From the NCBI GenBank assembly GCA_008017155.1, contig SSGX01000005.1:56619-120618 (forward strand): a stretch of DNA of 64,000 bases, given 5' to 3'. The notes beneath the pieces were generated by a model. That model was not told the origin of the DNA. It made no database searches and saw only the letters and a list, made by a program, of their open reading frames with translations. A program made the translations under genes and the position numbers. This stretch comes from Neisseriales bacterium. Its GTDB lineage: Bacteria > Pseudomonadota > Gammaproteobacteria > Burkholderiales > UBA11063. This document shows positions 1-64,000 of the stretch, piece after piece; positions within the stretch are counted from its first letter, which is position 1, and the number at the start of each line of letters is the position of its first letter.

Positions 1-2
1 TT

Positions 3-725
3 AGGAACTTTAATAATGTATTAGAAGCAGCAAAGATTCAAGGTTTTAAATGGAGTAATCTTGAGTACGAGTTTAAAGAACCAAAACCCAAAAGATTAGT
101 GCGGGTTAATCTTGATGAGCGTATCTATCTAATTTTGGTTCAAAGATATAAAGAGCTTTCAAGTGGTGACGGAAACGGTGGCGGCTATGAGGATGTTCCT
201 TTTGAAATTGAAAGCTATATTACTGAAATTGATACTGGCAAGATTGATGCTGATTATATGAATTCACGCTTTGATAAATATTGCAAAACACTCAATAATG
301 GCAATCCTTTGGAAATAGAAGCAACTTTAAATGAGTTACATAAATCATTTGCCAGTCTAACTCAGGAAGAACAGAAATTTGCCTATCTTTTTATCCATGA
401 TGTCCAAAATGGTGATGTGCAAATAGATATAACTAAGACATTTAAAGAGTATATCATTGAATATCAAACCAAAGAAAAAGATGAACAAATTCGATTAATA
501 GTAGCCAACTTGGGGCTAGATGAAAGTAAGTTACGCCATTTAATGAGTTTGAGCATAAACGCACAAAATATTAATGATTTTGGTCGGTTTGATGAGTTAA
601 AAAACTCTGTTGATAAAGCTAAGGCAAAAACTTATTTTGAAGATTTGGCAGGGTGCCCGGTACCAGTATTTAAAGTTAATATGAGAATTGATGAATATTT
701 AAGAAGCTTACTTATTCAAGACTAA
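3..725 (+). CDS. hsdR: Type I restriction enzyme subunit HsdR, C-terminal part (5' end outside window)
   Basis: The reading frame is open from base 3, upstream of the GTG at 99, so this is the tail of a longer gene. It reads through RNFNNVLEAAK and then VRVNLDERIYLILVQRYKEL. The stretch ITEIDTGKIDADYMNSRFDK, the later LNELHKSFASLTQEEQKFAY and NINDFGRFDELKNSVDKAK are typical of the C-terminal helical region of EcoR124-type HsdR, which contacts the methyltransferase core; the nuclease and helicase motors would lie left of the window. HsdR is the ATP-driven translocating and cutting subunit. No hsdM or hsdS follows it; the only ones in the window are at the far right on the other strand. Family assignment rests on recognised sequence, not a search. 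Confidence 0.85.
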   Translation, partial: RNFNNVLEAAKIQGFKWSNLEYEFKEPKPKRLVRVNLDERIYLILVQRYKELSSGDGNGGGYEDVPFEIESYITEIDTGKIDADYMNSRFDKYCKTLNNGNPLEIEATLNELHKSFASLTQEEQKFAYLFIHDVQNGDVQIDITKTFKEYIIEYQTKEKDEQIRLIVANLGLDESKLRHLMSLSINAQNINDFGRFDELKNSVDKAKAKTYFEDLAGCPVPVFKVNMRIDEYLRSLLIQD

Positions 726-772
726 TATATTACATTCTATGCTTTAAGATTTAAAAAAATATGTTTATTAGG

Positions 773-812
773 CACCTACTGTATATTAGTTGGTGTTTAT
801 CTGTTTTATAAA
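773..812 (+). terminator. Possible terminator after hsdR
   Basis: CACCTAC (773-779) pairs with GTTGGTG (789-795) with one mismatch, followed by a T-rich stretch. It lies between the hsdR stop and the mfd start. The stem is short, so this is weak. Confidence 0.3.
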
Positions 813-828
813 TTGGTCGTTAAATATA

Positions 829-3800
829 ATGATAAAAGTTTCACTTCCTACTAAAACACATCCACAAAAAAACCAGCTTGCTAGGTTGCCAGCTGGTGGC
901 GATGCATTATTTATTGCTAATTTGGCAGCAGCTAAAAAATCACCATTTTTATATATCGCCAAGGATGGTTATGAATTAAGGCGTCTAGCTGATGAAATTA
1001 GTTTCTTTTATCCGGATTTAGCCATCGGGGTATTTCCTGACTATGAGGTTCTACCTTATGAGCGTCAATCGCCATATGCAGAATTGGTAGCTGAACGATT
1101 AAAGATTCTTTGGCAACTGCAGCAGCAAAAGCTTGATGTTGTCCTGATTCAGGCAAGTACTTTACAAACACTCTTGCCACCACTTGAGTATTTTAATCAG
1201 CGCGTATTATGGCTAAAGAAAACTAACCGAATTGATGGCACAATTTTACGTGAAAAGCTTGTTGCTGCTGGTTACCAGCATGTTAAGCAGGTTTTTGCTG
1301 AGGGTGAGTTTGCGATTCGTGGTTCGATTATCGATATTATGCCAATTGGTTTGAAGCGTGGAATCCGGATTGATCTTTTTGATGATGAAATAGAAACACT
1401 AGCTTATTTTGATAGCAAAACTCAGCTATTGGAAGAGCAGATTGATGAAATAAAGTTGCTCCCTTCGCGAGAGTATCCAAATGATTATGCCAGTCTTAAA
1501 GATGTAGTAGCTAGATTTAGCGCTAGGTTCCCAAATGAGGCTAAAAGTAGTCTTGCCAAAGATTTGCAAAGTAGTATTTTACCAGCTGGAGTCGAATTTT
1601 ATTTACCGTTATTTTTTGCCAACTGTGCCAGTTTTTTTGATTATCTTTCGCAAAATTGCCAGATTATTTATAATGAAGATTTGCTTTCAACGCTTAATCA
1701 TAACTGGCAGGAAATAAATAAACGTTACGAATATTATAGCTATCAGTATCCATGTCTTAAACCTACCGAGTTGTTTATCCCTGCTGAAGAGGTTTTTGCT
1801 AAGCTTAAAGTGCATACTTGCTGGGAAATTGCCAAGGCTGATAATCTTTATGCCGGCTTTGATCATGTTGGTAGTTTATTACAAGGGCGTGGGCAGTTTG
1901 ATTGGCTTAAAGAGCTAAAGAATAACCAGGTTATTATTTGTTCGCCGAGCCTTGGACGGCTTGAGATTCTTAAAAATACTTTAGCTAGTCAAGGAATCAG
2001 CTCACAGCAGATTGATAGTCTGGCTAATATCGGTAGTAATAAAATAAGTCTGATTAAGTCCGAATTAAATCAGGGTTTTATTTATGAGAATAGCATATTT
2101 CTGACTGAAAGCGATTTATACCCTGGAAGTGTTATTAATCGAAGTCGTAAGTATCGGAAATCTGCTGATTCTGCCAAAAATGACTTAATCTTGCGGGATC
2201 TCGCGGAAATTCAGGTTGGTGATTATGTTGTCCATCTGAATCATGGCATCGGGCGTTATGTTGGGCTTAGTACCCAGACTATTGTTGATACCAATTATGA
2301 TATGCTTGAACTTGAATATCAGGGTGGCTCAAAGCTGTTTATCCCGGTAACCAATTTACATCTTATTAGCCGTTATAGTCATCTGGATGGTACTAATGTT
2401 GAATTAACTAAGCTTGGCTCTAAAGGCTGGGATAAGATCAAGGCAAAAACCGAACAGAAAGTAAACGATGTTGCCGCCGAATTACTCGAATTATATGCCC
2501 GGCGTGAAATGCAAGAAGGGCATGCTTATACATTGCCTGAAGAATATCCTGAGTTTGCGGCAAGTTTTGGCTATGAACCAACACCAGATCAGCAAAATAG
2601 TTTTGATGAAATTATTCGTGATTTAACCGCGATAAAACCAATGGATAGACTAGTGTGTGGCGATGTGGGTTTTGGAAAAACCGAAGTTGCCATGCGAGCT
2701 GCATTTATTGTTGCTATGTCAGGTTATCAGGTGGCGATTTTGGCACCGACAACCCTACTTACCGAGCAGCTTTATCAAAAATTTGTTAATCGCTTTGCGG
2801 GCTTGCCAGTTACCGTTGGTGAGGTTTCTCGGTTTAGAAGTAAAAAAGAAGTTAATGAAACCCTACATTTATTAGCTGAAGGTAGACTAGATATAATCGT
2901 TGGTACGCACCGCTTGATTCAGGAAGATGTAAAGTTTGCTAAACTCGGGCTCGTGATTATTGACGAGGAGCATCGTTTTGGTGTCAAGCAAAAAGAACGC
3001 CTGAAGCAGCTTCGCACTAACGTAGATATTTTGACGATGACTGCTACTCCGATCCCACGAACTTTATCGATGGCTCTAGATGGTTTGCGTGATTTTTCAG
3101 TAATTGCGACAGCTCCATCAAGGAGATTAAGTGTTAATACGATTACCACTACTGATGATGATAGCGTAATTCAAGAAGCAATCCTCCGTGAAGTCCGCCG
3201 TGGTGGACAGGTGTTTTTCCTCTATAATGATGTAGCAACGATAGAGCGGATGTTTGAGCGTTTGATTAATCTTATGCCAGAGCTAAGAATCGCGATTGCG
3301 CATGGGCAAATGCCAGAAGCGCAGCTTGAACAGACGATTAAGGATTTTATCAATCAGCGCTTTAATCTGTTACTATGTTCGACAATCATTGAAACCGGGA
3401 TTGATATTCCGAATGCCAATACTATTCTTATTTATCGCGCAGATAAATTTGGTTTAGCGCAATTACATCAGTTACGTGGACGGGTAGGGCGCAGTTATCA
3501 TCAGGCATACTGTTATCTAATAATTCCAGAGAAAATTACCCCAGATGCTGAAAAACGTCTCGATGCAATTAGCATGACTAGCGAACTCGGTGCTGGCTTT
3601 AATCTGGCTTTACATGATCTTGAGATTCGTGGCGCTGGTGAAGTACTCGGTGATAATCAGGCTGGTAATATCAAGGAAGTTGGTTTATCGCTCTACACTG
3701 AGATGCTAAAAAAAGCGATTCGTAAATTAAAGCAGGGTGAAAAAATTCATGGTAATTTTGAGATTGAATCCTCATGTGATGTCAACCTGAATGTAACCGC

Positions 3801-4203
3801 GATTCTACCTGAAGATTATTGTTTGAGTGTGCATGAAAGGTTGATTTATTATAAACGGCTAGCACGCGCAGAAGATCAAGAGCAAATAGATCAAGTTTAT
3901 CAAGAAATTATTGATAGCTATGGCTTGCCACCTGAGCCTGTCAAAAATCTGATAGGGAGTCACAGTATTCGCATTATTGCTGTGAGATTAGGTGTTAAAA
4001 AGCTTGATGCTACTTCTAGTAATATAGTATTACAGTTTATCGATAATCCGCCATTAGACCCATTAAAAATTGTTTTGGTGATGCAGGAATTAAAAACCTG
4101 TAAATATGATGGTAAAAATAAACTGATCTGGCAGATAAAGTCTGATTCGGTAATAGATAAGATCAAAAATGTAAACTTTATCATTGGGAAGCTTGCAAGT
4201 TAA
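829..4203 (+). CDS. mfd: Transcription-repair coupling factor Mfd
   Basis: Mfd is an ATP-dependent translocase that removes RNA polymerase stalled at DNA lesions and recruits UvrA. The protein is 1124 aa, close to the family's usual length. An N-terminal UvrB-like region is followed by the RNA-polymerase-interacting domain (GDYVVHLNHGIGRYVGL, about residue 464), the helicase Walker A GDVGFGKTEVA (about 610), the DEEH box (about 711), LTMTATPIPRTL, and QLRGRVGRS in motif VI. The TRCF C-terminal domain fills roughly residues 985-1085. I start it at the ATG at 829 (MIKVSLPTK) rather than the TTG 39 bases upstream. The alpha/beta hydrolase follows 10 bases later and may be co-transcribed. It looks intact. 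Confidence 0.96.
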   Translation: MIKVSLPTKTHPQKNQLARLPAGGDALFIANLAAAKKSPFLYIAKDGYELRRLADEISFFYPDLAIGVFPDYEVLPYERQSPYAELVAERLKILWQLQQQKLDVVLIQASTLQTLLPPLEYFNQRVLWLKKTNRIDGTILREKLVAAGYQHVKQVFAEGEFAIRGSIIDIMPIGLKRGIRIDLFDDEIETLAYFDSKTQLLEEQIDEIKLLPSREYPNDYASLKDVVARFSARFPNEAKSSLAKDLQSSILPAGVEFYLPLFFANCASFFDYLSQNCQIIYNEDLLSTLNHNWQEINKRYEYYSYQYPCLKPTELFIPAEEVFAKLKVHTCWEIAKADNLYAGFDHVGSLLQGRGQFDWLKELKNNQVIICSPSLGRLEILKNTLASQGISSQQIDSLANIGSNKISLIKSELNQGFIYENSIFLTESDLYPGSVINRSRKYRKSADSAKNDLILRDLAEIQVGDYVVHLNHGIGRYVGLSTQTIVDTNYDMLELEYQGGSKLFIPVTNLHLISRYSHLDGTNVELTKLGSKGWDKIKAKTEQKVNDVAAELLELYARREMQEGHAYTLPEEYPEFAASFGYEPTPDQQNSFDEIIRDLTAIKPMDRLVCGDVGFGKTEVAMRAAFIVAMSGYQVAILAPTTLLTEQLYQKFVNRFAGLPVTVGEVSRFRSKKEVNETLHLLAEGRLDIIVGTHRLIQEDVKFAKLGLVIIDEEHRFGVKQKERLKQLRTNVDILTMTATPIPRTLSMALDGLRDFSVIATAPSRRLSVNTITTTDDDSVIQEAILREVRRGGQVFFLYNDVATIERMFERLINLMPELRIAIAHGQMPEAQLEQTIKDFINQRFNLLLCSTIIETGIDIPNANTILIYRADKFGLAQLHQLRGRVGRSYHQAYCYLIIPEKITPDAEKRLDAISMTSELGAGFNLALHDLEIRGAGEVLGDNQAGNIKEVGLSLYTEMLKKAIRKLKQGEKIHGNFEIESSCDVNLNVTAILPEDYCLSVHERLIYYKRLARAEDQEQIDQVYQEIIDSYGLPPEPVKNLIGSHSIRIIAVRLGVKKLDATSSNIVLQFIDNPPLDPLKIVLVMQELKTCKYDGKNKLIWQIKSDSVIDKIKNVNFIIGKLAS

Positions 4204-4213
4204 GGATATAGCT

Positions 4214-5026
4214 ATGGAGCAGATAAAATTCGAGTATCAAACTGTAAAGACCCGTAGCGGACAGACTGGTTATATTATGCTTGGCAAGGGTAAACCATTA
4301 GTTATGTTAGTTGGCTATTCGGGGAATCTGTTACACTGGAATAGTACGCTGATTTTTGAACTAGCTAAAAAATATACGGTTTATTTGCCTGATAATCGCT
4401 TGGTTGGATTAAGTACTTCCACAAATGAAGAATCAATGACAGGCTTAGCTAGAGATACACTTGATTTTATTGATGCGCTGCAATTAGAGAAACCAATATT
4501 GTGTGGCTGGTCAATGGGTGGCATAATTGCCCAAGCTCTTGCCCATGAAAATAGTGAGCGCATTTCAGGACTTGCATTTATCGTTAGTCAGCCTGACTAT
4601 AGCTATACTATGGGGCGTTTACATCAGCTCGTTGCCAATTTGCGTGAAAATCCGGGTAAAGAAAATCGTGATCGGCTGACTGAGTTGTTTTTTTCTGGTA
4701 TGCCATCGATTGAATTTCGCAAATATCTGGCAAAAACAATTTTGCCAATCGCTCACTATGTTTATCCGTTTAATGCTGCGGCACAAGCTTTGCAGGATAA
4801 GGCGGTTGCTAATTGGCAAGTGGATGAAGAGAAGCTAATGCAGATAAGTTTGCCAGCATTAATTACGGTTGCCAAAAATGACTGGGTAACCAAGCCTGAA
4901 GCTAGTTATAAACTTCATCAATTACTAACTAATTCGAAGCTAATTAGTTATCCAGATGGCGGACATTTCTTTCTTCATCATTATCCCGAAGAGCTGGCTA
5001 GTCAAATAATCAACTTCTTTAATTAA
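4214..5026 (+). CDS. Alpha/beta hydrolase
   Basis: A single-domain alpha/beta hydrolase of 270 aa. The nucleophile elbow is GWSMGG with Ser100, the acid is probably the Asp in KNDWV, and the catalytic His is in GGHFF near the C-terminus. The oxyanion-side GYSG follows strand 3. There is no signal peptide, so it should be cytoplasmic. The start ATG at 4214 has AAGGA seven bases upstream, which decides against an upstream in-frame start inside mfd. The substrate cannot be read from the sequence; the fold covers esterases, lactonases and C-C hydrolases. It ends convergently with the regulator at 5074. Confidence 0.85.
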   Translation: MEQIKFEYQTVKTRSGQTGYIMLGKGKPLVMLVGYSGNLLHWNSTLIFELAKKYTVYLPDNRLVGLSTSTNEESMTGLARDTLDFIDALQLEKPILCGWSMGGIIAQALAHENSERISGLAFIVSQPDYSYTMGRLHQLVANLRENPGKENRDRLTELFFSGMPSIEFRKYLAKTILPIAHYVYPFNAAAQALQDKAVANWQVDEEKLMQISLPALITVAKNDWVTKPEASYKLHQLLTNSKLISYPDGGHFFLHHYPEELASQIINFFN

Positions 5027-5073
5027 CAATTGCTAAGACGATAGAGCTGTGTTTTAGTTAACTTCTTCCTTAC

Positions 5074-5838
5074 TCATATGGGAGCGTCTTCATCAAGAAC
5101 AATAACACACGGAGCTGACAATGATTCTGGAATCAATTTATGATAACCCCTCTCTTTTGCTACTTTAGATAATAACTTAGTCCGAGAACCAAATAATCCA
5201 AATTTAGGGCAGAGTTTTGCTGCTATAATGTTAGAAATAGTACTCCTAGTTGTTCCCAGTGCTTCATATATTTCATCAATTGATAGGTCATTTGCTAATA
5301 AAAATGTAATCTCATGTTCCCGTTTAGTTAAATTCAGAGAATACGCTGTGGTTTCTGTGTTTTTATTTTCTGAGTTTATGCTAAGCATATTTTTAATTAT
5401 TTGATTCCTTGATAATATAGTCAGATAGCTACATTTTTTTGTATAACTTTGAATGCCAACAACTTGATTATTGTCGCAGATTATTGGTACACAAGTGACT
5501 AGATATGGTACAAATTTCTCATTATAGGGTAGATAATCTAGATAATTAATTATCTCATTCTTTCTTATAACCGCTTGTTGAATAGCATGTACTTTCATCG
5601 CATTTTCAAATATTTTTTCATAAAATATACTGTTGTGGCTATTTCCAAATATCTTTCTCATCAATTTTATATCTCTAATATCTTGATAAGATAATCCAAT
5701 TGCGTCATGGCGTGACGTTAAACCTACTGAATTTGCAGAAAGTTCTGAGCAAGCCACAATTTTACAATTTTTATCGTAAATTGCTGTTAGCAGATACTGA
5801 TTTATCAAGGGTATGAAACCTTTTAAACTTTGTTGCAT
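5074..5838 (-). CDS. LuxR-type transcriptional regulator with PAS-like sensor; likely activator of the adjacent regulon
   Basis: The protein is 254 aa from the ATG at 5838, which has GAGG five bases upstream; a longer frame exists but lacks a ribosome binding site. The N-terminal ~150 residues look PAS-like (YLLTAIYDKNCKIVACSELS, later VPIICDNNQVVGIQSY), suggesting small-molecule or redox sensing. The C-terminal ~50 residues begin LTKREHEITFLLANDLSIDE, a LuxR-type helix-turn-helix. It has no response-regulator phosphoacceptor domain. It is divergent from the exported-protein gene at 6254, and the 415-base gap carries two copies of the regulon dyad, one oriented toward this gene. I infer it binds these dyads and activates both itself and the island. 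The ligand is unknown. Confidence 0.8.
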   Translation of the reverse strand: MQQSLKGFIPLINQYLLTAIYDKNCKIVACSELSANSVGLTSRHDAIGLSYQDIRDIKLMRKIFGNSHNSIFYEKIFENAMKVHAIQQAVIRKNEIINYLDYLPYNEKFVPYLVTCVPIICDNNQVVGIQSYTKKCSYLTILSRNQIIKNMLSINSENKNTETTAYSLNLTKREHEITFLLANDLSIDEIYEALGTTRSTISNIIAAKLCPKFGLFGSRTKLLSKVAKERGYHKLIPESLSAPCVIVLDEDAPI

Positions 5839-5899
5839 TTGAACCTCATTATCTTGAAATATTAAGTATAAACATATGGCTATTACGTAAGAATGCAAG

Positions 5900-5947
5900 A
5901 TTTTATGTTAATCCCTTTTTTACTGCAATAGATGATTTTGTCTATTC
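5900..5947 (-). promoter_or_regulatory. Dyad operator plus -10 box, autoregulatory promoter of the LuxR-type regulator
   Basis: On the minus strand the 22-bp dyad (5926-5947) reads GAATAGAC-N6-ATCTATTG, then exactly 20 bp, then TAAAAT (5900-5905). This is the same geometry as the six plus-strand copies, but pointing at the regulator. It implies positive autoregulation. The promoter-proximal half is perfect and the distal half has two changes. Confidence 0.75.
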
Positions 5948-6132
5948 CTGCGTGGTATTATTTATAACAAGTAGAATAAATCTTTATTTGTTAAAAAATA
6001 CTTCAATTTGTTGTAAAAATGTAGTAGCTGTTGCTAAAACTATTTTTTTACGTGTTTTTATAAAGTTATTTTAAGCGTAATTTTTTGTTATCAAATTGAT
6101 TTGTTATTCTAAAATTTAGAAAATTTGTTTGT

Positions 6133-6181
6133 CAATAGATATTTTTATCTATTGATTGCTAATGTGTCTTTTTCATACAAT
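6133..6181 (+). promoter_or_regulatory. Dyad operator plus -10 box upstream of the 6254 gene
   Basis: Perfect CAATAGAT-N6-ATCTATTG at 6133-6154, then 21 bp, then TACAAT at 6176-6181. The start codon is 72 bases further on. The rest of the 5839-6253 gap is AT-rich and I see nothing else in it. Confidence 0.75.
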
Positions 6182-6253
6182 AGCTAGCTAAAGTTACAGC
6201 AAATATGATTTCCTGTAGTTAAAAGCAATAATAAATTTAATAAAGGTATTGAT

Positions 6254-8782
6254 ATGAAAAAACAAAGGTTAAAGCCGATTGTCTATGTTTTGGCCGGAAG
6301 CATACTACTTGCTGCTTGTAACGGCGGTAACTCTACATCTGGAGGTGGTTCGTCAGATTCTTTAAATTCTGCAAAGACGATTGTAAATAATCAAACAAAT
6401 CATGCAGCATTTATTGAAATGGTAAAAAAAGCTCAACAAGGTCCTGCCAATTATGAGGTTGTAAATAAGGATTTTTATACACCTAAACCAGTAGATCTTG
6501 CTTTTGATCCAAAATTAGTCGAAAAATCATTAAAAGTTTCTGACGCAACTAATGCAGCTATAACTGTTATTTCTGGTGCCGTTGGCTTACTTCCTGGTGC
6601 TGGTGCTGTTTTATCAATAGCGATCGCTGCAGGAGCGGGACCACTAATTGATGCCTTAAGTACGCCAGAAGCGCCTGTATATGATCCGAATGGTATTGGT
6701 CAACAGCTTGCAAGATTACAGTATAAAGTTGCGGCACTAGAGCAACAAATGCTTAAAACAAACAACATTTTTTATCAATCCATAAAAGAACAAAGTACTA
6801 ATAGTGTGAATAGTGCACAGCATAAACTATTTACAGCAATGTCTCAAATTTCATTTGCTCCGAATTTAACCTCGTCTGCTAGTAATTGCATGTTAAATAC
6901 TTCGGATCTGGCCTACCACTATTTTGGTTATAGTGGGCTTGGTTTTGATGAATTTGGTACTTCTTGTAATATTGATACAGAACTTGATTTTATGGGGATA
7001 GCTAAAGATTTATCTGCTTATTCTAGTGACTTAAATATCAGTATCTCTGATAGACAATCTTATGCGGATGCAATATCAAATATTAGTGCTTCGAGGGTTG
7101 ATGCGGGATACAATGGTGATTTTTCAAAAGTTGTGCCTATTACAGATGCAAATCAAAGTGCGCTCATTCAAGTGTTAGATGCTATGTTTACTAACCTTAA
7201 AAATTCTGCGCCACAGCAAGGGATTGTTTCTACAAACTATGCTGATACCATAGCTCAGTATAATGCGTCATTGATATATATATTGCAATCAGCTTATAAT
7301 TCACTTCAAGGTGCATATGCAATTGAGCATACCAATAATTACCTGAATTTCCTTGCTGCAGTTAATGCGCTACAAACCAGTTCTAAAGGGAATATTCCAC
7401 AAATCAGTGGTTATGAGGGGCTTCAGGCAGTTAACTTTGAGGTTAAAAAAGTTACTACCCTTGCAGATTTGGAGGCTGACTACGTCAATAAAGAAAATAA
7501 TTTACTGATGTTATACACCGCGCGAACAAATATTCTGATTAATACGGTCTATAAATACACGGTATCGGATAATCCAGTGACTGCGAAGGCGTTACCAGCA
7601 GTACCTACTTCGTACACGCTGGATGGAAAAACTTATAGTTATGAAGTGCCACTACGACCATATTCAGAAATGTACCCGAAACATTATACTACTTCAGACA
7701 TTACTTCTCTTCCAAGTGGTAATTGGAAAGAATCAGGTGCTTTATATACCTTCGGTGGTTATAGTAATTACTATCTTTGCAGTGATGGAACCAAACCTGC
7801 AGATATAAATGATAAAAATTGTAGCCTTTATCCTGAAGCGGAAAGTGGCTTTTATGATGGCGTTAATTTTTCTGTACGGGTTAAAACACCTTCAAGCACA
7901 TCGTTACCTGCGAATTTAAAAAAATCGGCTACGGTTTCTAGTGATTGGTATGTTAGTCAGCTAAATATGCCATTTAAAATTACTGGGTGCGCTAGTGGTA
8001 GTGACATAAACATAAATACTAGTAATGGTTCTTTGTATTGTTCTAAATATCAAGATTGGGAAAGAGTTACCAACGATGTTGCTAAGAAAGTAGATGCAAA
8101 AATACTTAGCCGTCAATCTCTTTATGTTCACCTAAACGGTAACGATAGTTATCCTATCGGTTTTGATATTTTTAATGAGTATGCTTTTATTAATGGTATA
8201 TTTAAAGGATATGTTAATTGGCAGCAATTTATTGTTTCAACAACAGATTTATCTGATGATGTATCTTTTAAAGATAGTTACAGATTTTCTATTAAATCAG
8301 AGAACTCCTTACCTACAGGTCCTACTTATTTAGGGTTGATGTCTGAAGCTTCTAATGGCTTCTCTAATCCATCTATGCTAACCATTCAGCTACATGGAGA
8401 CCTTGTTGGTCAAGGTGGTGGTGCGTACCTCGGAGTTGCTTGTGCTAATCTCGTAGATGAGACAGATAACTTGTCTCGTTATAATAATGGAAAAATGATT
8501 ATGCCTAGCTATTTATCTTGTTACGATCTTGATGCTAAAGGGGTAGATTCTGATTTTGTTAAATTATTTACAGTAAATGTAGATGAAGCAACGAATTCTT
8601 CATCTACTGGCTATTATCCAGTAATGACTGTTTATGATGGTGGAGATACTTTTAAACTTTATAGACTTGAAGTAAAGTATACAAATCAGTATGGTGAAAT
8701 AGGCGCACGTCGGGCACAGTTAATGTATTCCCTTGAATCGTGTGCTAACTATAGTAAATATTGTGCTGCAAATGTAAAGTAA
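6254..8782 (+). CDS. Large lipoprotein with hydrophobic hairpin and coiled coil, possibly pore-forming
   Basis: 842 aa. The N-terminus is a lipoprotein signal ending LLAAC-NGG with Cys22, so it should be anchored in the outer membrane or released from it. Residues ~99-135 form a Gly/Ala/Leu-rich hydrophobic stretch (SGAVGLLPGAGAVLSIAIAA), followed by a predicted coiled coil near 150-185 (ARLQYKVAALEQQ). This arrangement resembles helical pore-forming toxins and the N-terminal region of some insecticidal toxins, but I recognise no family signature. The C-terminal half is Cys-containing and probably beta-rich. The gene follows a dyad promoter, has RBS AAAGG, and is followed by the propeller lipoprotein at 8858. 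Export is well supported; toxin function is speculative. Confidence 0.6.
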   Translation: MKKQRLKPIVYVLAGSILLAACNGGNSTSGGGSSDSLNSAKTIVNNQTNHAAFIEMVKKAQQGPANYEVVNKDFYTPKPVDLAFDPKLVEKSLKVSDATNAAITVISGAVGLLPGAGAVLSIAIAAGAGPLIDALSTPEAPVYDPNGIGQQLARLQYKVAALEQQMLKTNNIFYQSIKEQSTNSVNSAQHKLFTAMSQISFAPNLTSSASNCMLNTSDLAYHYFGYSGLGFDEFGTSCNIDTELDFMGIAKDLSAYSSDLNISISDRQSYADAISNISASRVDAGYNGDFSKVVPITDANQSALIQVLDAMFTNLKNSAPQQGIVSTNYADTIAQYNASLIYILQSAYNSLQGAYAIEHTNNYLNFLAAVNALQTSSKGNIPQISGYEGLQAVNFEVKKVTTLADLEADYVNKENNLLMLYTARTNILINTVYKYTVSDNPVTAKALPAVPTSYTLDGKTYSYEVPLRPYSEMYPKHYTTSDITSLPSGNWKESGALYTFGGYSNYYLCSDGTKPADINDKNCSLYPEAESGFYDGVNFSVRVKTPSSTSLPANLKKSATVSSDWYVSQLNMPFKITGCASGSDININTSNGSLYCSKYQDWERVTNDVAKKVDAKILSRQSLYVHLNGNDSYPIGFDIFNEYAFINGIFKGYVNWQQFIVSTTDLSDDVSFKDSYRFSIKSENSLPTGPTYLGLMSEASNGFSNPSMLTIQLHGDLVGQGGGAYLGVACANLVDETDNLSRYNNGKMIMPSYLSCYDLDAKGVDSDFVKLFTVNVDEATNSSSTGYYPVMTVYDGGDTFKLYRLEVKYTNQYGEIGARRAQLMYSLESCANYSKYCAANVK

Positions 8783-8796
8783 GTAGGAATAACTAA

Positions 8797-8833
8797 AGAA
8801 TAAAGTAATCATGTTTTATGATTACTTTATTCT
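8797..8833 (+). terminator. Inverted repeat between the 6254 and 8858 genes
   Basis: A perfect 16-bp stem (8797-8812 with 8818-8833) around a 5-base loop. The stem is AT-rich and the following T-run is short, so it may attenuate rather than stop transcription into 8858, or protect the upstream mRNA 3' end. Confidence 0.55.
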
Positions 8834-8857
8834 ATAATTGAAATTTGGAGAAATAAA

Positions 8858-9973
8858 GTGAATTTTAAAAATTTGGCAATCCGATATGTTTGGATTGCTT
8901 TAATGGGGGTGGCAATTAGTGCATGTAATGGTGGTGGTAGTTCACCGGCGCCAACCCCAACGCCAACCCCAACGCCAACGCCTGGACCAACACCGGCACC
9001 GCCACCAGCATCAGCAAGAGTTCCAAACGGAGCGAGTGTTAATAGTATTGATGTTGATGCAGAGGAGAATGTAATCGCAGGTACTAATGGTGGCTATGTT
9101 TATCTCTCAAGATTGGCTACTGAGTCGTGGCAGTTGATTGATAATGTACCAGTTCCTGATAGTGGTAATATTACTAAAGTATTAATCCAGAGTGATAGGG
9201 ATTTATATGTTTCTACTGCGAATGGAAATGTTTATATGGATGAGTATGCGGTTGAATCATCAACTTGGCAGCTGATTGGCGGAGGAGTTATACCAGACAA
9301 TGTCGGGATTACCTATATCGCTACTACTCCAACAAATGATGTAATAGCTGCAAGTTTTGCACGTAATGTTTATAAATCTGAGTCAGGTAGCGCTGCTTGG
9401 GTGCCTGTAGCTGCAGGTCCGATTCCAGATACTAATGGCACAATCAACACTATGAAAGCTACTCGCTTGGGGAATATCGCCGTAGGGACAAGCAATGGAC
9501 TAGTCTATTTTTCTAGTGGTTATGGAGCATCAGTTTGGACTGCTGCTGCTGGTGGAGCTGCTTTACCGAGTGGAGGAGCATGTCAAGCTATTGAGAACGT
9601 TGGAACTAGAGTATATGCAGGTAGTACCAATGGGCTTATATATTATGTTGATGTAGGTACTACTCCAGTTTTAACTTGGACTCTTGCTGGAAATAATTCA
9701 TTACCCGATCATGGTTTAGTAACAGATCTAACCGAGGATGCAGCAGGAAACTTATATGCATCAACTTCTTATGGTTATACTTACATCTTAGATACCGCTA
9801 CAAATAATTGGCTTCAGATTGGCAATGGTCGTTTACCGATTGATTCTATGCCAAGTAATGCAACTGCAATTGATGCGCGGGGCAGATTGTATGCAGCTAG
9901 TACTGCTGGTTATGTTTTCTATACTTCTTTAAGTGCTGGCGAGAGCTGGGTAGCTGTTGCAGCTGGTAATTAA
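8858..9973 (+). CDS. Seven-repeat beta-propeller-like lipoprotein
   Basis: 371 aa, starting at GTG with GGAG upstream. The lipobox is ISAC-NGGG, followed by a Pro-Thr linker encoded by a hexanucleotide repeat. Then come seven repeats of about 45 residues, each with an N/YG-x-VY-type strand (NGGYVYLS, NGNVYMD, ARNVYKS, NGLVYFS, NGLIYYV, YGYTYIL, AGYVFYT), a W-x-x-(I/V/A)-(G/A) strand and often a PD turn. Seven such repeats suggest a seven-bladed propeller, a scaffold for protein or glycan binding. It is a paralogue of the protein at 22157. It follows the large 6254 gene and probably shares its promoter. Confidence 0.7.
   Translation: MNFKNLAIRYVWIALMGVAISACNGGGSSPAPTPTPTPTPTPGPTPAPPPASARVPNGASVNSIDVDAEENVIAGTNGGYVYLSRLATESWQLIDNVPVPDSGNITKVLIQSDRDLYVSTANGNVYMDEYAVESSTWQLIGGGVIPDNVGITYIATTPTNDVIAASFARNVYKSESGSAAWVPVAAGPIPDTNGTINTMKATRLGNIAVGTSNGLVYFSSGYGASVWTAAAGGAALPSGGACQAIENVGTRVYAGSTNGLIYYVDVGTTPVLTWTLAGNNSLPDHGLVTDLTEDAAGNLYASTSYGYTYILDTATNNWLQIGNGRLPIDSMPSNATAIDARGRLYAASTAGYVFYTSLSAGESWVAVAAGN
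8951..8980 (+). repeat. Hexanucleotide repeat encoding a Pro-Thr linker
   Basis: Five in-frame CCAAC(C/G) units, then degenerate copies to about 9000, encoding PTPTPTPTP. Changes by whole units would keep the frame and alter linker length. It is a local GC-rich patch in AT-rich DNA. Confidence 0.8.
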
Positions 9974-9984
9974 ACTTTATTTAT

Positions 9985-10055
9985 TTCTATTGTTTTAATT
10001 CTTACAATAGAATAAATTTGTGTGAGAAGCGATGGTGTTTCCCTTTCACCATCGC
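9985..10055 (+). other. Two hairpins downstream of the 8858 gene
   Basis: TTCTATTGT (9985-9993) pairs with ACAATAGAA (10004-10012), and GCGATGGTG (10029-10037) pairs with CACCATCGC (10047-10055). Neither has a long T-run, but together they probably end the 6254-9973 transcript. Confidence 0.45.
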
Positions 10056-10106
10056 CATCACCGATTAGAACTTTGTGTATTTAGACCATTTTATTTTTCT
10101 GCCTTG

Positions 10107-10145
10107 GTGCTGTATTTCGAACCGCTATGGTACAGCACTCTTTTT
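10107..10145 (+). terminator. Rho-independent terminator-like hairpin
   Basis: GTGCTGTA (10107-10114) pairs with TACAGCAC (10131-10138), then TCTTTTT. It isolates the next dyad promoter from upstream reading. The 9974-10510 gap otherwise holds only AT-rich sequence and that promoter. Confidence 0.6.
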
Positions 10146-10333
10146 AATAATTATTGATGCCACATTTTCAGCATCACAATCAATTGTTTGATGCCCTTGA
10201 ATAATTAACCTGTCATTTTTGTTGTTTAACGCTACATGTATTCTGGGTTTATTATATGTGGTGATCTAAAAATTGATTATTGTTTGCATCTAATATATTG
10301 TTTTGTAATTTTAAATGTATTTTTTTGATTTGT

Positions 10334-10381
10334 CAATAGATGTTTTTATCTATTGTGAGAATTGTAGTTAATTGTTAATAT
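10334..10381 (+). promoter_or_regulatory. Dyad operator plus -10 box upstream of the 10511 gene
   Basis: Perfect CAATAGAT-N6-ATCTATTG at 10334-10355, then exactly 20 bp, then TAATAT at 10376-10381. The leader to the start codon is about 120 bases. Confidence 0.75.
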
Positions 10382-10510
10382 TTGTGTTTAAGAAACTGAC
10401 AGATGTAGAAATTTCTAGGATGAAAAAATTTTAGGAAAAAAGCATTTGTTATGATCAAGAATACTCAGTCAGTATTCTAAATTAAATAAATTGTGATTTA
10501 AAAGGAAAAT

Positions 10511-12109
10511 ATGATGAGAAAGAGAAAAGTAATATTATCTTGCATATTGCTTAGCATTTTAGCTAGTGGAGCATTTGCAGCTGTTGAAAGCAAGAAAAAT
10601 AGCTTAAAGTCTGCTGTCAGTGATACTTGGGCGGTGATTGGCGCTCCAACCTTACAAGCTACAGAAATGCCTACTAGTACACTTAGCTGTATTAATGCCT
10701 CTGCAGAAAGAGTTAATATTGGTGGTTCTCCACGTTTTAGTATGAATTTTGATACTGCTGCTTCAAGCGAAGATATTTCCCGTACCTTTAATATTGGTGC
10801 TGGTGGATCAGGAGCAATTCCTGGCGTACTTGTCGGTGCTAATGCTTCATTTGCTTCGAAAATAAAAAATAATGACTATACTTATAACCTTACTTATTTA
10901 TCTACCAGTTCAGTAGCCAAGGCAGAATTTATACCTAGCTATGGCAATAGCAATTTAAGTGCAGATGGGCTAAGTGTATTGGCTTCTGGAAAGGATGCAT
11001 TTTTTCAGACTTGTGGTGATTCTTTTGTCAGTAGTATGGATGCTGGGGCTCTCCTAGCTGTTAATGTGGCAATCAAATTCAAAAGTAAGCAGGATATGCT
11101 GTCTTTTATGGAAAGTGCTTCTTTAACTCTTAACGCTGAAAGTGCAGCTAATGTAAGTTTGAATAACTTAATTGATTATACCGAAAGTCATTTGGCTACG
11201 AATGCAATGATTTCTATTTCAGCACTTCAGAATGGTGGAACCCCAGAGAAGCTTGCTGAAGTTCTTACCGGTAGCGGAGTTACTACTTGTACCTCTGGCG
11301 ATTCAAAAAGTTGTGCGACCTTAATTTCAAATATCGTAGATTACGCTAACGGTCTTGGTGCACAAATTAGAGATAAAGATAACAATCTTATTACCAAAAA
11401 TTTATACTATTATAATCCAGTATTATCTTCATATGCATCACTTGGTATTGATGTTCCCAAGCCAAGTTTACTTTCATCGGCAGCGGTAAATGCACAGCTT
11501 AAAGTGGCTGATGAGTTAAATGATTTGCAAGCAAAAATTGATTTTCTAAATAATTACAATACGAGTACCTTGCAGACACAAACCCTTTCGGATGTTAAAT
11601 CTTATGTTGCAGCTCAGACACTAGTATTGAATAATAGGGTAAACTTTATTAAGTCAAAGGTTGTTGATTGTTTTAATGCTCAGGCTGAAACATGTCCTGC
11701 TATAGTTGAACAAATAGAAAATACGTTTAAGAATAGCACTTCAGCATATAACTTTGACGAAAGTAAATATAAGAAATTAAAAAATAATTCCTGGTCATAT
11801 GTGCTAAATGGTGATTTGACTTATCTTATCCCAGTTTCTTTTGCCAATACCTTTGTAACTGAAACAAGCAATAGTAAAACAAATAACAAGGTTGTACAAG
11901 GATATACTTCTGAAGAGAATGGTGTTTCCTATATTAGTGAATTTGATATTCCTTATAAAACTACTCTAGGTGGTGAAGGAACATATAAGTGTTTACCAGC
12001 GACTGGAGATAGCAAATTTGCTAATGCACGTAGATTCACATGTAGTAGTAAGAAATTATTCTCTAAAAAAATTGATCTACAATTTACTAAATCTGAAGAT
12101 CTACTTTAA
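10511..12109 (+). CDS. Exported protein, paralogue of the 20214 lipoprotein, faintly MACPF-like
   Basis: 532 aa with a cleavable signal peptide (ILLSILASGAFA) and no lipobox, unlike its paralogue at 20214. The two align over most of their length: FFQTCGDSFVSSMDAGALL (about residue 163) matches FYKSCGDGYVNSEDYTAG, and the central ISALQNGG / DYANGLGAQIRD segment matches VALSQLGG / TYAGSFADQIKDP. The Cys-Gly-Asp-x-aromatic-Val block followed by long strands recalls the Y-G-T-H-Y signature of MACPF/CDC pore formers, but the match is loose and I offer it only as a hypothesis. RBS AAAGGA. The 12164 propeller-like lipoprotein follows 54 bases later. Confidence 0.55.
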   Translation: MMRKRKVILSCILLSILASGAFAAVESKKNSLKSAVSDTWAVIGAPTLQATEMPTSTLSCINASAERVNIGGSPRFSMNFDTAASSEDISRTFNIGAGGSGAIPGVLVGANASFASKIKNNDYTYNLTYLSTSSVAKAEFIPSYGNSNLSADGLSVLASGKDAFFQTCGDSFVSSMDAGALLAVNVAIKFKSKQDMLSFMESASLTLNAESAANVSLNNLIDYTESHLATNAMISISALQNGGTPEKLAEVLTGSGVTTCTSGDSKSCATLISNIVDYANGLGAQIRDKDNNLITKNLYYYNPVLSSYASLGIDVPKPSLLSSAAVNAQLKVADELNDLQAKIDFLNNYNTSTLQTQTLSDVKSYVAAQTLVLNNRVNFIKSKVVDCFNAQAETCPAIVEQIENTFKNSTSAYNFDESKYKKLKNNSWSYVLNGDLTYLIPVSFANTFVTETSNSKTNNKVVQGYTSEENGVSYISEFDIPYKTTLGGEGTYKCLPATGDSKFANARRFTCSSKKLFSKKIDLQFTKSEDLL

Positions 12110-12122
12110 TCACAAGTTTGCT

Positions 12123-12139
12123 ATTACTGAATAAGTAAT
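12123..12139 (+). other. Small hairpin between the 10511 and 12164 genes
   Basis: ATTACT (12123-12128) pairs with AGTAAT (12134-12139). It is short and AT-only, but sits where the other two modules also carry hairpins. Confidence 0.35.
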
Positions 12140-12163
12140 GTATATAATAGAAAGAAGAATATT

Positions 12164-13117
12164 ATGAAAAATAAATTAAAAGTAAATTTAATCGCTGGAA
12201 TAGTTATTGTGAGCACGCTTCTTACCGCGTGTAATGGGGGTAATAACTCTTCCTCTAACGGTAATAGTGTAAATTCTGCTGATAGTGATACTCTGTATGG
12301 GTTAAGTTATGATCCAGTTACTAGTAGTGTCTTCAGTACTAATGAGAATGGGGTGCTATGTAGAATTTCAGCAAAAAATATTCCTGATAATATGGTGTGT
12401 AATTTGGTAGCTCCTAATAATATTCATCTAGCAAGTCAGCTTAAAGATGACAATAAAGGAACTATTTATGCATTGGGTGTGCAGGCTAAGACAGGGGATA
12501 ATTTCTTATTAAAATATCATACAGAGAAAAATACATGGAATACTGTCGCAATTGATCTACCATTTAGTCTTTCGTTTAATAAATTAGAGTTATATAGTGG
12601 AAATCTTTATCTTACAGATAAGAATGACTCTGCTCTATACACAATTAATCTTGTTACTAATAAAGTTGAATCTGTACCTGATTTTGTTGTTCCAGGTAAT
12701 GGTGAATTAATGGCAATTAATAATAGTACAGGAGCGGTTCTCTATACAGTTCAAGAAGCTGTGGAATCAAATTTTCAAACTACTATTCTTTCACAAACTT
12801 ATTCCAAACTTCTTAGTAGTACTGCATCTACACAATGGTCAAAATATGGACCAGGGGATAGAAACATTAATGATTCAAATTATGTAAATGACACTATTTA
12901 CGCTTGTGCTGAATCTGATTTTGTTTATGATTATCATCCTACCGGATCAACTGATAATTTTAGTTGGAAAATACTTAAAAATGGATCTCAACCAGGATAC
13001 TTCTCATGTGACTATTTAGCTTCTAATGGAAATGATTTGCTATATTATGTGGAAGGAAAATGGACAAGTAACGAGAAGTTTAATAATAAATATGTTAGCT
13101 CAGTAAAAATAAAATAA
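12164..13117 (+). CDS. Lipoprotein, probable beta-propeller-like repeats
   Basis: 317 aa with lipobox LLTAC-NGGN. After a Ser/Asn linker the sequence alternates strands of the kind DTLYGLSYDP, GTIYALGV, NLYLTDK, AVLYTVQE, DTIYACAES and DLLYYVEG, spaced 35-50 residues. This resembles propeller blades but is more divergent than the 8858 and 22157 proteins. The IPDN turn also occurs in those two. It follows the 10511 gene and probably shares its promoter. A strong hairpin follows the stop. Role unknown; surface binding is an inference. Confidence 0.55.
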   Translation: MKNKLKVNLIAGIVIVSTLLTACNGGNNSSSNGNSVNSADSDTLYGLSYDPVTSSVFSTNENGVLCRISAKNIPDNMVCNLVAPNNIHLASQLKDDNKGTIYALGVQAKTGDNFLLKYHTEKNTWNTVAIDLPFSLSFNKLELYSGNLYLTDKNDSALYTINLVTNKVESVPDFVVPGNGELMAINNSTGAVLYTVQEAVESNFQTTILSQTYSKLLSSTASTQWSKYGPGDRNINDSNYVNDTIYACAESDFVYDYHPTGSTDNFSWKILKNGSQPGYFSCDYLASNGNDLLYYVEGKWTSNEKFNNKYVSSVKIK

Positions 13118-13124
13118 TTATCTT

Positions 13125-13180
13125 GCATATTAATCGGCTAGTTTCTTACTTTGAAACTAACTAGATTAGTATGCTTTTTA
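13125..13180 (+). terminator. Strong terminator after the 12164 gene
   Basis: A long, slightly imperfect stem: GCATA-x-TAATC (from 13125) and TAGTTTC (13138-13144) pair with GAAACTA (13153-13159) and GATTA-x-TATGC (to 13174), followed by TTTTTATTTT. This closes the 10511-13117 unit. Confidence 0.75.
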
Positions 13181-13221
13181 TTTTCATACGTCTAATGATT
13201 AGTGATGATTAGAGTTCAATT

Positions 13222-13461
13222 ATGGCAACAATTATTTTTTATGACTATCCGGAAAGTTTACTTTGTAATTACCGTAAGTATAGACAGTTTACTGAGTTGG
13301 AGTTACCTAACAAAATCAGGGTTTCTGTTCAAGGAGTTCCTCAAAAGATTGATAAGGGATATCAGTTTACTTTCGTTTATTTGCGTAAATATCAAAATGA
13401 AATATTGACTACTCTATCTAAGATGCTAGAGAGAAATGAAATTTGTAGTTATTCAATCTAA
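13222..13461 (+). CDS. Small hypothetical protein
   Basis: 79 aa beginning MATIIFYDYPESLLCNYRKY, with no signal peptide. I do not recognise it. The composition is ordinary (mixed charged and aromatic residues), which favours it over a shorter overlapping frame at 13202. There is no clear ribosome binding site. It lies after a strong terminator and before the exported protein at 13513, so its promoter is unclear. Confidence 0.35.
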   Translation: MATIIFYDYPESLLCNYRKYRQFTELELPNKIRVSVQGVPQKIDKGYQFTFVYLRKYQNEILTTLSKMLERNEICSYSI

Positions 13462-13512
13462 TAATTATAAAGACAATTAATTTAAAATTTTAAAAACTGT
13501 AAAAAAGAGTCC

Positions 13513-14436
13513 GTGAAACAAATTATATTTTTCCTGATATCTGGATGTTGGTTGAACTTTGCGATTAGTAATGTATTTGCAGATGATGTACATTTAAGTG
13601 CACAAATTTGTAATAAGACTCTAAGTCAAAAAGTCTTTCACTTTAGAGAAATAGAGCATGGCTACGCAAGCGTAGATGGTAAAGTGGGTAAGTTATTCTA
13701 TTTACAGCCTAATAAGTGTAATGTAATTAATTATTCAATGAAATTTAGCGGTAACGATAATGATGGTAGTCGCTATCTAATGTTTATTGATAGTCTTACA
13801 AAAGGTACTTTTAAGATTCACGGAGAACACGTTAGTAGTCAAGCCATTGCTTCTTATGTTAGTGATTTTGACATACCGGGATATGTGTATATTGAGAATA
13901 ATAAAGGTATATTTAATGTGGGTCGAAATACGAGTGACTCTAGATTAAATGTTGACATAATTAATCAGCCAAAATCAATATTTACTAACTTTGGTAATGG
14001 CTGTATTAAGGATATATCTACTGGCCTAGTTTGGGTAGCTAGTCCTAGTTTGCTTGGTTATGGCAGTTGGGATCTACTATATAGAAAAGTCATCCAGATG
14101 AATACGTTGCCTACCGCTATTGATTATCATTTATGTGGTTATAGTGATTGGCGAATGCCTACGAAGTATGAATTAAATATTCTTGCTCAACATGCAAAAT
14201 TATCAGGTGCAGATACGCCATATGCAGAATGGTTTAATAAAAATGGCTTTCATGATATTCGATACGATTACGGCTATTGGTCGATGTCTGCAAACCACAC
14301 ATACCTTGGTAATCTGGAGTGGAGTGTTAATATGTTTGATGGCGATGTTAGTATTCAAAATTTGGATTTGTACCATTACGTTTGGCCAGTGCGAGGTGGA
14401 CATTATCCTGTAAAAGATAAATTGATTATTAAGTAG
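13513..14436 (+). CDS. Exported DUF1566 (Lcl C-terminal) domain protein
   Basis: 307 aa, starting at GTG with AAGAG upstream. The signal peptide ends SNVFA-DD. Residues ~35-150 form an unknown N-terminal domain beginning HLSAQICNKTLSQKVFHF. The C-terminal ~140 residues are a DUF1566 domain: IKDISTGLVWVAS, LCGYSDWRMPTKYELNIL, DYGYWSMSA and VWPVRGG. The same two-domain layout occurs at 16077 (AQICN/AHICN, LCGYNDWRVPT, YVWPVRGG), so they are paralogues. DUF1566 domains resemble formylglycine-enzyme/C-type-lectin-like folds on secreted proteins. It has no dyad promoter immediately upstream. Confidence 0.75.
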   Translation: MKQIIFFLISGCWLNFAISNVFADDVHLSAQICNKTLSQKVFHFREIEHGYASVDGKVGKLFYLQPNKCNVINYSMKFSGNDNDGSRYLMFIDSLTKGTFKIHGEHVSSQAIASYVSDFDIPGYVYIENNKGIFNVGRNTSDSRLNVDIINQPKSIFTNFGNGCIKDISTGLVWVASPSLLGYGSWDLLYRKVIQMNTLPTAIDYHLCGYSDWRMPTKYELNILAQHAKLSGADTPYAEWFNKNGFHDIRYDYGYWSMSANHTYLGNLEWSVNMFDGDVSIQNLDLYHYVWPVRGGHYPVKDKLIIK

Positions 14437-14595
14437 TGCATTATTTACAGTAAACAAAGAAAAGCATAAAAACAATATTTATTATCTCATACTATTTTGT
14501 ATTTAATTTGATATTTTTAAATACTAGTTCTGTGAATATGAGTAATTGTAATTTTTATCTTCAATAAAAGCTTTAACATATTTTTATTAATTTGT

Positions 14596-14643
14596 CAATA
14601 GATAAGATCATCTATTGTGAAATATTTTGGTGAAAGTTACAAT
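14596..14643 (+). promoter_or_regulatory. Dyad operator plus -10 box upstream of the 14740/14936 unit
   Basis: Perfect CAATAGAT-N6-ATCTATTG at 14596-14617, exactly 20 bp, then TACAAT at 14638-14643. The spacer bases (AAGATC) differ from the other sites, so the arms rather than the centre are conserved. The 14437-14595 stretch before it is AT-rich with nothing recognised. Confidence 0.75.
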
Positions 14644-14739
14644 TCAGTATTATAAATAGTTATCTAAAAAACGGCTGTTCTTTAGGATAAAATATTTTAG
14701 CAAGCTATAACTTTTACAATAGGATGTTAAAGAAAAAAC

Positions 14740-14856
14740 ATGAAAATAATTACAAAAATTTTTAAATTATTTGTTTCAAGTATGGCTAAGGCAGGTGAAG
14801 TCGAGGTACTTACTTATGCCGCATTAGCCAAAACGTCAAATGATAATGTACTGTAG
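14740..14856 (+). CDS. Short ORF, 38 aa, first in a dyad-promoter transcript
   Basis: ATG at 14740 after an AGAAAAAA stretch; the peptide starts MKIITKIFKLFVSSMAKAGE and ends SNDNVL. It has a basic amphipathic N-terminus and no recognised family. It would be the first translated frame of the operon leading to 14936. It could be a small protein, a leader peptide or chance. Confidence 0.35.
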   Translation: MKIITKIFKLFVSSMAKAGEVEVLTYAALAKTSNDNVL

Positions 14857-14935
14857 AGTTGTACTTAAATTGATAATTAATACTGATTAAATTAATTTAT
14901 ACAAGTTCATATATTTTTAAGAAAGATTCAAAAAA

Positions 14936-16084
14936 ATGAAATTAAAGTATCCTAAAATTATTTTGTCAATCCTATTGGTTGGTTTATCATTTAACTTGTT
15001 TGCCGATATCAATTGGGATTGGAGAGCAATTCCTCTAGATGGTACTCCCCTAGAGGGTAGAAGTCCCAGTTTAACTACAGTAGGTGGTTTAACCGATAAA
15101 GGTGGACAGCCTGTAGTTCTTTTATACAGAGATAGACCTAGTTATAGTAGTGGTAATATTTGGGCAGCAACTTCAACCGTTTATGGAAATAATATATATC
15201 ATTGGCGCAAAGAACTAAATCCATTATTTAAAGATTCTGGAGATAATCCGTCAGTGGTATCACTAGAAGATGTTGATCAAGATGGAGATCAACAAATTGT
15301 TGCTACGTATGAACAACTTGGCTCTAGTAGTAGTAATCAGTCGAAGATAATGGCGGGTATTGGTACAATCGTTCAAGGAGATGTTCTTGTTTGGAGCAAA
15401 TTTTCTTTGGCTGGCGAAGGCATGTTTTATGGAGCTGGTTCTTCTATGGCAGCGATTGGTAAAAATCGAGATGGTAATCAGGAGGTGTTAATTGTCTATC
15501 AGAAACAAAATGATACACTACAAGCTAAAATTGGTACAGTAGATAAAGCTAATAATGCTATTTCGTGGAGAGATGCTGATAATTTTTGGGATGGAAATCA
15601 CTACATCAAAGGAAACTACCCAAGTGTAGCCTATCTTGGTAAAGATGATAGTGGTAATCGGTTGGTACTTATTGTACACAATGATTATGGTTCTAATGAT
15701 AGCAAAGCAAGGCAAAGGATATGGGCAGAAATTGGAACTATAGATAAGTATACTGGTAATTTAGATATTAGATATTCTGAGAATTTCTTTGATAATAATA
15801 CTAGCAGAAGTACATTGATAACTTTACTAGGGAAAGACAACGAAGGAAATCAAAGAGTGTCAGTTGGTAATAAACTTGGTACGATAGATGTTAAAGCCCC
15901 ACGGTTACATAAATATGCTCAAATTAGATGGCAGGATTTTAATGGAACTTATGCCTCTAATGTTCCTGCTGGTTATGACGATGCTGGTAATCCAATTCTA
16001 TTTGGTGTAACTACGGGTCTAAATTCAGGTATTACTAATGATACTAAGTTGTATTTTGGAATTGGAAAGATAACAAATGAATAA
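14936..16084 (+). CDS. Exported repeat protein, FG-GAP/propeller-like
   Basis: 382 aa with signal peptide ending FNLFA-DI. Repeats of about 60 residues share SP/PSV(A)-L-x-D/GKDxxGN-x-x-V(L)IVY (SPSLTTVGGLTDKGGQPVVL, PSVVSLEDVDQDGDQQIVA, SMAAIGKNRDGNQEVLIV, PSVAYLGKDDSGNRLVLIV, LITLLGKDNEGNQRVSV). The D-x-D/N-G-D/N loops resemble the calcium-binding loops of FG-GAP/VCBS propeller repeats, so an integrin-alpha-like propeller is plausible. Its stop overlaps the next gene's start by 8 bases, implying translational coupling with the DUF1566 protein at 16077. Confidence 0.55.
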   Translation: MKLKYPKIILSILLVGLSFNLFADINWDWRAIPLDGTPLEGRSPSLTTVGGLTDKGGQPVVLLYRDRPSYSSGNIWAATSTVYGNNIYHWRKELNPLFKDSGDNPSVVSLEDVDQDGDQQIVATYEQLGSSSSNQSKIMAGIGTIVQGDVLVWSKFSLAGEGMFYGAGSSMAAIGKNRDGNQEVLIVYQKQNDTLQAKIGTVDKANNAISWRDADNFWDGNHYIKGNYPSVAYLGKDDSGNRLVLIVHNDYGSNDSKARQRIWAEIGTIDKYTGNLDIRYSENFFDNNTSRSTLITLLGKDNEGNQRVSVGNKLGTIDVKAPRLHKYAQIRWQDFNGTYASNVPAGYDDAGNPILFGVTTGLNSGITNDTKLYFGIGKITNE

Positions 16085-16931
16085 CTTTAGAATGAAGAAA
16101 ATACTACTAGCTTTAAGCCTAACAGCTGGCTTTAGTGTGAGCGCTTTTGCTGCTGAAACTAAAATTGATATGCAGGCTCATATTTGTAATAGGACGGCGA
16201 GTCAATCCTTTAATTTTCAGTTTGATGGTGGTAAGCAAGCTGGGTTAGCGAATGACCAAAATAAGCAAGTTTATTTAGCACCCGGAGCATGTCAGGATAT
16301 TAAATTTTGGATGATTGAAAAAAAAAATGATTTTTTACATTTTAAAGATTTATGGACGCCAAGTAGTGGCTTCAATATTCAAGGTGATGCTAGTGGCAAT
16401 TTTATAAATACTTACGTAAATTTGTTTAACTTACCGAATCAATATGCTTACAAGGAAACTATAGGGAGTAATGTTAAAACTTTACAGATTAGCATAATAG
16501 ACAAGCCAAAATCAGGCTTTGTAGAAGTAAATAGAGATTGTGTTCAAGATAAAGCGAGTGGTTTAATCTGGGCTAAGAATGCTAATTTACTTAATCGTAA
16601 TCAATGGAGTGATTCAAAAGCTGCAGTTGATAATATGGATAATAAGCCAGGCTCAGCTGGTTATAACCTATGTGGTTATAACGACTGGCGTGTTCCTACA
16701 GTTGCCGAATTAAAATCTCTTATAGAACATAGCAAACTTTACGGTGGAACCACTCCCTATAATGATTGGTTTAATGCAAATGGGTTTATAAATGTGCAGC
16801 CCTATGACTATTGGGTGTCTACTCTTAGCGGTGATGGCACTTGGTTTTTTTATATGGAGCTCGGTGTTAGTGGTTTGGCTGGTGTGAATGACAGCTACTA
16901 CGTGTGGCCAGTCCGTGGTGGACAGAGGTAA
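16077..16931 (+). CDS. Exported DUF1566 (Lcl C-terminal) domain protein
   Basis: 284 aa and a paralogue of the 13513 protein. I keep the ATG at 16077 because GGAAAG lies seven bases upstream; an internal ATG at 16092 (MKKILLALS) gives a tidier signal peptide but has no ribosome binding site. The signal peptide ends SAFA-AE. An N-terminal domain (AHICNRTASQSFNF) is followed by DUF1566: CVQDKASGLIWAKNAN, LCGYNDWRVPTVAELKSLI, YDYWVSTLSG and YVWPVRGG. Coupled to the repeat protein upstream. A hairpin at 16952-16970 follows. Confidence 0.75.
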   Translation: MNNFRMKKILLALSLTAGFSVSAFAAETKIDMQAHICNRTASQSFNFQFDGGKQAGLANDQNKQVYLAPGACQDIKFWMIEKKNDFLHFKDLWTPSSGFNIQGDASGNFINTYVNLFNLPNQYAYKETIGSNVKTLQISIIDKPKSGFVEVNRDCVQDKASGLIWAKNANLLNRNQWSDSKAAVDNMDNKPGSAGYNLCGYNDWRVPTVAELKSLIEHSKLYGGTTPYNDWFNANGFINVQPYDYWVSTLSGDGTWFFYMELGVSGLAGVNDSYYVWPVRGGQR

Positions 16932-16951
16932 TTTGCTTATTTGATCATTTG

Positions 16952-16970
16952 GCTGAAGCTAGTCTTCAGC
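16952..16970 (+). other. Hairpin after the 16077 gene
   Basis: GCTGAAG (16952-16958) pairs with CTTCAGC (16964-16970) around CTAGT. The T-run is poor, so termination is only possible. Confidence 0.45.
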
Positions 16971-17013
16971 AACTTATTTATTAGGCTATTATCTATTAAA
17001 GAAATTTTAAAAA

Positions 17014-17760
17014 ATGAGAAAACTTGATCTATTTAAATATGATATTGTTTTATTCTTAGTCATTTTCTTTTTAGCATTTTTTACTAGTGCATGCAATAAA
17101 AATATTGGTGATAAAGAAAATAAAATTGATCAGCAGAGTGATTTTGTTTCTGTAAATAAGCCCGTATCAATACAATTAACTGTAGAACCAAGATTAACAA
17201 AAGACATAAAGGGTGACTTTACTAAAAGTATTTCTTATTCAATTCAGGAACGTGCTTGGCATAAATTACTTGATGGTGAGCTTACTTGTCATGTAATGGA
17301 TAATAAGAAGCTTAAATGTAAAAGTACAGATAGCTTAATGAATCTTACAGAAGGGAGAGCCTACCGAATACTTATCTTTAATCAGCATGTTAGTATTAAC
17401 AACAAAAAGGAAAATGATGAAATAGGGTGTGATTATTTTATATACAATAAAGCGCAATTACCAAATTTGCTTATTACAGAAAGGACATCGGGAGAATGCT
17501 TAATCTGGCAATTGAGTCATGATACAGGGTTGAGTGAGCAAGAATTTGAGTATCGCGTTCGTAATATTATAAATAGTAATCACGAGAGTAATTTCGATCT
17601 ATCTTTAGAAGTTTATCGTTTATATAAAAACTATGATACAGAGCATAACTGGCAAAGTGCACTATATGCGTTAGCCAAGCTAATAAAAGAAAATAAGCCA
17701 TTGCCATCTAGTTCAAAATCTCAAATTGAAGGAGGCGGAAGACTTTTTTATAACAATTGA
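17014..17760 (+). CDS. Hypothetical lipoprotein
   Basis: 248 aa. A long hydrophobic N-terminal segment (IVLFLVIFFLAFF) ends TSAC-NKN, a lipobox with Asn at +2. Residues ~50-130 appear beta-rich with Cys pairs (GELTCHVMD, KLKCKSTDS). The C-terminus is helical. I recognise no family. It lies downstream of the DUF1566 protein on the same strand and may belong to the same transcript. A 27-aa ORF follows. Confidence 0.6.
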   Translation: MRKLDLFKYDIVLFLVIFFLAFFTSACNKNIGDKENKIDQQSDFVSVNKPVSIQLTVEPRLTKDIKGDFTKSISYSIQERAWHKLLDGELTCHVMDNKKLKCKSTDSLMNLTEGRAYRILIFNQHVSINNKKENDEIGCDYFIYNKAQLPNLLITERTSGECLIWQLSHDTGLSEQEFEYRVRNIINSNHESNFDLSLEVYRLYKNYDTEHNWQSALYALAKLIKENKPLPSSSKSQIEGGGRLFYNN

Positions 17761-17780
17761 TTGATAAGGAAAGGTTTCAT

Positions 17781-17864
17781 GTGCGTTCTTTAAAGAGTTT
17801 TTTGCTTTATTTTTCCTATTCTACAGATGGAGTAGAGGTGGAGTTGGCTGGTTATTTTATCTAG
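17781..17864 (+). CDS. Short ORF, 27 aa
   Basis: A GTG start nine bases after AAGGAAAGG, giving MRSLKSFLLYFSYSTDGVEV and a hydrophobic end. The ribosome binding site is good, but the frame is so short that it could be chance. It shares a G-x-VEV segment with the 38-aa ORF at 14740. Confidence 0.25.
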   Translation: MRSLKSFLLYFSYSTDGVEVELAGYFI

Positions 17865-17931
17865 GAATAGAAATAATATATTGATTAGCCACGGATTAGT
17901 GAAGATGATTATATAAGAAGATTTATAAATT

Positions 17932-19074
17932 ATGAATGATAGTGAATTATTTAATAAAAAGTCCTTAGCTAGAATATGCGGGCTTGATACTCTCCGCGCG
18001 ATGGCAATTCTCTTAGTGATGATATTCCACTATAAATTCTTTGTGTCACATGAAAATAATTTTGGACTATTTAGTGAGATTGGTTGGATTGGGGTTGATT
18101 TATTTTTTGTATTAAGTGGTTATTTGATAAGTCGGCAATTATTTGCTGAAATTAAATTTGACCACTTTAGTTTTAAGATCTTTTATCTGAAGCGGGCGCT
18201 TAAAATATTACCTTGTTATTACTTTGTACTCTTTTTGTATTTTCTTATCCCAGGGTTTACAGAATCACCAATAAAAGTTTCATTTTGGAAATATGCGCTG
18301 TTCATTCAAAATTTCGATCTCCCTATCAGTGGTTTTTCACAGTCATGGTCATTATGTGTGGAAGAGCATTTTTATCTAATCTTTCCAGTTATAGCTCTTT
18401 TATTAAGAAATAATATTCGAAAGCTTTTAATAATAATGGTCGCAATAGTTGTTTCTGGGTTAATTATTCGTGGGCTGGTATGGCAAGATCTAGCAACAAG
18501 TGAAAGACTTGATTTATATACAAAAGTCATTTATTATCCAAGCTATTTTCGCCTAGATGGAATAATTTGCGGCATCGCAATCGCAGTTATTGAGTGTTTT
18601 TATGGGAGTTTTTATTTAAGGATACTCCGCTATGCAAATATCTTATTGGTTTTTGGTTTTTGTTCTTTGCTTCTATTATGCATAATTGTGCGTGATCGAA
18701 CTAGTTTCTTAACTGCTACAATCGGATACCCGCTTATTTCCGTTGCCTTTGCTATAGTTCTTATATCGTCGCTTAGTTCAAATTCTGTACTCAATAAATA
18801 TGCTTTACCAATTATGCCTCAAATAGCTAAATGGTCGTTTGGAGTTTATTTAGTACAGAAGCCTATTAGTGTGTTGTTGGCAAAATATTTTGTCCAGCTA
18901 GGATATGATAATAACTCATATTTAATAATATCTTTAAATCTCCTAACTCAGCTTTTCGCAGGTGCAATGCTCTATTATACTGTTGAATACTACGGACTAT
19001 ACCTTCGGGAAATTATCCTCGCAAAGTGGCGGGGTGAACGAAATGGTGTGGTTCTTTTATCATCTAAAAAATAA
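17932..19074 (+). CDS. Acyltransferase family 3 membrane protein (OafA/YrhL-like)
   Basis: 380 aa with about ten transmembrane helices. The N-terminal motif LDTLRAMAILLVMIFHYKFF contains the family's R and catalytic-type H, followed by GWIGVDLFFVLSGYLISRQL and later FSQSWSLCVEEHFYLIFP. These proteins transfer acetyl or other acyl groups from the cytoplasm to sugars of lipopolysaccharide, peptidoglycan or secreted glycans. Inside an island of lipoproteins it may modify a surface glycan, but that is inference. A short palindrome with a T-run follows. Confidence 0.88.
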   Translation: MNDSELFNKKSLARICGLDTLRAMAILLVMIFHYKFFVSHENNFGLFSEIGWIGVDLFFVLSGYLISRQLFAEIKFDHFSFKIFYLKRALKILPCYYFVLFLYFLIPGFTESPIKVSFWKYALFIQNFDLPISGFSQSWSLCVEEHFYLIFPVIALLLRNNIRKLLIIMVAIVVSGLIIRGLVWQDLATSERLDLYTKVIYYPSYFRLDGIICGIAIAVIECFYGSFYLRILRYANILLVFGFCSLLLLCIIVRDRTSFLTATIGYPLISVAFAIVLISSLSSNSVLNKYALPIMPQIAKWSFGVYLVQKPISVLLAKYFVQLGYDNNSYLIISLNLLTQLFAGAMLYYTVEYYGLYLREIILAKWRGERNGVVLLSSKK

Positions 19075-19090
19075 TTCTGTACGATAGCAG

Positions 19091-19109
19091 TTAGCGCTAA
19101 ATTTTTTAT
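19091..19109 (+). terminator. Possible weak terminator
   Basis: The 10-bp palindrome TTAGCGCTAA (19091-19100) is followed by ATTTTTTATT. The rest of the 19075-19394 gap holds the dyad promoter. Confidence 0.3.
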
Positions 19110-19232
19110 TGTTGTTAATTGTAACATTGATATTTTTGGTGATGCTATTTTTCACTTTTATGCTTATTGCCGGAATTTTTTTTCTGTGATAATGCTTTAT
19201 CTAGTATTGTTTATATCAATTTATATGTTTGT

Positions 19233-19280
19233 CAATAGATGTTTTTATCTATTGTGCTTATTTAAATTATTAGATAGAAT
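19233..19280 (+). promoter_or_regulatory. Dyad operator plus -10 box upstream of the 19395 gene
   Basis: Perfect CAATAGAT-N6-ATCTATTG at 19233-19254, identical to the 10334 site even in its centre, then exactly 20 bp, then TAGAAT at 19275-19280. Confidence 0.75.
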
Positions 19281-19394
19281 GTTGTAAGTTCGATTAGTGT
19301 TTTTAACAATATGCGACATCATAATTAGCTTATCTACCAAATTTAAAATTTAATTGAATTAAAGTTATAAATATATTAACAAAAGGAGACTTGA

Positions 19395-20165
19395 ATGAGA
19401 AACTTAGCGAAGATTAGGTTGGCAGCTTTATTTGCCATTTTATCTGTGAGTCATGTGTATGCCTTAGATGGATCAACGTGGAAGGTTATGATCGTGAAAA
19501 ATGATCTGAATCATTCCGTTAAATTAAATACTTTTTTGGTTTTACGCGGTACTTTTATTCTTGCTAAGCTTGATAATGGTGTGGTGGTGAATAATAACTG
19601 GAATTTTGTAGAACTAAATCCTCAATCAGAGATCATAATTCCAGCTAATTCGTCAATAGACAGTAAGACTCCGGGTAATCAGTTGAATTTTACTTTAAAC
19701 AGCATGACTAATGAGGACTTGCGAAATAGAGGTTATAATACTCTGGTATTTGTAACGCAAAATTATAATGAGTGGATGACAGATCGTTATGCTAATCTGA
19801 TCATTAATGCAGGTTTGGGTATACCAGAGGTTCGTTATGGTTATACAGGATACTTTGATAGTGCTGCATCAGGGAAAGCAAATGATAAGGGTGAAGAAGT
19901 TGATAGCCTTAGTAATGAGTTAATTAATTATAGCTACTTTCTTGGCTATACCCGTGTTTCAAATGTCGAGGTAGTACCTAGGGCTTCTGGGCGAGCTATA
20001 AAAGGCATGGCTGGGGTATTCAGTAGAGTGCCAGAGATCCTTTATGATTCTTCTAGTAATAACCATTTAGATGTACCCGCATATAATGAAATTTCAATTG
20101 CAAAAGATGTTTGTGCTAACCAAGCCACAATTGATGCTTATTTAGATTGCTTTAAAGATCAATAA
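19395..20165 (+). CDS. Hypothetical exported protein
   Basis: 256 aa with a signal peptide (LAALFAILSVSHVYA-LDG) and strong RBS AAGGAGA. The mature part looks beta-rich (WKVMIVKNDLNHSVKLNTFL). I recognise no family. It is the first gene after a dyad promoter, 48 bases upstream of the 20214 lipoprotein, and so is probably part of a three-gene unit 19395-23548. Confidence 0.6.
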   Translation: MRNLAKIRLAALFAILSVSHVYALDGSTWKVMIVKNDLNHSVKLNTFLVLRGTFILAKLDNGVVVNNNWNFVELNPQSEIIIPANSSIDSKTPGNQLNFTLNSMTNEDLRNRGYNTLVFVTQNYNEWMTDRYANLIINAGLGIPEVRYGYTGYFDSAASGKANDKGEEVDSLSNELINYSYFLGYTRVSNVEVVPRASGRAIKGMAGVFSRVPEILYDSSSNNHLDVPAYNEISIAKDVCANQATIDAYLDCFKDQ

Positions 20166-20213
20166 ATTAATATATCAATGACTGCATATAATATTTTTAA
20201 CAGGATTCATAAA

Positions 20214-22043
20214 ATGAAACTATCAGCCAAAGCTACAATATCTACTCTAATGCTAGTCTCCTTGTGTGCTTGTAATGGTGGTGAAAATTCATCATCTAGA
20301 TCAGCTCAAAGTGAAACGGAAAAACTATTTAAGCAACGTAATGCAATAATTTTAGATGCAATTAAAAATGGACAACAGGTTGTTCTTCCTTCTTCTTTAA
20401 AAACTTTTCGCGAATTGCGCGTTGCTAGCGTGGGTGCATATGGTTCAAATCTTGGTATGCCAGGCTATAACAAAATGAATGCTATGCTTTCTCACGATTC
20501 ATGCATCATCACAAATGGTGATTTGTTCAGTGACTCTAATTATGCCAAAGGTAAAAAGAGTGATAAATATGAGTATACAATGGATAGTTCTAGTAAATCA
20601 TCAGAGCAGTCTCAGGCAATTTCAGCATCACTCTCAGGAGGAACTTCCTTGATTCAGGTTAGTGGTTCAGCAGCTGTTGAGAATAGTTCAACTTTTAATG
20701 ATTCTGAGATTGGGTTTAACCTTTTGGCAACGGTTAATGGAACACATCTGTTAAATGATAGTAATACTAGTAATAGTGGTGTTCTTAAAGACTTTTTTAA
20801 ACCAATATACTTGACTTCTGGCAGTCTTAATTCGAGTTTTTATAAATCATGTGGTGATGGTTATGTTAATTCAGAAGATTATACCGCAGGAGTTAAAGCG
20901 CATATATCAATCAAACTACAAAATCAGGAAGAAGCATCAAGTTTTAGAGCTGAGTTAAGTGCTTCCTACGGTAGCTTTGCGGAACTTTCTGCCTCAATTC
21001 AAGCAGCAGAGAAAAAAACTAGTCAAAAAGCACAAATTATTGTAGCCCTTTCTCAATTAGGTGGTGATTCCGGAGGACTATTAAAAGTAATTGATAGCGA
21101 TGTGCTAGATTGCGGGGTGAATAATTTTCAGAGTTGTAATGCTGTGATGAATAAAATACTAACCTATGCTGGCAGTTTTGCTGATCAGATAAAAGATCCC
21201 ACTACTGGAAATATAAAGCCAGATAAAGTAGCATATCTAATTCCTTCTTTTACTAAATATGAAAATAAAGTAAAATTAACTGGAACTGATATTACGCCTG
21301 AGGCCTCAGCTGCTATTTCTCGCCTTAATAAAATTTATTTAGATAATCTAAAACTTTATTATGGGTTTCAAGATATTGTTGCGACGTTAGATAGCTCAGC
21401 GCAGAATAGTCTCAAAAATGAGGTGCTAAATAAGCTTAGAGATCGCGAAGTGTATATATCTAGTCAGGCACCACTATGCTACAATGATCCCTCAACCTGT
21501 GCAACAGTTACATTACCTAATATTGTTAAACAAATAAATGCATCTTATCCAATTGATCCAAATGTACTAGACTTTTATGCTAAGAGCTATACTGCTAGGA
21601 ACTTCTTGAATCTAAATACAAAATTTGGTTCTAGTGATAATTCTAAAGCTATTAAGGTTAAGCTCCTTCCTATGTCTATATATACAGGCTCAGATGGCTC
21701 AGTTAAATATAACTATAAGGCAACTGATCTTGGTGATTGTAGTACTAATACATGTAAAGATTTACAAGTTAAGGTTCAATTACTGGGGGTCGATAGCAAA
21801 GATAAACTTATGCGTTATAAAATTACTTTTAACAATATTAAATCACTATCTTATCAATGTGGCGATAATCGCTCTAATGGGTCTGTAGATTGTCATGGAT
21901 ATTATGGCATGAGAGCTGAGAGTCTACCTACATATAATCATAACGATACAGCTAGCTTTGATTGGTTTGACTCATTACATTATACCTATGTTGGTGGTTT
22001 TACTGATGAGGAATTAAAACAGATTGCTATTTTATCAGTGTGA
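20214..22043 (+). CDS. Lipoprotein paralogous to the 10511 protein, faintly MACPF-like
   Basis: 609 aa from the ATG at 20214, which has AGGA eight bases upstream; an ATG 36 bases earlier would mask the signal. The lipobox is SLCAC-NGGE. Residues ~90-170 are Ser-rich and repetitive (SSSKSSEQSQAISASLSGG). FYKSCGDGYVNSEDYTAG near residue 208 aligns with the 10511 protein, as does the Cys-bearing CGVNNFQSCNAVMNKI region. The C-terminal ~150 residues have several cysteines. A membrane-inserting or binding role is a hypothesis from the weak MACPF-like block. It is followed by a hairpin and the propeller lipoprotein at 22157. Confidence 0.55.
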   Translation: MKLSAKATISTLMLVSLCACNGGENSSSRSAQSETEKLFKQRNAIILDAIKNGQQVVLPSSLKTFRELRVASVGAYGSNLGMPGYNKMNAMLSHDSCIITNGDLFSDSNYAKGKKSDKYEYTMDSSSKSSEQSQAISASLSGGTSLIQVSGSAAVENSSTFNDSEIGFNLLATVNGTHLLNDSNTSNSGVLKDFFKPIYLTSGSLNSSFYKSCGDGYVNSEDYTAGVKAHISIKLQNQEEASSFRAELSASYGSFAELSASIQAAEKKTSQKAQIIVALSQLGGDSGGLLKVIDSDVLDCGVNNFQSCNAVMNKILTYAGSFADQIKDPTTGNIKPDKVAYLIPSFTKYENKVKLTGTDITPEASAAISRLNKIYLDNLKLYYGFQDIVATLDSSAQNSLKNEVLNKLRDREVYISSQAPLCYNDPSTCATVTLPNIVKQINASYPIDPNVLDFYAKSYTARNFLNLNTKFGSSDNSKAIKVKLLPMSIYTGSDGSVKYNYKATDLGDCSTNTCKDLQVKVQLLGVDSKDKLMRYKITFNNIKSLSYQCGDNRSNGSVDCHGYYGMRAESLPTYNHNDTASFDWFDSLHYTYVGGFTDEELKQIAILSV

Positions 22044-22057
22044 CTGAAAAATATTTT

Positions 22058-22091
22058 AACTGGTAATGAGTACTTTATTGCCAGTTGTTTA
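22058..22091 (+). terminator. Hairpin between the 20214 and 22157 genes
   Basis: AACTGGTAAT (22058-22067) pairs with ATTGCCAGTT (22077-22086) through one G-T pair, then GTTTA. It may be a leaky terminator within the unit. Confidence 0.5.
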
Positions 22092-22156
22092 TATGTTTCT
22101 TTGTTGATTTATCAAATTATCAGTTATTTACAATAACTGCTATTTAGGGGTATAAA

Positions 22157-23548
22157 ATGTTAAAAAGACTAGTTAAATTTAATTTGGCTTCGCTTTGTCT
22201 TTTTCCTGTATTTTTGTCTGCATGTAATGGTGGGAGTAGTTCAGCTAACTCCAATAATTTACTAATTTCTCAAAGTATTCCAAACTTATATTTAGATCAA
22301 AACTGGGAAGTACGAGTGAGTAGCTCTGGCAGAGTTACAGAATCAATTGAAGTTACACTACAAAGTCCTTATGGAATATTAACTTCTCCATCAACTGTAG
22401 TATTAACACCAGAAAGTCCTATAGCATCATTCAGTATTAGCGGAAATGTGGTTTGTGTGGCATGTAAAATTTCTGCAAGTTCAAATAACTACGGTACTGC
22501 GTATTCAAACAATTTTGATGTCAAGTCTGGACAGCTTCCTGATTATGGTGGGCTTGCAGACTTAGAGGTTGCAACAGGTTCACATAAAATTTTTGCTGCC
22601 TCAACTAATGGTCATGTCTATCGTGCACAGATTGAGAGTTCTTCAGGTACATCAGGTCCGTGGATTCAGATGTCTACAGAAATCCCTGATTCAAGTTCTA
22701 TTTTGGATATGGATTATGATCGATTAACTCAAAACTTGTATGCAATAACAGCCAATGGAAATGCGTATCTTTCAATTTTAGGGGTAGGTAGCTGGAAGCA
22801 ATTAGGCGGTGGAAGTTTACCCGATAATTCAATTTCATTTGGTTCACAAATTGATACAGCAGGTAACTTATTTGTAGCTGCTAATAATGGAAATATCTAT
22901 GCAACTAGCCTAAATGGCGGAAATTGGCAGATAGTAGGTAATGCCAAATTACCAGATGGAGGTGTTGTAACTACCGAATATGGTATTTATATTGTTCCTA
23001 TTAATAATAATGCGGAGAGCATATTTGTTGGTTCTTCACTAGGTAATGTATATGTAAGCAATATTAATCCTGCTAGTTTAGTTTCCGGTTCATGGGTTCA
23101 TATTGCTAATTCTTCAATACCAGACGAAATTACATCCATTAGTGTTGATTCAAGTACTAATCCCGAGTCTGGTAGCATTTATGCAGGAACTAATCGGGGA
23201 TTAATTTATTATTCATCAGGAATAAATGGAGCATGGAAGCAATTAGGAGCTGCTCTAGGTGGAAGTATAGATTTTATTGTCATTGATTCATCTACAAGCG
23301 ATATTTACGCATTAACACAGTATGGCGCTGCAACTTTTTCAGCATACTATTCTTTAGCGTCAGGATTTACAAGTTGGACTAATTTTGGAAATATTCTTCC
23401 GGAGTCAATGTCTGATGGCTGCACAGTAAGCGATGTAGTTACTTCTTTTCCGGGTACAAATCTTCAGTTTGCTGGCACTAATTGTGGGAATGTTTATTTC
23501 TCAACTTATGGGTTTACTGATTGGAAAGCAGTTGGGCTTTCTTTATGA
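22157..23548 (+). CDS. Seven-repeat beta-propeller-like lipoprotein with N-terminal Ig-like domain
   Basis: 463 aa, RBS AGGGG, lipobox LSAC-NGGS. Residues ~35-125 form an Ig-like domain (SIEVTLQSPYGILTSPSTVV). Seven repeats follow with strands NGHVYRA, NGNAYLS, NGNIYAT, LGNVYVS, RGLIYYS, YGAATFS and CGNVYFS, separated by W-x-Q-(L/I/M) strands and IPD/LPD turns. The repeat spacing and number match the 8858 protein, its paralogue, which lacks the Ig-like domain. It is a predicted outer-membrane-anchored binding protein; the ligand is unknown. It closes the 19395-23548 unit. Confidence 0.7.
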   Translation: MLKRLVKFNLASLCLFPVFLSACNGGSSSANSNNLLISQSIPNLYLDQNWEVRVSSSGRVTESIEVTLQSPYGILTSPSTVVLTPESPIASFSISGNVVCVACKISASSNNYGTAYSNNFDVKSGQLPDYGGLADLEVATGSHKIFAASTNGHVYRAQIESSSGTSGPWIQMSTEIPDSSSILDMDYDRLTQNLYAITANGNAYLSILGVGSWKQLGGGSLPDNSISFGSQIDTAGNLFVAANNGNIYATSLNGGNWQIVGNAKLPDGGVVTTEYGIYIVPINNNAESIFVGSSLGNVYVSNINPASLVSGSWVHIANSSIPDEITSISVDSSTNPESGSIYAGTNRGLIYYSSGINGAWKQLGAALGGSIDFIVIDSSTSDIYALTQYGAATFSAYYSLASGFTSWTNFGNILPESMSDGCTVSDVVTSFPGTNLQFAGTNCGNVYFSTYGFTDWKAVGLSL

Positions 23549-23634
23549 TTATTGATTTAAATATCTTATAGGTACAATTAAAACTTTTCATAACATAAAA
23601 ATTTCTCTCCTTCAGGAGCAGCTCTTCTTCCTCT

Positions 23635-23669
23635 AGCACTAGTCAACTTGTTTGGCTGGTGCTTTTTTT
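23635..23669 (+). terminator. Terminator after the 22157 gene
   Basis: AGCACTAGTC (23635-23644) pairs with GGCTGGTGCT (23654-23663) through two G-T pairs, followed by TTTTTTA. The next dyad operator starts about 30 bases later. Confidence 0.75.
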
Positions 23670-23697
23670 ATCTTTACCATGAAATCTATGGTTTTGT

Positions 23698-23745
23698 CAA
23701 TAGATAAAATCATCCATTGAGAATTTTCTTGATGATCAATATAAT
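23698..23745 (+). promoter_or_regulatory. Dyad operator plus -10 box upstream of the 23817 gene
   Basis: CAATAGAT-N6-ATCCATTG at 23698-23719 (one change in the proximal arm), exactly 20 bp, then a consensus TATAAT at 23740-23745. Confidence 0.75.
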
Positions 23746-23816
23746 CCAGTTAGTAAAAAAGATTTAGATCTTTTAGTTGACTAATGTTTATTAAGTGGTT
23801 TTCTTAAGGTGCAAAT

Positions 23817-26405
23817 ATGAAGATAAAATTTATAAAGCGGATGAGTTATAGTATCTTGACTATCGCTATACTTTCTGCATGTGGTAATAGCGGTTCTGGT
23901 TCTAATGGTAGTAATAATAATCCGCAGCCAATTGTTGATACTGTTGAAAAAGTAGTTATTGGTCAGATTTCTAAGATGCCTGTTATAGCTGGAAGTGCTA
24001 GTTCATATGAAGTTGTGATCAAAAATAATTCAAAAGAAGCAGTTAAACTAAGCTCAGTTTCTTTGCCTTCTCATACTTATAAAATGGAAAAGAATATTAG
24101 TGGTTTAAAGACTGATTTATATGATTTCTCCGCATGTTCTAATACCCTTCTTGCAAATCAAACTTGTGTTGCTAAAATAACTCCTGCAGATCAAGCTGGT
24201 GGTTTTGCGCTTAAGGCGATATTTAATGGGACATCAACTGGTAAGAGTTATACTGCAAATCAGGTCTTCAACTATGGGGAAATTACTGAACAAAGTGGTT
24301 TTAGTCTTGATAACTCAACGATTACTGTTGAAGAGAAAAATAACCGCTCTTACTATTTATCAATCCCTTTTGTATTAGATGGTAATTATTCAGATGTCAA
24401 AGTAAAAAGTTCTATTATTCCTGCTGAAACACCAGTTATCTCATGTTCTGGAAAAGGTTTTGCTAAAGGAAGTAGCTGTACGGCACATTTACTGTTTAAT
24501 GGTGGTAAATATAGTAATAAAATTATCTTGACTGGAGTATATGGAGATACAACAGTGCGAATGGCTAATTTAAGTTCGTCTAAACATAGCCTGAAGGCAG
24601 ATGGAAATAGTACTGATTCATCCCCAGTTTTTGTGAACGTTGATAATAATACAGTTGGTAATCTTGTACATAATGGATCTAATGCAATCCTTAGCTATGG
24701 TGTCAATTATCCTGTTACGATTATAAATAATGGACTAGCTGATGTAAATATAACTAGTATTACGTCTAATGAAAGTAGTATTGCGGTGGTAGATAGCACT
24801 TGTGGTAGTACCTTAGTTGCTGGTGGTACTTGTACCTTTAATGCTAATTCTTCATCTAAAACAAACAAGACTGGTCAAATTACTATTAACAGTAGTGGCT
24901 TAGGTAGTTCTGTCTTTAATGTTATTGCAATGGGTAGCTCAAATGCTCCTGGATTAACCTTAACTAATAATGGTAATTTCACTTATACTGTTGCTGGTGA
25001 ATCGAGAGATGTTGTTATTAATGTAAAAAATAGTAGTACAACTGACACTAAATTAACTAACTTAGCCTTTACTACATTGTCTGCACCGTTTTCTATTTTG
25101 CCTTATACCGGACAGGGTAATAACTCTTGTGATGTAAGCGGAGGTACTACCGAATTATCACAAGGTGAAAGTTGTAATCTCGTAATAAAATATAGTCCAA
25201 CTGGAGTTACTTCACAAAATGCATTGGATTTTGCAGTACGAGGAAATTATTTTGAATCTGATGGTGTAACGAATCATACTTTGAGTTCGAAAGTTAGCGT
25301 GAATTATTCAGCAATTGCTAGTTATGCTCATGTAAGCTTTAGCCCAAATCCACTTACAATGACTTCAATTCGTGCAGACGGTAATAAATCTACTGAAAGT
25401 ACGATAACCTTGACTAATGATGGTGGTACTGCTGCTACGAATTTTTCTATTGATACTAGTGCATTAGCTGCCAATCATTTGACAGTCATGGCGAATGATT
25501 GCCCAACTAATGGTAATACTTTAAATACAGGTGCTCAATGTACTTTGCGGGTTAAATTTGGTCCAGTTAATACCGATGTTGATAATACTACAGATATTAG
25601 CGCAAATTATAATCTATCTCCAAATGATGGCACTACTTCATCACGAGGGGAGATTAAAACATTTGCTAGAAAAGCAGCCTTAATTCAAGTAAGTGCACCT
25701 GAAGTAACAGCAGACAATGTTGGATATACCCAAACTGGTAACACATATCAATTTTATCCAACACCTAATCAGTATTTGAGATTTAAATTTACCTACACGA
25801 ATATTGGTACAGAGTCAGCAAATTCATTTAACGTAACCCTAGGCGATTCTATCCCTGCTTTTGCAGAATTGGATCCGTCATCAACTTGTAAGACTGATGG
25901 TACTGCTAGTACTCTAGCTGCTAGCGAAAGTTGCACCCTAACCTTACGTTTTATGAATAATCAATATTTGCAGGTTTTTGGAGCAGATCAAACTGCAGAT
26001 TTAACTATACCAGGTTACTCATATAAAGATTCAAATACAGGTGTAAATACATTTGCTTTTAGTACACCTAAATATAATATTCAGGCTAAGCCTTGGGCTA
26101 CTGTTTCTGGAAGTGCTTTAGTTAGTGGTGTTACTGCAACTGTAAGTCTGGGTTATGCAAATCTTGCTCCTATTGCTGGTAACTATATTAGTTTTAGCCT
26201 AACTGATTATGAACAGGCTGGTTTTATCTCTAATGGCAGCTCTTCATGTACTGCTACTGGGGTGCCAACTAACTGTTCTATTCAACTAACAGTTCCAAGC
26301 TACCTGCCTAAAGGTGATTATTACTTAAAATATTCAGCTACTAATAGCACTCCACCAGCAAGTAATCTTCCATTAACTGGAGTAGTTAAGGTAACCGTAA
26401 ATTGA
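23817..26405 (+). CDS. Large lipoprotein with repeated Ig-like (choice-of-anchor/SPD-2-Hydin-type) domains
   Basis: 862 aa, lipobox LSAC-GNSG. Several ~100-120-residue Ig-like repeats each carry a V-x-N-N/D-G/S strand and a C-x(8-15)-G/Q-x-x-C pair: SACSNTLLANQTCVAKI, STCGSTLVAGGTCTFNA, CDVSGGTTELSQGESCNLV, CPTNGNTLNTGAQCTLRVKF, STCKTDGTASTLAASESCTL. This is typical of choice-of-anchor D-like or ASPM/SPD-2/Hydin-like surface repeats, probably a stalk or adhesin-like rod. It is single-gene on its promoter, ending at a strong terminator at 26433. It is related to the 26941 and 40748 proteins. Confidence 0.7.
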   Translation: MKIKFIKRMSYSILTIAILSACGNSGSGSNGSNNNPQPIVDTVEKVVIGQISKMPVIAGSASSYEVVIKNNSKEAVKLSSVSLPSHTYKMEKNISGLKTDLYDFSACSNTLLANQTCVAKITPADQAGGFALKAIFNGTSTGKSYTANQVFNYGEITEQSGFSLDNSTITVEEKNNRSYYLSIPFVLDGNYSDVKVKSSIIPAETPVISCSGKGFAKGSSCTAHLLFNGGKYSNKIILTGVYGDTTVRMANLSSSKHSLKADGNSTDSSPVFVNVDNNTVGNLVHNGSNAILSYGVNYPVTIINNGLADVNITSITSNESSIAVVDSTCGSTLVAGGTCTFNANSSSKTNKTGQITINSSGLGSSVFNVIAMGSSNAPGLTLTNNGNFTYTVAGESRDVVINVKNSSTTDTKLTNLAFTTLSAPFSILPYTGQGNNSCDVSGGTTELSQGESCNLVIKYSPTGVTSQNALDFAVRGNYFESDGVTNHTLSSKVSVNYSAIASYAHVSFSPNPLTMTSIRADGNKSTESTITLTNDGGTAATNFSIDTSALAANHLTVMANDCPTNGNTLNTGAQCTLRVKFGPVNTDVDNTTDISANYNLSPNDGTTSSRGEIKTFARKAALIQVSAPEVTADNVGYTQTGNTYQFYPTPNQYLRFKFTYTNIGTESANSFNVTLGDSIPAFAELDPSSTCKTDGTASTLAASESCTLTLRFMNNQYLQVFGADQTADLTIPGYSYKDSNTGVNTFAFSTPKYNIQAKPWATVSGSALVSGVTATVSLGYANLAPIAGNYISFSLTDYEQAGFISNGSSSCTATGVPTNCSIQLTVPSYLPKGDYYLKYSATNSTPPASNLPLTGVVKVTVN

Positions 26406-26432
26406 TCTTTGTTCAAATGTATTAATGTATCT

Positions 26433-26460
26433 GGTAGCTATCTTTGATAGCTACCTTTTT
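26433..26460 (+). terminator. Strong rho-independent terminator
   Basis: GGTAGCTATC (26433-26442) pairs perfectly with GATAGCTACC (26446-26455) around TTT, followed by TTTTT. It closes the 23817 unit. Confidence 0.85.
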
Positions 26461-26514
26461 AGCTGCTAATTGATAATCAATTAGTCTATTTATGAATTTA
26501 TATTTGGGTGAAAT

Positions 26515-26847
26515 ATGGATAAAACTGATCTTATCGATAAAGTTCTGAAGAATAAAGTTAGAGAAACCAGAAAAACTATCTTAAAAGATGATGATGTTTA
26601 TTCGGGGCGGGTATTTTTGGAATTATCTGACGATATATTAACGATAACTGACAGTAAGCAACTTATGTTAGTTAGATATTATTGTCCGGATTATGATGCC
26701 TTTGAGTTGGTTGTTTTACTAAATGATATTTGTGGTACATTATTAAAAGTTCGGAGTGCATGGGAGTATTTATCAGCGACAGATAATGAGCTTCAGTACA
26801 TGATAAAACAACCAAATATGTATTACCATGATAGCCTATCCCAATAG
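26515..26847 (+). CDS. Small hypothetical cytoplasmic protein
   Basis: 110 aa beginning MDKTDLIDKVLKNKVRETRK, with no signal peptide, unlike its neighbours. RBS GGGTGA. The middle (VFLELSDDILTITDSKQLML, then VRYYCPDYDAFELVV) looks like a compact alpha/beta fold; I do not recognise it. It lies between a strong terminator and the next dyad. Its last two codons, CAA TAG, are the first six bases of that operator, so the stop codon and operator overlap exactly. Confidence 0.5.
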   Translation: MDKTDLIDKVLKNKVRETRKTILKDDDVYSGRVFLELSDDILTITDSKQLMLVRYYCPDYDAFELVVLLNDICGTLLKVRSAWEYLSATDNELQYMIKQPNMYYHDSLSQ

Positions 26848-26889
26848 ACAAAATCATCTATTGTGGAAAATATAATGATTCAATATAAT
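26842..26889 (+). promoter_or_regulatory. Dyad operator plus -10 box upstream of the 26941 gene
   Basis: CAATAGAC-N6-ATCTATTG at 26842-26863 (one change in the distal arm), exactly 20 bp, then consensus TATAAT at 26884-26889. It overlaps the end of the preceding gene. Confidence 0.75.
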
Positions 26890-26940
26890 CTGTTCTCGTG
26901 TAAGGTGTAATTGCCAAATGAATTTTAAGAGAGGTGAAGA

Positions 26941-29727
26941 ATGAATAAAAGCAAACTTGTTTTTTTTCTTTTAATGAGCTGGATTATATTTACTATCGGT
27001 GGTTGTACGGGAGGGAACTCTGCACTAGTTACCTCTGATAGTCCTGCTGCTAATAAGGGGCTAACTTTTAGTATTACTCCTACACTTCAGCTTGATGTTG
27101 GTAGCAGCTCATTTATGTCAGCTTTATTGATAAACAATACTGATAAAAAAGTTGATACTATTTCTTTTCAGTCAGATAATTCAAACTTGGTGGTTTTAGA
27201 CACCGAATGTGATAGCTTGGAGCCAGGAGCTAGCTGTAAGGTTGATTTAAAGTTATCTGTTGAAGCTGATGCTGGAGGGTACCTTCTTAAAGCATTTGCC
27301 AAGGATGAGAATAGCAAAGAATATCATTCCCAACAGTTATTTAGCTATACTTCTTTACATCAAGAAAGTATGCCAATTAATCAGCTTAGCTTAGTTAAAA
27401 ATAAAATTGTATCAATGTCAGGTGAGACTTTTGCATTGGCAATCCCATTTAATAAAAAGATTGCGGGTGAAGAAGTATCAAGTAGCCTTAGCGGAATGAA
27501 TGATATTATCAGTAAAGAAATAGTGTGTGGTAATAGTGATAAAACTCAATGTACATTTATTGCTCTTGGAAAAAGTAGTGATTCAGGAATTATTTCTGTA
27601 AGATTATCTGCCAACAATGAAGTTTTTTATACTACTAATCTAAATATTCTTGCTGCATCACGTGGTAACTTAGTAAGTTCAAGTTCTAATTTGATCGTAA
27701 GTCCTGCAAATGGAGAGAGTTCAACCAGTTTTACCTTATTGAATAATGGAAGTGAAAGTATTAGCGGTATTCGAATGTTTCCAACTAATAATCCTGCTTT
27801 TGAAAGCAGGGTAACTTATGCTGGTAATTGCTCAGGCACATTAGATGCTGGTGCTAGCTGTATGATGCAAGTTAAGGTAAATGCGAGTGGACTTCCTAAC
27901 GGTAAACTTGCAATGTCAGTGTCTTATAATACAACTCTTAAGAATGACGGGACTAGTCAAACGATTACAGACAAAATCAGTTTATGGCTTTATTATCTTA
28001 ATACTGATGCTATACCTGCAATTAGTATAACTTCTGCTGATTTTACTAATAACTTATATGAAAGTACTGCTAAGTACATTATAAACAGAACTTTTACGGT
28101 AACTAATACTGGTAATGTTGCTTTGGCAAATCTGAAACTGAGTAAGCTAATTTATCTGAACACTAGTTTTAACGTTGATAGCAATAGTAGTTGTAGTTTG
28201 TTATCTTCTCTTCTTCCTAACCAGACTTGTTTGTTCAAGATCACATATAATTCAACATTAGTTGGTTATGGTTATATAAAGGCACAAGCTTCAGCCACAT
28301 ATAATGATTCAAATGGTCTAATACGAACGATAGTTAGCAATATCAATACTTCTTATTTTAATACCAATGGTAATTTTGCGTACTTTGGACGCAATAAGGA
28401 TTCAACTATTAAGGGCGTTGACTTTTGTCAGCTGCTTGATACTAAAGGGGCAATAGGAAATTGTCAAACTAAAGGTAGTACTAATAGTCAACTAGGAACA
28501 GGTGATAGCCCTTTTGTTGTTTATCCAATGTTTTCGCCAGATGCTACAAGTCCTTTTCTTTATATTTTTAATAGTTATGGAAAAGGTTCTCTTACTCAAT
28601 GTTCTATATCTAAGGAGTCGGGTGAAATAAGAACTTGTAATCAAGTTCAGAGTTATAGTAATTTATCAGCTAATAGTGTAAACGCTCGAAGTATCATTCA
28701 ACAAGGCTTATACGATCCTACAACTAATAAATTCAAATTTTATATTTATGCGGGCTCAAGACTAGATGGAATAACTGCTGATAAAGATATTGGAGTCATC
28801 CCAATTACTGAAAGTGGCGCAATTACAAATACAACGAATGGTTATTCATTTGAGGCACCTATTAATGATCCAACTGCGTTGATGTTTGAGGAAAGTAAAA
28901 TTTATATGTTCGGAAATAAAAATGCAAAAGTTTGTACTATAGATTCAAGCACTGGTGCTATTGTGACTAATAGTTGTAGTGATATTAGTGGCAATTTAAG
29001 TGACATTTTCAGTTCCGCTAGGTTTCTTTCAGTTAGTACTATTGTTGTAAATAATAACGGAACTAAAACTAGATATGTATACTTGTCTGATCTAGGCTCT
29101 GATGATGGTAATCAAAATAATGTTGGAAGAGTTTTCCGTTGTACTATTGAAAAAAGTGCAACAACTGGTGATCTTAGTTTTACAAATTGTAGTACTGTTT
29201 TAACTGGACTTAATAGACTACGCGGTTTGGAAATTGTATCATTTGAGTCAGGAAACTACTTGTATTATACTGATAGTACGAAAAATACCAATGGCTTATT
29301 TTCCTATGAAATATTGCCAAATGGTGATTTAGCTAATTTAAACACACAGCAAGCAGCTATATTTAAATCAGGAGGCAATGATCAAATGGGTGTTTTACGA
29401 ACGCCGAGTGCTTATTTTAAATATGATAAAACAAACTATACTGTAAAAGCTGGACAATCATTTGCCATGAAAATAGATTTTGTTGGTAACGGTACAATAG
29501 GAAGCACTAGACTATCTTTTGGAAATTCGAGTGTGCCAAGCCAGATAACTATTAATGGTCAGCGATTGACAAATTTCTTGTCTGATTTTGCCGTTGAGTC
29601 TGGGTTTGATAGTAAGAGCATTATTGTTAATGTTAATGCCAGTGTTGGGGTTGGATCTTATACTGTTAGGGGGGTAACTAATAACGGTATAGTAGTCCCA
29701 GATATAACAATCACGGTAGTTAAATAA
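26941..29727 (+). CDS. Large lipoprotein: Ig-like repeats plus C-terminal propeller-like region
   Basis: 928 aa, strong RBS GAGAGGTGA, lipobox TIGGC-TGG. Residues ~30-480 hold Ig-like repeats with paired cysteines (CDSLEPGASCKVDL, CSGTLDAGASCMMQV, CSLLSSLLPNQTCLF). Residues ~480-830 look like propeller blades with C-x-I-x(4-6)-G-x-I/L-x(3-6)-C signatures (TQCSISKESGEIRTCNQ, KVCTIDSSTGAIVTNSC, RCTIEKSATTGDLSFTNC). The last ~80 residues form another beta domain. It is related to the 23817 protein but longer. A probable large surface-anchored binding protein; the ligand is unknown. Confidence 0.65.
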   Translation: MNKSKLVFFLLMSWIIFTIGGCTGGNSALVTSDSPAANKGLTFSITPTLQLDVGSSSFMSALLINNTDKKVDTISFQSDNSNLVVLDTECDSLEPGASCKVDLKLSVEADAGGYLLKAFAKDENSKEYHSQQLFSYTSLHQESMPINQLSLVKNKIVSMSGETFALAIPFNKKIAGEEVSSSLSGMNDIISKEIVCGNSDKTQCTFIALGKSSDSGIISVRLSANNEVFYTTNLNILAASRGNLVSSSSNLIVSPANGESSTSFTLLNNGSESISGIRMFPTNNPAFESRVTYAGNCSGTLDAGASCMMQVKVNASGLPNGKLAMSVSYNTTLKNDGTSQTITDKISLWLYYLNTDAIPAISITSADFTNNLYESTAKYIINRTFTVTNTGNVALANLKLSKLIYLNTSFNVDSNSSCSLLSSLLPNQTCLFKITYNSTLVGYGYIKAQASATYNDSNGLIRTIVSNINTSYFNTNGNFAYFGRNKDSTIKGVDFCQLLDTKGAIGNCQTKGSTNSQLGTGDSPFVVYPMFSPDATSPFLYIFNSYGKGSLTQCSISKESGEIRTCNQVQSYSNLSANSVNARSIIQQGLYDPTTNKFKFYIYAGSRLDGITADKDIGVIPITESGAITNTTNGYSFEAPINDPTALMFEESKIYMFGNKNAKVCTIDSSTGAIVTNSCSDISGNLSDIFSSARFLSVSTIVVNNNGTKTRYVYLSDLGSDDGNQNNVGRVFRCTIEKSATTGDLSFTNCSTVLTGLNRLRGLEIVSFESGNYLYYTDSTKNTNGLFSYEILPNGDLANLNTQQAAIFKSGGNDQMGVLRTPSAYFKYDKTNYTVKAGQSFAMKIDFVGNGTIGSTRLSFGNSSVPSQITINGQRLTNFLSDFAVESGFDSKSIIVNVNASVGVGSYTVRGVTNNGIVVPDITITVVK

Positions 29728-29829
29728 AGTATTAATAATATAGATAATGAATGAAAAATTAGTGAGGTCAGGTAATGCATATAATTTATGTGTTAATAAA
29801 TTTTATCTTGGTTCAATAGGTGAATAGTT

Positions 29830-29991
29830 ATGGAGTTTTATGAAAATACCAATTATTATAAGGTAAATAATGTACGGTTGAATTATGAGCGTCCATCGAT
29901 TGATGTGTTTTCTGTTGAAGAAACCACATCTGGTGGGGCAGATAATGTTTCTGAATCCCAAGGACTTGGTTTCTATATTCATGTTAGTTAG
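29830..29991 (+). CDS. Short ORF, 53 aa, probably coupled to the 30001 lipoprotein
   Basis: The ATG at 29830 follows AGGTGA at good spacing. The peptide begins MEFYENTNYYKVNNVRLNYE, then RPSIDVFSVEETTSGG, and ends IHVS. Its stop TAG touches the GGGAG that serves the next gene at 30001. That packing argues it is translated. I recognise no family. The x-RPxIDVFxVE-TTSGG layout loosely recalls short precursor-like peptides with a conserved leader and Gly/Ser tail, but that is speculation. Confidence 0.4.
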   Translation: MEFYENTNYYKVNNVRLNYERPSIDVFSVEETTSGGADNVSESQGLGFYIHVS

Positions 29992-30000
29992 GGAGTGAGT

Positions 30001-31215
30001 GTGAATAATAATAGTATTAATCGTATAATTGTTTCTTTAGCCATCAGCACGATAATAGTAGCCTGTAATGTTGGAAATGATAAAGAGAACCTGAAAAGCG
30101 AAGTTGATTCCTCGGATTTAGCTAAGTATAAAAAAATGCTAGCTTATGCTTCAGCTCAGACTAATCAAGATAAGAGTGCAATCAATAGAGCTAGTTCCGA
30201 TACTCATCATCAAGCCTTTACAGTTCCAGCAGGAACTACTTTAACATTTCTTAAGATGAGAGTTACACTATTTAGTAGCACTAATTGCCAATTTGGAACT
30301 GAGTTAGGTTTAGTTGAAATGAATGGTGGCAGTAATGGAGTACAGTTTCCAGCAGGGACTTATACCAGTACAGATGCATCTAATTTTGCTCTAAAGAATA
30401 GGTTTGATCCAGTTGCTGAATCAAGCTCGTTATCAATTCGTTTTGATTATCGCTATGAATCGAGTACTGATACGTATGGGGCAGTTGATGCTGGATGGGT
30501 ATCCGCGGCATGTATTCCTAGTCCCGGTTTTGGGGACTATGATTCGAATCCTCCGACTGACTGTGTATCGGGTGGAGCTTGTGGATTATTCAATCCACAA
30601 GTGGCAGTATTGCCAAGTACCTATCGATCAGTTGTTTATGTTACTGCAATGAAAACTGATGGTAATATTAAAGCTACTGCACAAGCGTTGCCAACACATC
30701 CTTACATTACTATTGGAATAACTGGAGCAGATTATATATGTAATTATGATGCAAATAAACCTAGTCGATCTGCTGGAGCTACGTTTAAAGCAGCATTATT
30801 CCCACAATCTGTATCGCCTCAGAAACGTGGCATATATTATTATGATTCGTCTTACGAACGCTTAATAGCACATAGTATGGAATCAAGTAACTTTTTAATG
30901 GGATATCTTGTAAGTTACCCGGCAACATGGGCATATGGTGGTAGTAACAATATGGATCATAGTATTGCTGAATATGGGAGTGACGATCCATGGATCGGCG
31001 GATGGAATAGTAATCGAGACACTTTTTTAGGGTGTGCTGATAATTCATCGCCTTGGACTAGTGCTTCTTCAGATCTATCTGGTATTACTGGTGATACATC
31101 ACTGAGGCGAATAAAGACGGATGGTGATGGTTATGACTCCATATACTGGAATGCTTCTTCAACAGCTGGCTGCAATACAGTACATAAACTCGTCTGTGTG
31201 CAGCAAAATGATTGA
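30001..31215 (+). CDS. Lipoprotein with DUF1554-like C-terminal domain
   Basis: 404 aa from the GTG at 30001, which has GGGAG five bases upstream; a GTG six bases earlier overlaps that ribosome binding site. The lipobox is IIVAC-NVG. A middle beta domain (residues ~60-170) is followed by a C-terminal region with GITGADYICNYDANKPS, FKAAL, a GCADNSSPWTS block and a final KLVCVQQ. The G-A/x-D-x-x-C start and terminal C-V-Q-Q match the end of the 40748 protein and look DUF1554-like, a secreted lectin/endostatin-type fold. It is the last gene of the island. Confidence 0.6.
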   Translation: MNNNSINRIIVSLAISTIIVACNVGNDKENLKSEVDSSDLAKYKKMLAYASAQTNQDKSAINRASSDTHHQAFTVPAGTTLTFLKMRVTLFSSTNCQFGTELGLVEMNGGSNGVQFPAGTYTSTDASNFALKNRFDPVAESSSLSIRFDYRYESSTDTYGAVDAGWVSAACIPSPGFGDYDSNPPTDCVSGGACGLFNPQVAVLPSTYRSVVYVTAMKTDGNIKATAQALPTHPYITIGITGADYICNYDANKPSRSAGATFKAALFPQSVSPQKRGIYYYDSSYERLIAHSMESSNFLMGYLVSYPATWAYGGSNNMDHSIAEYGSDDPWIGGWNSNRDTFLGCADNSSPWTSASSDLSGITGDTSLRRIKTDGDGYDSIYWNASSTAGCNTVHKLVCVQQND

Positions 31216-31367
31216 TATGCTTTATTTTAAGAGGAATGGTTAAAAGATAATATTTAATATTAGTAAGATAACATCATTATGCTAAAAGACTAGGCAAGAC
31301 TTTGATTTGTGTTGATGGAAAATGATATTCAAAAAATTACCCATTAAATCCTTATTAAGATCAGATA

Positions 31368-31387
31368 TTACGCACTAAGGTGCGTAA
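31368..31387. other. Hairpin between the convergent 30001 and 31407 genes
   Basis: TTACGCAC (31368-31375) pairs perfectly with GTGCGTAA (31380-31387) around TAAG. It lies between convergent genes and could terminate either strand, though T-runs are short. Confidence 0.5.
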
Positions 31388-31406
31388 CTTAACGAATTTA
31401 GGATGT

Positions 31407-32318
31407 TCATAGTTTTAGTAATCTCTGAATATTTTGATAGTCACTAAAATATTTGATAATTTCATCTATCAATAGCCTAACAATTCCTGTGTAAGCCGTA
31501 GGCAGATAATACAGATTAAGCAAGCAGCTATACACTCCGGGCTTAATATCTATTGGCACTAGCTTACCTTCGGCTACTTCAGCCTTGACTAAATCTTCCT
31601 CAACCCAAATTAAGCCTATTCCAGCAACTGCTGCTGGGATAATACTCACGCCACTTTCTACCCGATAATTACTTTTTATTTTGACTTTAGTTCGCTTGGC
31701 AAACTCCCAGATTCCGGCGGGGCTTGCTGGTGCATAAAGTAAGCAATTATGTTGCTGCAAATCGTTTATTGTAGAGGGTTTACCGTATTGTTCTAGATAT
31801 TTGGGAGCTGCAAAAACGCGCTTATTAATTGAATAGAGGATTTCACGATTAAACTGCTTGTCATTTATATTAAATTCGCTGATTACTATATCCGCCTGAT
31901 TATTGATTAACTGAAATGGTGACATATTATTATTTATATTCAGAATAATATCCGGATATGCCCGTGAAAACTTGGCAAAAAATCCGATATGTGGTTCTCC
32001 CTGCATTATTCCGGGCATAGATAGGTTTATTGTCCCATAAGGCTTTATTTGGTGTAGCTTTTTGATCGCAGAATTTGCCTTATCTAGAGTCGTGATTATT
32101 TGTCTTACTGACTCAAGGTATGTAAGTCCTGCGGTGGTTAGCTTTAAGCTCCGAGTGGTTCGGATAATTAGCGGTGTATTTAGATAAGCTTCAAGTGCTT
32201 GAATACTTCGAGTAAGTACTGATGGTGAAATATTTAGCTTATGCGCTGCATCTTTGAAGCTGCCTGATTCGGCAATCATTATATAATGCCTTATACTATT
32301 TAAAATATCGAGATTCAT
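31407..32318 (-). CDS. LysR-family transcriptional regulator
   Basis: 303 aa. The N-terminal winged helix reads ILNSIRHYIMIAESGSFKDA, then LNISPSVLTRSIQALEAYL, the classic LysR HTH; an effector-binding domain follows from about residue 90. It is divergent from the MFS exporter at 32440 with 121 bases between, the usual arrangement in which the regulator controls its neighbour. The inducer is unknown. Confidence 0.9.
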   Translation of the reverse strand: MNLDILNSIRHYIMIAESGSFKDAAHKLNISPSVLTRSIQALEAYLNTPLIIRTTRSLKLTTAGLTYLESVRQIITTLDKANSAIKKLHQIKPYGTINLSMPGIMQGEPHIGFFAKFSRAYPDIILNINNNMSPFQLINNQADIVISEFNINDKQFNREILYSINKRVFAAPKYLEQYGKPSTINDLQQHNCLLYAPASPAGIWEFAKRTKVKIKSNYRVESGVSIIPAAVAGIGLIWVEEDLVKAEVAEGKLVPIDIKPGVYSCLLNLYYLPTAYTGIVRLLIDEIIKYFSDYQNIQRLLKL

Positions 32319-32439
32319 ATACTTAGCTTTCTAGATGAATTTTATTGTGAATTAAGCAATAATAATTTGCAAAATTAGTGATTATTGTTGTTATTTTATC
32401 AATTATAATGCTGGTAATCAAGTTTTTATCGAGAAAATC

Positions 32440-33624
32440 ATGTATACACAAAATAAAAATTTTATCTTTGCGCTGGTGGTTGGAACTATAGCAATTGGAA
32501 ATGCTGGTTCTACGCTTTATTTGCCAGCTTTAGTAACGATTGCAAGTAAGCTTAATACCTCTAGTAGTATGGTGAAACTATCGCTTGCTTGTTATTTGCT
32601 TACCTTTGGTTTATCGCAGTTATTATATGGTCCAATGTCTGATGCATGGGGACGCAGAAAGATATTGATTAGTGGGCTTAGTATTTTTTTATTGGGTTCG
32701 CTGATTGCGGCTTTTGCTACAGATATTCGTGAGCTGTTGCTTGGTCGGCTTATTGAGGGAGCTGGGATTGGTGCTGGAAATGCGGTTGGTTATGCTTTGT
32801 TCCGTGATATCTATAGCGGCAAAGAGCTTATCCGTAAACTTAGCTATGTAAGCATTTTTGTTGGCTTGACTCCGATTATTGCCCCGTTATGTGGTGGTTA
32901 TCTGGTAACTTTTTTTGGCTGGCAAGCTTGCTTTTTTGCCTTGTCTTTATTGGCATTCATAGTTATTATTTTGCAAATATTGCAATTACCAGAAACTAAT
33001 CAGAATCAAAATAAACGTGCAATAGAGCCACAAATCATAATCAGTAATTATAAGACACTTTTAGTTAATTCCGATTATTTGAGTTTTATTCTGGTAGTAA
33101 GTGTTGGGTTTGCAGCATTACTTTCGTTAAATGCAATTCTTCCATTTATAATGATTAAGCATTTACAAGTTACGCCAGCTCATTATGGTTGGTTAACATT
33201 GTGTACTGGTGCTGGGTATTTAAGCGGTTCTTATGTCGGTGGTGCTTTAGCTGTGAAATCAGGCGCAAGAGTTACCATTAAAACAGGATCATTGATACAA
33301 ATCGGTATCATTATACTAGCTTTATTGGCTTCGTTGTATGCGTATAACATACCATTTGTATTGCTGCCTATGGTTATCATATTATTTTCGGTGGGTTTCA
33401 TTATCCCAATTGGTAGTGGCGGAGCAATGGCACTTTTCCCCGAAATGGCTGGTAGTGCAGCGGCGCTCCTTGGTGCGATGATGTTTGGGGTATCTTCAAT
33501 ATTTACTTCAGTCGTATCTCATCTATCTTCAGATAGTCAAAAACCAATATTTGTTTTTCTACTGCTTTTGGCTATTTTAGTTTACTTAATAATCACTTTT
33601 ATAGGAAATAGAAAAAATGTTTAG
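32440..33624 (+). CDS. MFS drug-resistance transporter, Bcr/CflA type
   Basis: 394 aa with about twelve transmembrane helices. Motif A between helices 2 and 3 reads GPMSDAWGRRKILISGL, and motif C-like Gly-rich sequence follows in helix 5 (LTPIIAPLCGGYL). These are proton-driven exporters of drugs or small metabolites in the inner membrane. Divergent from the LysR gene, and its end overlaps the Dabb gene by 8 bases. The substrate cannot be read. Confidence 0.88.
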   Translation: MYTQNKNFIFALVVGTIAIGNAGSTLYLPALVTIASKLNTSSSMVKLSLACYLLTFGLSQLLYGPMSDAWGRRKILISGLSIFLLGSLIAAFATDIRELLLGRLIEGAGIGAGNAVGYALFRDIYSGKELIRKLSYVSIFVGLTPIIAPLCGGYLVTFFGWQACFFALSLLAFIVIILQILQLPETNQNQNKRAIEPQIIISNYKTLLVNSDYLSFILVVSVGFAALLSLNAILPFIMIKHLQVTPAHYGWLTLCTGAGYLSGSYVGGALAVKSGARVTIKTGSLIQIGIIILALLASLYAYNIPFVLLPMVIILFSVGFIIPIGSGGAMALFPEMAGSAAALLGAMMFGVSSIFTSVVSHLSSDSQKPIFVFLLLLAILVYLIITFIGNRKNV

Positions 33625-33937
33625 ACATATCGTTTTATATACTTATCGCGCAGATTGTAGTGATGAGGAGATTAGTCAGGTTTATCAAGAACTAGATAAG
33701 ATTTCAGGTAGATTACCCGGGCGAATTAGTTATAGCTGGGGCAAATATAATAGTCATGAAGGTCGGAATCGGGGCTATACCCATGCGCTGATAACAGATT
33801 TTATTGATGAACATTCACGAAATTTATTTATTGATGATGAAGTTCGGATTGAACTTTCCAAGCGTGAGGTTCTACCTAGAATGGTTGATGGGGTTAACTC
33901 TATTGTATCATTTGATTTTGAGTGGAATCTTGCTTAA
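33617..33937 (+). CDS. Dabb (stress-responsive A/B barrel) domain protein
   Basis: 106 aa. It begins MFRHIVLYTYRADCSDEEI and contains YTHALITDFIDEHSRNLF, the pattern of dimeric ferredoxin-like Dabb proteins (His near the N-terminus, a central Y-x-H/x-A-L strand, and a D/H-P-like helix start). The start overlaps the MFS gene, implying translational coupling. Family members are often of unknown function or act as small cyclases or hydrolases. Confidence 0.8.
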   Translation: MFRHIVLYTYRADCSDEEISQVYQELDKISGRLPGRISYSWGKYNSHEGRNRGYTHALITDFIDEHSRNLFIDDEVRIELSKREVLPRMVDGVNSIVSFDFEWNLA

Positions 33938-34074
33938 TAAAAGTATGCCTCAGTTAAATTACTAAAAAGTCTAGGTGATAGAATAATCTTTACTTAGATT
34001 AAGCTTAAGGTAATTAGAGTTTTATGATAAAAAATAGCTAGCTAATCTTAGCTTAGCGAAAACAAGAATCGAGG

Positions 34075-34080
34075 TATAAT
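34075..34080 (+). promoter_or_regulatory. Candidate -10 box for the 34108 gene
   Basis: A consensus TATAAT 27 bases before the start codon. I see no convincing -35 at 17 bp. Confidence 0.45.
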
Positions 34081-34107
34081 AAAGAGTTGTTTTCACAAGG
34101 GGTAATT

Positions 34108-35307
34108 ATGAGTAATAAAGATGTAACTAAGGAAGGCATAGATTATTTAAAAAAGATAATTAATTGGGGTGGAGGGGTTTTAATCGCCTTTCTATTGATA
34201 TTTTTAGTTGGATTTTTTATAACGCAATGTTCAAAACAGAATTATACTAATAGTTTAAGCTCGATAGAAAACGTTACACCATATAAGGAAATAGATAAAT
34301 CTGTGCTGGAAAGTAGCGGGCAAACCACAAAAACTCTGAATACTATCAATAGCAATAATGATGCGATAAGATCTTATCTAAATAAAGAAGTTAAAAGTCA
34401 GTTTGATAATGTAAGCAATAATATCAGCGCATTAAATAGTCAGATAGCTAATTTATATACCATCTTAAATAATTCTCTGATGATAATGTCAATAGTTTTG
34501 GGATTATTTACATTAATTATTGCAGTATTTGGATTTTATATTTCCAATGTAATCACCGCACGCTATGAACAAATAAAAAAAGCAGAAAAGGATGTAAACT
34601 TAATGATGAGTAGGGTTAAGGAGTATAATGAGATTATTAAAGATGCATTAAATAAAAATGGACAGAAACTATATAAAATCTATCGACAAGAGCATGTTAA
34701 TTCAATCTTGGCAGACTTAAAGCAAAATGTTGAAAATATTGAATATTATCATAGCGAACTAGTAACTAATCTTGCCTATTTGTCATTTAATGAAGTGGCT
34801 GAGTGCTTTTCTAAACTTCTTGAAATAGGAGGAACTGATGGTGGAATTACAAATGGACCTAGTGGTGAAAGTTATCCTAGATATATCAATTTGTTACTAT
34901 TACTAGATGTTGAAAAATCCCTTGATAATGCAAATATTCTTAAATATCTATTAATTCATTATCAGCGGCTGTCTAATTTGTCATTTACACAGCTACAGAT
35001 ATTCAAGATAGTAAGAGCTTTAATTAATAAAGATTATAATGCTCAAGATAAAAGGACTATTGCGTCCTTGATACAATCCTTATTCGCTAGATATAATTAT
35101 GTGGCGTTTGAGTTTTATCTTCGAGATATAGATCAAATTGATGAAAAAAAGGAGTTCATAAGAAAATTACTTGAATTCAATAATGAAATGTTTGGTATGT
35201 ATATTGCACGTTGGAAGCCAGATTATGAGTCTGATAAACAAAAATACTGTAATCAGTTAGCGAACATAGAGTTAATTGAAGAAATAAAGCAGGAACTATC
35301 TCAATAA
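34108..35307 (+). CDS. Hypothetical membrane protein with two transmembrane helices
   Basis: 399 aa from the ATG at 34108 with AGGGG upstream. Transmembrane helix 1 spans about residues 20-42 (GGGVLIAFLLIFLVGFF) and helix 2 about 128-150 (LMIMSIVLGLFTLIIAVFGF). Between them is a periplasmic coiled segment, and after them a helical cytoplasmic domain of ~240 residues. I recognise no family. It has a single-gene context between the Dabb gene and rmuC. Confidence 0.65.
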   Translation: MSNKDVTKEGIDYLKKIINWGGGVLIAFLLIFLVGFFITQCSKQNYTNSLSSIENVTPYKEIDKSVLESSGQTTKTLNTINSNNDAIRSYLNKEVKSQFDNVSNNISALNSQIANLYTILNNSLMIMSIVLGLFTLIIAVFGFYISNVITARYEQIKKAEKDVNLMMSRVKEYNEIIKDALNKNGQKLYKIYRQEHVNSILADLKQNVENIEYYHSELVTNLAYLSFNEVAECFSKLLEIGGTDGGITNGPSGESYPRYINLLLLLDVEKSLDNANILKYLLIHYQRLSNLSFTQLQIFKIVRALINKDYNAQDKRTIASLIQSLFARYNYVAFEFYLRDIDQIDEKKEFIRKLLEFNNEMFGMYIARWKPDYESDKQKYCNQLANIELIEEIKQELSQ

Positions 35308-35465
35308 ATCTAATCACCAAATGATAGTAGTTATATTGAGTAATCTATCATCATACTGTAGATCCAGTGGTAGTATTCCACGCATAACCATTAAAATCAA
35401 TGTAAGATAACGGAATTAGATAGAATACGTTTTTCGAAGCTAAGATTTATATTATAAGGTAAATA

Positions 35466-36845
35466 ATGGAATCAATCATATTAATAGCAATCGTAGTAGT
35501 TATTTTAGTTCTTGTACTATTTATGCTATTTCGGATTAATGCAAATGCTAGTCAGGCTCAAGATGTCGAAGTATCTAGAACCAATCTGGCGTTAGCAAAT
35601 CAGGAGTTGGCTAATAAAGATCAGCAATTACAAGCTTTGGCTTTAAAGCTAGAGCAATCAGCAATTGAAGTAGCAGGATTAAAGCAATCAGAACGGCAAT
35701 TATTGGATAATAAAATCAGCCTAAGTAATGAAAATGTCCGCTTAAAAACCGAGAATGACAATTTAAAGCAGGCGTATAATAATCTTGAACATTTACTTGC
35801 TGATCTAAAAGAGCAGATGATAAAAGAATTTGGCAATATAAAATCTCAGGCATTACTGGAATTACAAAATAAGGCTAGCGAAACTCTTGGTGCTATTGGT
35901 AAGACAAATGTTGTTGAACCATTGAGTGAGAAACTAAGGGAATTAGATAGCCGGATAATTGAATTAAGAAAAGAAACCCATGATATTAGTAATAAATCAA
36001 ATAGTCTTAGTGAGCAGGCTAATAATTTGGCTCAAGCACTAACTCGCGATAGCCAGAAAAAAGGTGAGTTTGGTGAAATGATTTTGGCGAATATCCTTGA
36101 ATTTGCCGGACTTAAAGAAAGAGTTAGTTATATTGAACAAGTTCATCTTAGTAATAAAGATACAAGCGCTAAGAATCTGCGTGCCGATTGTTTGATAAAT
36201 CTACCTGATAATCGTGCGCTTATTATTGATAGTAAAAATATCGTTGGCGAATACTATAATGCAATAACTACTGGTGAAGATAGAGAAAAGCTAATCCGTA
36301 ATTCTATTTTAACAACGATCAAACTTTTTGCTAGTAAGGATTATATATCTGAGATGGAGCGGGTGAGTGGGAGAAGCTTATTTGATTATATGATTATGTT
36401 TATCCCCAATGAAGGTTTATTTAATCTGATTGTAGCAATGGATTCAAAAGAGGATGAACGTGGCTTATTATGGTTTGCCTATAGTCAGAAGGTGATAATT
36501 GCTGGACCATCAACTATTTTGGCACTTTTAGCTATTATTGATCGGATGTGGCAAACTCATGAGGTAGAAGAAAAAGCGGCTGAAATAGTAAAAGTTGCAT
36601 TACAAATGAGCGATCAACTACGCTTAACTCTGGAGCGACTTACTACTTTAGGCAACAGTATTAATAAGACTGCTGAAAACTATAATCAGGTTGTGACTAG
36701 CTTTGCTAATGGTAGTAATAGTAGTATGGTTGGTAAATTTATTCAGCTTAGTAATTATAAGCGTGAATTGGATAAAAGTCAGCCGATTTTATCCGAATCT
36801 ATTACACGAAGTCTTCCAGATGTCGAATTTGATAAGATTAACTAA
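35466..36845 (+). CDS. rmuC: DNA recombination protein RmuC
   Basis: 459 aa. An N-terminal membrane anchor (IILIAIVVVILVLVLFMLF) is followed by a long coiled coil to about residue 190. The RmuC domain carries KKGEFGEMILANILEFAGL, LRADCLINLPDNRALIIDSK and MIMFIPNEGLFNLIVA. RmuC limits recombination at inverted repeats and has a PD-(D/E)xK-like fold. RBS AAGG. Length and order are as expected for the family. Confidence 0.93.
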   Translation: MESIILIAIVVVILVLVLFMLFRINANASQAQDVEVSRTNLALANQELANKDQQLQALALKLEQSAIEVAGLKQSERQLLDNKISLSNENVRLKTENDNLKQAYNNLEHLLADLKEQMIKEFGNIKSQALLELQNKASETLGAIGKTNVVEPLSEKLRELDSRIIELRKETHDISNKSNSLSEQANNLAQALTRDSQKKGEFGEMILANILEFAGLKERVSYIEQVHLSNKDTSAKNLRADCLINLPDNRALIIDSKNIVGEYYNAITTGEDREKLIRNSILTTIKLFASKDYISEMERVSGRSLFDYMIMFIPNEGLFNLIVAMDSKEDERGLLWFAYSQKVIIAGPSTILALLAIIDRMWQTHEVEEKAAEIVKVALQMSDQLRLTLERLTTLGNSINKTAENYNQVVTSFANGSNSSMVGKFIQLSNYKRELDKSQPILSESITRSLPDVEFDKIN

Positions 36846-36921
36846 TTTCAGCTTTCAACTATAGAGTGCAGTGCAGAATTAAATAATTTTCTCACGATAT
36901 TTTTTTATTCTTTAGGTATGT

Positions 36922-36927
36922 TATAAT
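36922..36927 (+). promoter_or_regulatory. Candidate -10 box for the 36961 gene
   Basis: Consensus TATAAT 33 bases before the GTG start; the upstream region is T-rich without a clear -35. Confidence 0.4.
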
Positions 36928-36960
36928 CTTCTGAATATAATTTTTGGGTAGGATAATACA

Positions 36961-38673
36961 GTGACACAGTTATATGATGCCAAGTTCTTTTCTTCGCGTT
37001 TATTGGGGCAAAGCCGCTTTTTTGATCGTGCTGGGGCGATGATTGATGTTGACTGGTCAGGTGATAATGAGAAAATAGCTAGTACCTTTGCTGAAGAATT
37101 GAAAAAGCTTTTAGAGAAATTGCCAGTTAAAGATTATGAAATAAAAACTAAAGTATATCGCAATGGTTTTAATATTGCTTTACGCTATCCATATGATTTA
37201 CTAATGGTGGCATGTGAGATGCTTGATTGGGTTTGGGCAGATATTACTGATCTTTTTGATCTTGAGCGCGAGGTTAATTTAAAACGCTCGGTGCGCCGGT
37301 TTAAAAAAATTATTGCTGAGAACCAAAAACTAATACTTAGAAAAATCTATAATAAAGCCTTAGAAAAGAAAGTTAATTTTTTTGTTAATAAAGATACTGT
37401 AGTCCTTGGTAGTGGCGTTTATCAATTTAAGGCAAAGCTTAATAAGATATTGAAATTAAGTGATATTCCGTGGAAAAAAATAAAAAATATTCCATCGGTA
37501 TTAATTACTGGGACAAATGGGAAAACTACAACTACTCGTTTAACTGAGTTTATTTGTCGTAAATCTGGATTAGTCTCTGGATATTGCTCTACTGATTGGG
37601 TAATGATTAATGGTAAATTAGTTAGTGAAGGTGATTTATCAGGACCTTCTGGACATCAATTCGTATTATCTAGTAGTAAAGTCGAGGTAGCAATACTTGA
37701 AGTTGCTCGTGGGGGAATGGTCAAACGTGGACTATTACCTAATTATGCAACCGCAGCTACGATGACAAATATTGCTCATGATCATATCGGGCAAAATGGT
37801 ATTGAAAACCTAACTGATCTAACAGTTGCCAAAGGATTGGTTTATAATGGGTTGAGTGATGATGGTCTTGCGATTATCAATCTTGATGACGAAAATATCG
37901 TTGCCTTACCGAATAAACACCGGAAAGCTTATCTATCAACTAAGCTAGATGAAAACGCAATTAGTAAATACTTGACTAGCGATAATTTTGTTGTTTTTAT
38001 TGCGGATAAAGAGATCATTTTAAAAACGCAAACTGAGTGTTTTACGCTTAATCGCATCGATGAAATTCCTGTAACGGTTCATGGACTTGCTACTTATAAT
38101 TATGAAAATGTACTTCATGCGGTAGCTTTGAGTTATAGTCTAGGTGTCTTACCGAAACATATTATCAAAGGGCTTGCCAAATTTGGTGGTGATGACAAAT
38201 CTAATTTTGGGCGTTGGAATTATTACCACTCTACCAAACATGGACATCTTGTAGTTGATATTGCGCATAATCCTGCCGGACTTGAATCAGTACTAACTTT
38301 GGCTGATGGTTTTAGAAAGCTAAAAGGCTTAAAAGGAAAGCTTGGGTTAATGTATGGTAATACCGCCGATCGCCGTGAAACGATGCCGGAAATTGCTGAT
38401 ATTATTATTCGCCATAATGTTGATTCTGTAACTATAAAAGAATTTCAACAGTCATTACGTGGTAGTGAATTAGGTGAAATGCCCGAAGCCTTTAAAAAAG
38501 TACTTCTTGAAAAAGGCTATCCAGCAAAAAAAATCAAAGTTATCCCGAATGAGGTGGAGGCTGTAACGCATATACTTGCTAAAGCTAAACCGGAAGATAT
38601 GAATATACTTTGTAGTCATGAATTGATTATTGAAGTTTCTAAATTATTGAAAGATACCTTAAAAGTAGAATAA
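36961..38673 (+). CDS. Mur ligase family enzyme, cyanophycin-synthetase-like
   Basis: 570 aa starting at GTG. A ~150-residue N-terminal domain is followed by a Mur-ligase core: P-loop GTNGKTTTTR (from residue 184), then EVARGGMVKRGLL, TNIAHDHIGQNGIENLTD and GRWNYYH with DIAHNPAGLESVL in the C-terminal domain. These match the C-terminal half of cyanophycin synthetase CphA; the ATP-grasp half of CphA is absent. It ligates an amino acid to a carboxylate using ATP, with the substrate uncertain (cyanophycin-related or another peptide). Intact and alone. Confidence 0.82.
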   Translation: MTQLYDAKFFSSRLLGQSRFFDRAGAMIDVDWSGDNEKIASTFAEELKKLLEKLPVKDYEIKTKVYRNGFNIALRYPYDLLMVACEMLDWVWADITDLFDLEREVNLKRSVRRFKKIIAENQKLILRKIYNKALEKKVNFFVNKDTVVLGSGVYQFKAKLNKILKLSDIPWKKIKNIPSVLITGTNGKTTTTRLTEFICRKSGLVSGYCSTDWVMINGKLVSEGDLSGPSGHQFVLSSSKVEVAILEVARGGMVKRGLLPNYATAATMTNIAHDHIGQNGIENLTDLTVAKGLVYNGLSDDGLAIINLDDENIVALPNKHRKAYLSTKLDENAISKYLTSDNFVVFIADKEIILKTQTECFTLNRIDEIPVTVHGLATYNYENVLHAVALSYSLGVLPKHIIKGLAKFGGDDKSNFGRWNYYHSTKHGHLVVDIAHNPAGLESVLTLADGFRKLKGLKGKLGLMYGNTADRRETMPEIADIIIRHNVDSVTIKEFQQSLRGSELGEMPEAFKKVLLEKGYPAKKIKVIPNEVEAVTHILAKAKPEDMNILCSHELIIEVSKLLKDTLKVE

Positions 38674-38737
38674 TTCTGTTTTGAGTATTGATCATTAGAG
38701 TTTAATATTTAGTTGCAGTTAACTTAATAAAAATATT

Positions 38738-38796
38738 CATAGTACCTTACAAAATTAGCGAATCATTATGATTCGCTAATTTTGTAAGGTACTATG
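38738..38796. repeat. Perfect 59-nt palindrome between convergent genes
   Basis: A 29-bp arm (38738-38766, starting CATAGTACCTTACAAAATTA) is followed by one base and its exact complement (38768-38796). It lies between the convergent 36961 and 38927 genes, so a bidirectional terminator is possible. However, there is no T-run and the near-zero loop is unusual. It may instead be a folded remnant of a mobile element. Confidence 0.85.
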
Positions 38797-38880
38797 TTGG
38801 CGATATATACTTGTGTTCACAACAAGGTTCTAGTATAACAACATCGCAAGCGATGGGTAATTTACTCGCAGAGATTAACT

Positions 38881-38910
38881 GGCAAAATTCAAAGTTTTAC
38901 CTATTTTGCC
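38881..38910 (-). terminator. Hairpin downstream of the 38927 regulator
   Basis: GGCAAAAT (38881-38888) pairs with ATTTTGCC (38903-38910). It lies just past the regulator's stop. A further small stem, CATCGC/GCGATG, sits at 38842-38855. The T-run is weak. Confidence 0.4.
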
Positions 38911-38926
38911 GTTGTCTAAACTACTT

Positions 38927-40399
38927 TTAGCAAATCCATTTATCAATTTCGGTATTATCAATGTTAAATAGACCTGTCTTAATTAGCTCTCTAGGAATAA
39001 AGTGATGATTCATTGCAATCGCACGATCTAAAAGCTGATTTTTGGCATTAATCTTGAGTTTTGATTTTATATTAGCAAGATGCTCATTTACTCTACCTGA
39101 AGTCATTTTAAAGCCAATTTCACTAAGTACTTGACTAATTCTTTGATTCCAAAAATTCCTGATGTAGAAATAGATTACAAAAAGTTGTTTTTTAGTAAAA
39201 ATTATTTCTTCAGGGACTGAACTATAAGGCAATTTTACTACGTTAAATACTTTCTCCATTATTAATGGAATAGATGGCATGATATACGGTGATATGCGGA
39301 TCGAATAACCAATAATTTCTTTGAGTTCATTAACAATAGTATCTTTATAAACGATGAAAATTTTTACACCTTTATTAACTTGGATAACTTGAAGATACTT
39401 ACTATTATTGGTTTGGGTAGGTACTGAGATGATTTCTTGCAAGAACTTACTCTCATGGGAATCTAGTCCCAGACTCATACAGGATTCTGTTTTTGCAATT
39501 AGTGCTTTCTTATCATCGAAAAAATAAACAGGGGTATCTAAATGAAAGTAAAATTGACTGATCTTATCTATATGATTGCTAATGTCTTGAGTTATTAATT
39601 TAGCTTCCTGTAGATAAAGAATTCGATTTCTTTCAGGTGTGGTTGGCTTTATGTATTCTGGTGTTGCTACTGGTATAGAATAATCTTGGACTACCTTTAG
39701 TTTAAATAGAAAATCATCAATTAAATAGCTTCCTTCTTGCAATAACCCTAATGGAACTTCTGAATAATATCCTTTTTCTAAAGCCTTATCTATCAGTTCT
39801 ACTCTGGTACTCACGTTAAATATCTGTTTAAGATTTATAATGTGTTCATTAACTCTTGCTACAGAAATTGTGTGTCCAAATGCACTCATCCACGAAGATA
39901 TTTCGGCATACGAATGATTTCGGATCAAAAAAAACAGTATAAGGTGCTGCTTTTCTGTAAGTTTATACTCTGACGTAAGTGGTCGTGCATAGTAATTAGT
40001 ATTAAATGTTATAAAAGTAAGATCCGGTATACGTGGGAACCCATAGGGTAGCATACAAGTGTAAACTGCTTGTACGACAGAGTCTATAATTATTGGGAAT
40101 TTATGAACAATATATAATTTTGATGATGTAGTTTGGTTAATTACTTGCAAAAAAATATGATGAAGCTTATTATTTACAACTTGCTGTTCTTGTTCAATGA
40201 GAGTTTCTTTGTGTTTATAAAAGAAAGAGTTTGAGCTGCTGTCTATTTCTTTAGATCCTGTGGTGTTAAATATTTCACTAAATTTAAGACTAACTGCTAA
40301 TGATTTATAGTGTCTATTAGTAACATAAGCTATTATGTCTTGTGTTTTGGTAGTGAATTTGAAGCTTTCTAAATAATCATTAATAGTGTTATATGACAT
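38927..40399 (-). CDS. Internally duplicated LuxR-type regulator (two sensor-HTH units in one chain)
   Basis: 490 aa from the ATG at 40399 with GTAGG upstream. The protein is a tandem duplication. The first HTH half reads LTEKQHLILFFLIRNHSYAE with SVARVNEHIINLKQIFNVS; the second reads FTKKQLFVIYFYIRNFWNQR with TSGRVNEHLANIKSKLKIN. Each is preceded by ~130 residues of sensor-like sequence and followed by a matching tail (LLQEGSYLID versus LIKTGLFNID). LuxR-type proteins usually dimerise, so this may be a covalent dimer. It is divergent from the exported lipoprotein at 40748, across a gap holding palindromes. I infer it controls that gene. Confidence 0.75.
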   Translation of the reverse strand: MSYNTINDYLESFKFTTKTQDIIAYVTNRHYKSLAVSLKFSEIFNTTGSKEIDSSSNSFFYKHKETLIEQEQQVVNNKLHHIFLQVINQTTSSKLYIVHKFPIIIDSVVQAVYTCMLPYGFPRIPDLTFITFNTNYYARPLTSEYKLTEKQHLILFFLIRNHSYAEISSWMSAFGHTISVARVNEHIINLKQIFNVSTRVELIDKALEKGYYSEVPLGLLQEGSYLIDDFLFKLKVVQDYSIPVATPEYIKPTTPERNRILYLQEAKLITQDISNHIDKISQFYFHLDTPVYFFDDKKALIAKTESCMSLGLDSHESKFLQEIISVPTQTNNSKYLQVIQVNKGVKIFIVYKDTIVNELKEIIGYSIRISPYIMPSIPLIMEKVFNVVKLPYSSVPEEIIFTKKQLFVIYFYIRNFWNQRISQVLSEIGFKMTSGRVNEHLANIKSKLKINAKNQLLDRAIAMNHHFIPRELIKTGLFNIDNTEIDKWIC

Positions 40400-40524
40400 T
40401 AATTTACCTACAAAATCTAACAATATTTAGCCGATTAAAAATTTATTGTAACATGCCAATGGCCTTTCTAAAAGGTTTTTCTGAATGCCTAATAAATAAT
40501 TTGTTAATAGTTTTAATTAAATGA

Positions 40525-40567
40525 GTGTTTACTTTGTCAACAAATAAACACCCTAAAAGCTATAGGG
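40525..40567. promoter_or_regulatory. Palindromes in the regulator/lipoprotein intergenic region
   Basis: GTGTTTA (40525-40531) and TAAACAC (40545-40551) form a 7-bp dyad over 13 bases, with an inner TTTGT/ACAAA dyad. CCCTA (40551-40555) and TAGGG (40563-40567) form another. They differ from the CAATAGAT dyad. Twenty bp after TAGGG lies TTCAAT, a poor -10 match. Nothing else is seen in the 40400-40747 gap. Confidence 0.4.
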
Positions 40568-40747
40568 GGTAAATTTCTTTTTGTTTGTTCAATTTTTTCT
40601 TTTAATTATCTGTTCTGTATTGTTTAAATATAGTTATTCTGGGTGCTTTAGATTTCAGATTGCTAAGTTACTTGCTTTCATTGTGGAACCAAATACATTT
40701 TATAATTAGTGGTGATCTAGTTGAAATCATGAGTTAAAGGAGAAAAA

Positions 40748-43573
40748 ATGAATAAAAAATTAGTTAAACTTACAATTCTTAGTTCTATATTAGCTGCAAT
40801 ATCAGCATGTAGTAATAGCGGGAGTAGTGGATCTTCTAGTGGAAATAATACAGGCAATGGAGATGTAGATAGTCTACAAATAATTACCCCTAAAATAATC
40901 TATAGTAAGCCTAATGTAGCTGGGTTTAGTTACGTTACTATTAATAATCCTACAAGTACTATAGTTAAAAATCTTCACTATAATGTAACTAATGAAGTTG
41001 GTAGTGGTAGCGGATCTAGTGTAGATTCGACAAGTGCAGCAAGTTGTGCCAGTATAGCAGCATATAGTCAGTGTAATATAAAAGTAATGGTAGCGCCGGG
41101 AGCAGTAGCTGGTAGTTTAAGGCTTGATATAAATAACAACAATAGTAATTTGGGAGATAAATTGGCAAAATCAAGCTCTTCAAGTTTATCCATCGGTATA
41201 GAGCAAGCAGCATATAATGACTTAAGTGGAGCTGATGGTATAACATTGAGTTACTATCATACTGTAATTAATGGTGTTCCGTATATAATGGTAAGCGGAT
41301 TAGTGGCATCAGATAAAGTGGGAAGCTTTAATAAGGTTGTTCTAGTAAATTCTAGTGGAGTGGAGATACCCAATCAGGAGGCTATTGGAGTTATTGATAG
41401 TGCTCAGGGTTCTACTTTTAACATATTATTACCTGTACCAGCTGGAGTTAATTCAAGTCAGACAGTAAAAGTACAAACACAACAAGTTACTAATGGTCAG
41501 GCAGTAGTAGTATCAACAGCCACAGCAAGCAGCACATTAACTACTAAAGAAGCTATAGGTATTGCTGAGATGTTACCTTCAGCTATATACTTGACTGAAA
41601 GTAACCCCGAACAGACAATAACATTCTCAAATACTGGTGATGCAATAGCTCAATTACAGCAGTTAACATCAAATAATTCAAATGTAGAAGTAGTATTTAA
41701 TCCATCCAGTCTAGCTAGTGGAACAATCACTACTGCAACTATAAAACTCAGAGATAAAACAGTTCCTGCAGCAACGGGTGATGTTACCTTAGTTTATAAT
41801 AATAGCCAGTCTCAGGCTAGCACATCAGGAACGGTAGACCAAAACATAAATCCAACACCAGGACCAACCCCTCCAGTTCCACCTGCTCCGGTGGCGGGGT
41901 TAACTGCTGTTTTTGCTGGTAATGATAATGATTTCTTCACAACTACAGCAATAGGTATAGTGAGTAAGCAACTAACTCTGACTAATACAGGAAATACAGA
42001 TGAAAATGGTATTATTTTGACATTACCTGCTAATTTTACAATTAGCGCAGGGAGTAACAATAGTTGTGAAGTAACACAAGGAACAAGTCCAGCAACGATA
42101 AGCAATTCTCTCACTCCAGAGGGAAATACAGATTCTTGTGATATAACAGTAACGTATACTAATAATACTATCGTAGATCCAGCGCAAACAGATCAAATTA
42201 CGATTAACTACGACTACAATAATGGTACGCCTGCACCAGAAGTAAATCAATCAGTAGAATATAAGGTAGATCCAGCATCTGCCAATTTGGTATTAAAAAC
42301 TCCATCCAGTCCGTATATGTTTATGAATTCTTTAGTTGATGGCACTGAGACAACTGAACAGCAGTTATTTACTATTGAAAATATTGGTGATGAGGACGCT
42401 AGCGATATAAGCATAGCAGTAAATGATATGAAAACTAATACATTTAGTCGTTATACCAGTGAAGTTATTGCAAACTGTGGTACCAGTCTAGCAAAAAAAG
42501 AAGAATGTAATATTGGAGTCCAGTTTGGTCCTATACCGGATAACACTTCTGCAGGTACAAAGAGTGGAAACTTGATAATTACGTATAAAAAATATCCAAG
42601 TGCAATAAGTTCAGTAACTCTAACTCCGGCACCTTCATTTTTTGGCCAGGTAGCGACTAGTGGTAGTGCAATATTTAATGCCCCAACAATAGGTGCAGCG
42701 ATTGGTTTTACAGATAATGATTGGACAAACCTTACAATAGATCAAAATGCAACTACCGGTGTAGTTACTTACGCGATTACCAATAGTGCAACAGCACAGA
42801 AAGGCGACGATGCAACTGATTTTTATTTGGATAGCATAGTTCCACCAATTGGTTGGACGGTAGCGCCCTATCAGACTGGAGATTGTCCACAGGGTGCCGA
42901 AAATGCAATATCTATTCCACGTGGTGCTAGCTGTAATATACGATTAAATCCGGATACAAGCTCATCGGGCTATCTATCTACAACTATACTAGATCTTACT
43001 TTAAATTGGAAGGATCAGGCATCTAATAAGAACATAGAAAAAATGCAAATAGATACTCCTGCAGTAACAGTAACAACACTTCCAACCCCATCTAGAGTAA
43101 TATTTTTGACGAATAAATTATTCTCTGGTTTAATGGGGGGAATAGGGGGATTTAGGGTTGCAGACGCTGAATGTAAAGATGCTGCTGCAAAAGGAAAGCT
43201 TACTTCTAGTTTAACAGGTACATGGAAAGCTCTGCTATCTGGTAATAATGCGACGGTAAAAGGAACGGTATATACAAAGCCCGATGAAACTATTATCGCT
43301 ACTGCTACAGGAGGTGATCTGGTTGGTTATGATATTCTTCAGGCGGCAATAGATATGACAGAAAATGGTAATACTCCTGCTACTACTAAATACGCATGGA
43401 CAGGTGGATTAGGTGGCAGAGGTACAATAAAAGCAAACTGTAATAATTGGGGCTCCTCGTCTCCAAGTGTTAATGGAAATGTAGGAGAATGGGGGACTAC
43501 AGCAAATTCTTGGTGGTATTCTTCAAGTATTGCTTGTAGTTCCCAAGCAAGATTAATGTGCGTGCAACAATAA
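40748..43573 (+). CDS. Large lipoprotein: Ig-like repeats, Pro linker, DUF1554-like C-terminus
   Basis: 941 aa, strong RBS AAAGGAGA, lipobox ISAC-SNSG. Ig-like repeats with paired cysteines (SCASIAAYSQCNIKV, CEVTQGTSPATISN, CGTSLAKKEECNIGVQFGP, CPQGAENAISIPRGASCNI) span residues ~35-770, with a Pro-rich linker near 370 (PTPGPTPPVPPAP). The C-terminal ~155 residues look DUF1554-like: RVIFLTNKLFSGLMGGIGGF, ADAECKDAAAKGKL, CNNWGSS and ARLMCVQQ. It resembles the 23817 and 26941 proteins plus the tail of the 30001 protein. It is the probable target of the duplicated regulator. Confidence 0.7.
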   Translation: MNKKLVKLTILSSILAAISACSNSGSSGSSSGNNTGNGDVDSLQIITPKIIYSKPNVAGFSYVTINNPTSTIVKNLHYNVTNEVGSGSGSSVDSTSAASCASIAAYSQCNIKVMVAPGAVAGSLRLDINNNNSNLGDKLAKSSSSSLSIGIEQAAYNDLSGADGITLSYYHTVINGVPYIMVSGLVASDKVGSFNKVVLVNSSGVEIPNQEAIGVIDSAQGSTFNILLPVPAGVNSSQTVKVQTQQVTNGQAVVVSTATASSTLTTKEAIGIAEMLPSAIYLTESNPEQTITFSNTGDAIAQLQQLTSNNSNVEVVFNPSSLASGTITTATIKLRDKTVPAATGDVTLVYNNSQSQASTSGTVDQNINPTPGPTPPVPPAPVAGLTAVFAGNDNDFFTTTAIGIVSKQLTLTNTGNTDENGIILTLPANFTISAGSNNSCEVTQGTSPATISNSLTPEGNTDSCDITVTYTNNTIVDPAQTDQITINYDYNNGTPAPEVNQSVEYKVDPASANLVLKTPSSPYMFMNSLVDGTETTEQQLFTIENIGDEDASDISIAVNDMKTNTFSRYTSEVIANCGTSLAKKEECNIGVQFGPIPDNTSAGTKSGNLIITYKKYPSAISSVTLTPAPSFFGQVATSGSAIFNAPTIGAAIGFTDNDWTNLTIDQNATTGVVTYAITNSATAQKGDDATDFYLDSIVPPIGWTVAPYQTGDCPQGAENAISIPRGASCNIRLNPDTSSSGYLSTTILDLTLNWKDQASNKNIEKMQIDTPAVTVTTLPTPSRVIFLTNKLFSGLMGGIGGFRVADAECKDAAAKGKLTSSLTGTWKALLSGNNATVKGTVYTKPDETIIATATGGDLVGYDILQAAIDMTENGNTPATTKYAWTGGLGGRGTIKANCNNWGSSSPSVNGNVGEWGTTANSWWYSSSIACSSQARLMCVQQ

Positions 43574-43611
43574 TAGCACTAAGTTTCATTTTAATTTCTC
43601 ATATTTTATTC

Positions 43612-43682
43612 AGCAGCATTTGTTGGCGATGAATGTTGCTTCTTGGGTTACTGGGGTTATCCGATTTTTGTCAACTCCAGTA
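43612..43682 (+). terminator. Two hairpins after the 40748 gene
   Basis: AGCAGCATT (43612-43620) pairs with AATGTTGCT (43632-43640), and TACTGGGGTT (43649-43658) with AACTCCAGTA (43673-43682), each through one G-T pair. Short T-runs follow. Confidence 0.45.
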
Positions 43683-43842
43683 CTTCTTATGCAATTATTT
43701 AAGTACATATCATAGATTTCTTTCCTAAAGTAGGTATTCTACTTTTTGATAGAAAAAATACAAATCTTTATAAACTGTCCTATTTTTAGATTATCGTTTT
43801 ATGCTAGAATATACGGATAAATTAATTTAGTGGCAGCTAATC

Positions 43843-44727
43843 ATGTATGACGATATTTTATTTTTTTTAAAAGTAGCTGAACACACCAAATTTTCTACAG
43901 CAGCAGAAAAGCTTGGACTTTCACAATCGACTATTTCTCGAAAAATCACAGCTTTAGAAGAGGCTTTACGACTTAGATTAATTAAAAAAGATTCACGCAA
44001 TCTAGAGCTAACTGAAGAAGGACAAAATTTATCTTTAATTTTTAAAAATGTTGAAACTGAAATAAAAGAAATGGTTTCACAAAGCTTAATTAAAAACAAA
44101 AAGTATAATAATATAATTAATATTGTTTTGCCTGTTGGTATGGTTGGGTTTAAATTTAGCCGTACACTTGCAACATTAGGAAATAAGCTAGCAGGAATGG
44201 ATCTTAACCTAACTTATTATGCTGGCAATGTTGATATTGAACGCTATAATTACGATATGGCAATAGTAAGTTTAGGCAATAAGAAAGAGTATCAGTCAGC
44301 TGTTCTTGTCTATAGTAGTAAAGTGATACTTGTTTGTAGTAAACGCTATATAGAGGCTAATGGCTTATGTACATCAATCGATGACTTTGCAAATCATATG
44401 GTGGTAGGCAATGTTAGAATTCTAGAAGATGACCTTATCCCACTTCTTTATAAAGAGAATGAAAATACAACAGTTAAATTACCTGTTGATTATAAGCTAT
44501 ACTTGAATAGTTTTATTGAAGCAAAAAATTTAGTATTATCGGATATAGCTATTAGTGGCTTGATGGAGAATGATATAAAAGATGAATTGGCTAGCGGTGA
44601 ATTAGTACGACTCTTACCGGATTATCATAAGGGCTATATGAATTATTACCTTATATCCCGGCTTGATATGGAAGATATTCGCTACAAGAGTGTATTGGAA
44701 CTTATTAAACATACATTTGAGAACTAG
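43843..44727 (+). CDS. LysR-family transcriptional regulator
   Basis: 294 aa. HTH: ILFFLKVAEHTKFSTAAEKL, then LSQSTISRKITALEEALRL. An effector domain follows. It is nearly contiguous with the next LysR gene (6 bases), with which it shares layout (YMNYYLISR versus IINYYVMRN near the C-terminus, LASGELVRLLPD versus INSGKLIRLIPD). They are tandem paralogues, probably from duplication. Targets unknown. Confidence 0.88.
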   Translation: MYDDILFFLKVAEHTKFSTAAEKLGLSQSTISRKITALEEALRLRLIKKDSRNLELTEEGQNLSLIFKNVETEIKEMVSQSLIKNKKYNNIINIVLPVGMVGFKFSRTLATLGNKLAGMDLNLTYYAGNVDIERYNYDMAIVSLGNKKEYQSAVLVYSSKVILVCSKRYIEANGLCTSIDDFANHMVVGNVRILEDDLIPLLYKENENTTVKLPVDYKLYLNSFIEAKNLVLSDIAISGLMENDIKDELASGELVRLLPDYHKGYMNYYLISRLDMEDIRYKSVLELIKHTFEN

Positions 44728-44733
44728 ATTATT

Positions 44734-45669
44734 ATGCTAGATGATATTTTATTATTTGTGAAAGTAGTTGATGCTGGCAGTATTTTGGCGGCTGAGAAGA
44801 TACTTAATATCCCAAAGTCTACAATTTCTAGGAAAATGCAAGCACTTGAGGAAGAGTTTGGTGACGCTCTTTTTAATCGTAGTACGCATAAAATAGGGCT
44901 AACCATGCTTGGGCATAACATCTATACTAAATTTAAGGATTATGAGAGCAAACTTTCAGAAATGTTAGTATCCGTTAAAAATAATACTAAAGATGTGCGT
45001 GGTAGATTAAATGTGTTATTACCATTTGCTCTAACCGTTGATGTTGTTTTAGCACGAATGGGGGAGTTTTTAAAGAAATATCCTGAACTACAATTAAATG
45101 TGATGCATAGCTTTCAAGTATTTAACATGCATAAAGAGTTTTACGATATTGCAGTTATTAATTATCAACCAAAACAGCAAGGTCAGCGTTTTAAGTCACT
45201 AGCGTCAGATAAGGTTATTGTGGTTTGCTCTCCGGAATATATTGAAAAAAATGGTGAGTTTTCTGATGTTAATGATACTGGGGAACACGTAGTTGTTGGG
45301 AAAATTGCACCAGACGGAGTTGCGATACAAGAGATTCCGATATTCAATGAAAAAACGGCTGAAATACATATAGTTAAAGTTAAGCCTAAAGTATTTCTTA
45401 GTAATTTTGATGAGTGCAAAAATTTTGTATTACACCATAATGGTATTGCTGGTATTCCTTTAAGCCTTGTTCGAGAAGAAATAAACTCAGGGAAACTTAT
45501 CAGATTAATTCCTGATTGGCATGGTGGCATTATAAATTATTATGTAATGCGCAATATACCCGATAATGACCCGCGCTATGTAGTATTTTTAAAATTTATC
45601 CAAGAGTGCTTGAAAGATATTGGACTTGATAAAATAAACGTTAATCCAAATCAATTTTTTCATGCATAA
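44734..45669 (+). CDS. LysR-family transcriptional regulator
   Basis: 311 aa. HTH: ILLFVKVVDAGSILAAEKIL, then NIPKSTISRKMQALEEEFGD. The first half of the HTH is well conserved, and an effector-binding domain follows. It is a tandem paralogue of the preceding gene and probably co-transcribed. It ends 44 bases before pilT, but whether it influences pili is unknown. Confidence 0.88.
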   Translation: MLDDILLFVKVVDAGSILAAEKILNIPKSTISRKMQALEEEFGDALFNRSTHKIGLTMLGHNIYTKFKDYESKLSEMLVSVKNNTKDVRGRLNVLLPFALTVDVVLARMGEFLKKYPELQLNVMHSFQVFNMHKEFYDIAVINYQPKQQGQRFKSLASDKVIVVCSPEYIEKNGEFSDVNDTGEHVVVGKIAPDGVAIQEIPIFNEKTAEIHIVKVKPKVFLSNFDECKNFVLHHNGIAGIPLSLVREEINSGKLIRLIPDWHGGIINYYVMRNIPDNDPRYVVFLKFIQECLKDIGLDKINVNPNQFFHA

Positions 45670-45713
45670 ATAAAGACATAGTATTATTTGATCTGTTTAA
45701 TCCTAGGAGTTAT

Positions 45714-46760
45714 ATGGATATTACTGAGTTATTAACCTTCGGCGTTAGCAATAAAGCCTCTGATCTTCATTTAAGCAGTGGGCTACCTCCCATGCTTAGA
45801 GTTAATGGTGAAATTCGCAAGGTAAATTTGCCACCACTTGAACCAACAGAAGTAAAGAATATGGTCTATGATATTATGAATGATAATATCAGAAAGGTAT
45901 TTGAGCAAAATATGGAAGTAGATTTTGCTTTTGAAATACCGAATATATCACGTTTTCGGGCTAATATCTTTATGCAAACAAGAGGTATTGGTGCAGTGTT
46001 TCGGACTATTCCTTCCAAAATTCTCTCGCTTGAAAAACTAAATGCACCGAAGATTTTTCGGGAAATTGCTTCCTATACTAAAGGTTTAGTTTTGGTAACC
46101 GGTCCAACTGGATCAGGTAAGTCCACTACCTTGGCAGCGATGATTGATTATATCAATGAAACTGATTATCAGCATATTTTGACAGTTGAAGATCCCGTTG
46201 AGTTTGTGCATGTAAGTAAGCGTAGTCTTGTTAATCAACGCGAACTAAATACTCATACACATAGCTTTGCTAATGCATTAAAATCAGCTTTACGTGAAGA
46301 TCCTGACTGTGTACTAGTTGGTGAGATGCGTGATCTTGAAACTATTCGGCTTGCAATAACAGCAGCTGAGACTGGGCATTTGGTTTTTGGTACTTTGCAT
46401 ACATCTTCTGCCGCTAAAACAATTGATCGGGTAGTCGATGTTTTTCCCGCAGCTGAAAAAGAAATGGTTCGTGTTATGCTATCTGAAAGTCTAAAGGCAG
46501 TAATTTCTCAGCTATTAATCAAGAAAAAGGATGATTCTGGACGGGTAGCTGCTCATGAAATTATGATAGTTAATTCAGCTATTAAAAATCTAGTTCGTGA
46601 AAATAAAGTTTCACAGATAAATACATCTATCCAGACTGGGCAGCAATATGGAATGCAAACTATGGATCAGGCTCTACTAAGATTGGTTAAAAACGGTGAT
46701 ATTACTGCTGATGCTGCATCAGTATACGCACTTCAAAAAGATTTATTTGTTGATTTATAA
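45714..46760 (+). CDS. pilT: Type IV pilus retraction ATPase PilT
   Basis: 348 aa, the usual PilT length. Walker A is GPTGSGKST (residues 130-138), the Asp box is TVEDPVEFVH, Walker B is CVLVGEMRD and the His box is GHLVFGTLHTSSAAKTIDRV. The C-terminus retains the PilT-type A-x-x-IRE-like helix as NLVRENKVSQINTSIQTGQQ. PilT powers pilus retraction for twitching and DNA uptake, acting at the inner-membrane platform. RBS AGGAG. pilU follows 14 bases later. Confidence 0.96.
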   Translation: MDITELLTFGVSNKASDLHLSSGLPPMLRVNGEIRKVNLPPLEPTEVKNMVYDIMNDNIRKVFEQNMEVDFAFEIPNISRFRANIFMQTRGIGAVFRTIPSKILSLEKLNAPKIFREIASYTKGLVLVTGPTGSGKSTTLAAMIDYINETDYQHILTVEDPVEFVHVSKRSLVNQRELNTHTHSFANALKSALREDPDCVLVGEMRDLETIRLAITAAETGHLVFGTLHTSSAAKTIDRVVDVFPAAEKEMVRVMLSESLKAVISQLLIKKKDDSGRVAAHEIMIVNSAIKNLVRENKVSQINTSIQTGQQYGMQTMDQALLRLVKNGDITADAASVYALQKDLFVDL

Positions 46761-46774
46761 GGTAAAAATTAGAT

Positions 46775-47947
46775 ATGGCTCTTGAAGTTGGAATGATTAA
46801 AGAAGCAGAAAGTGCAAAAATTTTTATGCTCTATCTGTTAAAACAAGCAATAACGGTTGGTGCAGATGATACATTTATCATTTCCAATTTTTCTCCTGCG
46901 TTTAAAGTTGATGGAAAATTAACCCCTCAGTTTAATGATCGATTAAATCCTGACCAAGCTAGGCTACTAGTATATGCAATAATGAATGATAAGCAAAAAC
47001 GCCAATATGAAGCTGAAAAAGAGTGTAATTTTGCAATTGCTCATCCTGATGGGGGGCGATTTCGGGTAAATGCTTACCTTGAACAAGGTAAGCCAGCAAT
47101 GGTTTTACGTAAAATTAATACTAAAGTTCCAACTCTTAGCGATTTGAAATTGCCTTCTGTATTAGCTGATGTTATCATGGAGCGTAAAGGGCTTGTCTTG
47201 GTAGTTGGTCAAACTGGTTCAGGAAAGTCAACAACGCTTGCGGCAATGATTGATTATCGTAATAAAAATACACATGGACATATCTTGTCAATCGAAGATC
47301 CAGTAGAGTTTGTCCATTCTCATCAGAGCTGTATTGTTTCCCAACGTGAGGTTGGAGTTGATACAGAATCATGGCATAATGCAATCAAATCAGCATTGCG
47401 TCAAGCACCAAATGTGGTGCTTATTGGTGAGATCCGGGATCATGAAGCTATGGAGTATGCATTACAGTTTGCTGAAACTGGACACTTATGTGTGGCAACT
47501 ATCCATGCAACAAATACTATTCAGGCAATTGAGCGGATAGTTAATCTTTTCCCCGCTGAAAAACATCATCAAGTATATATGAATCTTTCTTTAAACATTA
47601 AAGCCATTGTAGGTCAGCGATTAATTCCTTTAGAATCTGGAAAGGGTAGGGCGGCAGCAATAGAAATAATGCTAAATACATCTACGATCGCCGATTATAT
47701 ATTTAAGCGTCAGCTTGATCCAATTCGTGATGCAATCGTCAAATCAAGAGATTTAGGTATGCAAACTTTTGATCAGGCGTTATTTGATCTATATGAAAGC
47801 GAGCAAATAAGCTACGAGGAGGCATTAAAAAATGCGGATAGTCTTAATGATGTAAAAATGCGGATTCGCCTTGAAGGTACAAGAGCGAAAAAAGATGGTG
47901 CAGCTGATAGTACAATGAATGAAACAATGAGTTTGAAGATTCTTTGA
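46775..47947 (+). CDS. pilU: PilT-like retraction ATPase PilU
   Basis: 390 aa. Walker A is GQTGSGKST (residues 145-153), with SIEDPVEFVHSHQSCIVSQR, NVVLIGEIRDHEAMEYAL and GHLCVATIHATNTIQAIERI. The ~40-residue C-terminal extension (IRLEGTRAKKDGAADSTMNE) is typical of PilU over PilT. PilU assists PilT-dependent retraction under load. It sits directly after pilT, as in many beta- and gammaproteobacteria. Confidence 0.94.
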   Translation: MALEVGMIKEAESAKIFMLYLLKQAITVGADDTFIISNFSPAFKVDGKLTPQFNDRLNPDQARLLVYAIMNDKQKRQYEAEKECNFAIAHPDGGRFRVNAYLEQGKPAMVLRKINTKVPTLSDLKLPSVLADVIMERKGLVLVVGQTGSGKSTTLAAMIDYRNKNTHGHILSIEDPVEFVHSHQSCIVSQREVGVDTESWHNAIKSALRQAPNVVLIGEIRDHEAMEYALQFAETGHLCVATIHATNTIQAIERIVNLFPAEKHHQVYMNLSLNIKAIVGQRLIPLESGKGRAAAIEIMLNTSTIADYIFKRQLDPIRDAIVKSRDLGMQTFDQALFDLYESEQISYEEALKNADSLNDVKMRIRLEGTRAKKDGAADSTMNETMSLKIL

Positions 47948-47951
47948 TTTT

Positions 47952-48911
47952 ATGGCAAAAATTATAAGTTCTGATCTAATAAAAGAAACTTTGACTGCCA
48001 TTTGTGATGCATATTCATTAAGTGTTGGAGCTAGTCAAGGTGTTATTGACTCATTTTATAACGATAAACTAAGTGCTTTTCGAGTAAATACTTTAAAGGC
48101 TTCGATAGCTGATGTGCTTGCTGGATTAAAATCCAATAGTATTGAAGTTAGCCCTATCAATTGGTCAGATATTTCATATACTCTTAAAGATAAGTCTTTA
48201 TTATCGAGAAGCAGTTTTACTAGAGATGGTTTAGTCTATATTCAGAATTTGTCATCGCAGTTAACTGCTTTATTACTTGATGCAAAACCAGATGAGTTTG
48301 TACTTGATTTGGCAGCTGCTCCAGGCGGTAAAACTAGTTTTATTGCAGCCATGATGCAGAATAATGGGCGTATTTCGGCAGTTGAACCAGTAAAAGATCG
48401 TTATTTTCGGATGATGGCTAATCTTAAAAGTCTTGGCGTAACTATTTGTAAATGTTACCAAAAAGATGGTCGCGTTGTCGGTAAACTATGTAAAGAGTGG
48501 TTTGATAAAGTTCTTCTTGATGCTCCTTGTTCTTCAATGGCGCAGATTGACTTACGAGAAGCAGATAGCTATAGCCATTGGAGTATGAAGAAAGTCAAAG
48601 AATGTAGCCGTAAACAAAAGCAGTTGATTTTATCTGCTTTTGAGAGCTTGAAGCCGGGCGGTGAAATGATTTATTCTACCTGCTCGTGGATGGTCGAAGA
48701 GAATGAGGAAGTTGTGAATCATCTTCTTAATGAATATAGCGATCAGTTGGAGGTAGTTGATTTGGATTTACCAATTGAGAATTATTTACCCGGATTAACT
48801 AACTACAATAATGCGAGTTATCATGAGGCGATAACTAAAACCAGAAGAATTATACCAAATCAGTGGTATGAAGCATTTTATATTGCAAAAATAAGAAAAT
48901 TAATAAGATAA
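47952..48911 (+). CDS. rRNA (cytosine-C5) methyltransferase, NOL1/NOP2/Sun family (RsmB/RsmF-like)
   Basis: 319 aa. SAM-binding motif LDLAAAPGGKTSFIAAMM; the catalytic motif DAPCSS and the second Cys motif STCSWMVEENEEVV are both intact. The enzyme makes m5C in RNA, probably 16S rRNA. An N-terminal RNA-binding extension is short, so I cannot decide between RsmB, RsmF or another member. It starts 4 bases after pilU and is probably in the same transcript. Confidence 0.88.
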   Translation: MAKIISSDLIKETLTAICDAYSLSVGASQGVIDSFYNDKLSAFRVNTLKASIADVLAGLKSNSIEVSPINWSDISYTLKDKSLLSRSSFTRDGLVYIQNLSSQLTALLLDAKPDEFVLDLAAAPGGKTSFIAAMMQNNGRISAVEPVKDRYFRMMANLKSLGVTICKCYQKDGRVVGKLCKEWFDKVLLDAPCSSMAQIDLREADSYSHWSMKKVKECSRKQKQLILSAFESLKPGGEMIYSTCSWMVEENEEVVNHLLNEYSDQLEVVDLDLPIENYLPGLTNYNNASYHEAITKTRRIIPNQWYEAFYIAKIRKLIR

Positions 48912-48920
48912 GGATTTAAT

Positions 48921-49589
48921 ATGACAACAGTAGCTGAGGCATTAATTAATCGTAAATCAGTTCGAGCTTTTTTAGATAAACCAGTTTCTGAAGCAGATAT
49001 TAAGAATATTCTAACTTATGCTAGGCAAGCTCCTTCGGGTACCAATACCCAGCCTTGGCAGGTTGCTGTGGTTTCAGGAGCTAGTAAAGCCAAACTTGAT
49101 GATATTTTAGTGTCGGCATTTAAAAATGGTGAACCAAAGGTACTTGATTATAATTATTATCCATTAAAGATGCCAGCAGAATTTCAACGAAGAAGACTAG
49201 CTTGCGGGATGCAGATGTTTCAGACATTAGGTATAACCCGCGAGAATAAAGAGCGCCGACTTGAACAATGGGCGTTAAATTATTCTGCATTTGGTGCCCC
49301 AGTTGCAATGTACTTTTTTACTAATAAGTTAGTAGAAAAAGGTTCATTTATGGATTGTGGTATGTTCTTGCAGTCAGTTATGTTAATGGCAACTGAATTG
49401 GGCTTAGCTACTTGTGCACAGGCGGCATTGGCGGAATATCCACATTTGGTGAAAGAATTTCTTGGCTATCCTGAAGATTCAATTCTTCTTTGTGGTATGG
49501 CATTGGGTTATGAAGATAAAGATGCTCCGATAAATAGCTATCGGACGGTTAGGGAAGATCTTGACGTATTTACAAAGTTTTATAGTTGA
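48921..49589 (+). CDS. Nitroreductase family protein
   Basis: 222 aa with the FMN-binding nitroreductase fold: LINRKSVRAFLDKPVSEADI, then ARQAPSGTNTQPWQVAVVSG, and the C-terminal LATCAQAALAEYP / LCGMALGYED. The R-S-V-R-x-F and A-P-S-G-x-N-x-Q-P-W motifs contact FMN. These enzymes reduce nitro compounds, quinones or flavins with NAD(P)H. RBS AAGGA. It is 9 bases after the methyltransferase gene. Confidence 0.93.
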   Translation: MTTVAEALINRKSVRAFLDKPVSEADIKNILTYARQAPSGTNTQPWQVAVVSGASKAKLDDILVSAFKNGEPKVLDYNYYPLKMPAEFQRRRLACGMQMFQTLGITRENKERRLEQWALNYSAFGAPVAMYFFTNKLVEKGSFMDCGMFLQSVMLMATELGLATCAQAALAEYPHLVKEFLGYPEDSILLCGMALGYEDKDAPINSYRTVREDLDVFTKFYS

Positions 49590-49594
49590 ATTTT

Positions 49595-50134
49595 ATGAAA
49601 AAGCTTTTGGCTGTTATAATTTTTTCTAGCCTATCATTGAGTTATGCGGATATAAATACTCCATATACGACTAATCCGCAATTAACTTCAAGTAATAACT
49701 CCTCTGGAACAGTAGCAGTAAAGCCAGTCTTTAAAAGTGGCTGGTATGCTCATAAAAAGGATGTTACGTTTATCAAGCTGATTCAGGTTGGGCAAAATAT
49801 GGGGCTTAGTATTCTTTTTAGTAATACAGGTTTATTTTGTCCGATTAATAAATATTTACCATTTAATCAGGTAAAAGGGCAGCAAAATACCTATGCTTAT
49901 ACAGTTGGCAATGGTTGTGTTGCAACAATCAAAATGAATACCAGTAATAATACCTTTGTAATGACAGTAAATAGCCGTTCAAAATGTTTTGAAGAATATA
50001 CCTATCAGGAATTTTGTAATGGAAATCTTGATGTCCATATGATTGATGAACAAGCATCGACTTATTTTGTCAACAAGGTATTTACCTACGCTAAAGACCA
50101 GAACGATAATGACTACGACTGGAATGATGATTAA
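49595..50134 (+). CDS. Small hypothetical exported protein
   Basis: 179 aa from the ATG at 49595; a TTG nine bases earlier would overlap the nitroreductase stop and has no advantage. The signal peptide (LLAVIIFSSLSLSYA-DI) is clear. The mature part has a beta-rich core with three or four cysteines (LFCPINKYLPF, GNGCVATIKM, KCFEEYTYQEFCNGN) and an acidic end (NDNDYDWNDD). I recognise no family. A bidirectional terminator follows. Confidence 0.6.
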   Translation: MKKLLAVIIFSSLSLSYADINTPYTTNPQLTSSNNSSGTVAVKPVFKSGWYAHKKDVTFIKLIQVGQNMGLSILFSNTGLFCPINKYLPFNQVKGQQNTYAYTVGNGCVATIKMNTSNNTFVMTVNSRSKCFEEYTYQEFCNGNLDVHMIDEQASTYFVNKVFTYAKDQNDNDYDWNDD

Positions 50135-50168
50135 AAAAAGTCAGGGTTTAAATTATTTCCCTGACTTT
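50133..50168. terminator. Bidirectional terminator between convergent genes
   Basis: GTCAGGG (50140-50146) pairs with CCCTGAC (50159-50165), flanked by A7 on the left and TTT on the right, so it can act for the 49595 gene on plus and hisA on minus. Confidence 0.8.
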
Positions 50169-50188
50169 ATTTATTTGATTTATAGGAT

Positions 50189-50917
50189 TTAAATTGCTGC
50201 CGCTAAAGCATCGGTGAGCGTAAATTGATTCTCATATAATGCCTTACCAACTACAACCCCGTGAACATTTAGTTGCATCAAATCAGTAATATCAGCAAGT
50301 TTGCCAACTCCACCAGATGCAATCAGCGATAGCTCTGGATAATGATTCTGGATTTGACGATAAAGGGCAATACTGGGTCCGGCTAAAGTTCCGTCTACGC
50401 CAACATCAGTACATAAGACATATTTAGCACTAGGATAATTGTCTAAAATATCATAGACACTAAAGTGGCTTTCTTGTTGCCAGCCATGAGTACGTACTTT
50501 TGGGATACCGTTTGTATCAAGAGCGCAATCTAGAGCTAGGACTATCCTATCTGCACCATAATCATTTATCCATTGATTAACTAGTTCTGGTTTAGTAACA
50601 CAAACACTACCAACTACAGCACGGCTAACACCTGCTGAAAATAATTTTTCAATATCTGAAGTATCACGGATTCCGCCACCAACTTCTATTTTTAGCGAAG
50701 TCTTGGATACTAGCTCACGAATTAGATCTAGTTGCATGAATTGACCAGCTTTGGCTCCATCCAAATCGACCATATGAACCCATTCACTACCTGCACTAGC
50801 AAATTCTTCTAACATTGCAAGCGGGTTATCATTATATATCTTAGTGGTTGCAAAATCGCCCTTATATAATCGCACACATTTACCATCGCGTAAGTCAATT
50901 GCCGGATAAATTACCAT
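50189..50917 (-). CDS. hisA: HisA, phosphoribosylformimino-5-aminoimidazole carboxamide ribotide isomerase
   Basis: 242 aa beta/alpha barrel isomerase of histidine biosynthesis. The catalytic aspartates are Asp8 (YPAIDLRDGKCVRLYKGDF) and Asp171 (CTDVGVDGT), and phosphate loops appear as VGGGIR and ASGGVG. Its start overlaps the end of hisH by 23 bases, indicating coupling. hisF is not in the window on this side. Confidence 0.96.
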   Translation of the reverse strand: MVIYPAIDLRDGKCVRLYKGDFATTKIYNDNPLAMLEEFASAGSEWVHMVDLDGAKAGQFMQLDLIRELVSKTSLKIEVGGGIRDTSDIEKLFSAGVSRAVVGSVCVTKPELVNQWINDYGADRIVLALDCALDTNGIPKVRTHGWQQESHFSVYDILDNYPSAKYVLCTDVGVDGTLAGPSIALYRQIQNHYPELSLIASGGVGKLADITDLMQLNVHGVVVGKALYENQFTLTDALAAAI

Positions 50918-51518
50918 TTACTACCTCAATAAAGTTTTTAATTAATTGTGCACCTGCTACGCCAGATTTTTCTGGGTGAAACTGCATGCCATAAAAATTT
51001 TTGTAATGGCTAATTGCAGTAAAGTCAACTCCATAATTACAGCTAGCTACAGTTACTGAATTAACTGGAGCATAATAGCTATGCACAAAATATACATCTT
51101 TTTTCATATCGAAATCATTAAGTAGGGGAGATTCAGTCTTTTTTTCAATATTATTCCAGCCCATCTGCGGCACTACAAGCTGTGGGCTATCATCAAAGCG
51201 CTCAACCTTACCAGGCATAATTCCCAAACAATCAACTTCATCTTCACTAGAATGCTCATATAATAACTGCATGCCAAGACAGATTCCGAGTAGTGGCTTT
51301 TTATAATTGCGTATCGTATCAATCAGATCATGTTGCTGTAGCTGTTTCATCGCAAACCCAGCTGAACCTACGCCCGGAAAAATCACTCCGTCGGCATTAT
51401 TGACAACTTCTTTATCGGTAGTTAGCTGATAGCTTACGCCTAATCTTTTTAGTGCAACTTCTATCGAATAAAAATTGGCACCGCCACTGGTTATTATTGC
51501 TAGCTTTGGTGTATTCAT
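50895..51518 (-). CDS. hisH: HisH, glutamine amidotransferase subunit of imidazole glycerol phosphate synthase
   Basis: 207 aa class I glutaminase. The triad is Cys80 (GICLGMQ), His181 and Glu183 (GMQFHPEKS), and the oxyanion loop is PGVGSAG. HisH supplies ammonia to HisF. It sits immediately upstream of hisA on the minus strand, in the usual order. Confidence 0.96.
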   Translation of the reverse strand: MNTPKLAIITSGGANFYSIEVALKRLGVSYQLTTDKEVVNNADGVIFPGVGSAGFAMKQLQQHDLIDTIRNYKKPLLGICLGMQLLYEHSSEDEVDCLGIMPGKVERFDDSPQLVVPQMGWNNIEKKTESPLLNDFDMKKDVYFVHSYYAPVNSVTVASCNYGVDFTAISHYKNFYGMQFHPEKSGVAGAQLIKNFIEVVNGNLSGN

Positions 51519-51680
51519 GGATGGTTATAACCCTAATGATTTTATGAAAAGTAAGCCCATATTATACACTATGTGCTTGTTTCAATTTTATTGAAAACTA
51601 CGTACAGTCAAAGTCTTTTATAAGAAGAGATAATGGATATTAGTTTTAATATTTATATCATAGAAATGACTACTCTTAAA

Positions 51681-52454
51681 TCAAAAGGGGATAGTTATAT
51701 CATTTATTTCTTTTTCAAATACTGCTAAAAAATATTTCTTAGACGCAGGAAATTCTTCAGACAACATATTTGCAACCTCATCAGGTGTGTAGCGAAATTT
51801 ATCAATTGAGTTTAAAAATGTTCTAATCTCCGGGACATTAAAGCGCTTTTCATTTTGATTAACATGTTCCAATCGATTCATTCTTTTTTCAATGTTTCTT
51901 ATTGATGATATTATTTCTAAGAGTAGATCGTTTTCAGTTCTTTCTTCATCTATTTCTTCGATTTCTGATTGGGGGGTAGCTAGAATTTCCTGAATTTTTT
52001 TATCAAATTGAGACCAATAGGTTTCAAATATTGTTTCTAGAATGCCCTCGGTTAAACTCGAGTCTTTTACTGCCTTATTAATAGTTTTTACTAAACCCAA
52101 CATACCTTCTTTATCAATCTTAGTATGATTAAATTGAGCTAAAGGATTCTCAACCTCGCCAGGCTCTAAATCAATCAATAAAGTACAAACACGATTAGAG
52201 GTAATCCCCTTAGCTAATGCGCCAGACTCAAATAAAATCCATGGCTTACTTTTGTTTTCTTTTGTAAGACATATTATACCAATACCAGTATCTGAGAGTT
52301 GTTCTGTAATTTCATTAAACCATAATGACCCTTTGTCTATGTCTTTACTTGAAAGCCATGGATTAATTACTTGAATTACACATTTTAACCAGATATTGAG
52401 TAAAGATGCTACTTTGTGACTTTTTTCTCCAGACCAACTTATAAATACCTTCAT
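51681..52454 (-). CDS. TIR-domain protein, candidate antiphage or NADase effector
   Basis: 257 aa. The N-terminal ~130 residues are a bacterial TIR domain: KVFISWSGEKSHKVASLL, PWLSSKDIDKGSLWFNEI, then the PW-x3-E motif (Trp72, Glu76 in KPWILFESGALAKGI). Glu76 fits the catalytic Glu of TIR NADases. Residues ~130-200 hold an acidic coiled region and the C-terminus a small helical domain (YTPDEVANMLSEEFPASK). It is a lone gene next to hisH. Solitary TIR proteins can act in abortive defence, but no partner sensor is seen here, so the role is uncertain. Confidence 0.82.
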   Translation of the reverse strand: MKVFISWSGEKSHKVASLLNIWLKCVIQVINPWLSSKDIDKGSLWFNEITEQLSDTGIGIICLTKENKSKPWILFESGALAKGITSNRVCTLLIDLEPGEVENPLAQFNHTKIDKEGMLGLVKTINKAVKDSSLTEGILETIFETYWSQFDKKIQEILATPQSEIEEIDEERTENDLLLEIISSIRNIEKRMNRLEHVNQNEKRFNVPEIRTFLNSIDKFRYTPDEVANMLSEEFPASKKYFLAVFEKEINDITIPF

Positions 52455-52727
52455 TTAACCCTCAACCTGATTTAAATAATACTCAATTATACCCTCAAAT
52501 TAATCCATCTACAGATAAAAACGACTTCTTTTTATAATATACTAGTTTATACGATTTAGAATTTACGCAACCAAATTAATTTTTACTGCAACCATTTGAT
52601 TTGTTTGGGTTTAAAATTATAGATTTAAGTTGTATAATTTAATCAAAGAATAATATTTGCTAAAATTCAGTAACGACAATGATCACATAAAGTTATGAGT
52701 TTGTTTACACGTAAGTTCTATAATAAG

Positions 52728-52763
52728 AAACCTGCCAGACTTTTGTTGGCAGGTTTTATTTTT
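52728..52763. terminator. Terminator hairpin after the 52776 gene
   Basis: AAACCTGCCA (52728-52737) pairs with TGGCAGGTTT (52747-52756), with T-rich sequence on plus and TTTCTT on minus. It closes the minus-strand 52776 gene. The 52455-52775 gap holds this and AT-rich sequence without another recognised element. Confidence 0.7.
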
Positions 52764-52775
52764 TTAGGGTATTTA

Positions 52776-54473
52776 TCAGTTTAGTGGCTGTTTACGATTG
52801 GCATAATAGTTATTAAGGGTATTTGCCATCCAGCCATTATCTGGGAAAGATACTCCTGGAATAGCCCATACTGCTGTAGCAAAACCACCTGCACCCCATA
52901 AGATTGAGAATACATGTGCATCCGCTGCTGCTTGTAATTTACCATTATCGCTATGTCCCCAGTTAAAGTTATTTAATGTTAGGCATTGGCTAGCAGTTAG
53001 TCCGGCACATAATCCATATTTTGAATTTAATGTACCAACCCCCGGATTAATCCAATCCGCAATATTACTAAGGCTTGAATCAAGTGCTGGATCTCCAAAG
53101 AAATAGTCTGGTGCTGAACCTTCTTCCGCTGCATTTATGCCAGATTCTATTTTCTCAGCATTAGTCTGGATATGAGCTGCAGGAATCTGCCATAACATCA
53201 CTGGCACATATGGTTTACCAAAGCCACTAGCTAAACCTTCACTAATCTGTTTTGTCATTTGTAAGAAATTATCCCAATCTTGATCATTATATAAAGTTGC
53301 TTGGTTTTGTACTAGTGTTTGTCCAGCATTATCTGCAAGGCTACCAGCATAATCATCTGCGCCATAACGGTCGAAGTAGATGAAATTTGGCTTATAAGTA
53401 CCACTAAATACACTGTAATGATTTAGTAAAGATAATACCTGATTAACATATGGGGTAACTGCATTTTTGCCCTCATGAACCCACCAGCCGCCACCCGGGG
53501 TAGCTGAAATATTTATATGCCAGCCAAGATTTACCTGTGGACCATAGTTATGTACCAGATAGTTCTGTGCTTGAATCCAGCCATTAAAATTAGAAGTGAA
53601 TTGTGGTAACTGATTATTTGCAGTTTTGCTTGCACATTGCTGGATTACATATGATTCAACACAGTTGCTAAATGCTTGTCCGGCACTATAGTTATCAGTT
53701 TTACCTTTTAGCCAGTTGATCAAGTCTTTTACAGTGCCTGTTGTCGTGATTGGCTGTTTATCCCAGTTATACGTACATCCCGGTGCATTATTAAAGTTAA
53801 ATGATTCGCTCATCATGCATGATACTTGGCTTACCGCACTATTTACCTGAATATTTAGCCCATCAATATCTGCTTCACGCTCAGTATTACCGATAAAACC
53901 AAGCAAATCTGGGTTTAATAGAATTGTCCCATGCGTGCCGGTTGCTACATAACCATCGGTTTGTAAGGTGGATGCCAAAAATGCTAGATTAAATAAATGT
54001 TTCACTAGATAATCCTGATTTAATACATCTTCAGTATTCCAGCCACCACTTAGCTGCCACTGATATTCAACAATATTTGGGTTTACGCTATAGCCAGTAT
54101 TTTGTTTGATGGTTTTTGCCATATTTATCATATTGTAGATTTTATATGGAGTCTCAATCAGCCCCGGATCACCATTACCATTAGCACCGTTATAGGTAAA
54201 AATAGCATCAATTTTTTGTGAGGTTGGCTCACTACTAGTTAGTCCTTGGCTGATTGTACCCATTGCAAGGTAATTAGGCCATTCGTTTATACCACCTGTT
54301 GATGTGCTAGCAGTACTTCTGTTACTAACCGCAACTGTTGGTGAGGTTGTTGTTTCACTTAATGTCGATGTGTTTTGTCCATTATTTGCGCTACCACCAC
54401 CATTACATGCACTTAGAAATAATCCGCCAGTTATTGCCAGTGTTCTTGTGATTTGTTTGTAATTTGATTTCAT
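52776..54473 (-). CDS. Lipoprotein, possible glycoside-hydrolase-like TIM barrel
   Basis: 565 aa, lipobox LSAC-NGGG, then a Ser/Thr linker. The body from residue ~70 shows barrel-like alternation with conserved-looking acidic and aromatic patches: NIVEYQWQLSGGW, LGWHINISATPGGGWW, FIYFDRYGADDYAG, VMLWQIPAAHI and PDYFFGD. This suggests a secreted glycosidase or binding barrel, but I cannot name the family or catalytic pair. It is divergent from the LysR gene at 54615, which may control it. Confidence 0.55.
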   Translation of the reverse strand: MKSNYKQITRTLAITGGLFLSACNGGGSANNGQNTSTLSETTTSPTVAVSNRSTASTSTGGINEWPNYLAMGTISQGLTSSEPTSQKIDAIFTYNGANGNGDPGLIETPYKIYNMINMAKTIKQNTGYSVNPNIVEYQWQLSGGWNTEDVLNQDYLVKHLFNLAFLASTLQTDGYVATGTHGTILLNPDLLGFIGNTEREADIDGLNIQVNSAVSQVSCMMSESFNFNNAPGCTYNWDKQPITTTGTVKDLINWLKGKTDNYSAGQAFSNCVESYVIQQCASKTANNQLPQFTSNFNGWIQAQNYLVHNYGPQVNLGWHINISATPGGGWWVHEGKNAVTPYVNQVLSLLNHYSVFSGTYKPNFIYFDRYGADDYAGSLADNAGQTLVQNQATLYNDQDWDNFLQMTKQISEGLASGFGKPYVPVMLWQIPAAHIQTNAEKIESGINAAEEGSAPDYFFGDPALDSSLSNIADWINPGVGTLNSKYGLCAGLTASQCLTLNNFNWGHSDNGKLQAAADAHVFSILWGAGGFATAVWAIPGVSFPDNGWMANTLNNYYANRKQPLN

Positions 54474-54614
54474 TTTATATCCCTTGTAATATTTGGATTT
54501 ATTAGCCTTGGTTGGTTTTTTTGCTAGCTATCGATATTATATGACTTGATTATAATTTTGTAAATTGATATAATTAAAACTATTATTTCAAAAAACAAAA
54601 CATTGAGGTTGGTA

Positions 54615-55505
54615 ATGAATAAGCTAAATAAACTACGAAATTTTGTTACTATAGTTGAGAAACAGAGCTTTACTGAGGCGGCAAAAGTCCTCCACCAGTC
54701 CTTACCAAGTACCAGCCGCCAATTATCTGAGCTAGAGGAAGAGATCGGGAATAATTTATTGATTCGTGATACGCGAAGCCTCATGTTGACTGAATTTGGG
54801 CATATTTACTATGAGGAAGCGAAGGGCTTACTTAGGCATTATGATGATTTAGAAAGTCTTGCTTTCTTGCACAAAAAAGAGCCAGAGGGGACGCTAAAAA
54901 TTCTTGCCCCTGCCTATGCCATCAATAAATATATTGTCCCATATATCAGCGAATTTCGTACACTATACCCGAAGATAACGCCAGTACTTGAAGTTGCAGA
55001 ACGTATTCCTAGGCTACATAGTGAAGATGTAGATATTTGCATGGCAATTGCTTTGACCATGGAGCAGGTTGAAGAAAATACTCGCGATGTAGTAAAAAAA
55101 TTTATGTTTAAAATAACTGGCGTTTTATGTTGTACTCCAGAGTATGCACGGATTCATGGGATACCAAAAACACGAGATGAAATAAAAAATCATCCATATA
55201 TAACCCATACCATTCGTTCAAATCCTAAAAGTCTTCGGCTAAAAGGTGAAAATCTTATACTAGAACCATATCTGTATGTCAATAGTGCTCAGACGATGAT
55301 AGCTTGTACCAAAAATCATATTGGAATAATGCAATGTCTTTCTAGCTATATCAAAGATGAATTGGAGTCTGGTGAACTAATAGAGATTTTACCTGAGCTT
55401 AGTCCTGATGCTGATTTTTACATGTATTATAAGAAGGTTCGCTATCTCGAGCCTAAAGTTGGAAAATTTGTTGATTTTATCTTCTCCAAACAAATTAGTT
55501 CTTAA
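54615..55505 (+). CDS. LysR-family transcriptional regulator
   Basis: 296 aa from the ATG at 54615 with GAGG upstream; a TTG 12 bases earlier includes that ribosome binding site. HTH: LRNFVTIVEKQSFTEAAKVL, then LHQSLPSTSRQLSELEEEIG. Divergent from the 52776 lipoprotein gene with 141 bases between, so it is a likely regulator of it. Confidence 0.9.
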   Translation: MNKLNKLRNFVTIVEKQSFTEAAKVLHQSLPSTSRQLSELEEEIGNNLLIRDTRSLMLTEFGHIYYEEAKGLLRHYDDLESLAFLHKKEPEGTLKILAPAYAINKYIVPYISEFRTLYPKITPVLEVAERIPRLHSEDVDICMAIALTMEQVEENTRDVVKKFMFKITGVLCCTPEYARIHGIPKTRDEIKNHPYITHTIRSNPKSLRLKGENLILEPYLYVNSAQTMIACTKNHIGIMQCLSSYIKDELESGELIEILPELSPDADFYMYYKKVRYLEPKVGKFVDFIFSKQISS

Positions 55506-55556
55506 ACATATTTAGTGTCTTAATTATCAAATAATCTATTTTTCACTTGATGATTA

Positions 55557-56636
55557 TTAGCGGATAGGAATAGTTACTATTGGTAAATTTGAACGATTAA
55601 TATCACCTAGCTGCATTGAAAATATCATTCTAATCAAAGATAAAGTACTTTTTGAAGCAATGTCATCATTGGTGATATAAAACCATTGTCCCTCATAGGA
55701 GACCTTAGTCAAAACATTATCACTAGGTTCTTTATTAGAAATCTTTACCTTAAAGAGATTTTGTGCATAGTTCTTATTAGTGCTTCCACTTGATCTATCT
55801 TCTAATCCCTGCTGCTTGGCAAGCGCTAATCCCTGATCAGTGATACCCCCGGATAAATAATTCATGATACCATAAAATGATCTAGTTTTAATTGGAATAA
55901 CAAATTCAGGTGTACTTTCAGATTTTATATAATGTCGTGTTAAGATTATGTAATCATGTGTTTTTTTAAAGTCTAGTAGCTTGGCAATTTGCCCGGCTGC
56001 TTCTTTATTATTAATAGTAACCAATATTGCATTATTTTGGGCATAAGATGATGTTAGCTGAAAATCGACTAAATTTTGATCATATAAACTTTGTAGCAAT
56101 CTCGTAAATTTGGTAAAGTTATTGTCAACACTATTAGTATTTTTAGCTAGATTAGTATTATTTTCTAGGTTACCAATTTGACTCAGTGTGAGTTGTAAAA
56201 CATTGTCAATACTCCATCCAGAATCTAGGAGTAGTGATATTTTTGTAGAAGGGATCGTAGTTAGAAGAGCGGAGACAAATTGATTCCCTTGGAGTGGAGT
56301 ATATGTTATCGTAGGTGTTTGACTAAAACTCAATTCTGGATTTAATGTCCAGAAAGTAGGTCCATTATCAACTGGTGAAGTATTAATTTGACTATTATCA
56401 CCTGTACCTATAGTTAGAGTTGATTGGGTAGTGATTGTATCAACACCTATAAAATATGGACTTAGTCCGTAGTGAATCCTTACGATATTTAGTAAAAACT
56501 GCTGGTTATCACTGTCATTTAGAGCAAGATTATAGTTCGCACGATTTTGTGGGATTTGTGATAGTGCAACATGTGCACAGCCACTGATTTGGAGAGTAAT
56601 AATTAAGGTCAGTAGTAGAAAGATTTTTTGTTTCAT
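55557..56636 (-). CDS. Conserved hypothetical lipoprotein
   Basis: 359 aa, lipobox QISGC-AHV. The N-terminal block (NYNLALNDSDNQQFLLNIVR, IHYGLSPYF) and PTITYTPLQGNQFVSALL match a widespread family of outer-membrane-type lipoproteins of unknown function. Downstream on the same strand as the PAS-LuxR gene at 56754, separated from it by a hairpin. Confidence 0.75.
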   Translation of the reverse strand: MKQKIFLLLTLIITLQISGCAHVALSQIPQNRANYNLALNDSDNQQFLLNIVRIHYGLSPYFIGVDTITTQSTLTIGTGDNSQINTSPVDNGPTFWTLNPELSFSQTPTITYTPLQGNQFVSALLTTIPSTKISLLLDSGWSIDNVLQLTLSQIGNLENNTNLAKNTNSVDNNFTKFTRLLQSLYDQNLVDFQLTSSYAQNNAILVTINNKEAAGQIAKLLDFKKTHDYIILTRHYIKSESTPEFVIPIKTRSFYGIMNYLSGGITDQGLALAKQQGLEDRSSGSTNKNYAQNLFKVKISNKEPSDNVLTKVSYEGQWFYITNDDIASKSTLSLIRMIFSMQLGDINRSNLPIVTIPIR

Positions 56637-56671
56637 TTGTGATAATTATTGTAATGTTTAATTAGCATTTT

Positions 56672-56702
56672 ATCATAAGCAGTAGTACCCTAGACTTATG
56701 AT
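56672..56702 (-). terminator. Hairpin after the 56754 regulator
   Basis: ATCATAAG (56672-56679) pairs with CTTATGAT (56695-56702). A small GAGATA/TATCTC stem lies at 56735-56749. Confidence 0.45.
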
Positions 56703-56753
56703 ATTTATCTATTTGATTACTTAAACTTTGTATAGAGATATACTATCTCAAAA

Positions 56754-57473
56754 TTAGCTACACATATGAACTCGATTTTCAATAATAAAGCTAGCTGGAA
56801 TTATGCTTGCATAGCCCATAGCTTTGGCTTTAATAAGTAACTCATCGAGATCATAAACATCAAATTTGAAAAAAAGCTGCTTATTTATGATGCTTTTGAT
56901 TGTATTTACCGAGATTGAATTATTTTCTGCTTTATTTATGAACTCCGTGATTTCACGGGCACTTTTCCCATATAATAGCAAGAACAAAACTTCTTCTTCT
57001 CTACGCGAAAGTGCAACTGAATTTTTATTCTTATGGCGATAGCTTTTTTGGCTAAAATTCGGGTTTAATTTTTCTAGAAGTTGTAATTTATCAGCGTTGA
57101 AAAATGCAGTTATATTATTGATAAAATAACCAACGATATTTTTATTATCATCAACAATCGAGCGTACTACGCTAAAGAACGGCTTTTTAGCATTATGAAC
57201 ATCATTAACAAAAACAAGATAAACATGTGGAGAATTATTCTCTGATAGTTTAATCGGCTCACTAGCTGAAATACCAAAATAATGATTTAAGCTATTATCA
57301 TCAATAATTAGCTTGTTTAATTCGCTTGCTGAATTAAACCCAAGATATTTGGCATAGCTCTCACTACAATGTTGTACCTTGTAGCTATCATCGATAATAT
57401 AGTATAACTCATCTGCATGAAAGATAACTTTTGCTGCCGCAATAGTTTTTATAATAAACTCGTTATTTGCCAT
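56754..57473 (-). CDS. LuxR-type transcriptional regulator with PAS domain
   Basis: 239 aa. A PAS-like domain spans about residues 15-130 (LYYIIDDSYKVQHCSESYAK, then IVDDNKNIVGYFINN). The C-terminal HTH begins LSRREEEVLFLLLYGKSARE and includes VNTIKSIINKQLFFKF. Same architecture as the 5074 regulator and each half of the 38927 protein. It is downstream of the 57591 exported-protein gene on the same strand with a strong terminator between, and may control it. No CAATAGAT dyad is visible nearby. Confidence 0.78.
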   Translation of the reverse strand: MANNEFIIKTIAAAKVIFHADELYYIIDDSYKVQHCSESYAKYLGFNSASELNKLIIDDNSLNHYFGISASEPIKLSENNSPHVYLVFVNDVHNAKKPFFSVVRSIVDDNKNIVGYFINNITAFFNADKLQLLEKLNPNFSQKSYRHKNKNSVALSRREEEVLFLLLYGKSAREITEFINKAENNSISVNTIKSIINKQLFFKFDVYDLDELLIKAKAMGYASIIPASFIIENRVHMCS

Positions 57474-57543
57474 AGTAATCTTCGTATTGTTAATGTCCTA
57501 ATGTTTCAATATTATAGCAAATTCGGAATTTGGAATTAAAAGT

Positions 57544-57573
57544 AAATATGCCTGAATCTAGTCAGGCATATTT
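57544..57573. terminator. Terminator after the 57591 gene
   Basis: A perfect 12-bp stem, AAATATGCCTGA (57544-57555) with TCAGGCATATTT (57562-57573). On the minus strand it is followed by T-rich sequence. Confidence 0.75.
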
Positions 57574-57590
57574 TGTTGTGTTTACTGCTT

Positions 57591-59330
57591 TTATTGTTTA
57601 GCTGGATTTTCGGTATAGCTACCAACAATCCCCCGTCCCGGATTAGTACCACCATCACCAGTCATCCAAATTTTATAACCATCAGCAAATTGAAGGTAGC
57701 TATGACTGCCATCCTTAGGTTGGATTAGTGTACAATCAAAGGTCGCACATGCCAAGCGAGAAACTACGTAGGCTGATGAGTTATAATTGACGAAATATCC
57801 CCAATAGTTGCCAGCGACTTGCATAACACTCAAATTAAACGTGTATTGTTTCCGAGTGCTTTTGTCAGTAGCTACCATGATATTATTAAACGATACACTT
57901 ACTGACTTATAGCAGTTACTTGAAACTTCACTAGTACAGTATTGCCCATTCCTAGCAGTAACAACTTCCTGATAAAAGGTTTTTCCCCACATCGGATCAT
58001 TTGAATTATATTTTAACTGAGTTGAGTTATAAAGGTTTTCAACAACACTAACATTAGCGAAAGAATTAACTGGAATTACAATATTTGTCATTCCACGGTT
58101 CCAATCATAGCGAGTAGCAGCCGAAATAGGGCGACTAGTGTCATTTGCATCAATTACATGAGCTGAATAATTCGGTGTGTAGACATCCTGATTTGTCTGA
58201 TTAATATAGTATGTTTTACCATTATATTGACGCACTTTACCCGGCTGATAAATATCATTAGCTTTTACTGAGTAAGGCAAGCTCTCATAATTTGCAAAAG
58301 GCATTGCACCTTTTATAGTTACGCCATCATAATAATTCACTCCATAAGACTCATAAAAATCATTTGCAGAAACTTTACTGTCATAGGCAGGTAAATCACG
58401 ATAAACATTAATTAATTTTTCTTTTGCAAAAGCGTTATGAACATTATTAAATGCGCTTTCGTAGATCTTATCTAATTCCTTTTTTTTCTGTTCATAAGTT
58501 AATGATGATGATATTCCATCGGCATTACCGATTCTGGTGGCATAATAATTTTTGTATGGGTCATTGCTTTCGAGATAAAGAGATAGGCGATTTAATTCAT
58601 AAGCTTCAGACAAGGCAGCAATAATACTTGAATAATAGTATAGAAATAACTCATTCGTACTATTATGTAGAGCTATATAGTCTGTAGTACCGGGAGCTGG
58701 TAAATTTGTTTTTTCATTAACGCGTTGAATAACCGCGATTAGCTGATTTAAATATTTAGTATTGGATATGATTGTTCTAGCCTTTTCTATCTTATTATAG
58801 GCATCTATACTACCAATTGTGCTATTGATTACTTGTAAATCAGCAAAATTGTATTTATTAGCGATCATATAGTCATCTAAATTTTTGTTATTACCAAGCT
58901 GCGCTACATATGAATTTGAGCTATCATTGATTATTTTAATTTCATTAAATAGATCTTTCTCTGCTGCGATGTTGCTATCTTGAATATACATGCTTGTAAT
59001 GTTATCAAGTTTACTATTAGTTATATTTAACTGTTTTTTAATTTCATCGAGACTTTGTTGAGTTTTTTGCTGACTAGTCATTGCTGCATTAGGTACTACG
59101 AAGCCAGTAAGACCAAGGAGAATAGTCAAAACACCAGAGGTAGGACCAAATGATGGAAATACTTTCGCAAATCCATCTATGGTTGCTCTTGTCGATACTG
59201 CCCAGCCTGGCATAGTACCATCAGCCGTTTGTGTTGTACTTTGAATTACTGGTACGTCACCAACTTGTGCATAAGAATTAAGAGTTGTTAAACCTAGGCT
59301 TAGCGCTAAAAGAAGAGTTTTTGCTTTCAT
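57591..59330 (-). CDS. Large exported protein with hydrophobic segment and coiled coil
   Basis: 579 aa, RBS AAGGA, signal peptide LALSLGLTTLNSYA-QV and no lipobox. Residues ~62-85 are hydrophobic (SGVLTILLGLTGFVV), followed by a coiled coil to about 130 (TSQQKTQQSLDEIKKQLN). The C-terminal third is beta-rich with paired cysteines. This layout parallels the 6254 protein (DGKTYSYEVP versus NGKTYYINQ later in each), so the two may be distant homologues. Helical pore-former is a hypothesis. The upstream gap 59331-59578 holds no recognised operator. Confidence 0.55.
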   Translation of the reverse strand: MKAKTLLLALSLGLTTLNSYAQVGDVPVIQSTTQTADGTMPGWAVSTRATIDGFAKVFPSFGPTSGVLTILLGLTGFVVPNAAMTSQQKTQQSLDEIKKQLNITNSKLDNITSMYIQDSNIAAEKDLFNEIKIINDSSNSYVAQLGNNKNLDDYMIANKYNFADLQVINSTIGSIDAYNKIEKARTIISNTKYLNQLIAVIQRVNEKTNLPAPGTTDYIALHNSTNELFLYYYSSIIAALSEAYELNRLSLYLESNDPYKNYYATRIGNADGISSSLTYEQKKKELDKIYESAFNNVHNAFAKEKLINVYRDLPAYDSKVSANDFYESYGVNYYDGVTIKGAMPFANYESLPYSVKANDIYQPGKVRQYNGKTYYINQTNQDVYTPNYSAHVIDANDTSRPISAATRYDWNRGMTNIVIPVNSFANVSVVENLYNSTQLKYNSNDPMWGKTFYQEVVTARNGQYCTSEVSSNCYKSVSVSFNNIMVATDKSTRKQYTFNLSVMQVAGNYWGYFVNYNSSAYVVSRLACATFDCTLIQPKDGSHSYLQFADGYKIWMTGDGGTNPGRGIVGSYTENPAKQ

Positions 59331-59578
59331 GGTATTATCCTTAAAATGAGTTTTATCTTATTGATAACATGATTTTAGGATATTACAAGAAATAAGAAAA
59401 CCGCCCAAAAAGATGGGGTGTTATTTAAAGCTTAATGTTGTGCATTATCACACTTTCAAGACTGAACGAGTAAACAAAGAATCTACACCCCTATATAGCA
59501 ATCCTGATTATATAAACAGATTTAAGATCATGTTTTAAGAGTTATTCTTAAACTGAATTTGTGCTGTAACTTCAATAT

Positions 59579-59782
59579 TTATTTCTTATTATCGCTAAGC
59601 TGATCATTAGATTTTTCTGTTATTTGATCGTTAACCTGTTGTATATTTTTATTTTTTCCTTGTGTTATTTGGTCATTAACTTGTTCTATTTTGTTTGTTT
59701 TTGTAGAGCTATGTCCTTTTGTTTCGGCATTAGCAAATGAAATAGACATTATACAAAGTACAGCTACTATAAGTTTATTCAT
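59579..59782 (-). CDS. Small exported protein with QVNDQIT repeats
   Basis: 67 aa from the ATG at 59782, which has AAGGAG at good spacing; a longer frame lacks one. The signal peptide is VAVLCIMSISFANA-ET. The mature ~48 residues are Lys/Gln/Asn-rich with EQVNDQIT and QQVNDQIT repeats, probably disordered or helical. Function unknown. Confidence 0.6.
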   Translation of the reverse strand: MNKLIVAVLCIMSISFANAETKGHSSTKTNKIEQVNDQITQGKNKNIQQVNDQITEKSNDQLSDNKK

Positions 59783-59947
59783 GTTACATCTCCTTGGATA
59801 GTTAAAATATTTCATAGCAGTATAATATCAAATTAACTTTACCTGTGGTTTCCCATTTTTGCAAATCTTTCTCCCATTTTTGTGCAAATTATGTATTTTA
59901 TTGTTATACTACTTAAAACGCCAAAATGTGGAGTATTTTAAGTGTAA

Positions 59948-60799
59948 TTAATGTTGCATCAGTGCCGGATAAGTGAAGAATAAAATATGGGTAAGATTAA
60001 GCATAAAATGGGCAAGCATACTAGCTTCAATGCTGCGGGTAACTTTATATATCCAGCCATATAATGAGCCTGCTACAGTTGCGAGGATTACATATTTTAT
60101 CCCACCCGGGAAATGAATCGCACCAAAAAATAGCGCAGGAATCACGATAGCAACATATTCGGCATATTTGTATTTGAATGAGCTTAAATACTCCTGAAAA
60201 AAGCCGCGGAATAAACCTTCTTCGGCAATACAGGTGAAGAATAGATTACTAATCATCCATAGCCATAGCTGAGGCGCTAATTTTGGTTCAAACCTGACGT
60301 AACCAAATGCATACGAAAGGATTAAGATTATCAATAATACTAGCGGAAGCCTTACAAATACCTGCTTTAGCATAAGTTTGAAATTTGCTAGAGACTTAAC
60401 CCGTTGTAAGGTGAGCCCAATAATTAATAAGCCAGCAATGGTTTTATCAAAATTAAGATAGAGTGTATATGGCATAGCATCGGCTGTGATTTTTATTTTA
60501 TCTAGGATGAGTAAATTATGAAACCCGGGGATAAGATGTAGCTCGAGGGTAAAGGCAAGGGCAAAGACTAATAGCCAGAATAACGGTTTAAGTCGTGGTG
60601 AAACTTTGCCATAAATACTAATTAAACCATATAATATGACTATGCTTATCGCGGCTATGATGTTAGCTGCTCCAGTGTAAATTCCACTAACTAGAGTGAG
60701 AAGGAACAGGGGTTTCCACGGTTGAACCCCAGATTTTGTCGGCAGCCATAGCGATAGAACTGTTAGGAATAGGAGGATAAATGGTAAATAATTTAGCAT
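59948..60799 (-). CDS. CPBP family intramembrane metalloprotease
   Basis: 283 aa with about eight transmembrane helices. The signature EEGLFRGFFQEY carries the EExxxR motif, followed by the H of GAIHFPGG and HFMLNLTHILFF. This is the CAAX-prenyl-protease/bacteriocin-self-immunity type (Abi). Substrates of bacterial members are mostly unknown. Single-gene context. Confidence 0.88.
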   Translation of the reverse strand: MLNYLPFILLFLTVLSLWLPTKSGVQPWKPLFLLTLVSGIYTGAANIIAAISIVILYGLISIYGKVSPRLKPLFWLLVFALAFTLELHLIPGFHNLLILDKIKITADAMPYTLYLNFDKTIAGLLIIGLTLQRVKSLANFKLMLKQVFVRLPLVLLIILILSYAFGYVRFEPKLAPQLWLWMISNLFFTCIAEEGLFRGFFQEYLSSFKYKYAEYVAIVIPALFFGAIHFPGGIKYVILATVAGSLYGWIYKVTRSIEASMLAHFMLNLTHILFFTYPALMQH

Positions 60800-60864
60800 G
60801 GCGTTTTATTTTATAAAATCGTAATAACTAGCTTTTGGTTTAGTCACTATCAAGCGTAAGATAC

Positions 60865-61185
60865 TTAGATGGCAAATGTTTCTAGATAAAAATCAATACC
60901 TTTACGTTTGATCAGCCCTAAAACTTTAAGCGCTAGACCAGATGGTTTTTTATTCCCTGTTTCCCATTTAGTAACAGTAGAAAGACTAACACTAAGTAAT
61001 TTAGCAAATTCTGGTTGCGTTACTTTTGCAATATCCTTACGGATATGTACAATTTCCTCCGGTTTCATCGGGTGGGTATCTATCATACACAATTTATCAA
61101 ACTTTTGCATGGTACTTAGATCAATAATACCAGCTTCGTAACCTCGGCTAACCGAATCATGAATTTCTTTTAGTATCCGACTCAT
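60865..61185 (-). CDS. XRE-type antitoxin / HTH regulator (HigA-like)
   Basis: 106 aa. The C-terminal HTH (IAKVTQPEFAKLLSVSLSTV, then TKWETGNKKPSGLALKVL) is typical of type II antitoxins that pair with RelE/HigB toxins. Its start codon overlaps the stop of the broken toxin at 61182, the usual toxin-antitoxin order. With the toxin dead, it may be a leftover or act as an orphan regulator. Confidence 0.8.
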   Translation of the reverse strand: MSRILKEIHDSVSRGYEAGIIDLSTMQKFDKLCMIDTHPMKPEEIVHIRKDIAKVTQPEFAKLLSVSLSTVTKWETGNKKPSGLALKVLGLIKRKGIDFYLETFAI

Positions 61186-61394
61186 AATGACACCTCAATA
61201 AGCTCTTTATTTATTAATAATTTAGCAAGATTTGGAAATAAATAATCATCTACATAGTTTTTAAGTGCGGTTAATTCTGATTTATCAATATTATCTGTTT
61301 CATTTTTATCAAAACCAAAGATGAAAAACAAGCCACATTCTTTTTTCATTGCCACAATGGTTCAATAAGCACCACTTTTCCCCATTCCTTGCAT
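61182..61394 (-). pseudogene. Remnant of a RelE/HigB-type toxin with a nonsense codon
   Basis: Read on the minus strand, the frame gives MQGMGKSGAY-stop-TIVAMKKECGLFFIFGFDKN and ends ELIEVSL with its stop inside the antitoxin start. KGKSGxYRTIVxxK...FFxxGFxKNE is the conserved C-terminal core of RelE/HigB2-like toxins; the stop (TGA) falls at the normally conserved Arg, consistent with one CGA to TGA change. The N-terminal half is missing, replaced by hsdS sequence. Hence it is inactive. Confidence 0.75.
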
Positions 61395-61397
61395 TGA

Positions 61398-62540
61398 TTA
61401 TCTATTTACTACAATTTTGGTTGCGGCTATTTTTTTATCTGCATATAAAACTACGTCTTTAATGACTAGTTTTTGGATCGCCGATATAAATGTCTCCATT
61501 AGTTTATAGTCTGGCTGGTTAGTTTTAGTCGGTAGATGAATCTTAAAGTTTATACTTTGTGAGCTCCTTAATTTTTTTCCGTAAGAAAATTTACCTGAAA
61601 TTGATTTACTCATTACAGAGGCAAAAAATAACATAGTTTCTTTAGAATAATTCTTATCATCATTCCAGTACACCCCAGTATCATCACCAGCTCCAAAAGG
61701 ATAGTTGCGATAAAAAGTATTGCCAAAAATATCTATAGTAATTGAATTTTTAGGAAAACTTGCAACAGGATTTGATATATAGTTAACAACCCCTGTATTT
61801 GTTACACCAGCCATTACAAACGGAATATTACCAGCAATTTGGTCTTCTTTTCTGAGTCTTCTTCCTTGTATAATTTTATTAAAAATACTTTCATACGTGA
61901 ATTCAGCAAGCTGAAATTTGCCGAGATTAAAATTATCCAGTGCTTGTTGTTCTTCGTCTGTTAGGGTGTAGTTTTTCAAGCCTGTTAAATGTAAATATGC
62001 TTCTAGCTCAGCTATTCGCTCCGCTTCTAGCTCAGCTATTCGCTCCGCTTCTAGCTCAGCTATAAAATTTTCCATAAATTCAAAATCTATCTCGCCATTT
62101 TTGATTGGAAGTCGTATTTCCTCATTCTTTACTTTTTCCCAGCTAGCCTTATTTTCGTAACCAAACTTTAACTTAATTGATTTTTGTATTGTAGTAGCAA
62201 AAAAATGTAATAGCTTCTCTGTTTTTTCAAATTTAGGATTGATTAAATAAGCATTATATAAAACACCTGTGCGCTGAGGTTGTGCATAAACATTTCCTGT
62301 CGAAACAGCACCATCATTTACTATGTCAATAGTCATTTCTGCGCTTTCAAAGTCTGAAGAACGCCCATAGTACATAATACCGTTATCTCCATTTTTTGCA
62401 TTAACTAATGGTATATTAAATTCGTCAGTTCGCACTTTAGAAACATCAAGCAATTTATCAAATTTAGCTTTCTTAAATACTAAATCCAGCTTTTCAAATA
62501 AATCCCCTATCTTAAACTCACCCCACTCAACATTTTGCAA
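61398..62540 (-). CDS. hsdS: Type I restriction specificity subunit HsdS
   Basis: 380 aa with two target-recognition domains. Domain 1 begins NVEWGEFKIGDLFEKL and domain 2 FTYESIFNKIIQGRRL; a central helix carries the repeat AELEAERI x2.7. No ATG is in frame: the start is a TTG at 62540, and homologous sequence seems to run further upstream without a start, so the true start is uncertain. HsdS sets the DNA target of the methylase complex. It is 20 bases after hsdM. Confidence 0.85.
   Translation of the reverse strand: MQNVEWGEFKIGDLFEKLDLVFKKAKFDKLLDVSKVRTDEFNIPLVNAKNGDNGIMYYGRSSDFESAEMTIDIVNDGAVSTGNVYAQPQRTGVLYNAYLINPKFEKTEKLLHFFATTIQKSIKLKFGYENKASWEKVKNEEIRLPIKNGEIDFEFMENFIAELEAERIAELEAERIAELEAYLHLTGLKNYTLTDEEQQALDNFNLGKFQLAEFTYESIFNKIIQGRRLRKEDQIAGNIPFVMAGVTNTGVVNYISNPVASFPKNSITIDIFGNTFYRNYPFGAGDDTGVYWNDDKNYSKETMLFFASVMSKSISGKFSYGKKLRSSQSINFKIHLPTKTNQPDYKLMETFISAIQKLVIKDVVLYADKKIAATKIVVNR
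61999..62063 (-). repeat. 24-bp tandem repeat in the hsdS central spacer
   Basis: Two full copies (61999-62022, 62023-62046) of a 24-bp unit and a partial third to 62063, encoding ELEAERIA in frame. In EcoR124-type systems, changes in such spacer repeats alter the target spacing. The repeat can slip in frame. Confidence 0.9.
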
Positions 62541-62560
62541 TTTATCGTTAAGTAGGGCAT

Positions 62561-63805
62561 CTATTTTCCCAAATTTTCATCCTTTGCATTCTGCTGTTTT
62601 AAAACATTCGATACTTCCCATGCCAGATAATCGCTAACTGTTTTCTTAAAATCCTCTAGAGTTGGTTTAGTATCTGGTGGTGCTGACTGATTCCAGTTCG
62701 CGCCGTCTTCTGGGTTTATAGTATTTTCGTAATAATCTTTTTCGGTAAAAATTCTTAGTTTTGATTTACCAAAACGTACTAGATTTACTAATTCTTCGTA
62801 TCGTTCTTTTGCTCTATCTGTATCTTTTAGGTTATTACTAGCTTTTTTACGATTGGTACGAGTATAGCCATCATTTGAGAAATCAATAAATTTTACTATT
62901 TCATCTTTATGATGTTTTTCACCAATTTTAAATACGTAAATATTGGTTTGGACACTTGATTTGCCAATAAATAAATCAATTGGCATTTTTATACTTGCCA
63001 ATAAAGTGTGTTTTTTTAAGATTCTTTTGTTATATTCTTTTGCTCTTCCAGAACCAGCAGAGTTTTGAATAATAATTGCAGCATACCCTTTATTCATCAT
63101 ATTCAGAGCTTTTTCTACAAAATTCATTCCATTGCCCTGAGCTGAATACGGGGGATTAAGGATGAAGGCATCGGCAGGAAAAATGCCATCAGTTTTTCCA
63201 AAACCATATTTTCCATCAAAATCTTTTATTGAGTCTTTATTTAAAATATTGGAGCTACCATCCCCCATCAATATCATATTAAGAATTGCTAACATATATA
63301 CACTTGGAAGCAATTCAAGACCCAGAAGTTGCTCTGCTTTTATTGATAATTCCTTTTTTGCTAATTCTTCTGGGGAACTAATACTGTTTCTGGCGTCATT
63401 TAACATTTCATTCATCGCTGCGACTAATAAACCAGCAGATCCAGTTGCAAAATCCCATACGTATGAGTCTTTATTTACTCGAGCTAATTTAACCAAAAGA
63501 GTTGCGACATAGGATGGTGTCAAAACTACATCATTAAGCTTGTCTTGTGAGAAGCCAAGCCAACTATACATTTCATTGAAAAGCTTACCAGTGAAGTCTG
63601 TTGTTAAGCCTATCTTATAATAGATCCCCAAATCATCAATAATCTTTGAAAAAACTCTTTTTAACTGAGTTTCACCATTTTCAATTTTATTGATATTATC
63701 CATCAAAAGCGTATTTTGTAATGTTCTGATAATAAGTTCTTTTTTTTTATAATGCCCCCTGAAAACTAGACCATTAATTAAGAGAGTCAAGTGATGTAAA
63801 ATCAC
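62561..63805 (-). CDS. hsdM: Type I methyltransferase HsdM, N-terminally truncated by an insertion sequence
   Basis: The surviving frame is 414 aa and ends DYLAWEVSNVLKQQNAKDEN. SAM motif region VWDFATGSAGLLVAAMNEML and the catalytic NPPY motif (FILNPPYSAQGNG) are present, as is GKSSVQTNIYVFKIG. Homologous sequence appears to begin around LINGLVFRGHYKKKE; the first ~10 codons lie in foreign DNA at the insertion sequence edge. The usual N-terminal helical domain, well over 100 residues in such proteins, is missing. The methylase is probably inactive unless a start inside restores it. Confidence 0.8.
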   Translation of the reverse strand: MILHHLTLLINGLVFRGHYKKKELIIRTLQNTLLMDNINKIENGETQLKRVFSKIIDDLGIYYKIGLTTDFTGKLFNEMYSWLGFSQDKLNDVVLTPSYVATLLVKLARVNKDSYVWDFATGSAGLLVAAMNEMLNDARNSISSPEELAKKELSIKAEQLLGLELLPSVYMLAILNMILMGDGSSNILNKDSIKDFDGKYGFGKTDGIFPADAFILNPPYSAQGNGMNFVEKALNMMNKGYAAIIIQNSAGSGRAKEYNKRILKKHTLLASIKMPIDLFIGKSSVQTNIYVFKIGEKHHKDEIVKFIDFSNDGYTRTNRKKASNNLKDTDRAKERYEELVNLVRFGKSKLRIFTEKDYYENTINPEDGANWNQSAPPDTKPTLEDFKKTVSDYLAWEVSNVLKQQNAKDENLGK

Positions 63806-64000
63806 ATTATTTTGACAATGGTTTAATGGGAATTAGAATGAGAAAGACTCATCCTGCATCAATAAAACTAAAAGTGGCATTAGCAGCTTTAAGTGGTCAA
63901 CCAATACCAGATATATGCAAACAGTTTGAGGTTGCAGAAAGCTTGGTACATAAATGGAAGAAACAGTTAAAAGAAAATGGAACTGTAGTATTTCAAGATA
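63785..64000 (+). mobile_element. Left end of an insertion sequence (IS3-like), runs off the window
   Basis: Host hsdM homology ends near 63780, and a transposase OrfA starts at 63838. The end probably lies around the GTGATGTAAAATCACATTAT stretch (63791-63810), which contains a small inverted repeat. The exact terminal inverted repeat and target duplication cannot be set without the right end. Confidence 0.65.
63838..64000 (+). CDS. IS3-family transposase OrfA, N-terminal part (runs off window)
   Basis: 54 residues are visible: MRKTHPASIKLKVALAALSG, then QPIPDICKQFEVAESLVHKW and KKQLKENG. This is the HTH_Tnp_1 helix-turn-helix of IS3-family OrfA, with the H/Q-KWKKQL end. The 3' part lies beyond the window. 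Confidence 0.85.
   Translation, partial: MRKTHPASIKLKVALAALSGQPIPDICKQFEVAESLVHKWKKQLKENGTVVFQD

Follow-up and report, generated by a model that had tools for sequence, protein, structure and literature searches.

Organization of the locus

The window analyzed here, a stretch of 64,000 nucleotides from what is likely an Aquella species (Aquella being a tap-water genus), contains a minus-strand gene for a putative regulator (the 5074 gene), seven 22-bp dyads, and a series of plus-strand genes (Table 1). All seven dyads were recovered where the original prediction had placed them, with the arm changes listed in Table 1. About twenty exported-protein genes had also been predicted, a number that proved too high: the open reading frames (ORFs) of at least 100 aa from 6254 to 31215 number 16, of which nine encode a lipobox and five more an apparent Sec signal, three of these five being called solely by a looser rule. 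The predicted fold of the 10511 product (mean pLDDT, 62.9) gave no match at E ≤ 0.001, with MACPF/CDC entries recurring at E values of 0.04 to 0.4. A protein with blastp similarity to the 23817 product is encoded behind a related operator in another genome (G004). Terminator-like hairpins between positions 5000 and 24999 number 12, against 9.7 expected from shuffles. The regulator gene has a possible alternative start, TTG at 5898, but this codon is located 5' of the predicted transcription start.

Table 1. Genes and sequence features of the regulator gene and the units next to it
Feature	Coordinates	Strand	Remarks
Putative regulator gene, PAS + LuxR-type HTH, VqmA-like	5074..5838	-	254 aa; ATG at 5838
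-10-like TAAAAT, regulator gene	5900..5905	-	20 bp from 5926 dyad
Candidate operator dyad	5926..5947	-	2 arm changes; faces regulator gene
Candidate operator dyad	6133..6154	+	perfect arms
-10-like TACAAT	6176-6181	+	21 bp from 6133 dyad
Predicted lipoprotein	6254..8782	+	first gene of 6133 unit; related to gene behind G005 site L052:13352
Predicted lipoprotein	8858..9973	+	beta-propeller matches
Candidate operator dyad	10334..10355	+	perfect arms
-10-like TAATAT	10376-10381	+	10334 dyad
Predicted secreted protein, 530-aa family	10511..12109	+	family behind same operator in G005 (twice) and G007
Predicted lipoprotein	12164..13117	+	
Predicted secreted protein	13513..14436	+	Lcl_C domain
Candidate operator dyad	14596..14617	+	perfect arms
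-10-like TACAAT	14638-14643	+	14596 dyad
Predicted secreted protein	14936..16084	+	first long ORF of 14596 unit
Predicted secreted protein	16077..16931	+	Lcl_C domain
Predicted lipoprotein	17014..17760	+	
Acyltransferase	17932..19074	+	Acyl_transf_3
Candidate operator dyad	19233..19254	+	perfect arms
-10-like TAGAAT	19275-19280	+	19233 dyad
Predicted secreted protein	19395..20165	+	relative behind same operator in G005
Predicted lipoprotein	20178..22043	+	
Predicted lipoprotein	22157..23548	+	weak beta-propeller match
Terminator-like hairpin + T-run	23635..23663	+	just 5' of 23698 promoter
Candidate operator dyad	23698..23719	+	1 arm change
-10-like TATAAT	23740-23745	+	23698 dyad
Predicted lipoprotein	23817..26405	+	HYDIN-type Ig domain
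110-aa ORF	26515..26847	+	no Pfam match or signal sequence; 3' end overlaps 26842 dyad
Candidate operator dyad	26842..26863	+	1 arm change
-10-like TATAAT	26884-26889	+	26842 dyad
Predicted lipoprotein	26941..29727	+	
Predicted lipoprotein	29995..31215	+	possibly last gene of 26842 unit

The 5074 protein belongs to a VqmA-like family

The description of the 5074 protein as LuxR-type holds at the family level: the GerE domain (PF00196) was matched by 19 of 22 family members at E ≤ 0.01, with a best value of 4e-10, although the window protein taken by itself did not reach the cut-off (E = 0.041). The closest solved relative is VqmA, and the fold match to it covers the PAS and LuxR-type domains over the whole length. 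Sequence similarity to VqmA extends through the C-terminal extension. The second-best full-length-type fold match was EL222 (E = 3e-7), weaker than the match to VqmA; EL222 is a flavin-binding, light-driven protein that differs from the family in joining a LOV domain to its LuxR-type HTH.

VqmA of Vibrio cholerae and phage VP882 is a quorum-sensing receptor with a PAS and a LuxR-type domain and the ligand DPO. Which DNA it reads is determined by residues of the HTH and of the stretch immediately following it (PMC8284805). Like VqmA, the 5074 protein is predicted to be a single-protein sensor-activator, whose PAS domain would sense a small ligand. The predicted ligand pocket differs from that of VqmA: the DPO-binding residues F67, F99, and K101 (PMC10426928) align with I/V, V, and Y/C in the family, as judged by eye from a profile alignment. 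Also unlike VqmA, the family reaches 23 members per Aquella genome, and its apparent targets are clusters of exported-protein genes. With the window protein as the sole query, named genomes yielded no relatives, and the viral contigs scanned gave 45 pattern matches, none of them relatives.

The dyads share a fixed spacing to predicted promoter boxes

The dyads of this class, referred to as alpha, have the consensus [CG]AATAGA[CT]-AAAATC-ATCTATTG. Allowing up to three mismatches, the window holds 7 matches, against a mean of 1.12 and a maximum of 4 in 100 shuffles. A search of the whole genome for the dyad returned six sites at up to one mismatch, all in the cluster (2.47 Mb searched, 81% complete). 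Of the 35 sites that the same genome has at up to three mismatches, 28 lie outside the cluster; the backward control pattern gave 30, so that the looser matches are background, and dyads with two or three mismatches outside the cluster were rejected as regulon members. In the three closest of these (L104, L105, and L106), the best box at 20 to 21 bp is not -10-like; L105 has TAAGAT at 19 bp.

Offsets of 0 to 59 from each dyad were scanned for a -10-like hexamer, defined by A at position 2, T at position 6, and at least four of six matches. Such a hexamer starts exactly 20 bp past the dyad in six of the seven window sites and 21 bp past it in the seventh (6133), whereas any other offset has one in two sites at most. 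The predicted distances thus stood, with the amendment that the box of the 5926 dyad sits on the minus strand. We rejected 5926 as a plus-strand promoter: its best plus-strand hexamer at 18 to 22 bp has three of six matches, against TAAAAT at 20 bp on the minus strand. Because this site reads with a box on the minus strand only, it is likely the promoter of the regulator gene itself, which would then be autoregulated. The 6133 dyad has a second -10-like box, this one on the minus strand.

The dyad centre falls 31 bp before the -10 box, or at about -43 from the predicted start, in line with the class II position originally assigned, in which a dyad centred near -42 covers the -35 region at a fixed distance from the -10. 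The accompanying claim that no -35 box is needed requires rewording. Rather than simply absent, this element is overlapped by the operator, whose final TTG forms the first half of a -35 hexamer set 17 bp from the -10. It is degenerate: in 30 hand-chosen alpha sites, most of them located by a pattern or model that included the -10, bases 4 to 6 are mostly not ACA (commonest, T 19, G 15, and A 11 of 30). Given these bases, transcription would depend on help to RNA polymerase from the bound regulator, as in class II activation. An operator overlying the -35 suits repression as well, with the protein blocking RNA polymerase until a ligand frees it, and the promoter of the 23698 unit is near consensus unaided (TTGAGA-N17-TATAAT, 11 of 12 matches). 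However, most of the promoters seem weak on their own, and VqmA is an activator (PMC8284805). The spacing, moreover, varies by no more than one base pair, which is what contact with polymerase requires, whereas repressors tolerate shifts. We consider repression unlikely.

Dyad and spacing recur across the genus

Beyond this genome, the dyad and its spacing recur in six more from the genus. A genus-wide search with the dyad alone yielded 11 further dyads, all 11 with a -10-like box on one strand or the other, at 20 bp in 8 and at 21 bp in 3. These dyads, found without the -10, provide an independent check on the spacing; the 20-bp distance in 19 of 23 alpha sites does not, because most of those were found using the -10. 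Several of the 11 adjoin relatives of the 5074 protein and precede related exported-protein genes. When the pattern was relaxed to half-sites with one mismatch allowed, it was no commoner across the genus than its backward control, with 47 rows versus 52, divided into 38 versus 12 in the seven dyad-bearing genomes and 9 versus 40 in the rest. In a direct scan, the excess at 20 bp consisted mostly of alpha sites; at a score of 16, 9 of 27 matches were of other classes, with 2 to 9 at displaced spacings.

Repeats of this kind might also stem from a promoter segment that was duplicated or is mobile and has no dedicated regulator. The 10334 and 19233 dyads are identical, and TTTGT precedes five of the seven window dyads. 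Outside the dyad, the spacing, and the -10, though, most sites are dissimilar; dyad and spacing, by contrast, are kept in seven genomes. Other dyad classes retain symmetry and spacing while their letters change, which copying does not explain, and we regard this origin as very improbable.

Another regulator, for instance a paralogue encoded elsewhere, could read the dyads, with the 5074 gene merely one more target. The family has 14 members in this genome (E ≤ 1e-5), and two others (C39:33446 and C46:19997) share its x-N-A recognition helix and could bind the same window sites. Against this, the nearest relatives of the 5074 protein adjoin alpha sites in G005 (C28 and C1) and G001, and the closest, at 61% identity, has four sites within 10 kb; we rate this alternative slightly below repression. 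From the sequence evidence, it is instead probable that the seven dyads are operators of the adjacent VqmA-like regulator, which would bind them in dimeric form, with the centre near -43, and thereby switch on its own gene together with six transcription units whose products are mostly predicted to be exported.

Paralogues and other operator classes

At E ≤ 0.05, a covariance model of the sites matched 56 times, with training sites accounting for 22 of the matches; a reversed decoy matched twice. The matches include dyads with other inner bases in an unchanged layout, several of which adjoin other paralogues. The training set was drawn partly from regulator neighbourhoods, so the nearness of those sites to regulators is biased; among the 34 non-training matches, 6 have a family gene no more than 1 kb away, counting genes in the fetched loci. 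A readable non-regulator gene accompanies 15 of the 34, and 8 of the 15 look exported (P = 0.07), which indicates that some weak matches are chance. L188, L195, and L199 are among the chance-looking matches. Two of the scans scored, in each genome, the top 150 candidates from a first look, the matches read were those with E up to 0.25 except one in G017, and match number correlated with genome size (0.58).

Recognition helices were read from 58 family genes in the fetched loci, fragments and remote relatives included, and from 17 entries in small loci that are partly the same genes; the family search gave 90 matches in total. Most of the 58 genes have no recognisable dyad nearby, and palindromes in the 500 bases 5' of each paralogue are mostly unrelated. 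Of the three CGTC/GGCG sites in G005, two score equally and are situated close to contig ends, and they may represent a single repeat present in two copies.

Comparison with other genomes gives good support to the originally proposed LuxR-type regulon of class II geometry: the dyad, its 20- to 21-bp spacing, and related targets recur, and relatives of the 5074 protein adjoin several of the sites. The 5074 protein may not be the sole binder, and the operator is one of several related ones in the genus. Our best reading of the sequences is that paralogous VqmA-like activators would act at diverged operators in the class II position. Several paralogues may read dyads with other inner bases in a common layout: an outer CAAT in most, then four variable bases, an AT-rich 6-bp middle, the mirror image, 20 bp, and TATAAT. 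With diverged dyads in one layout, the genus probably holds several parallel exported-protein circuits.

More tentatively, and with somewhat less than even confidence, Aquella may contain mutually insulated VqmA-like regulator-operator pairs in which the inner operator bases and recognition-helix residues 202, 203, and 206 co-vary, each with its own non-DPO ligand and its own block of surface proteins. The pairs would be x-N-A with ATCT, S-S-T with GCTC/GCTT, A-S-S with GACG, A-K-V with GACG/GACT, A-K-N with CGCT, and A-T-R with GGTG. It is similarly tentative that all share the 20-bp spacing and an outer CAAT/ATTG that also supplies the -35 TTG.

Discussion

Neither this operator nor a VqmA-like family in Aquella is reported among the literature matches listed, in keeping with the earlier statement that no described regulon is known to have this operator. 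VqmA operators read GG-N6-CC or GG-N9-CC (PMC8284805), and the alpha operator has neither form. In length and position it resembles the lux box, an inverted repeat of about 20 bp centred at -42.5 (PMC3376562). LuxR shares the GerE-type HTH, but the N-terminal domain of the 5074 family is PAS-type and the dyad is different. Canonical AHL quorum sensing was not supported: the AHL synthase domain PF00765 exceeded the cut-off in 0 of 23 genomes, with one sub-cut-off match in G016. The 14 control genomes likewise gave 0, which limits what this absence can show. The Streptomyces PAS-LuxR regulators PimM, PteF, and their relatives likewise combine a PAS domain and a LuxR-type HTH with a palindromic operator at -35, the 16-bp CTVGGGAWWTCCCBAG (PMC9774167). 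The alpha consensus does not match this sequence, and the Streptomyces proteins serve antibiotic clusters, whereas here a 22-bp AT-rich operator precedes exported-protein clusters.

If the regulon proposed here is correct, VqmA-type sensing, which in the literature consulted comes from vibrios and one phage, would gain a large branch of its own in Aquella (Neisseriaceae). The operator of this branch can be read from sequence, and its regulon would consist of exported proteins whose functions are for the most part unknown. Many orphan lipoproteins would fall into co-regulated sets. Since the geometry is constant among the paralogues and the letters of the operator change, Aquella would offer a ready-made system for studying how regulator and operator change together after duplication, and its paralogues may be a source of parallel regulator-promoter pairs.

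Putative operator dyads and predicted promoter layout in the window

A pattern search of the window recovered all seven 22-bp putative operator dyads of the original prediction, whose reading of them as a LuxR-type regulon looks right in outline but needed correction on three points. Within the genome carrying the window (2.47 Mb, 81% complete; contig of 120 kb), no sites other than the six best dyads have one arm change or fewer. The fixed spacing also held, with a -10-like hexamer exactly 20 bp past the dyad end at six of the seven sites and 21 bp past it at the seventh. The dyad at 5926 does have its 20-bp box, but on the minus strand only, placing the predicted transcription start near 5893 on that strand. 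Because of this predicted start, the ATG at 5838, with AGG five bases before it, is likely the start codon of the regulator, a VqmA-like PAS and LuxR-type protein. The other six dyads point right, each followed by a long ORF. Where about twenty exported-protein genes had been expected, we counted 16 ORFs of at least 100 aa from 6254 to 31215, mostly of predicted exported type: nine carry a lipobox and another five a predicted Sec-type signal (called by differing rules), the remaining two being an acyltransferase and a 110-aa ORF. Two Lcl_C-domain proteins within the regulon are perhaps paralogous.

The geometry agrees with the proposed class II position: with its centre 31 bp ahead of the -10 box, the dyad would sit near -43, like the lux box of LuxR, reported as centred at -42.5 (PMC3376562). 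The original prediction needed no -35 box. The final TTG of the dyad forms the first half of one, at 17-bp spacing to the -10 box; bases 4 to 6 are mostly non-ACA, commonly T, G, and A. This arrangement would account both for no -35 having been seen and for the fact that operator classes mostly share the outer CAAT/ATTG but differ in the inner four bases. Dyad position and degenerate -35 favour a model in which the regulator would activate activator-dependent class II promoters, including that of its own gene, over the main rival, repression by the same regulator.

TTTGT directly abuts five of the seven window dyads on the 5' side, and likewise three of the four sites in a G005 cluster (L052). 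Read on the minus strand, it supplies TTGACA; at three sites (6135, 10336, and 19235) a -10-like box accompanies it. This element may represent divergent promoters or an operator extension.

Alpha-class sites within the genus

Sites of the window class (alpha) were sought in 23 genomes, the window's own and 22 others of its genus, likely Aquella; A. oligotrophica P08T is described as a tap-water isolate (PMC6612550). Dyads with at most one mismatch numbered 17 in six genomes, versus one for a backward control. Eleven lay outside the window's genome and were found regardless of any -10 box, yet all 11 have a -10-like hexamer, eight at 20 bp and three at 21 bp (either strand); other offsets from 0 to 59 gave one in at most four of the 11. 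The combined dyad and -10 pattern gave 27 match rows in five genomes, some counting one dyad on both strands, and none for the backward control. A shorter pattern with one mismatch showed no enrichment when all 23 genomes were taken together, with 47 rows versus 52 backward; split, it gave 38 versus 12 in the seven alpha-site genomes and 9 versus 40 elsewhere.

Among 30 aligned alpha sites, the promoter-proximal half ATCTATTG was nearly invariant (every base in 29 or 30), the distal half read [CG]AATAGA[CT] with variants, and the middle was AAAATC-like; A2 and T6 of the -10 box were kept in all 30. Grouping the genes behind these sites by blastp gave the families in the table and left seven genes ungrouped. 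Five sites had no called gene within 420 bases, three of them at stretch ends. In the 519- to 537-aa family, the G001 member has a Pfam match to GDA1/CD39 nucleoside phosphatases (E 1e-22). The secreted 530-aa family has at most a weak MACPF/CDC-fold likeness (Foldseek E 0.04 to 0.4, low-confidence model).

Features of the window, of fetched loci (L) and of genomes of the genus (G)
Feature	Location	Strand	Remarks
Alpha dyads	window 5926, 6133, 10334, 14596, 19233, 23698, 26842		
-10-like box TAAAAT	window 5900-5905	-	20 bp from 5926 dyad
TTTGT	window 6128-6132, 10329-10333, 14591-14595, 19228-19232, 23693-23697		
Lcl_C-domain proteins	window 13513-14436, 16077-16931		
795-822 aa family	G001, G005, G007		5 alpha sites; one gene cut by stretch end
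530-aa family	G000 (window 10511-12109), G005, G007		4 alpha sites
519-537 aa lipoprotein family	G001, G002, G008		3 alpha sites
Loci of the 519-537 aa lipoprotein family	L066:14954-16516, L097:3546-5105, L187 downstream of 7977		
6254, 19395, 23817 families			2 alpha sites each
Non-alpha dyad CAATAGTC/GACGATTG	L108		within 1 kb of paralogue
Non-alpha dyad CTATCACC/GGTGATAG	L058		within 1 kb of paralogue
Non-alpha dyad CAATAAGC/GCTCATTG	L080		within 1 kb of paralogue
Non-alpha dyad CAATAGCC/GACGATTG	L064		within 1 kb of paralogue
Non-alpha dyad CAATCATC/GACTATTG	L061		within 1 kb of paralogue
Dyad CTAAACTTggtgatAAGTTTAG	L047:9363-9384 (G000), L070:9689-9710 (G001)		no 20-bp -10 geometry
~455-aa family subgroup	L065:331-1701, L059:8688-10082, L084:4810-6174, L110:2385-3749		extra N-terminal part

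Other operator classes and the regulator family

In the fetched loci, a direct search for 8-N6-8 dyads of any sequence paired with a -10 box at 20 ± 1 bp returned 27 at score 16 (2 to 9 at nine displaced control spacings) and 17 at score 18 (0 to 3). Since alpha sites predominate (18 of the 27, 13 of the 17), this search alone supports other classes weakly; several non-alpha sites lie close to other paralogues. Searched against the 23 genomes, a covariance model built from 22 sites returned 94 matches at E ≤ 1, of which 56 reached E ≤ 0.05; a decoy made by reversing the training sites returned 14 and 2. The 56 were the training sites, 15 further alpha rows, and 19 other-class rows, two of the 15 and two of the 19 being the opposite strand of a known site. 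Outside the genus, 58 genomes from the same order were searched with stricter filters and gave none at E ≤ 0.05 and three at E ≤ 1. GAGC/GCTT-type sites occur at four places in G007. G005 has three CGTC/GGCG sites, of which the two near contig ends are perhaps one repeat, and G017 has four of GTG/CAC type, one of them directed into a family gene 57 bp away. Exported-looking genes stand behind 27 of 36 readable matches among the 56 (p 2e-7 relative to a background of 309 in 972), but behind only 8 of 15 for non-training matches alone (p 0.07).

Matches to the regulator family, 90 in all, are spread over 14 of the 23 genomes (14 in the window's genome, 23 in G001) and include an ~455-aa subgroup. 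Paralogue number per genome correlates with operator match number (rho 0.72, p 9e-5, 23 genomes; decoy -0.14), as does genome size (0.58). An identical dyad lies ~130 to 150 bp upstream of family genes from G000 and G001 that are close relatives of each other.

In the window protein, residues 202, 203, and 206 align with base-contact positions of NarL-type HTH domains and are likely the base readers. Position 206 aligns with VqmA A192, reported to affect promoter choice (PMC8284805). Family genes beside alpha sites carry x-N-A at these residues (SNA, SNA, SNA, GNA/ANA, ANA), and those beside other classes ASS, SST, AKV, AKV, AKN, and ATR, with GNR in one distant relative. At E ≤ 0.05, the seven genomes that yielded an x-N-A helix all contain alpha matches, and the remaining sixteen contain none. 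Because the fetched neighbourhoods of several x-N-A genes (L046, L047, L055, L062, L070, and L081) contain no alpha site, this helix-operator link is a correlation among related proteins and no proven code. In the family tree, alpha-adjacent genes are scattered in one clade of 35 (support 0.94), which also holds other-class genes. Judged from sequence, the single regulon would widen into a genus-wide family of regulator-operator pairs.
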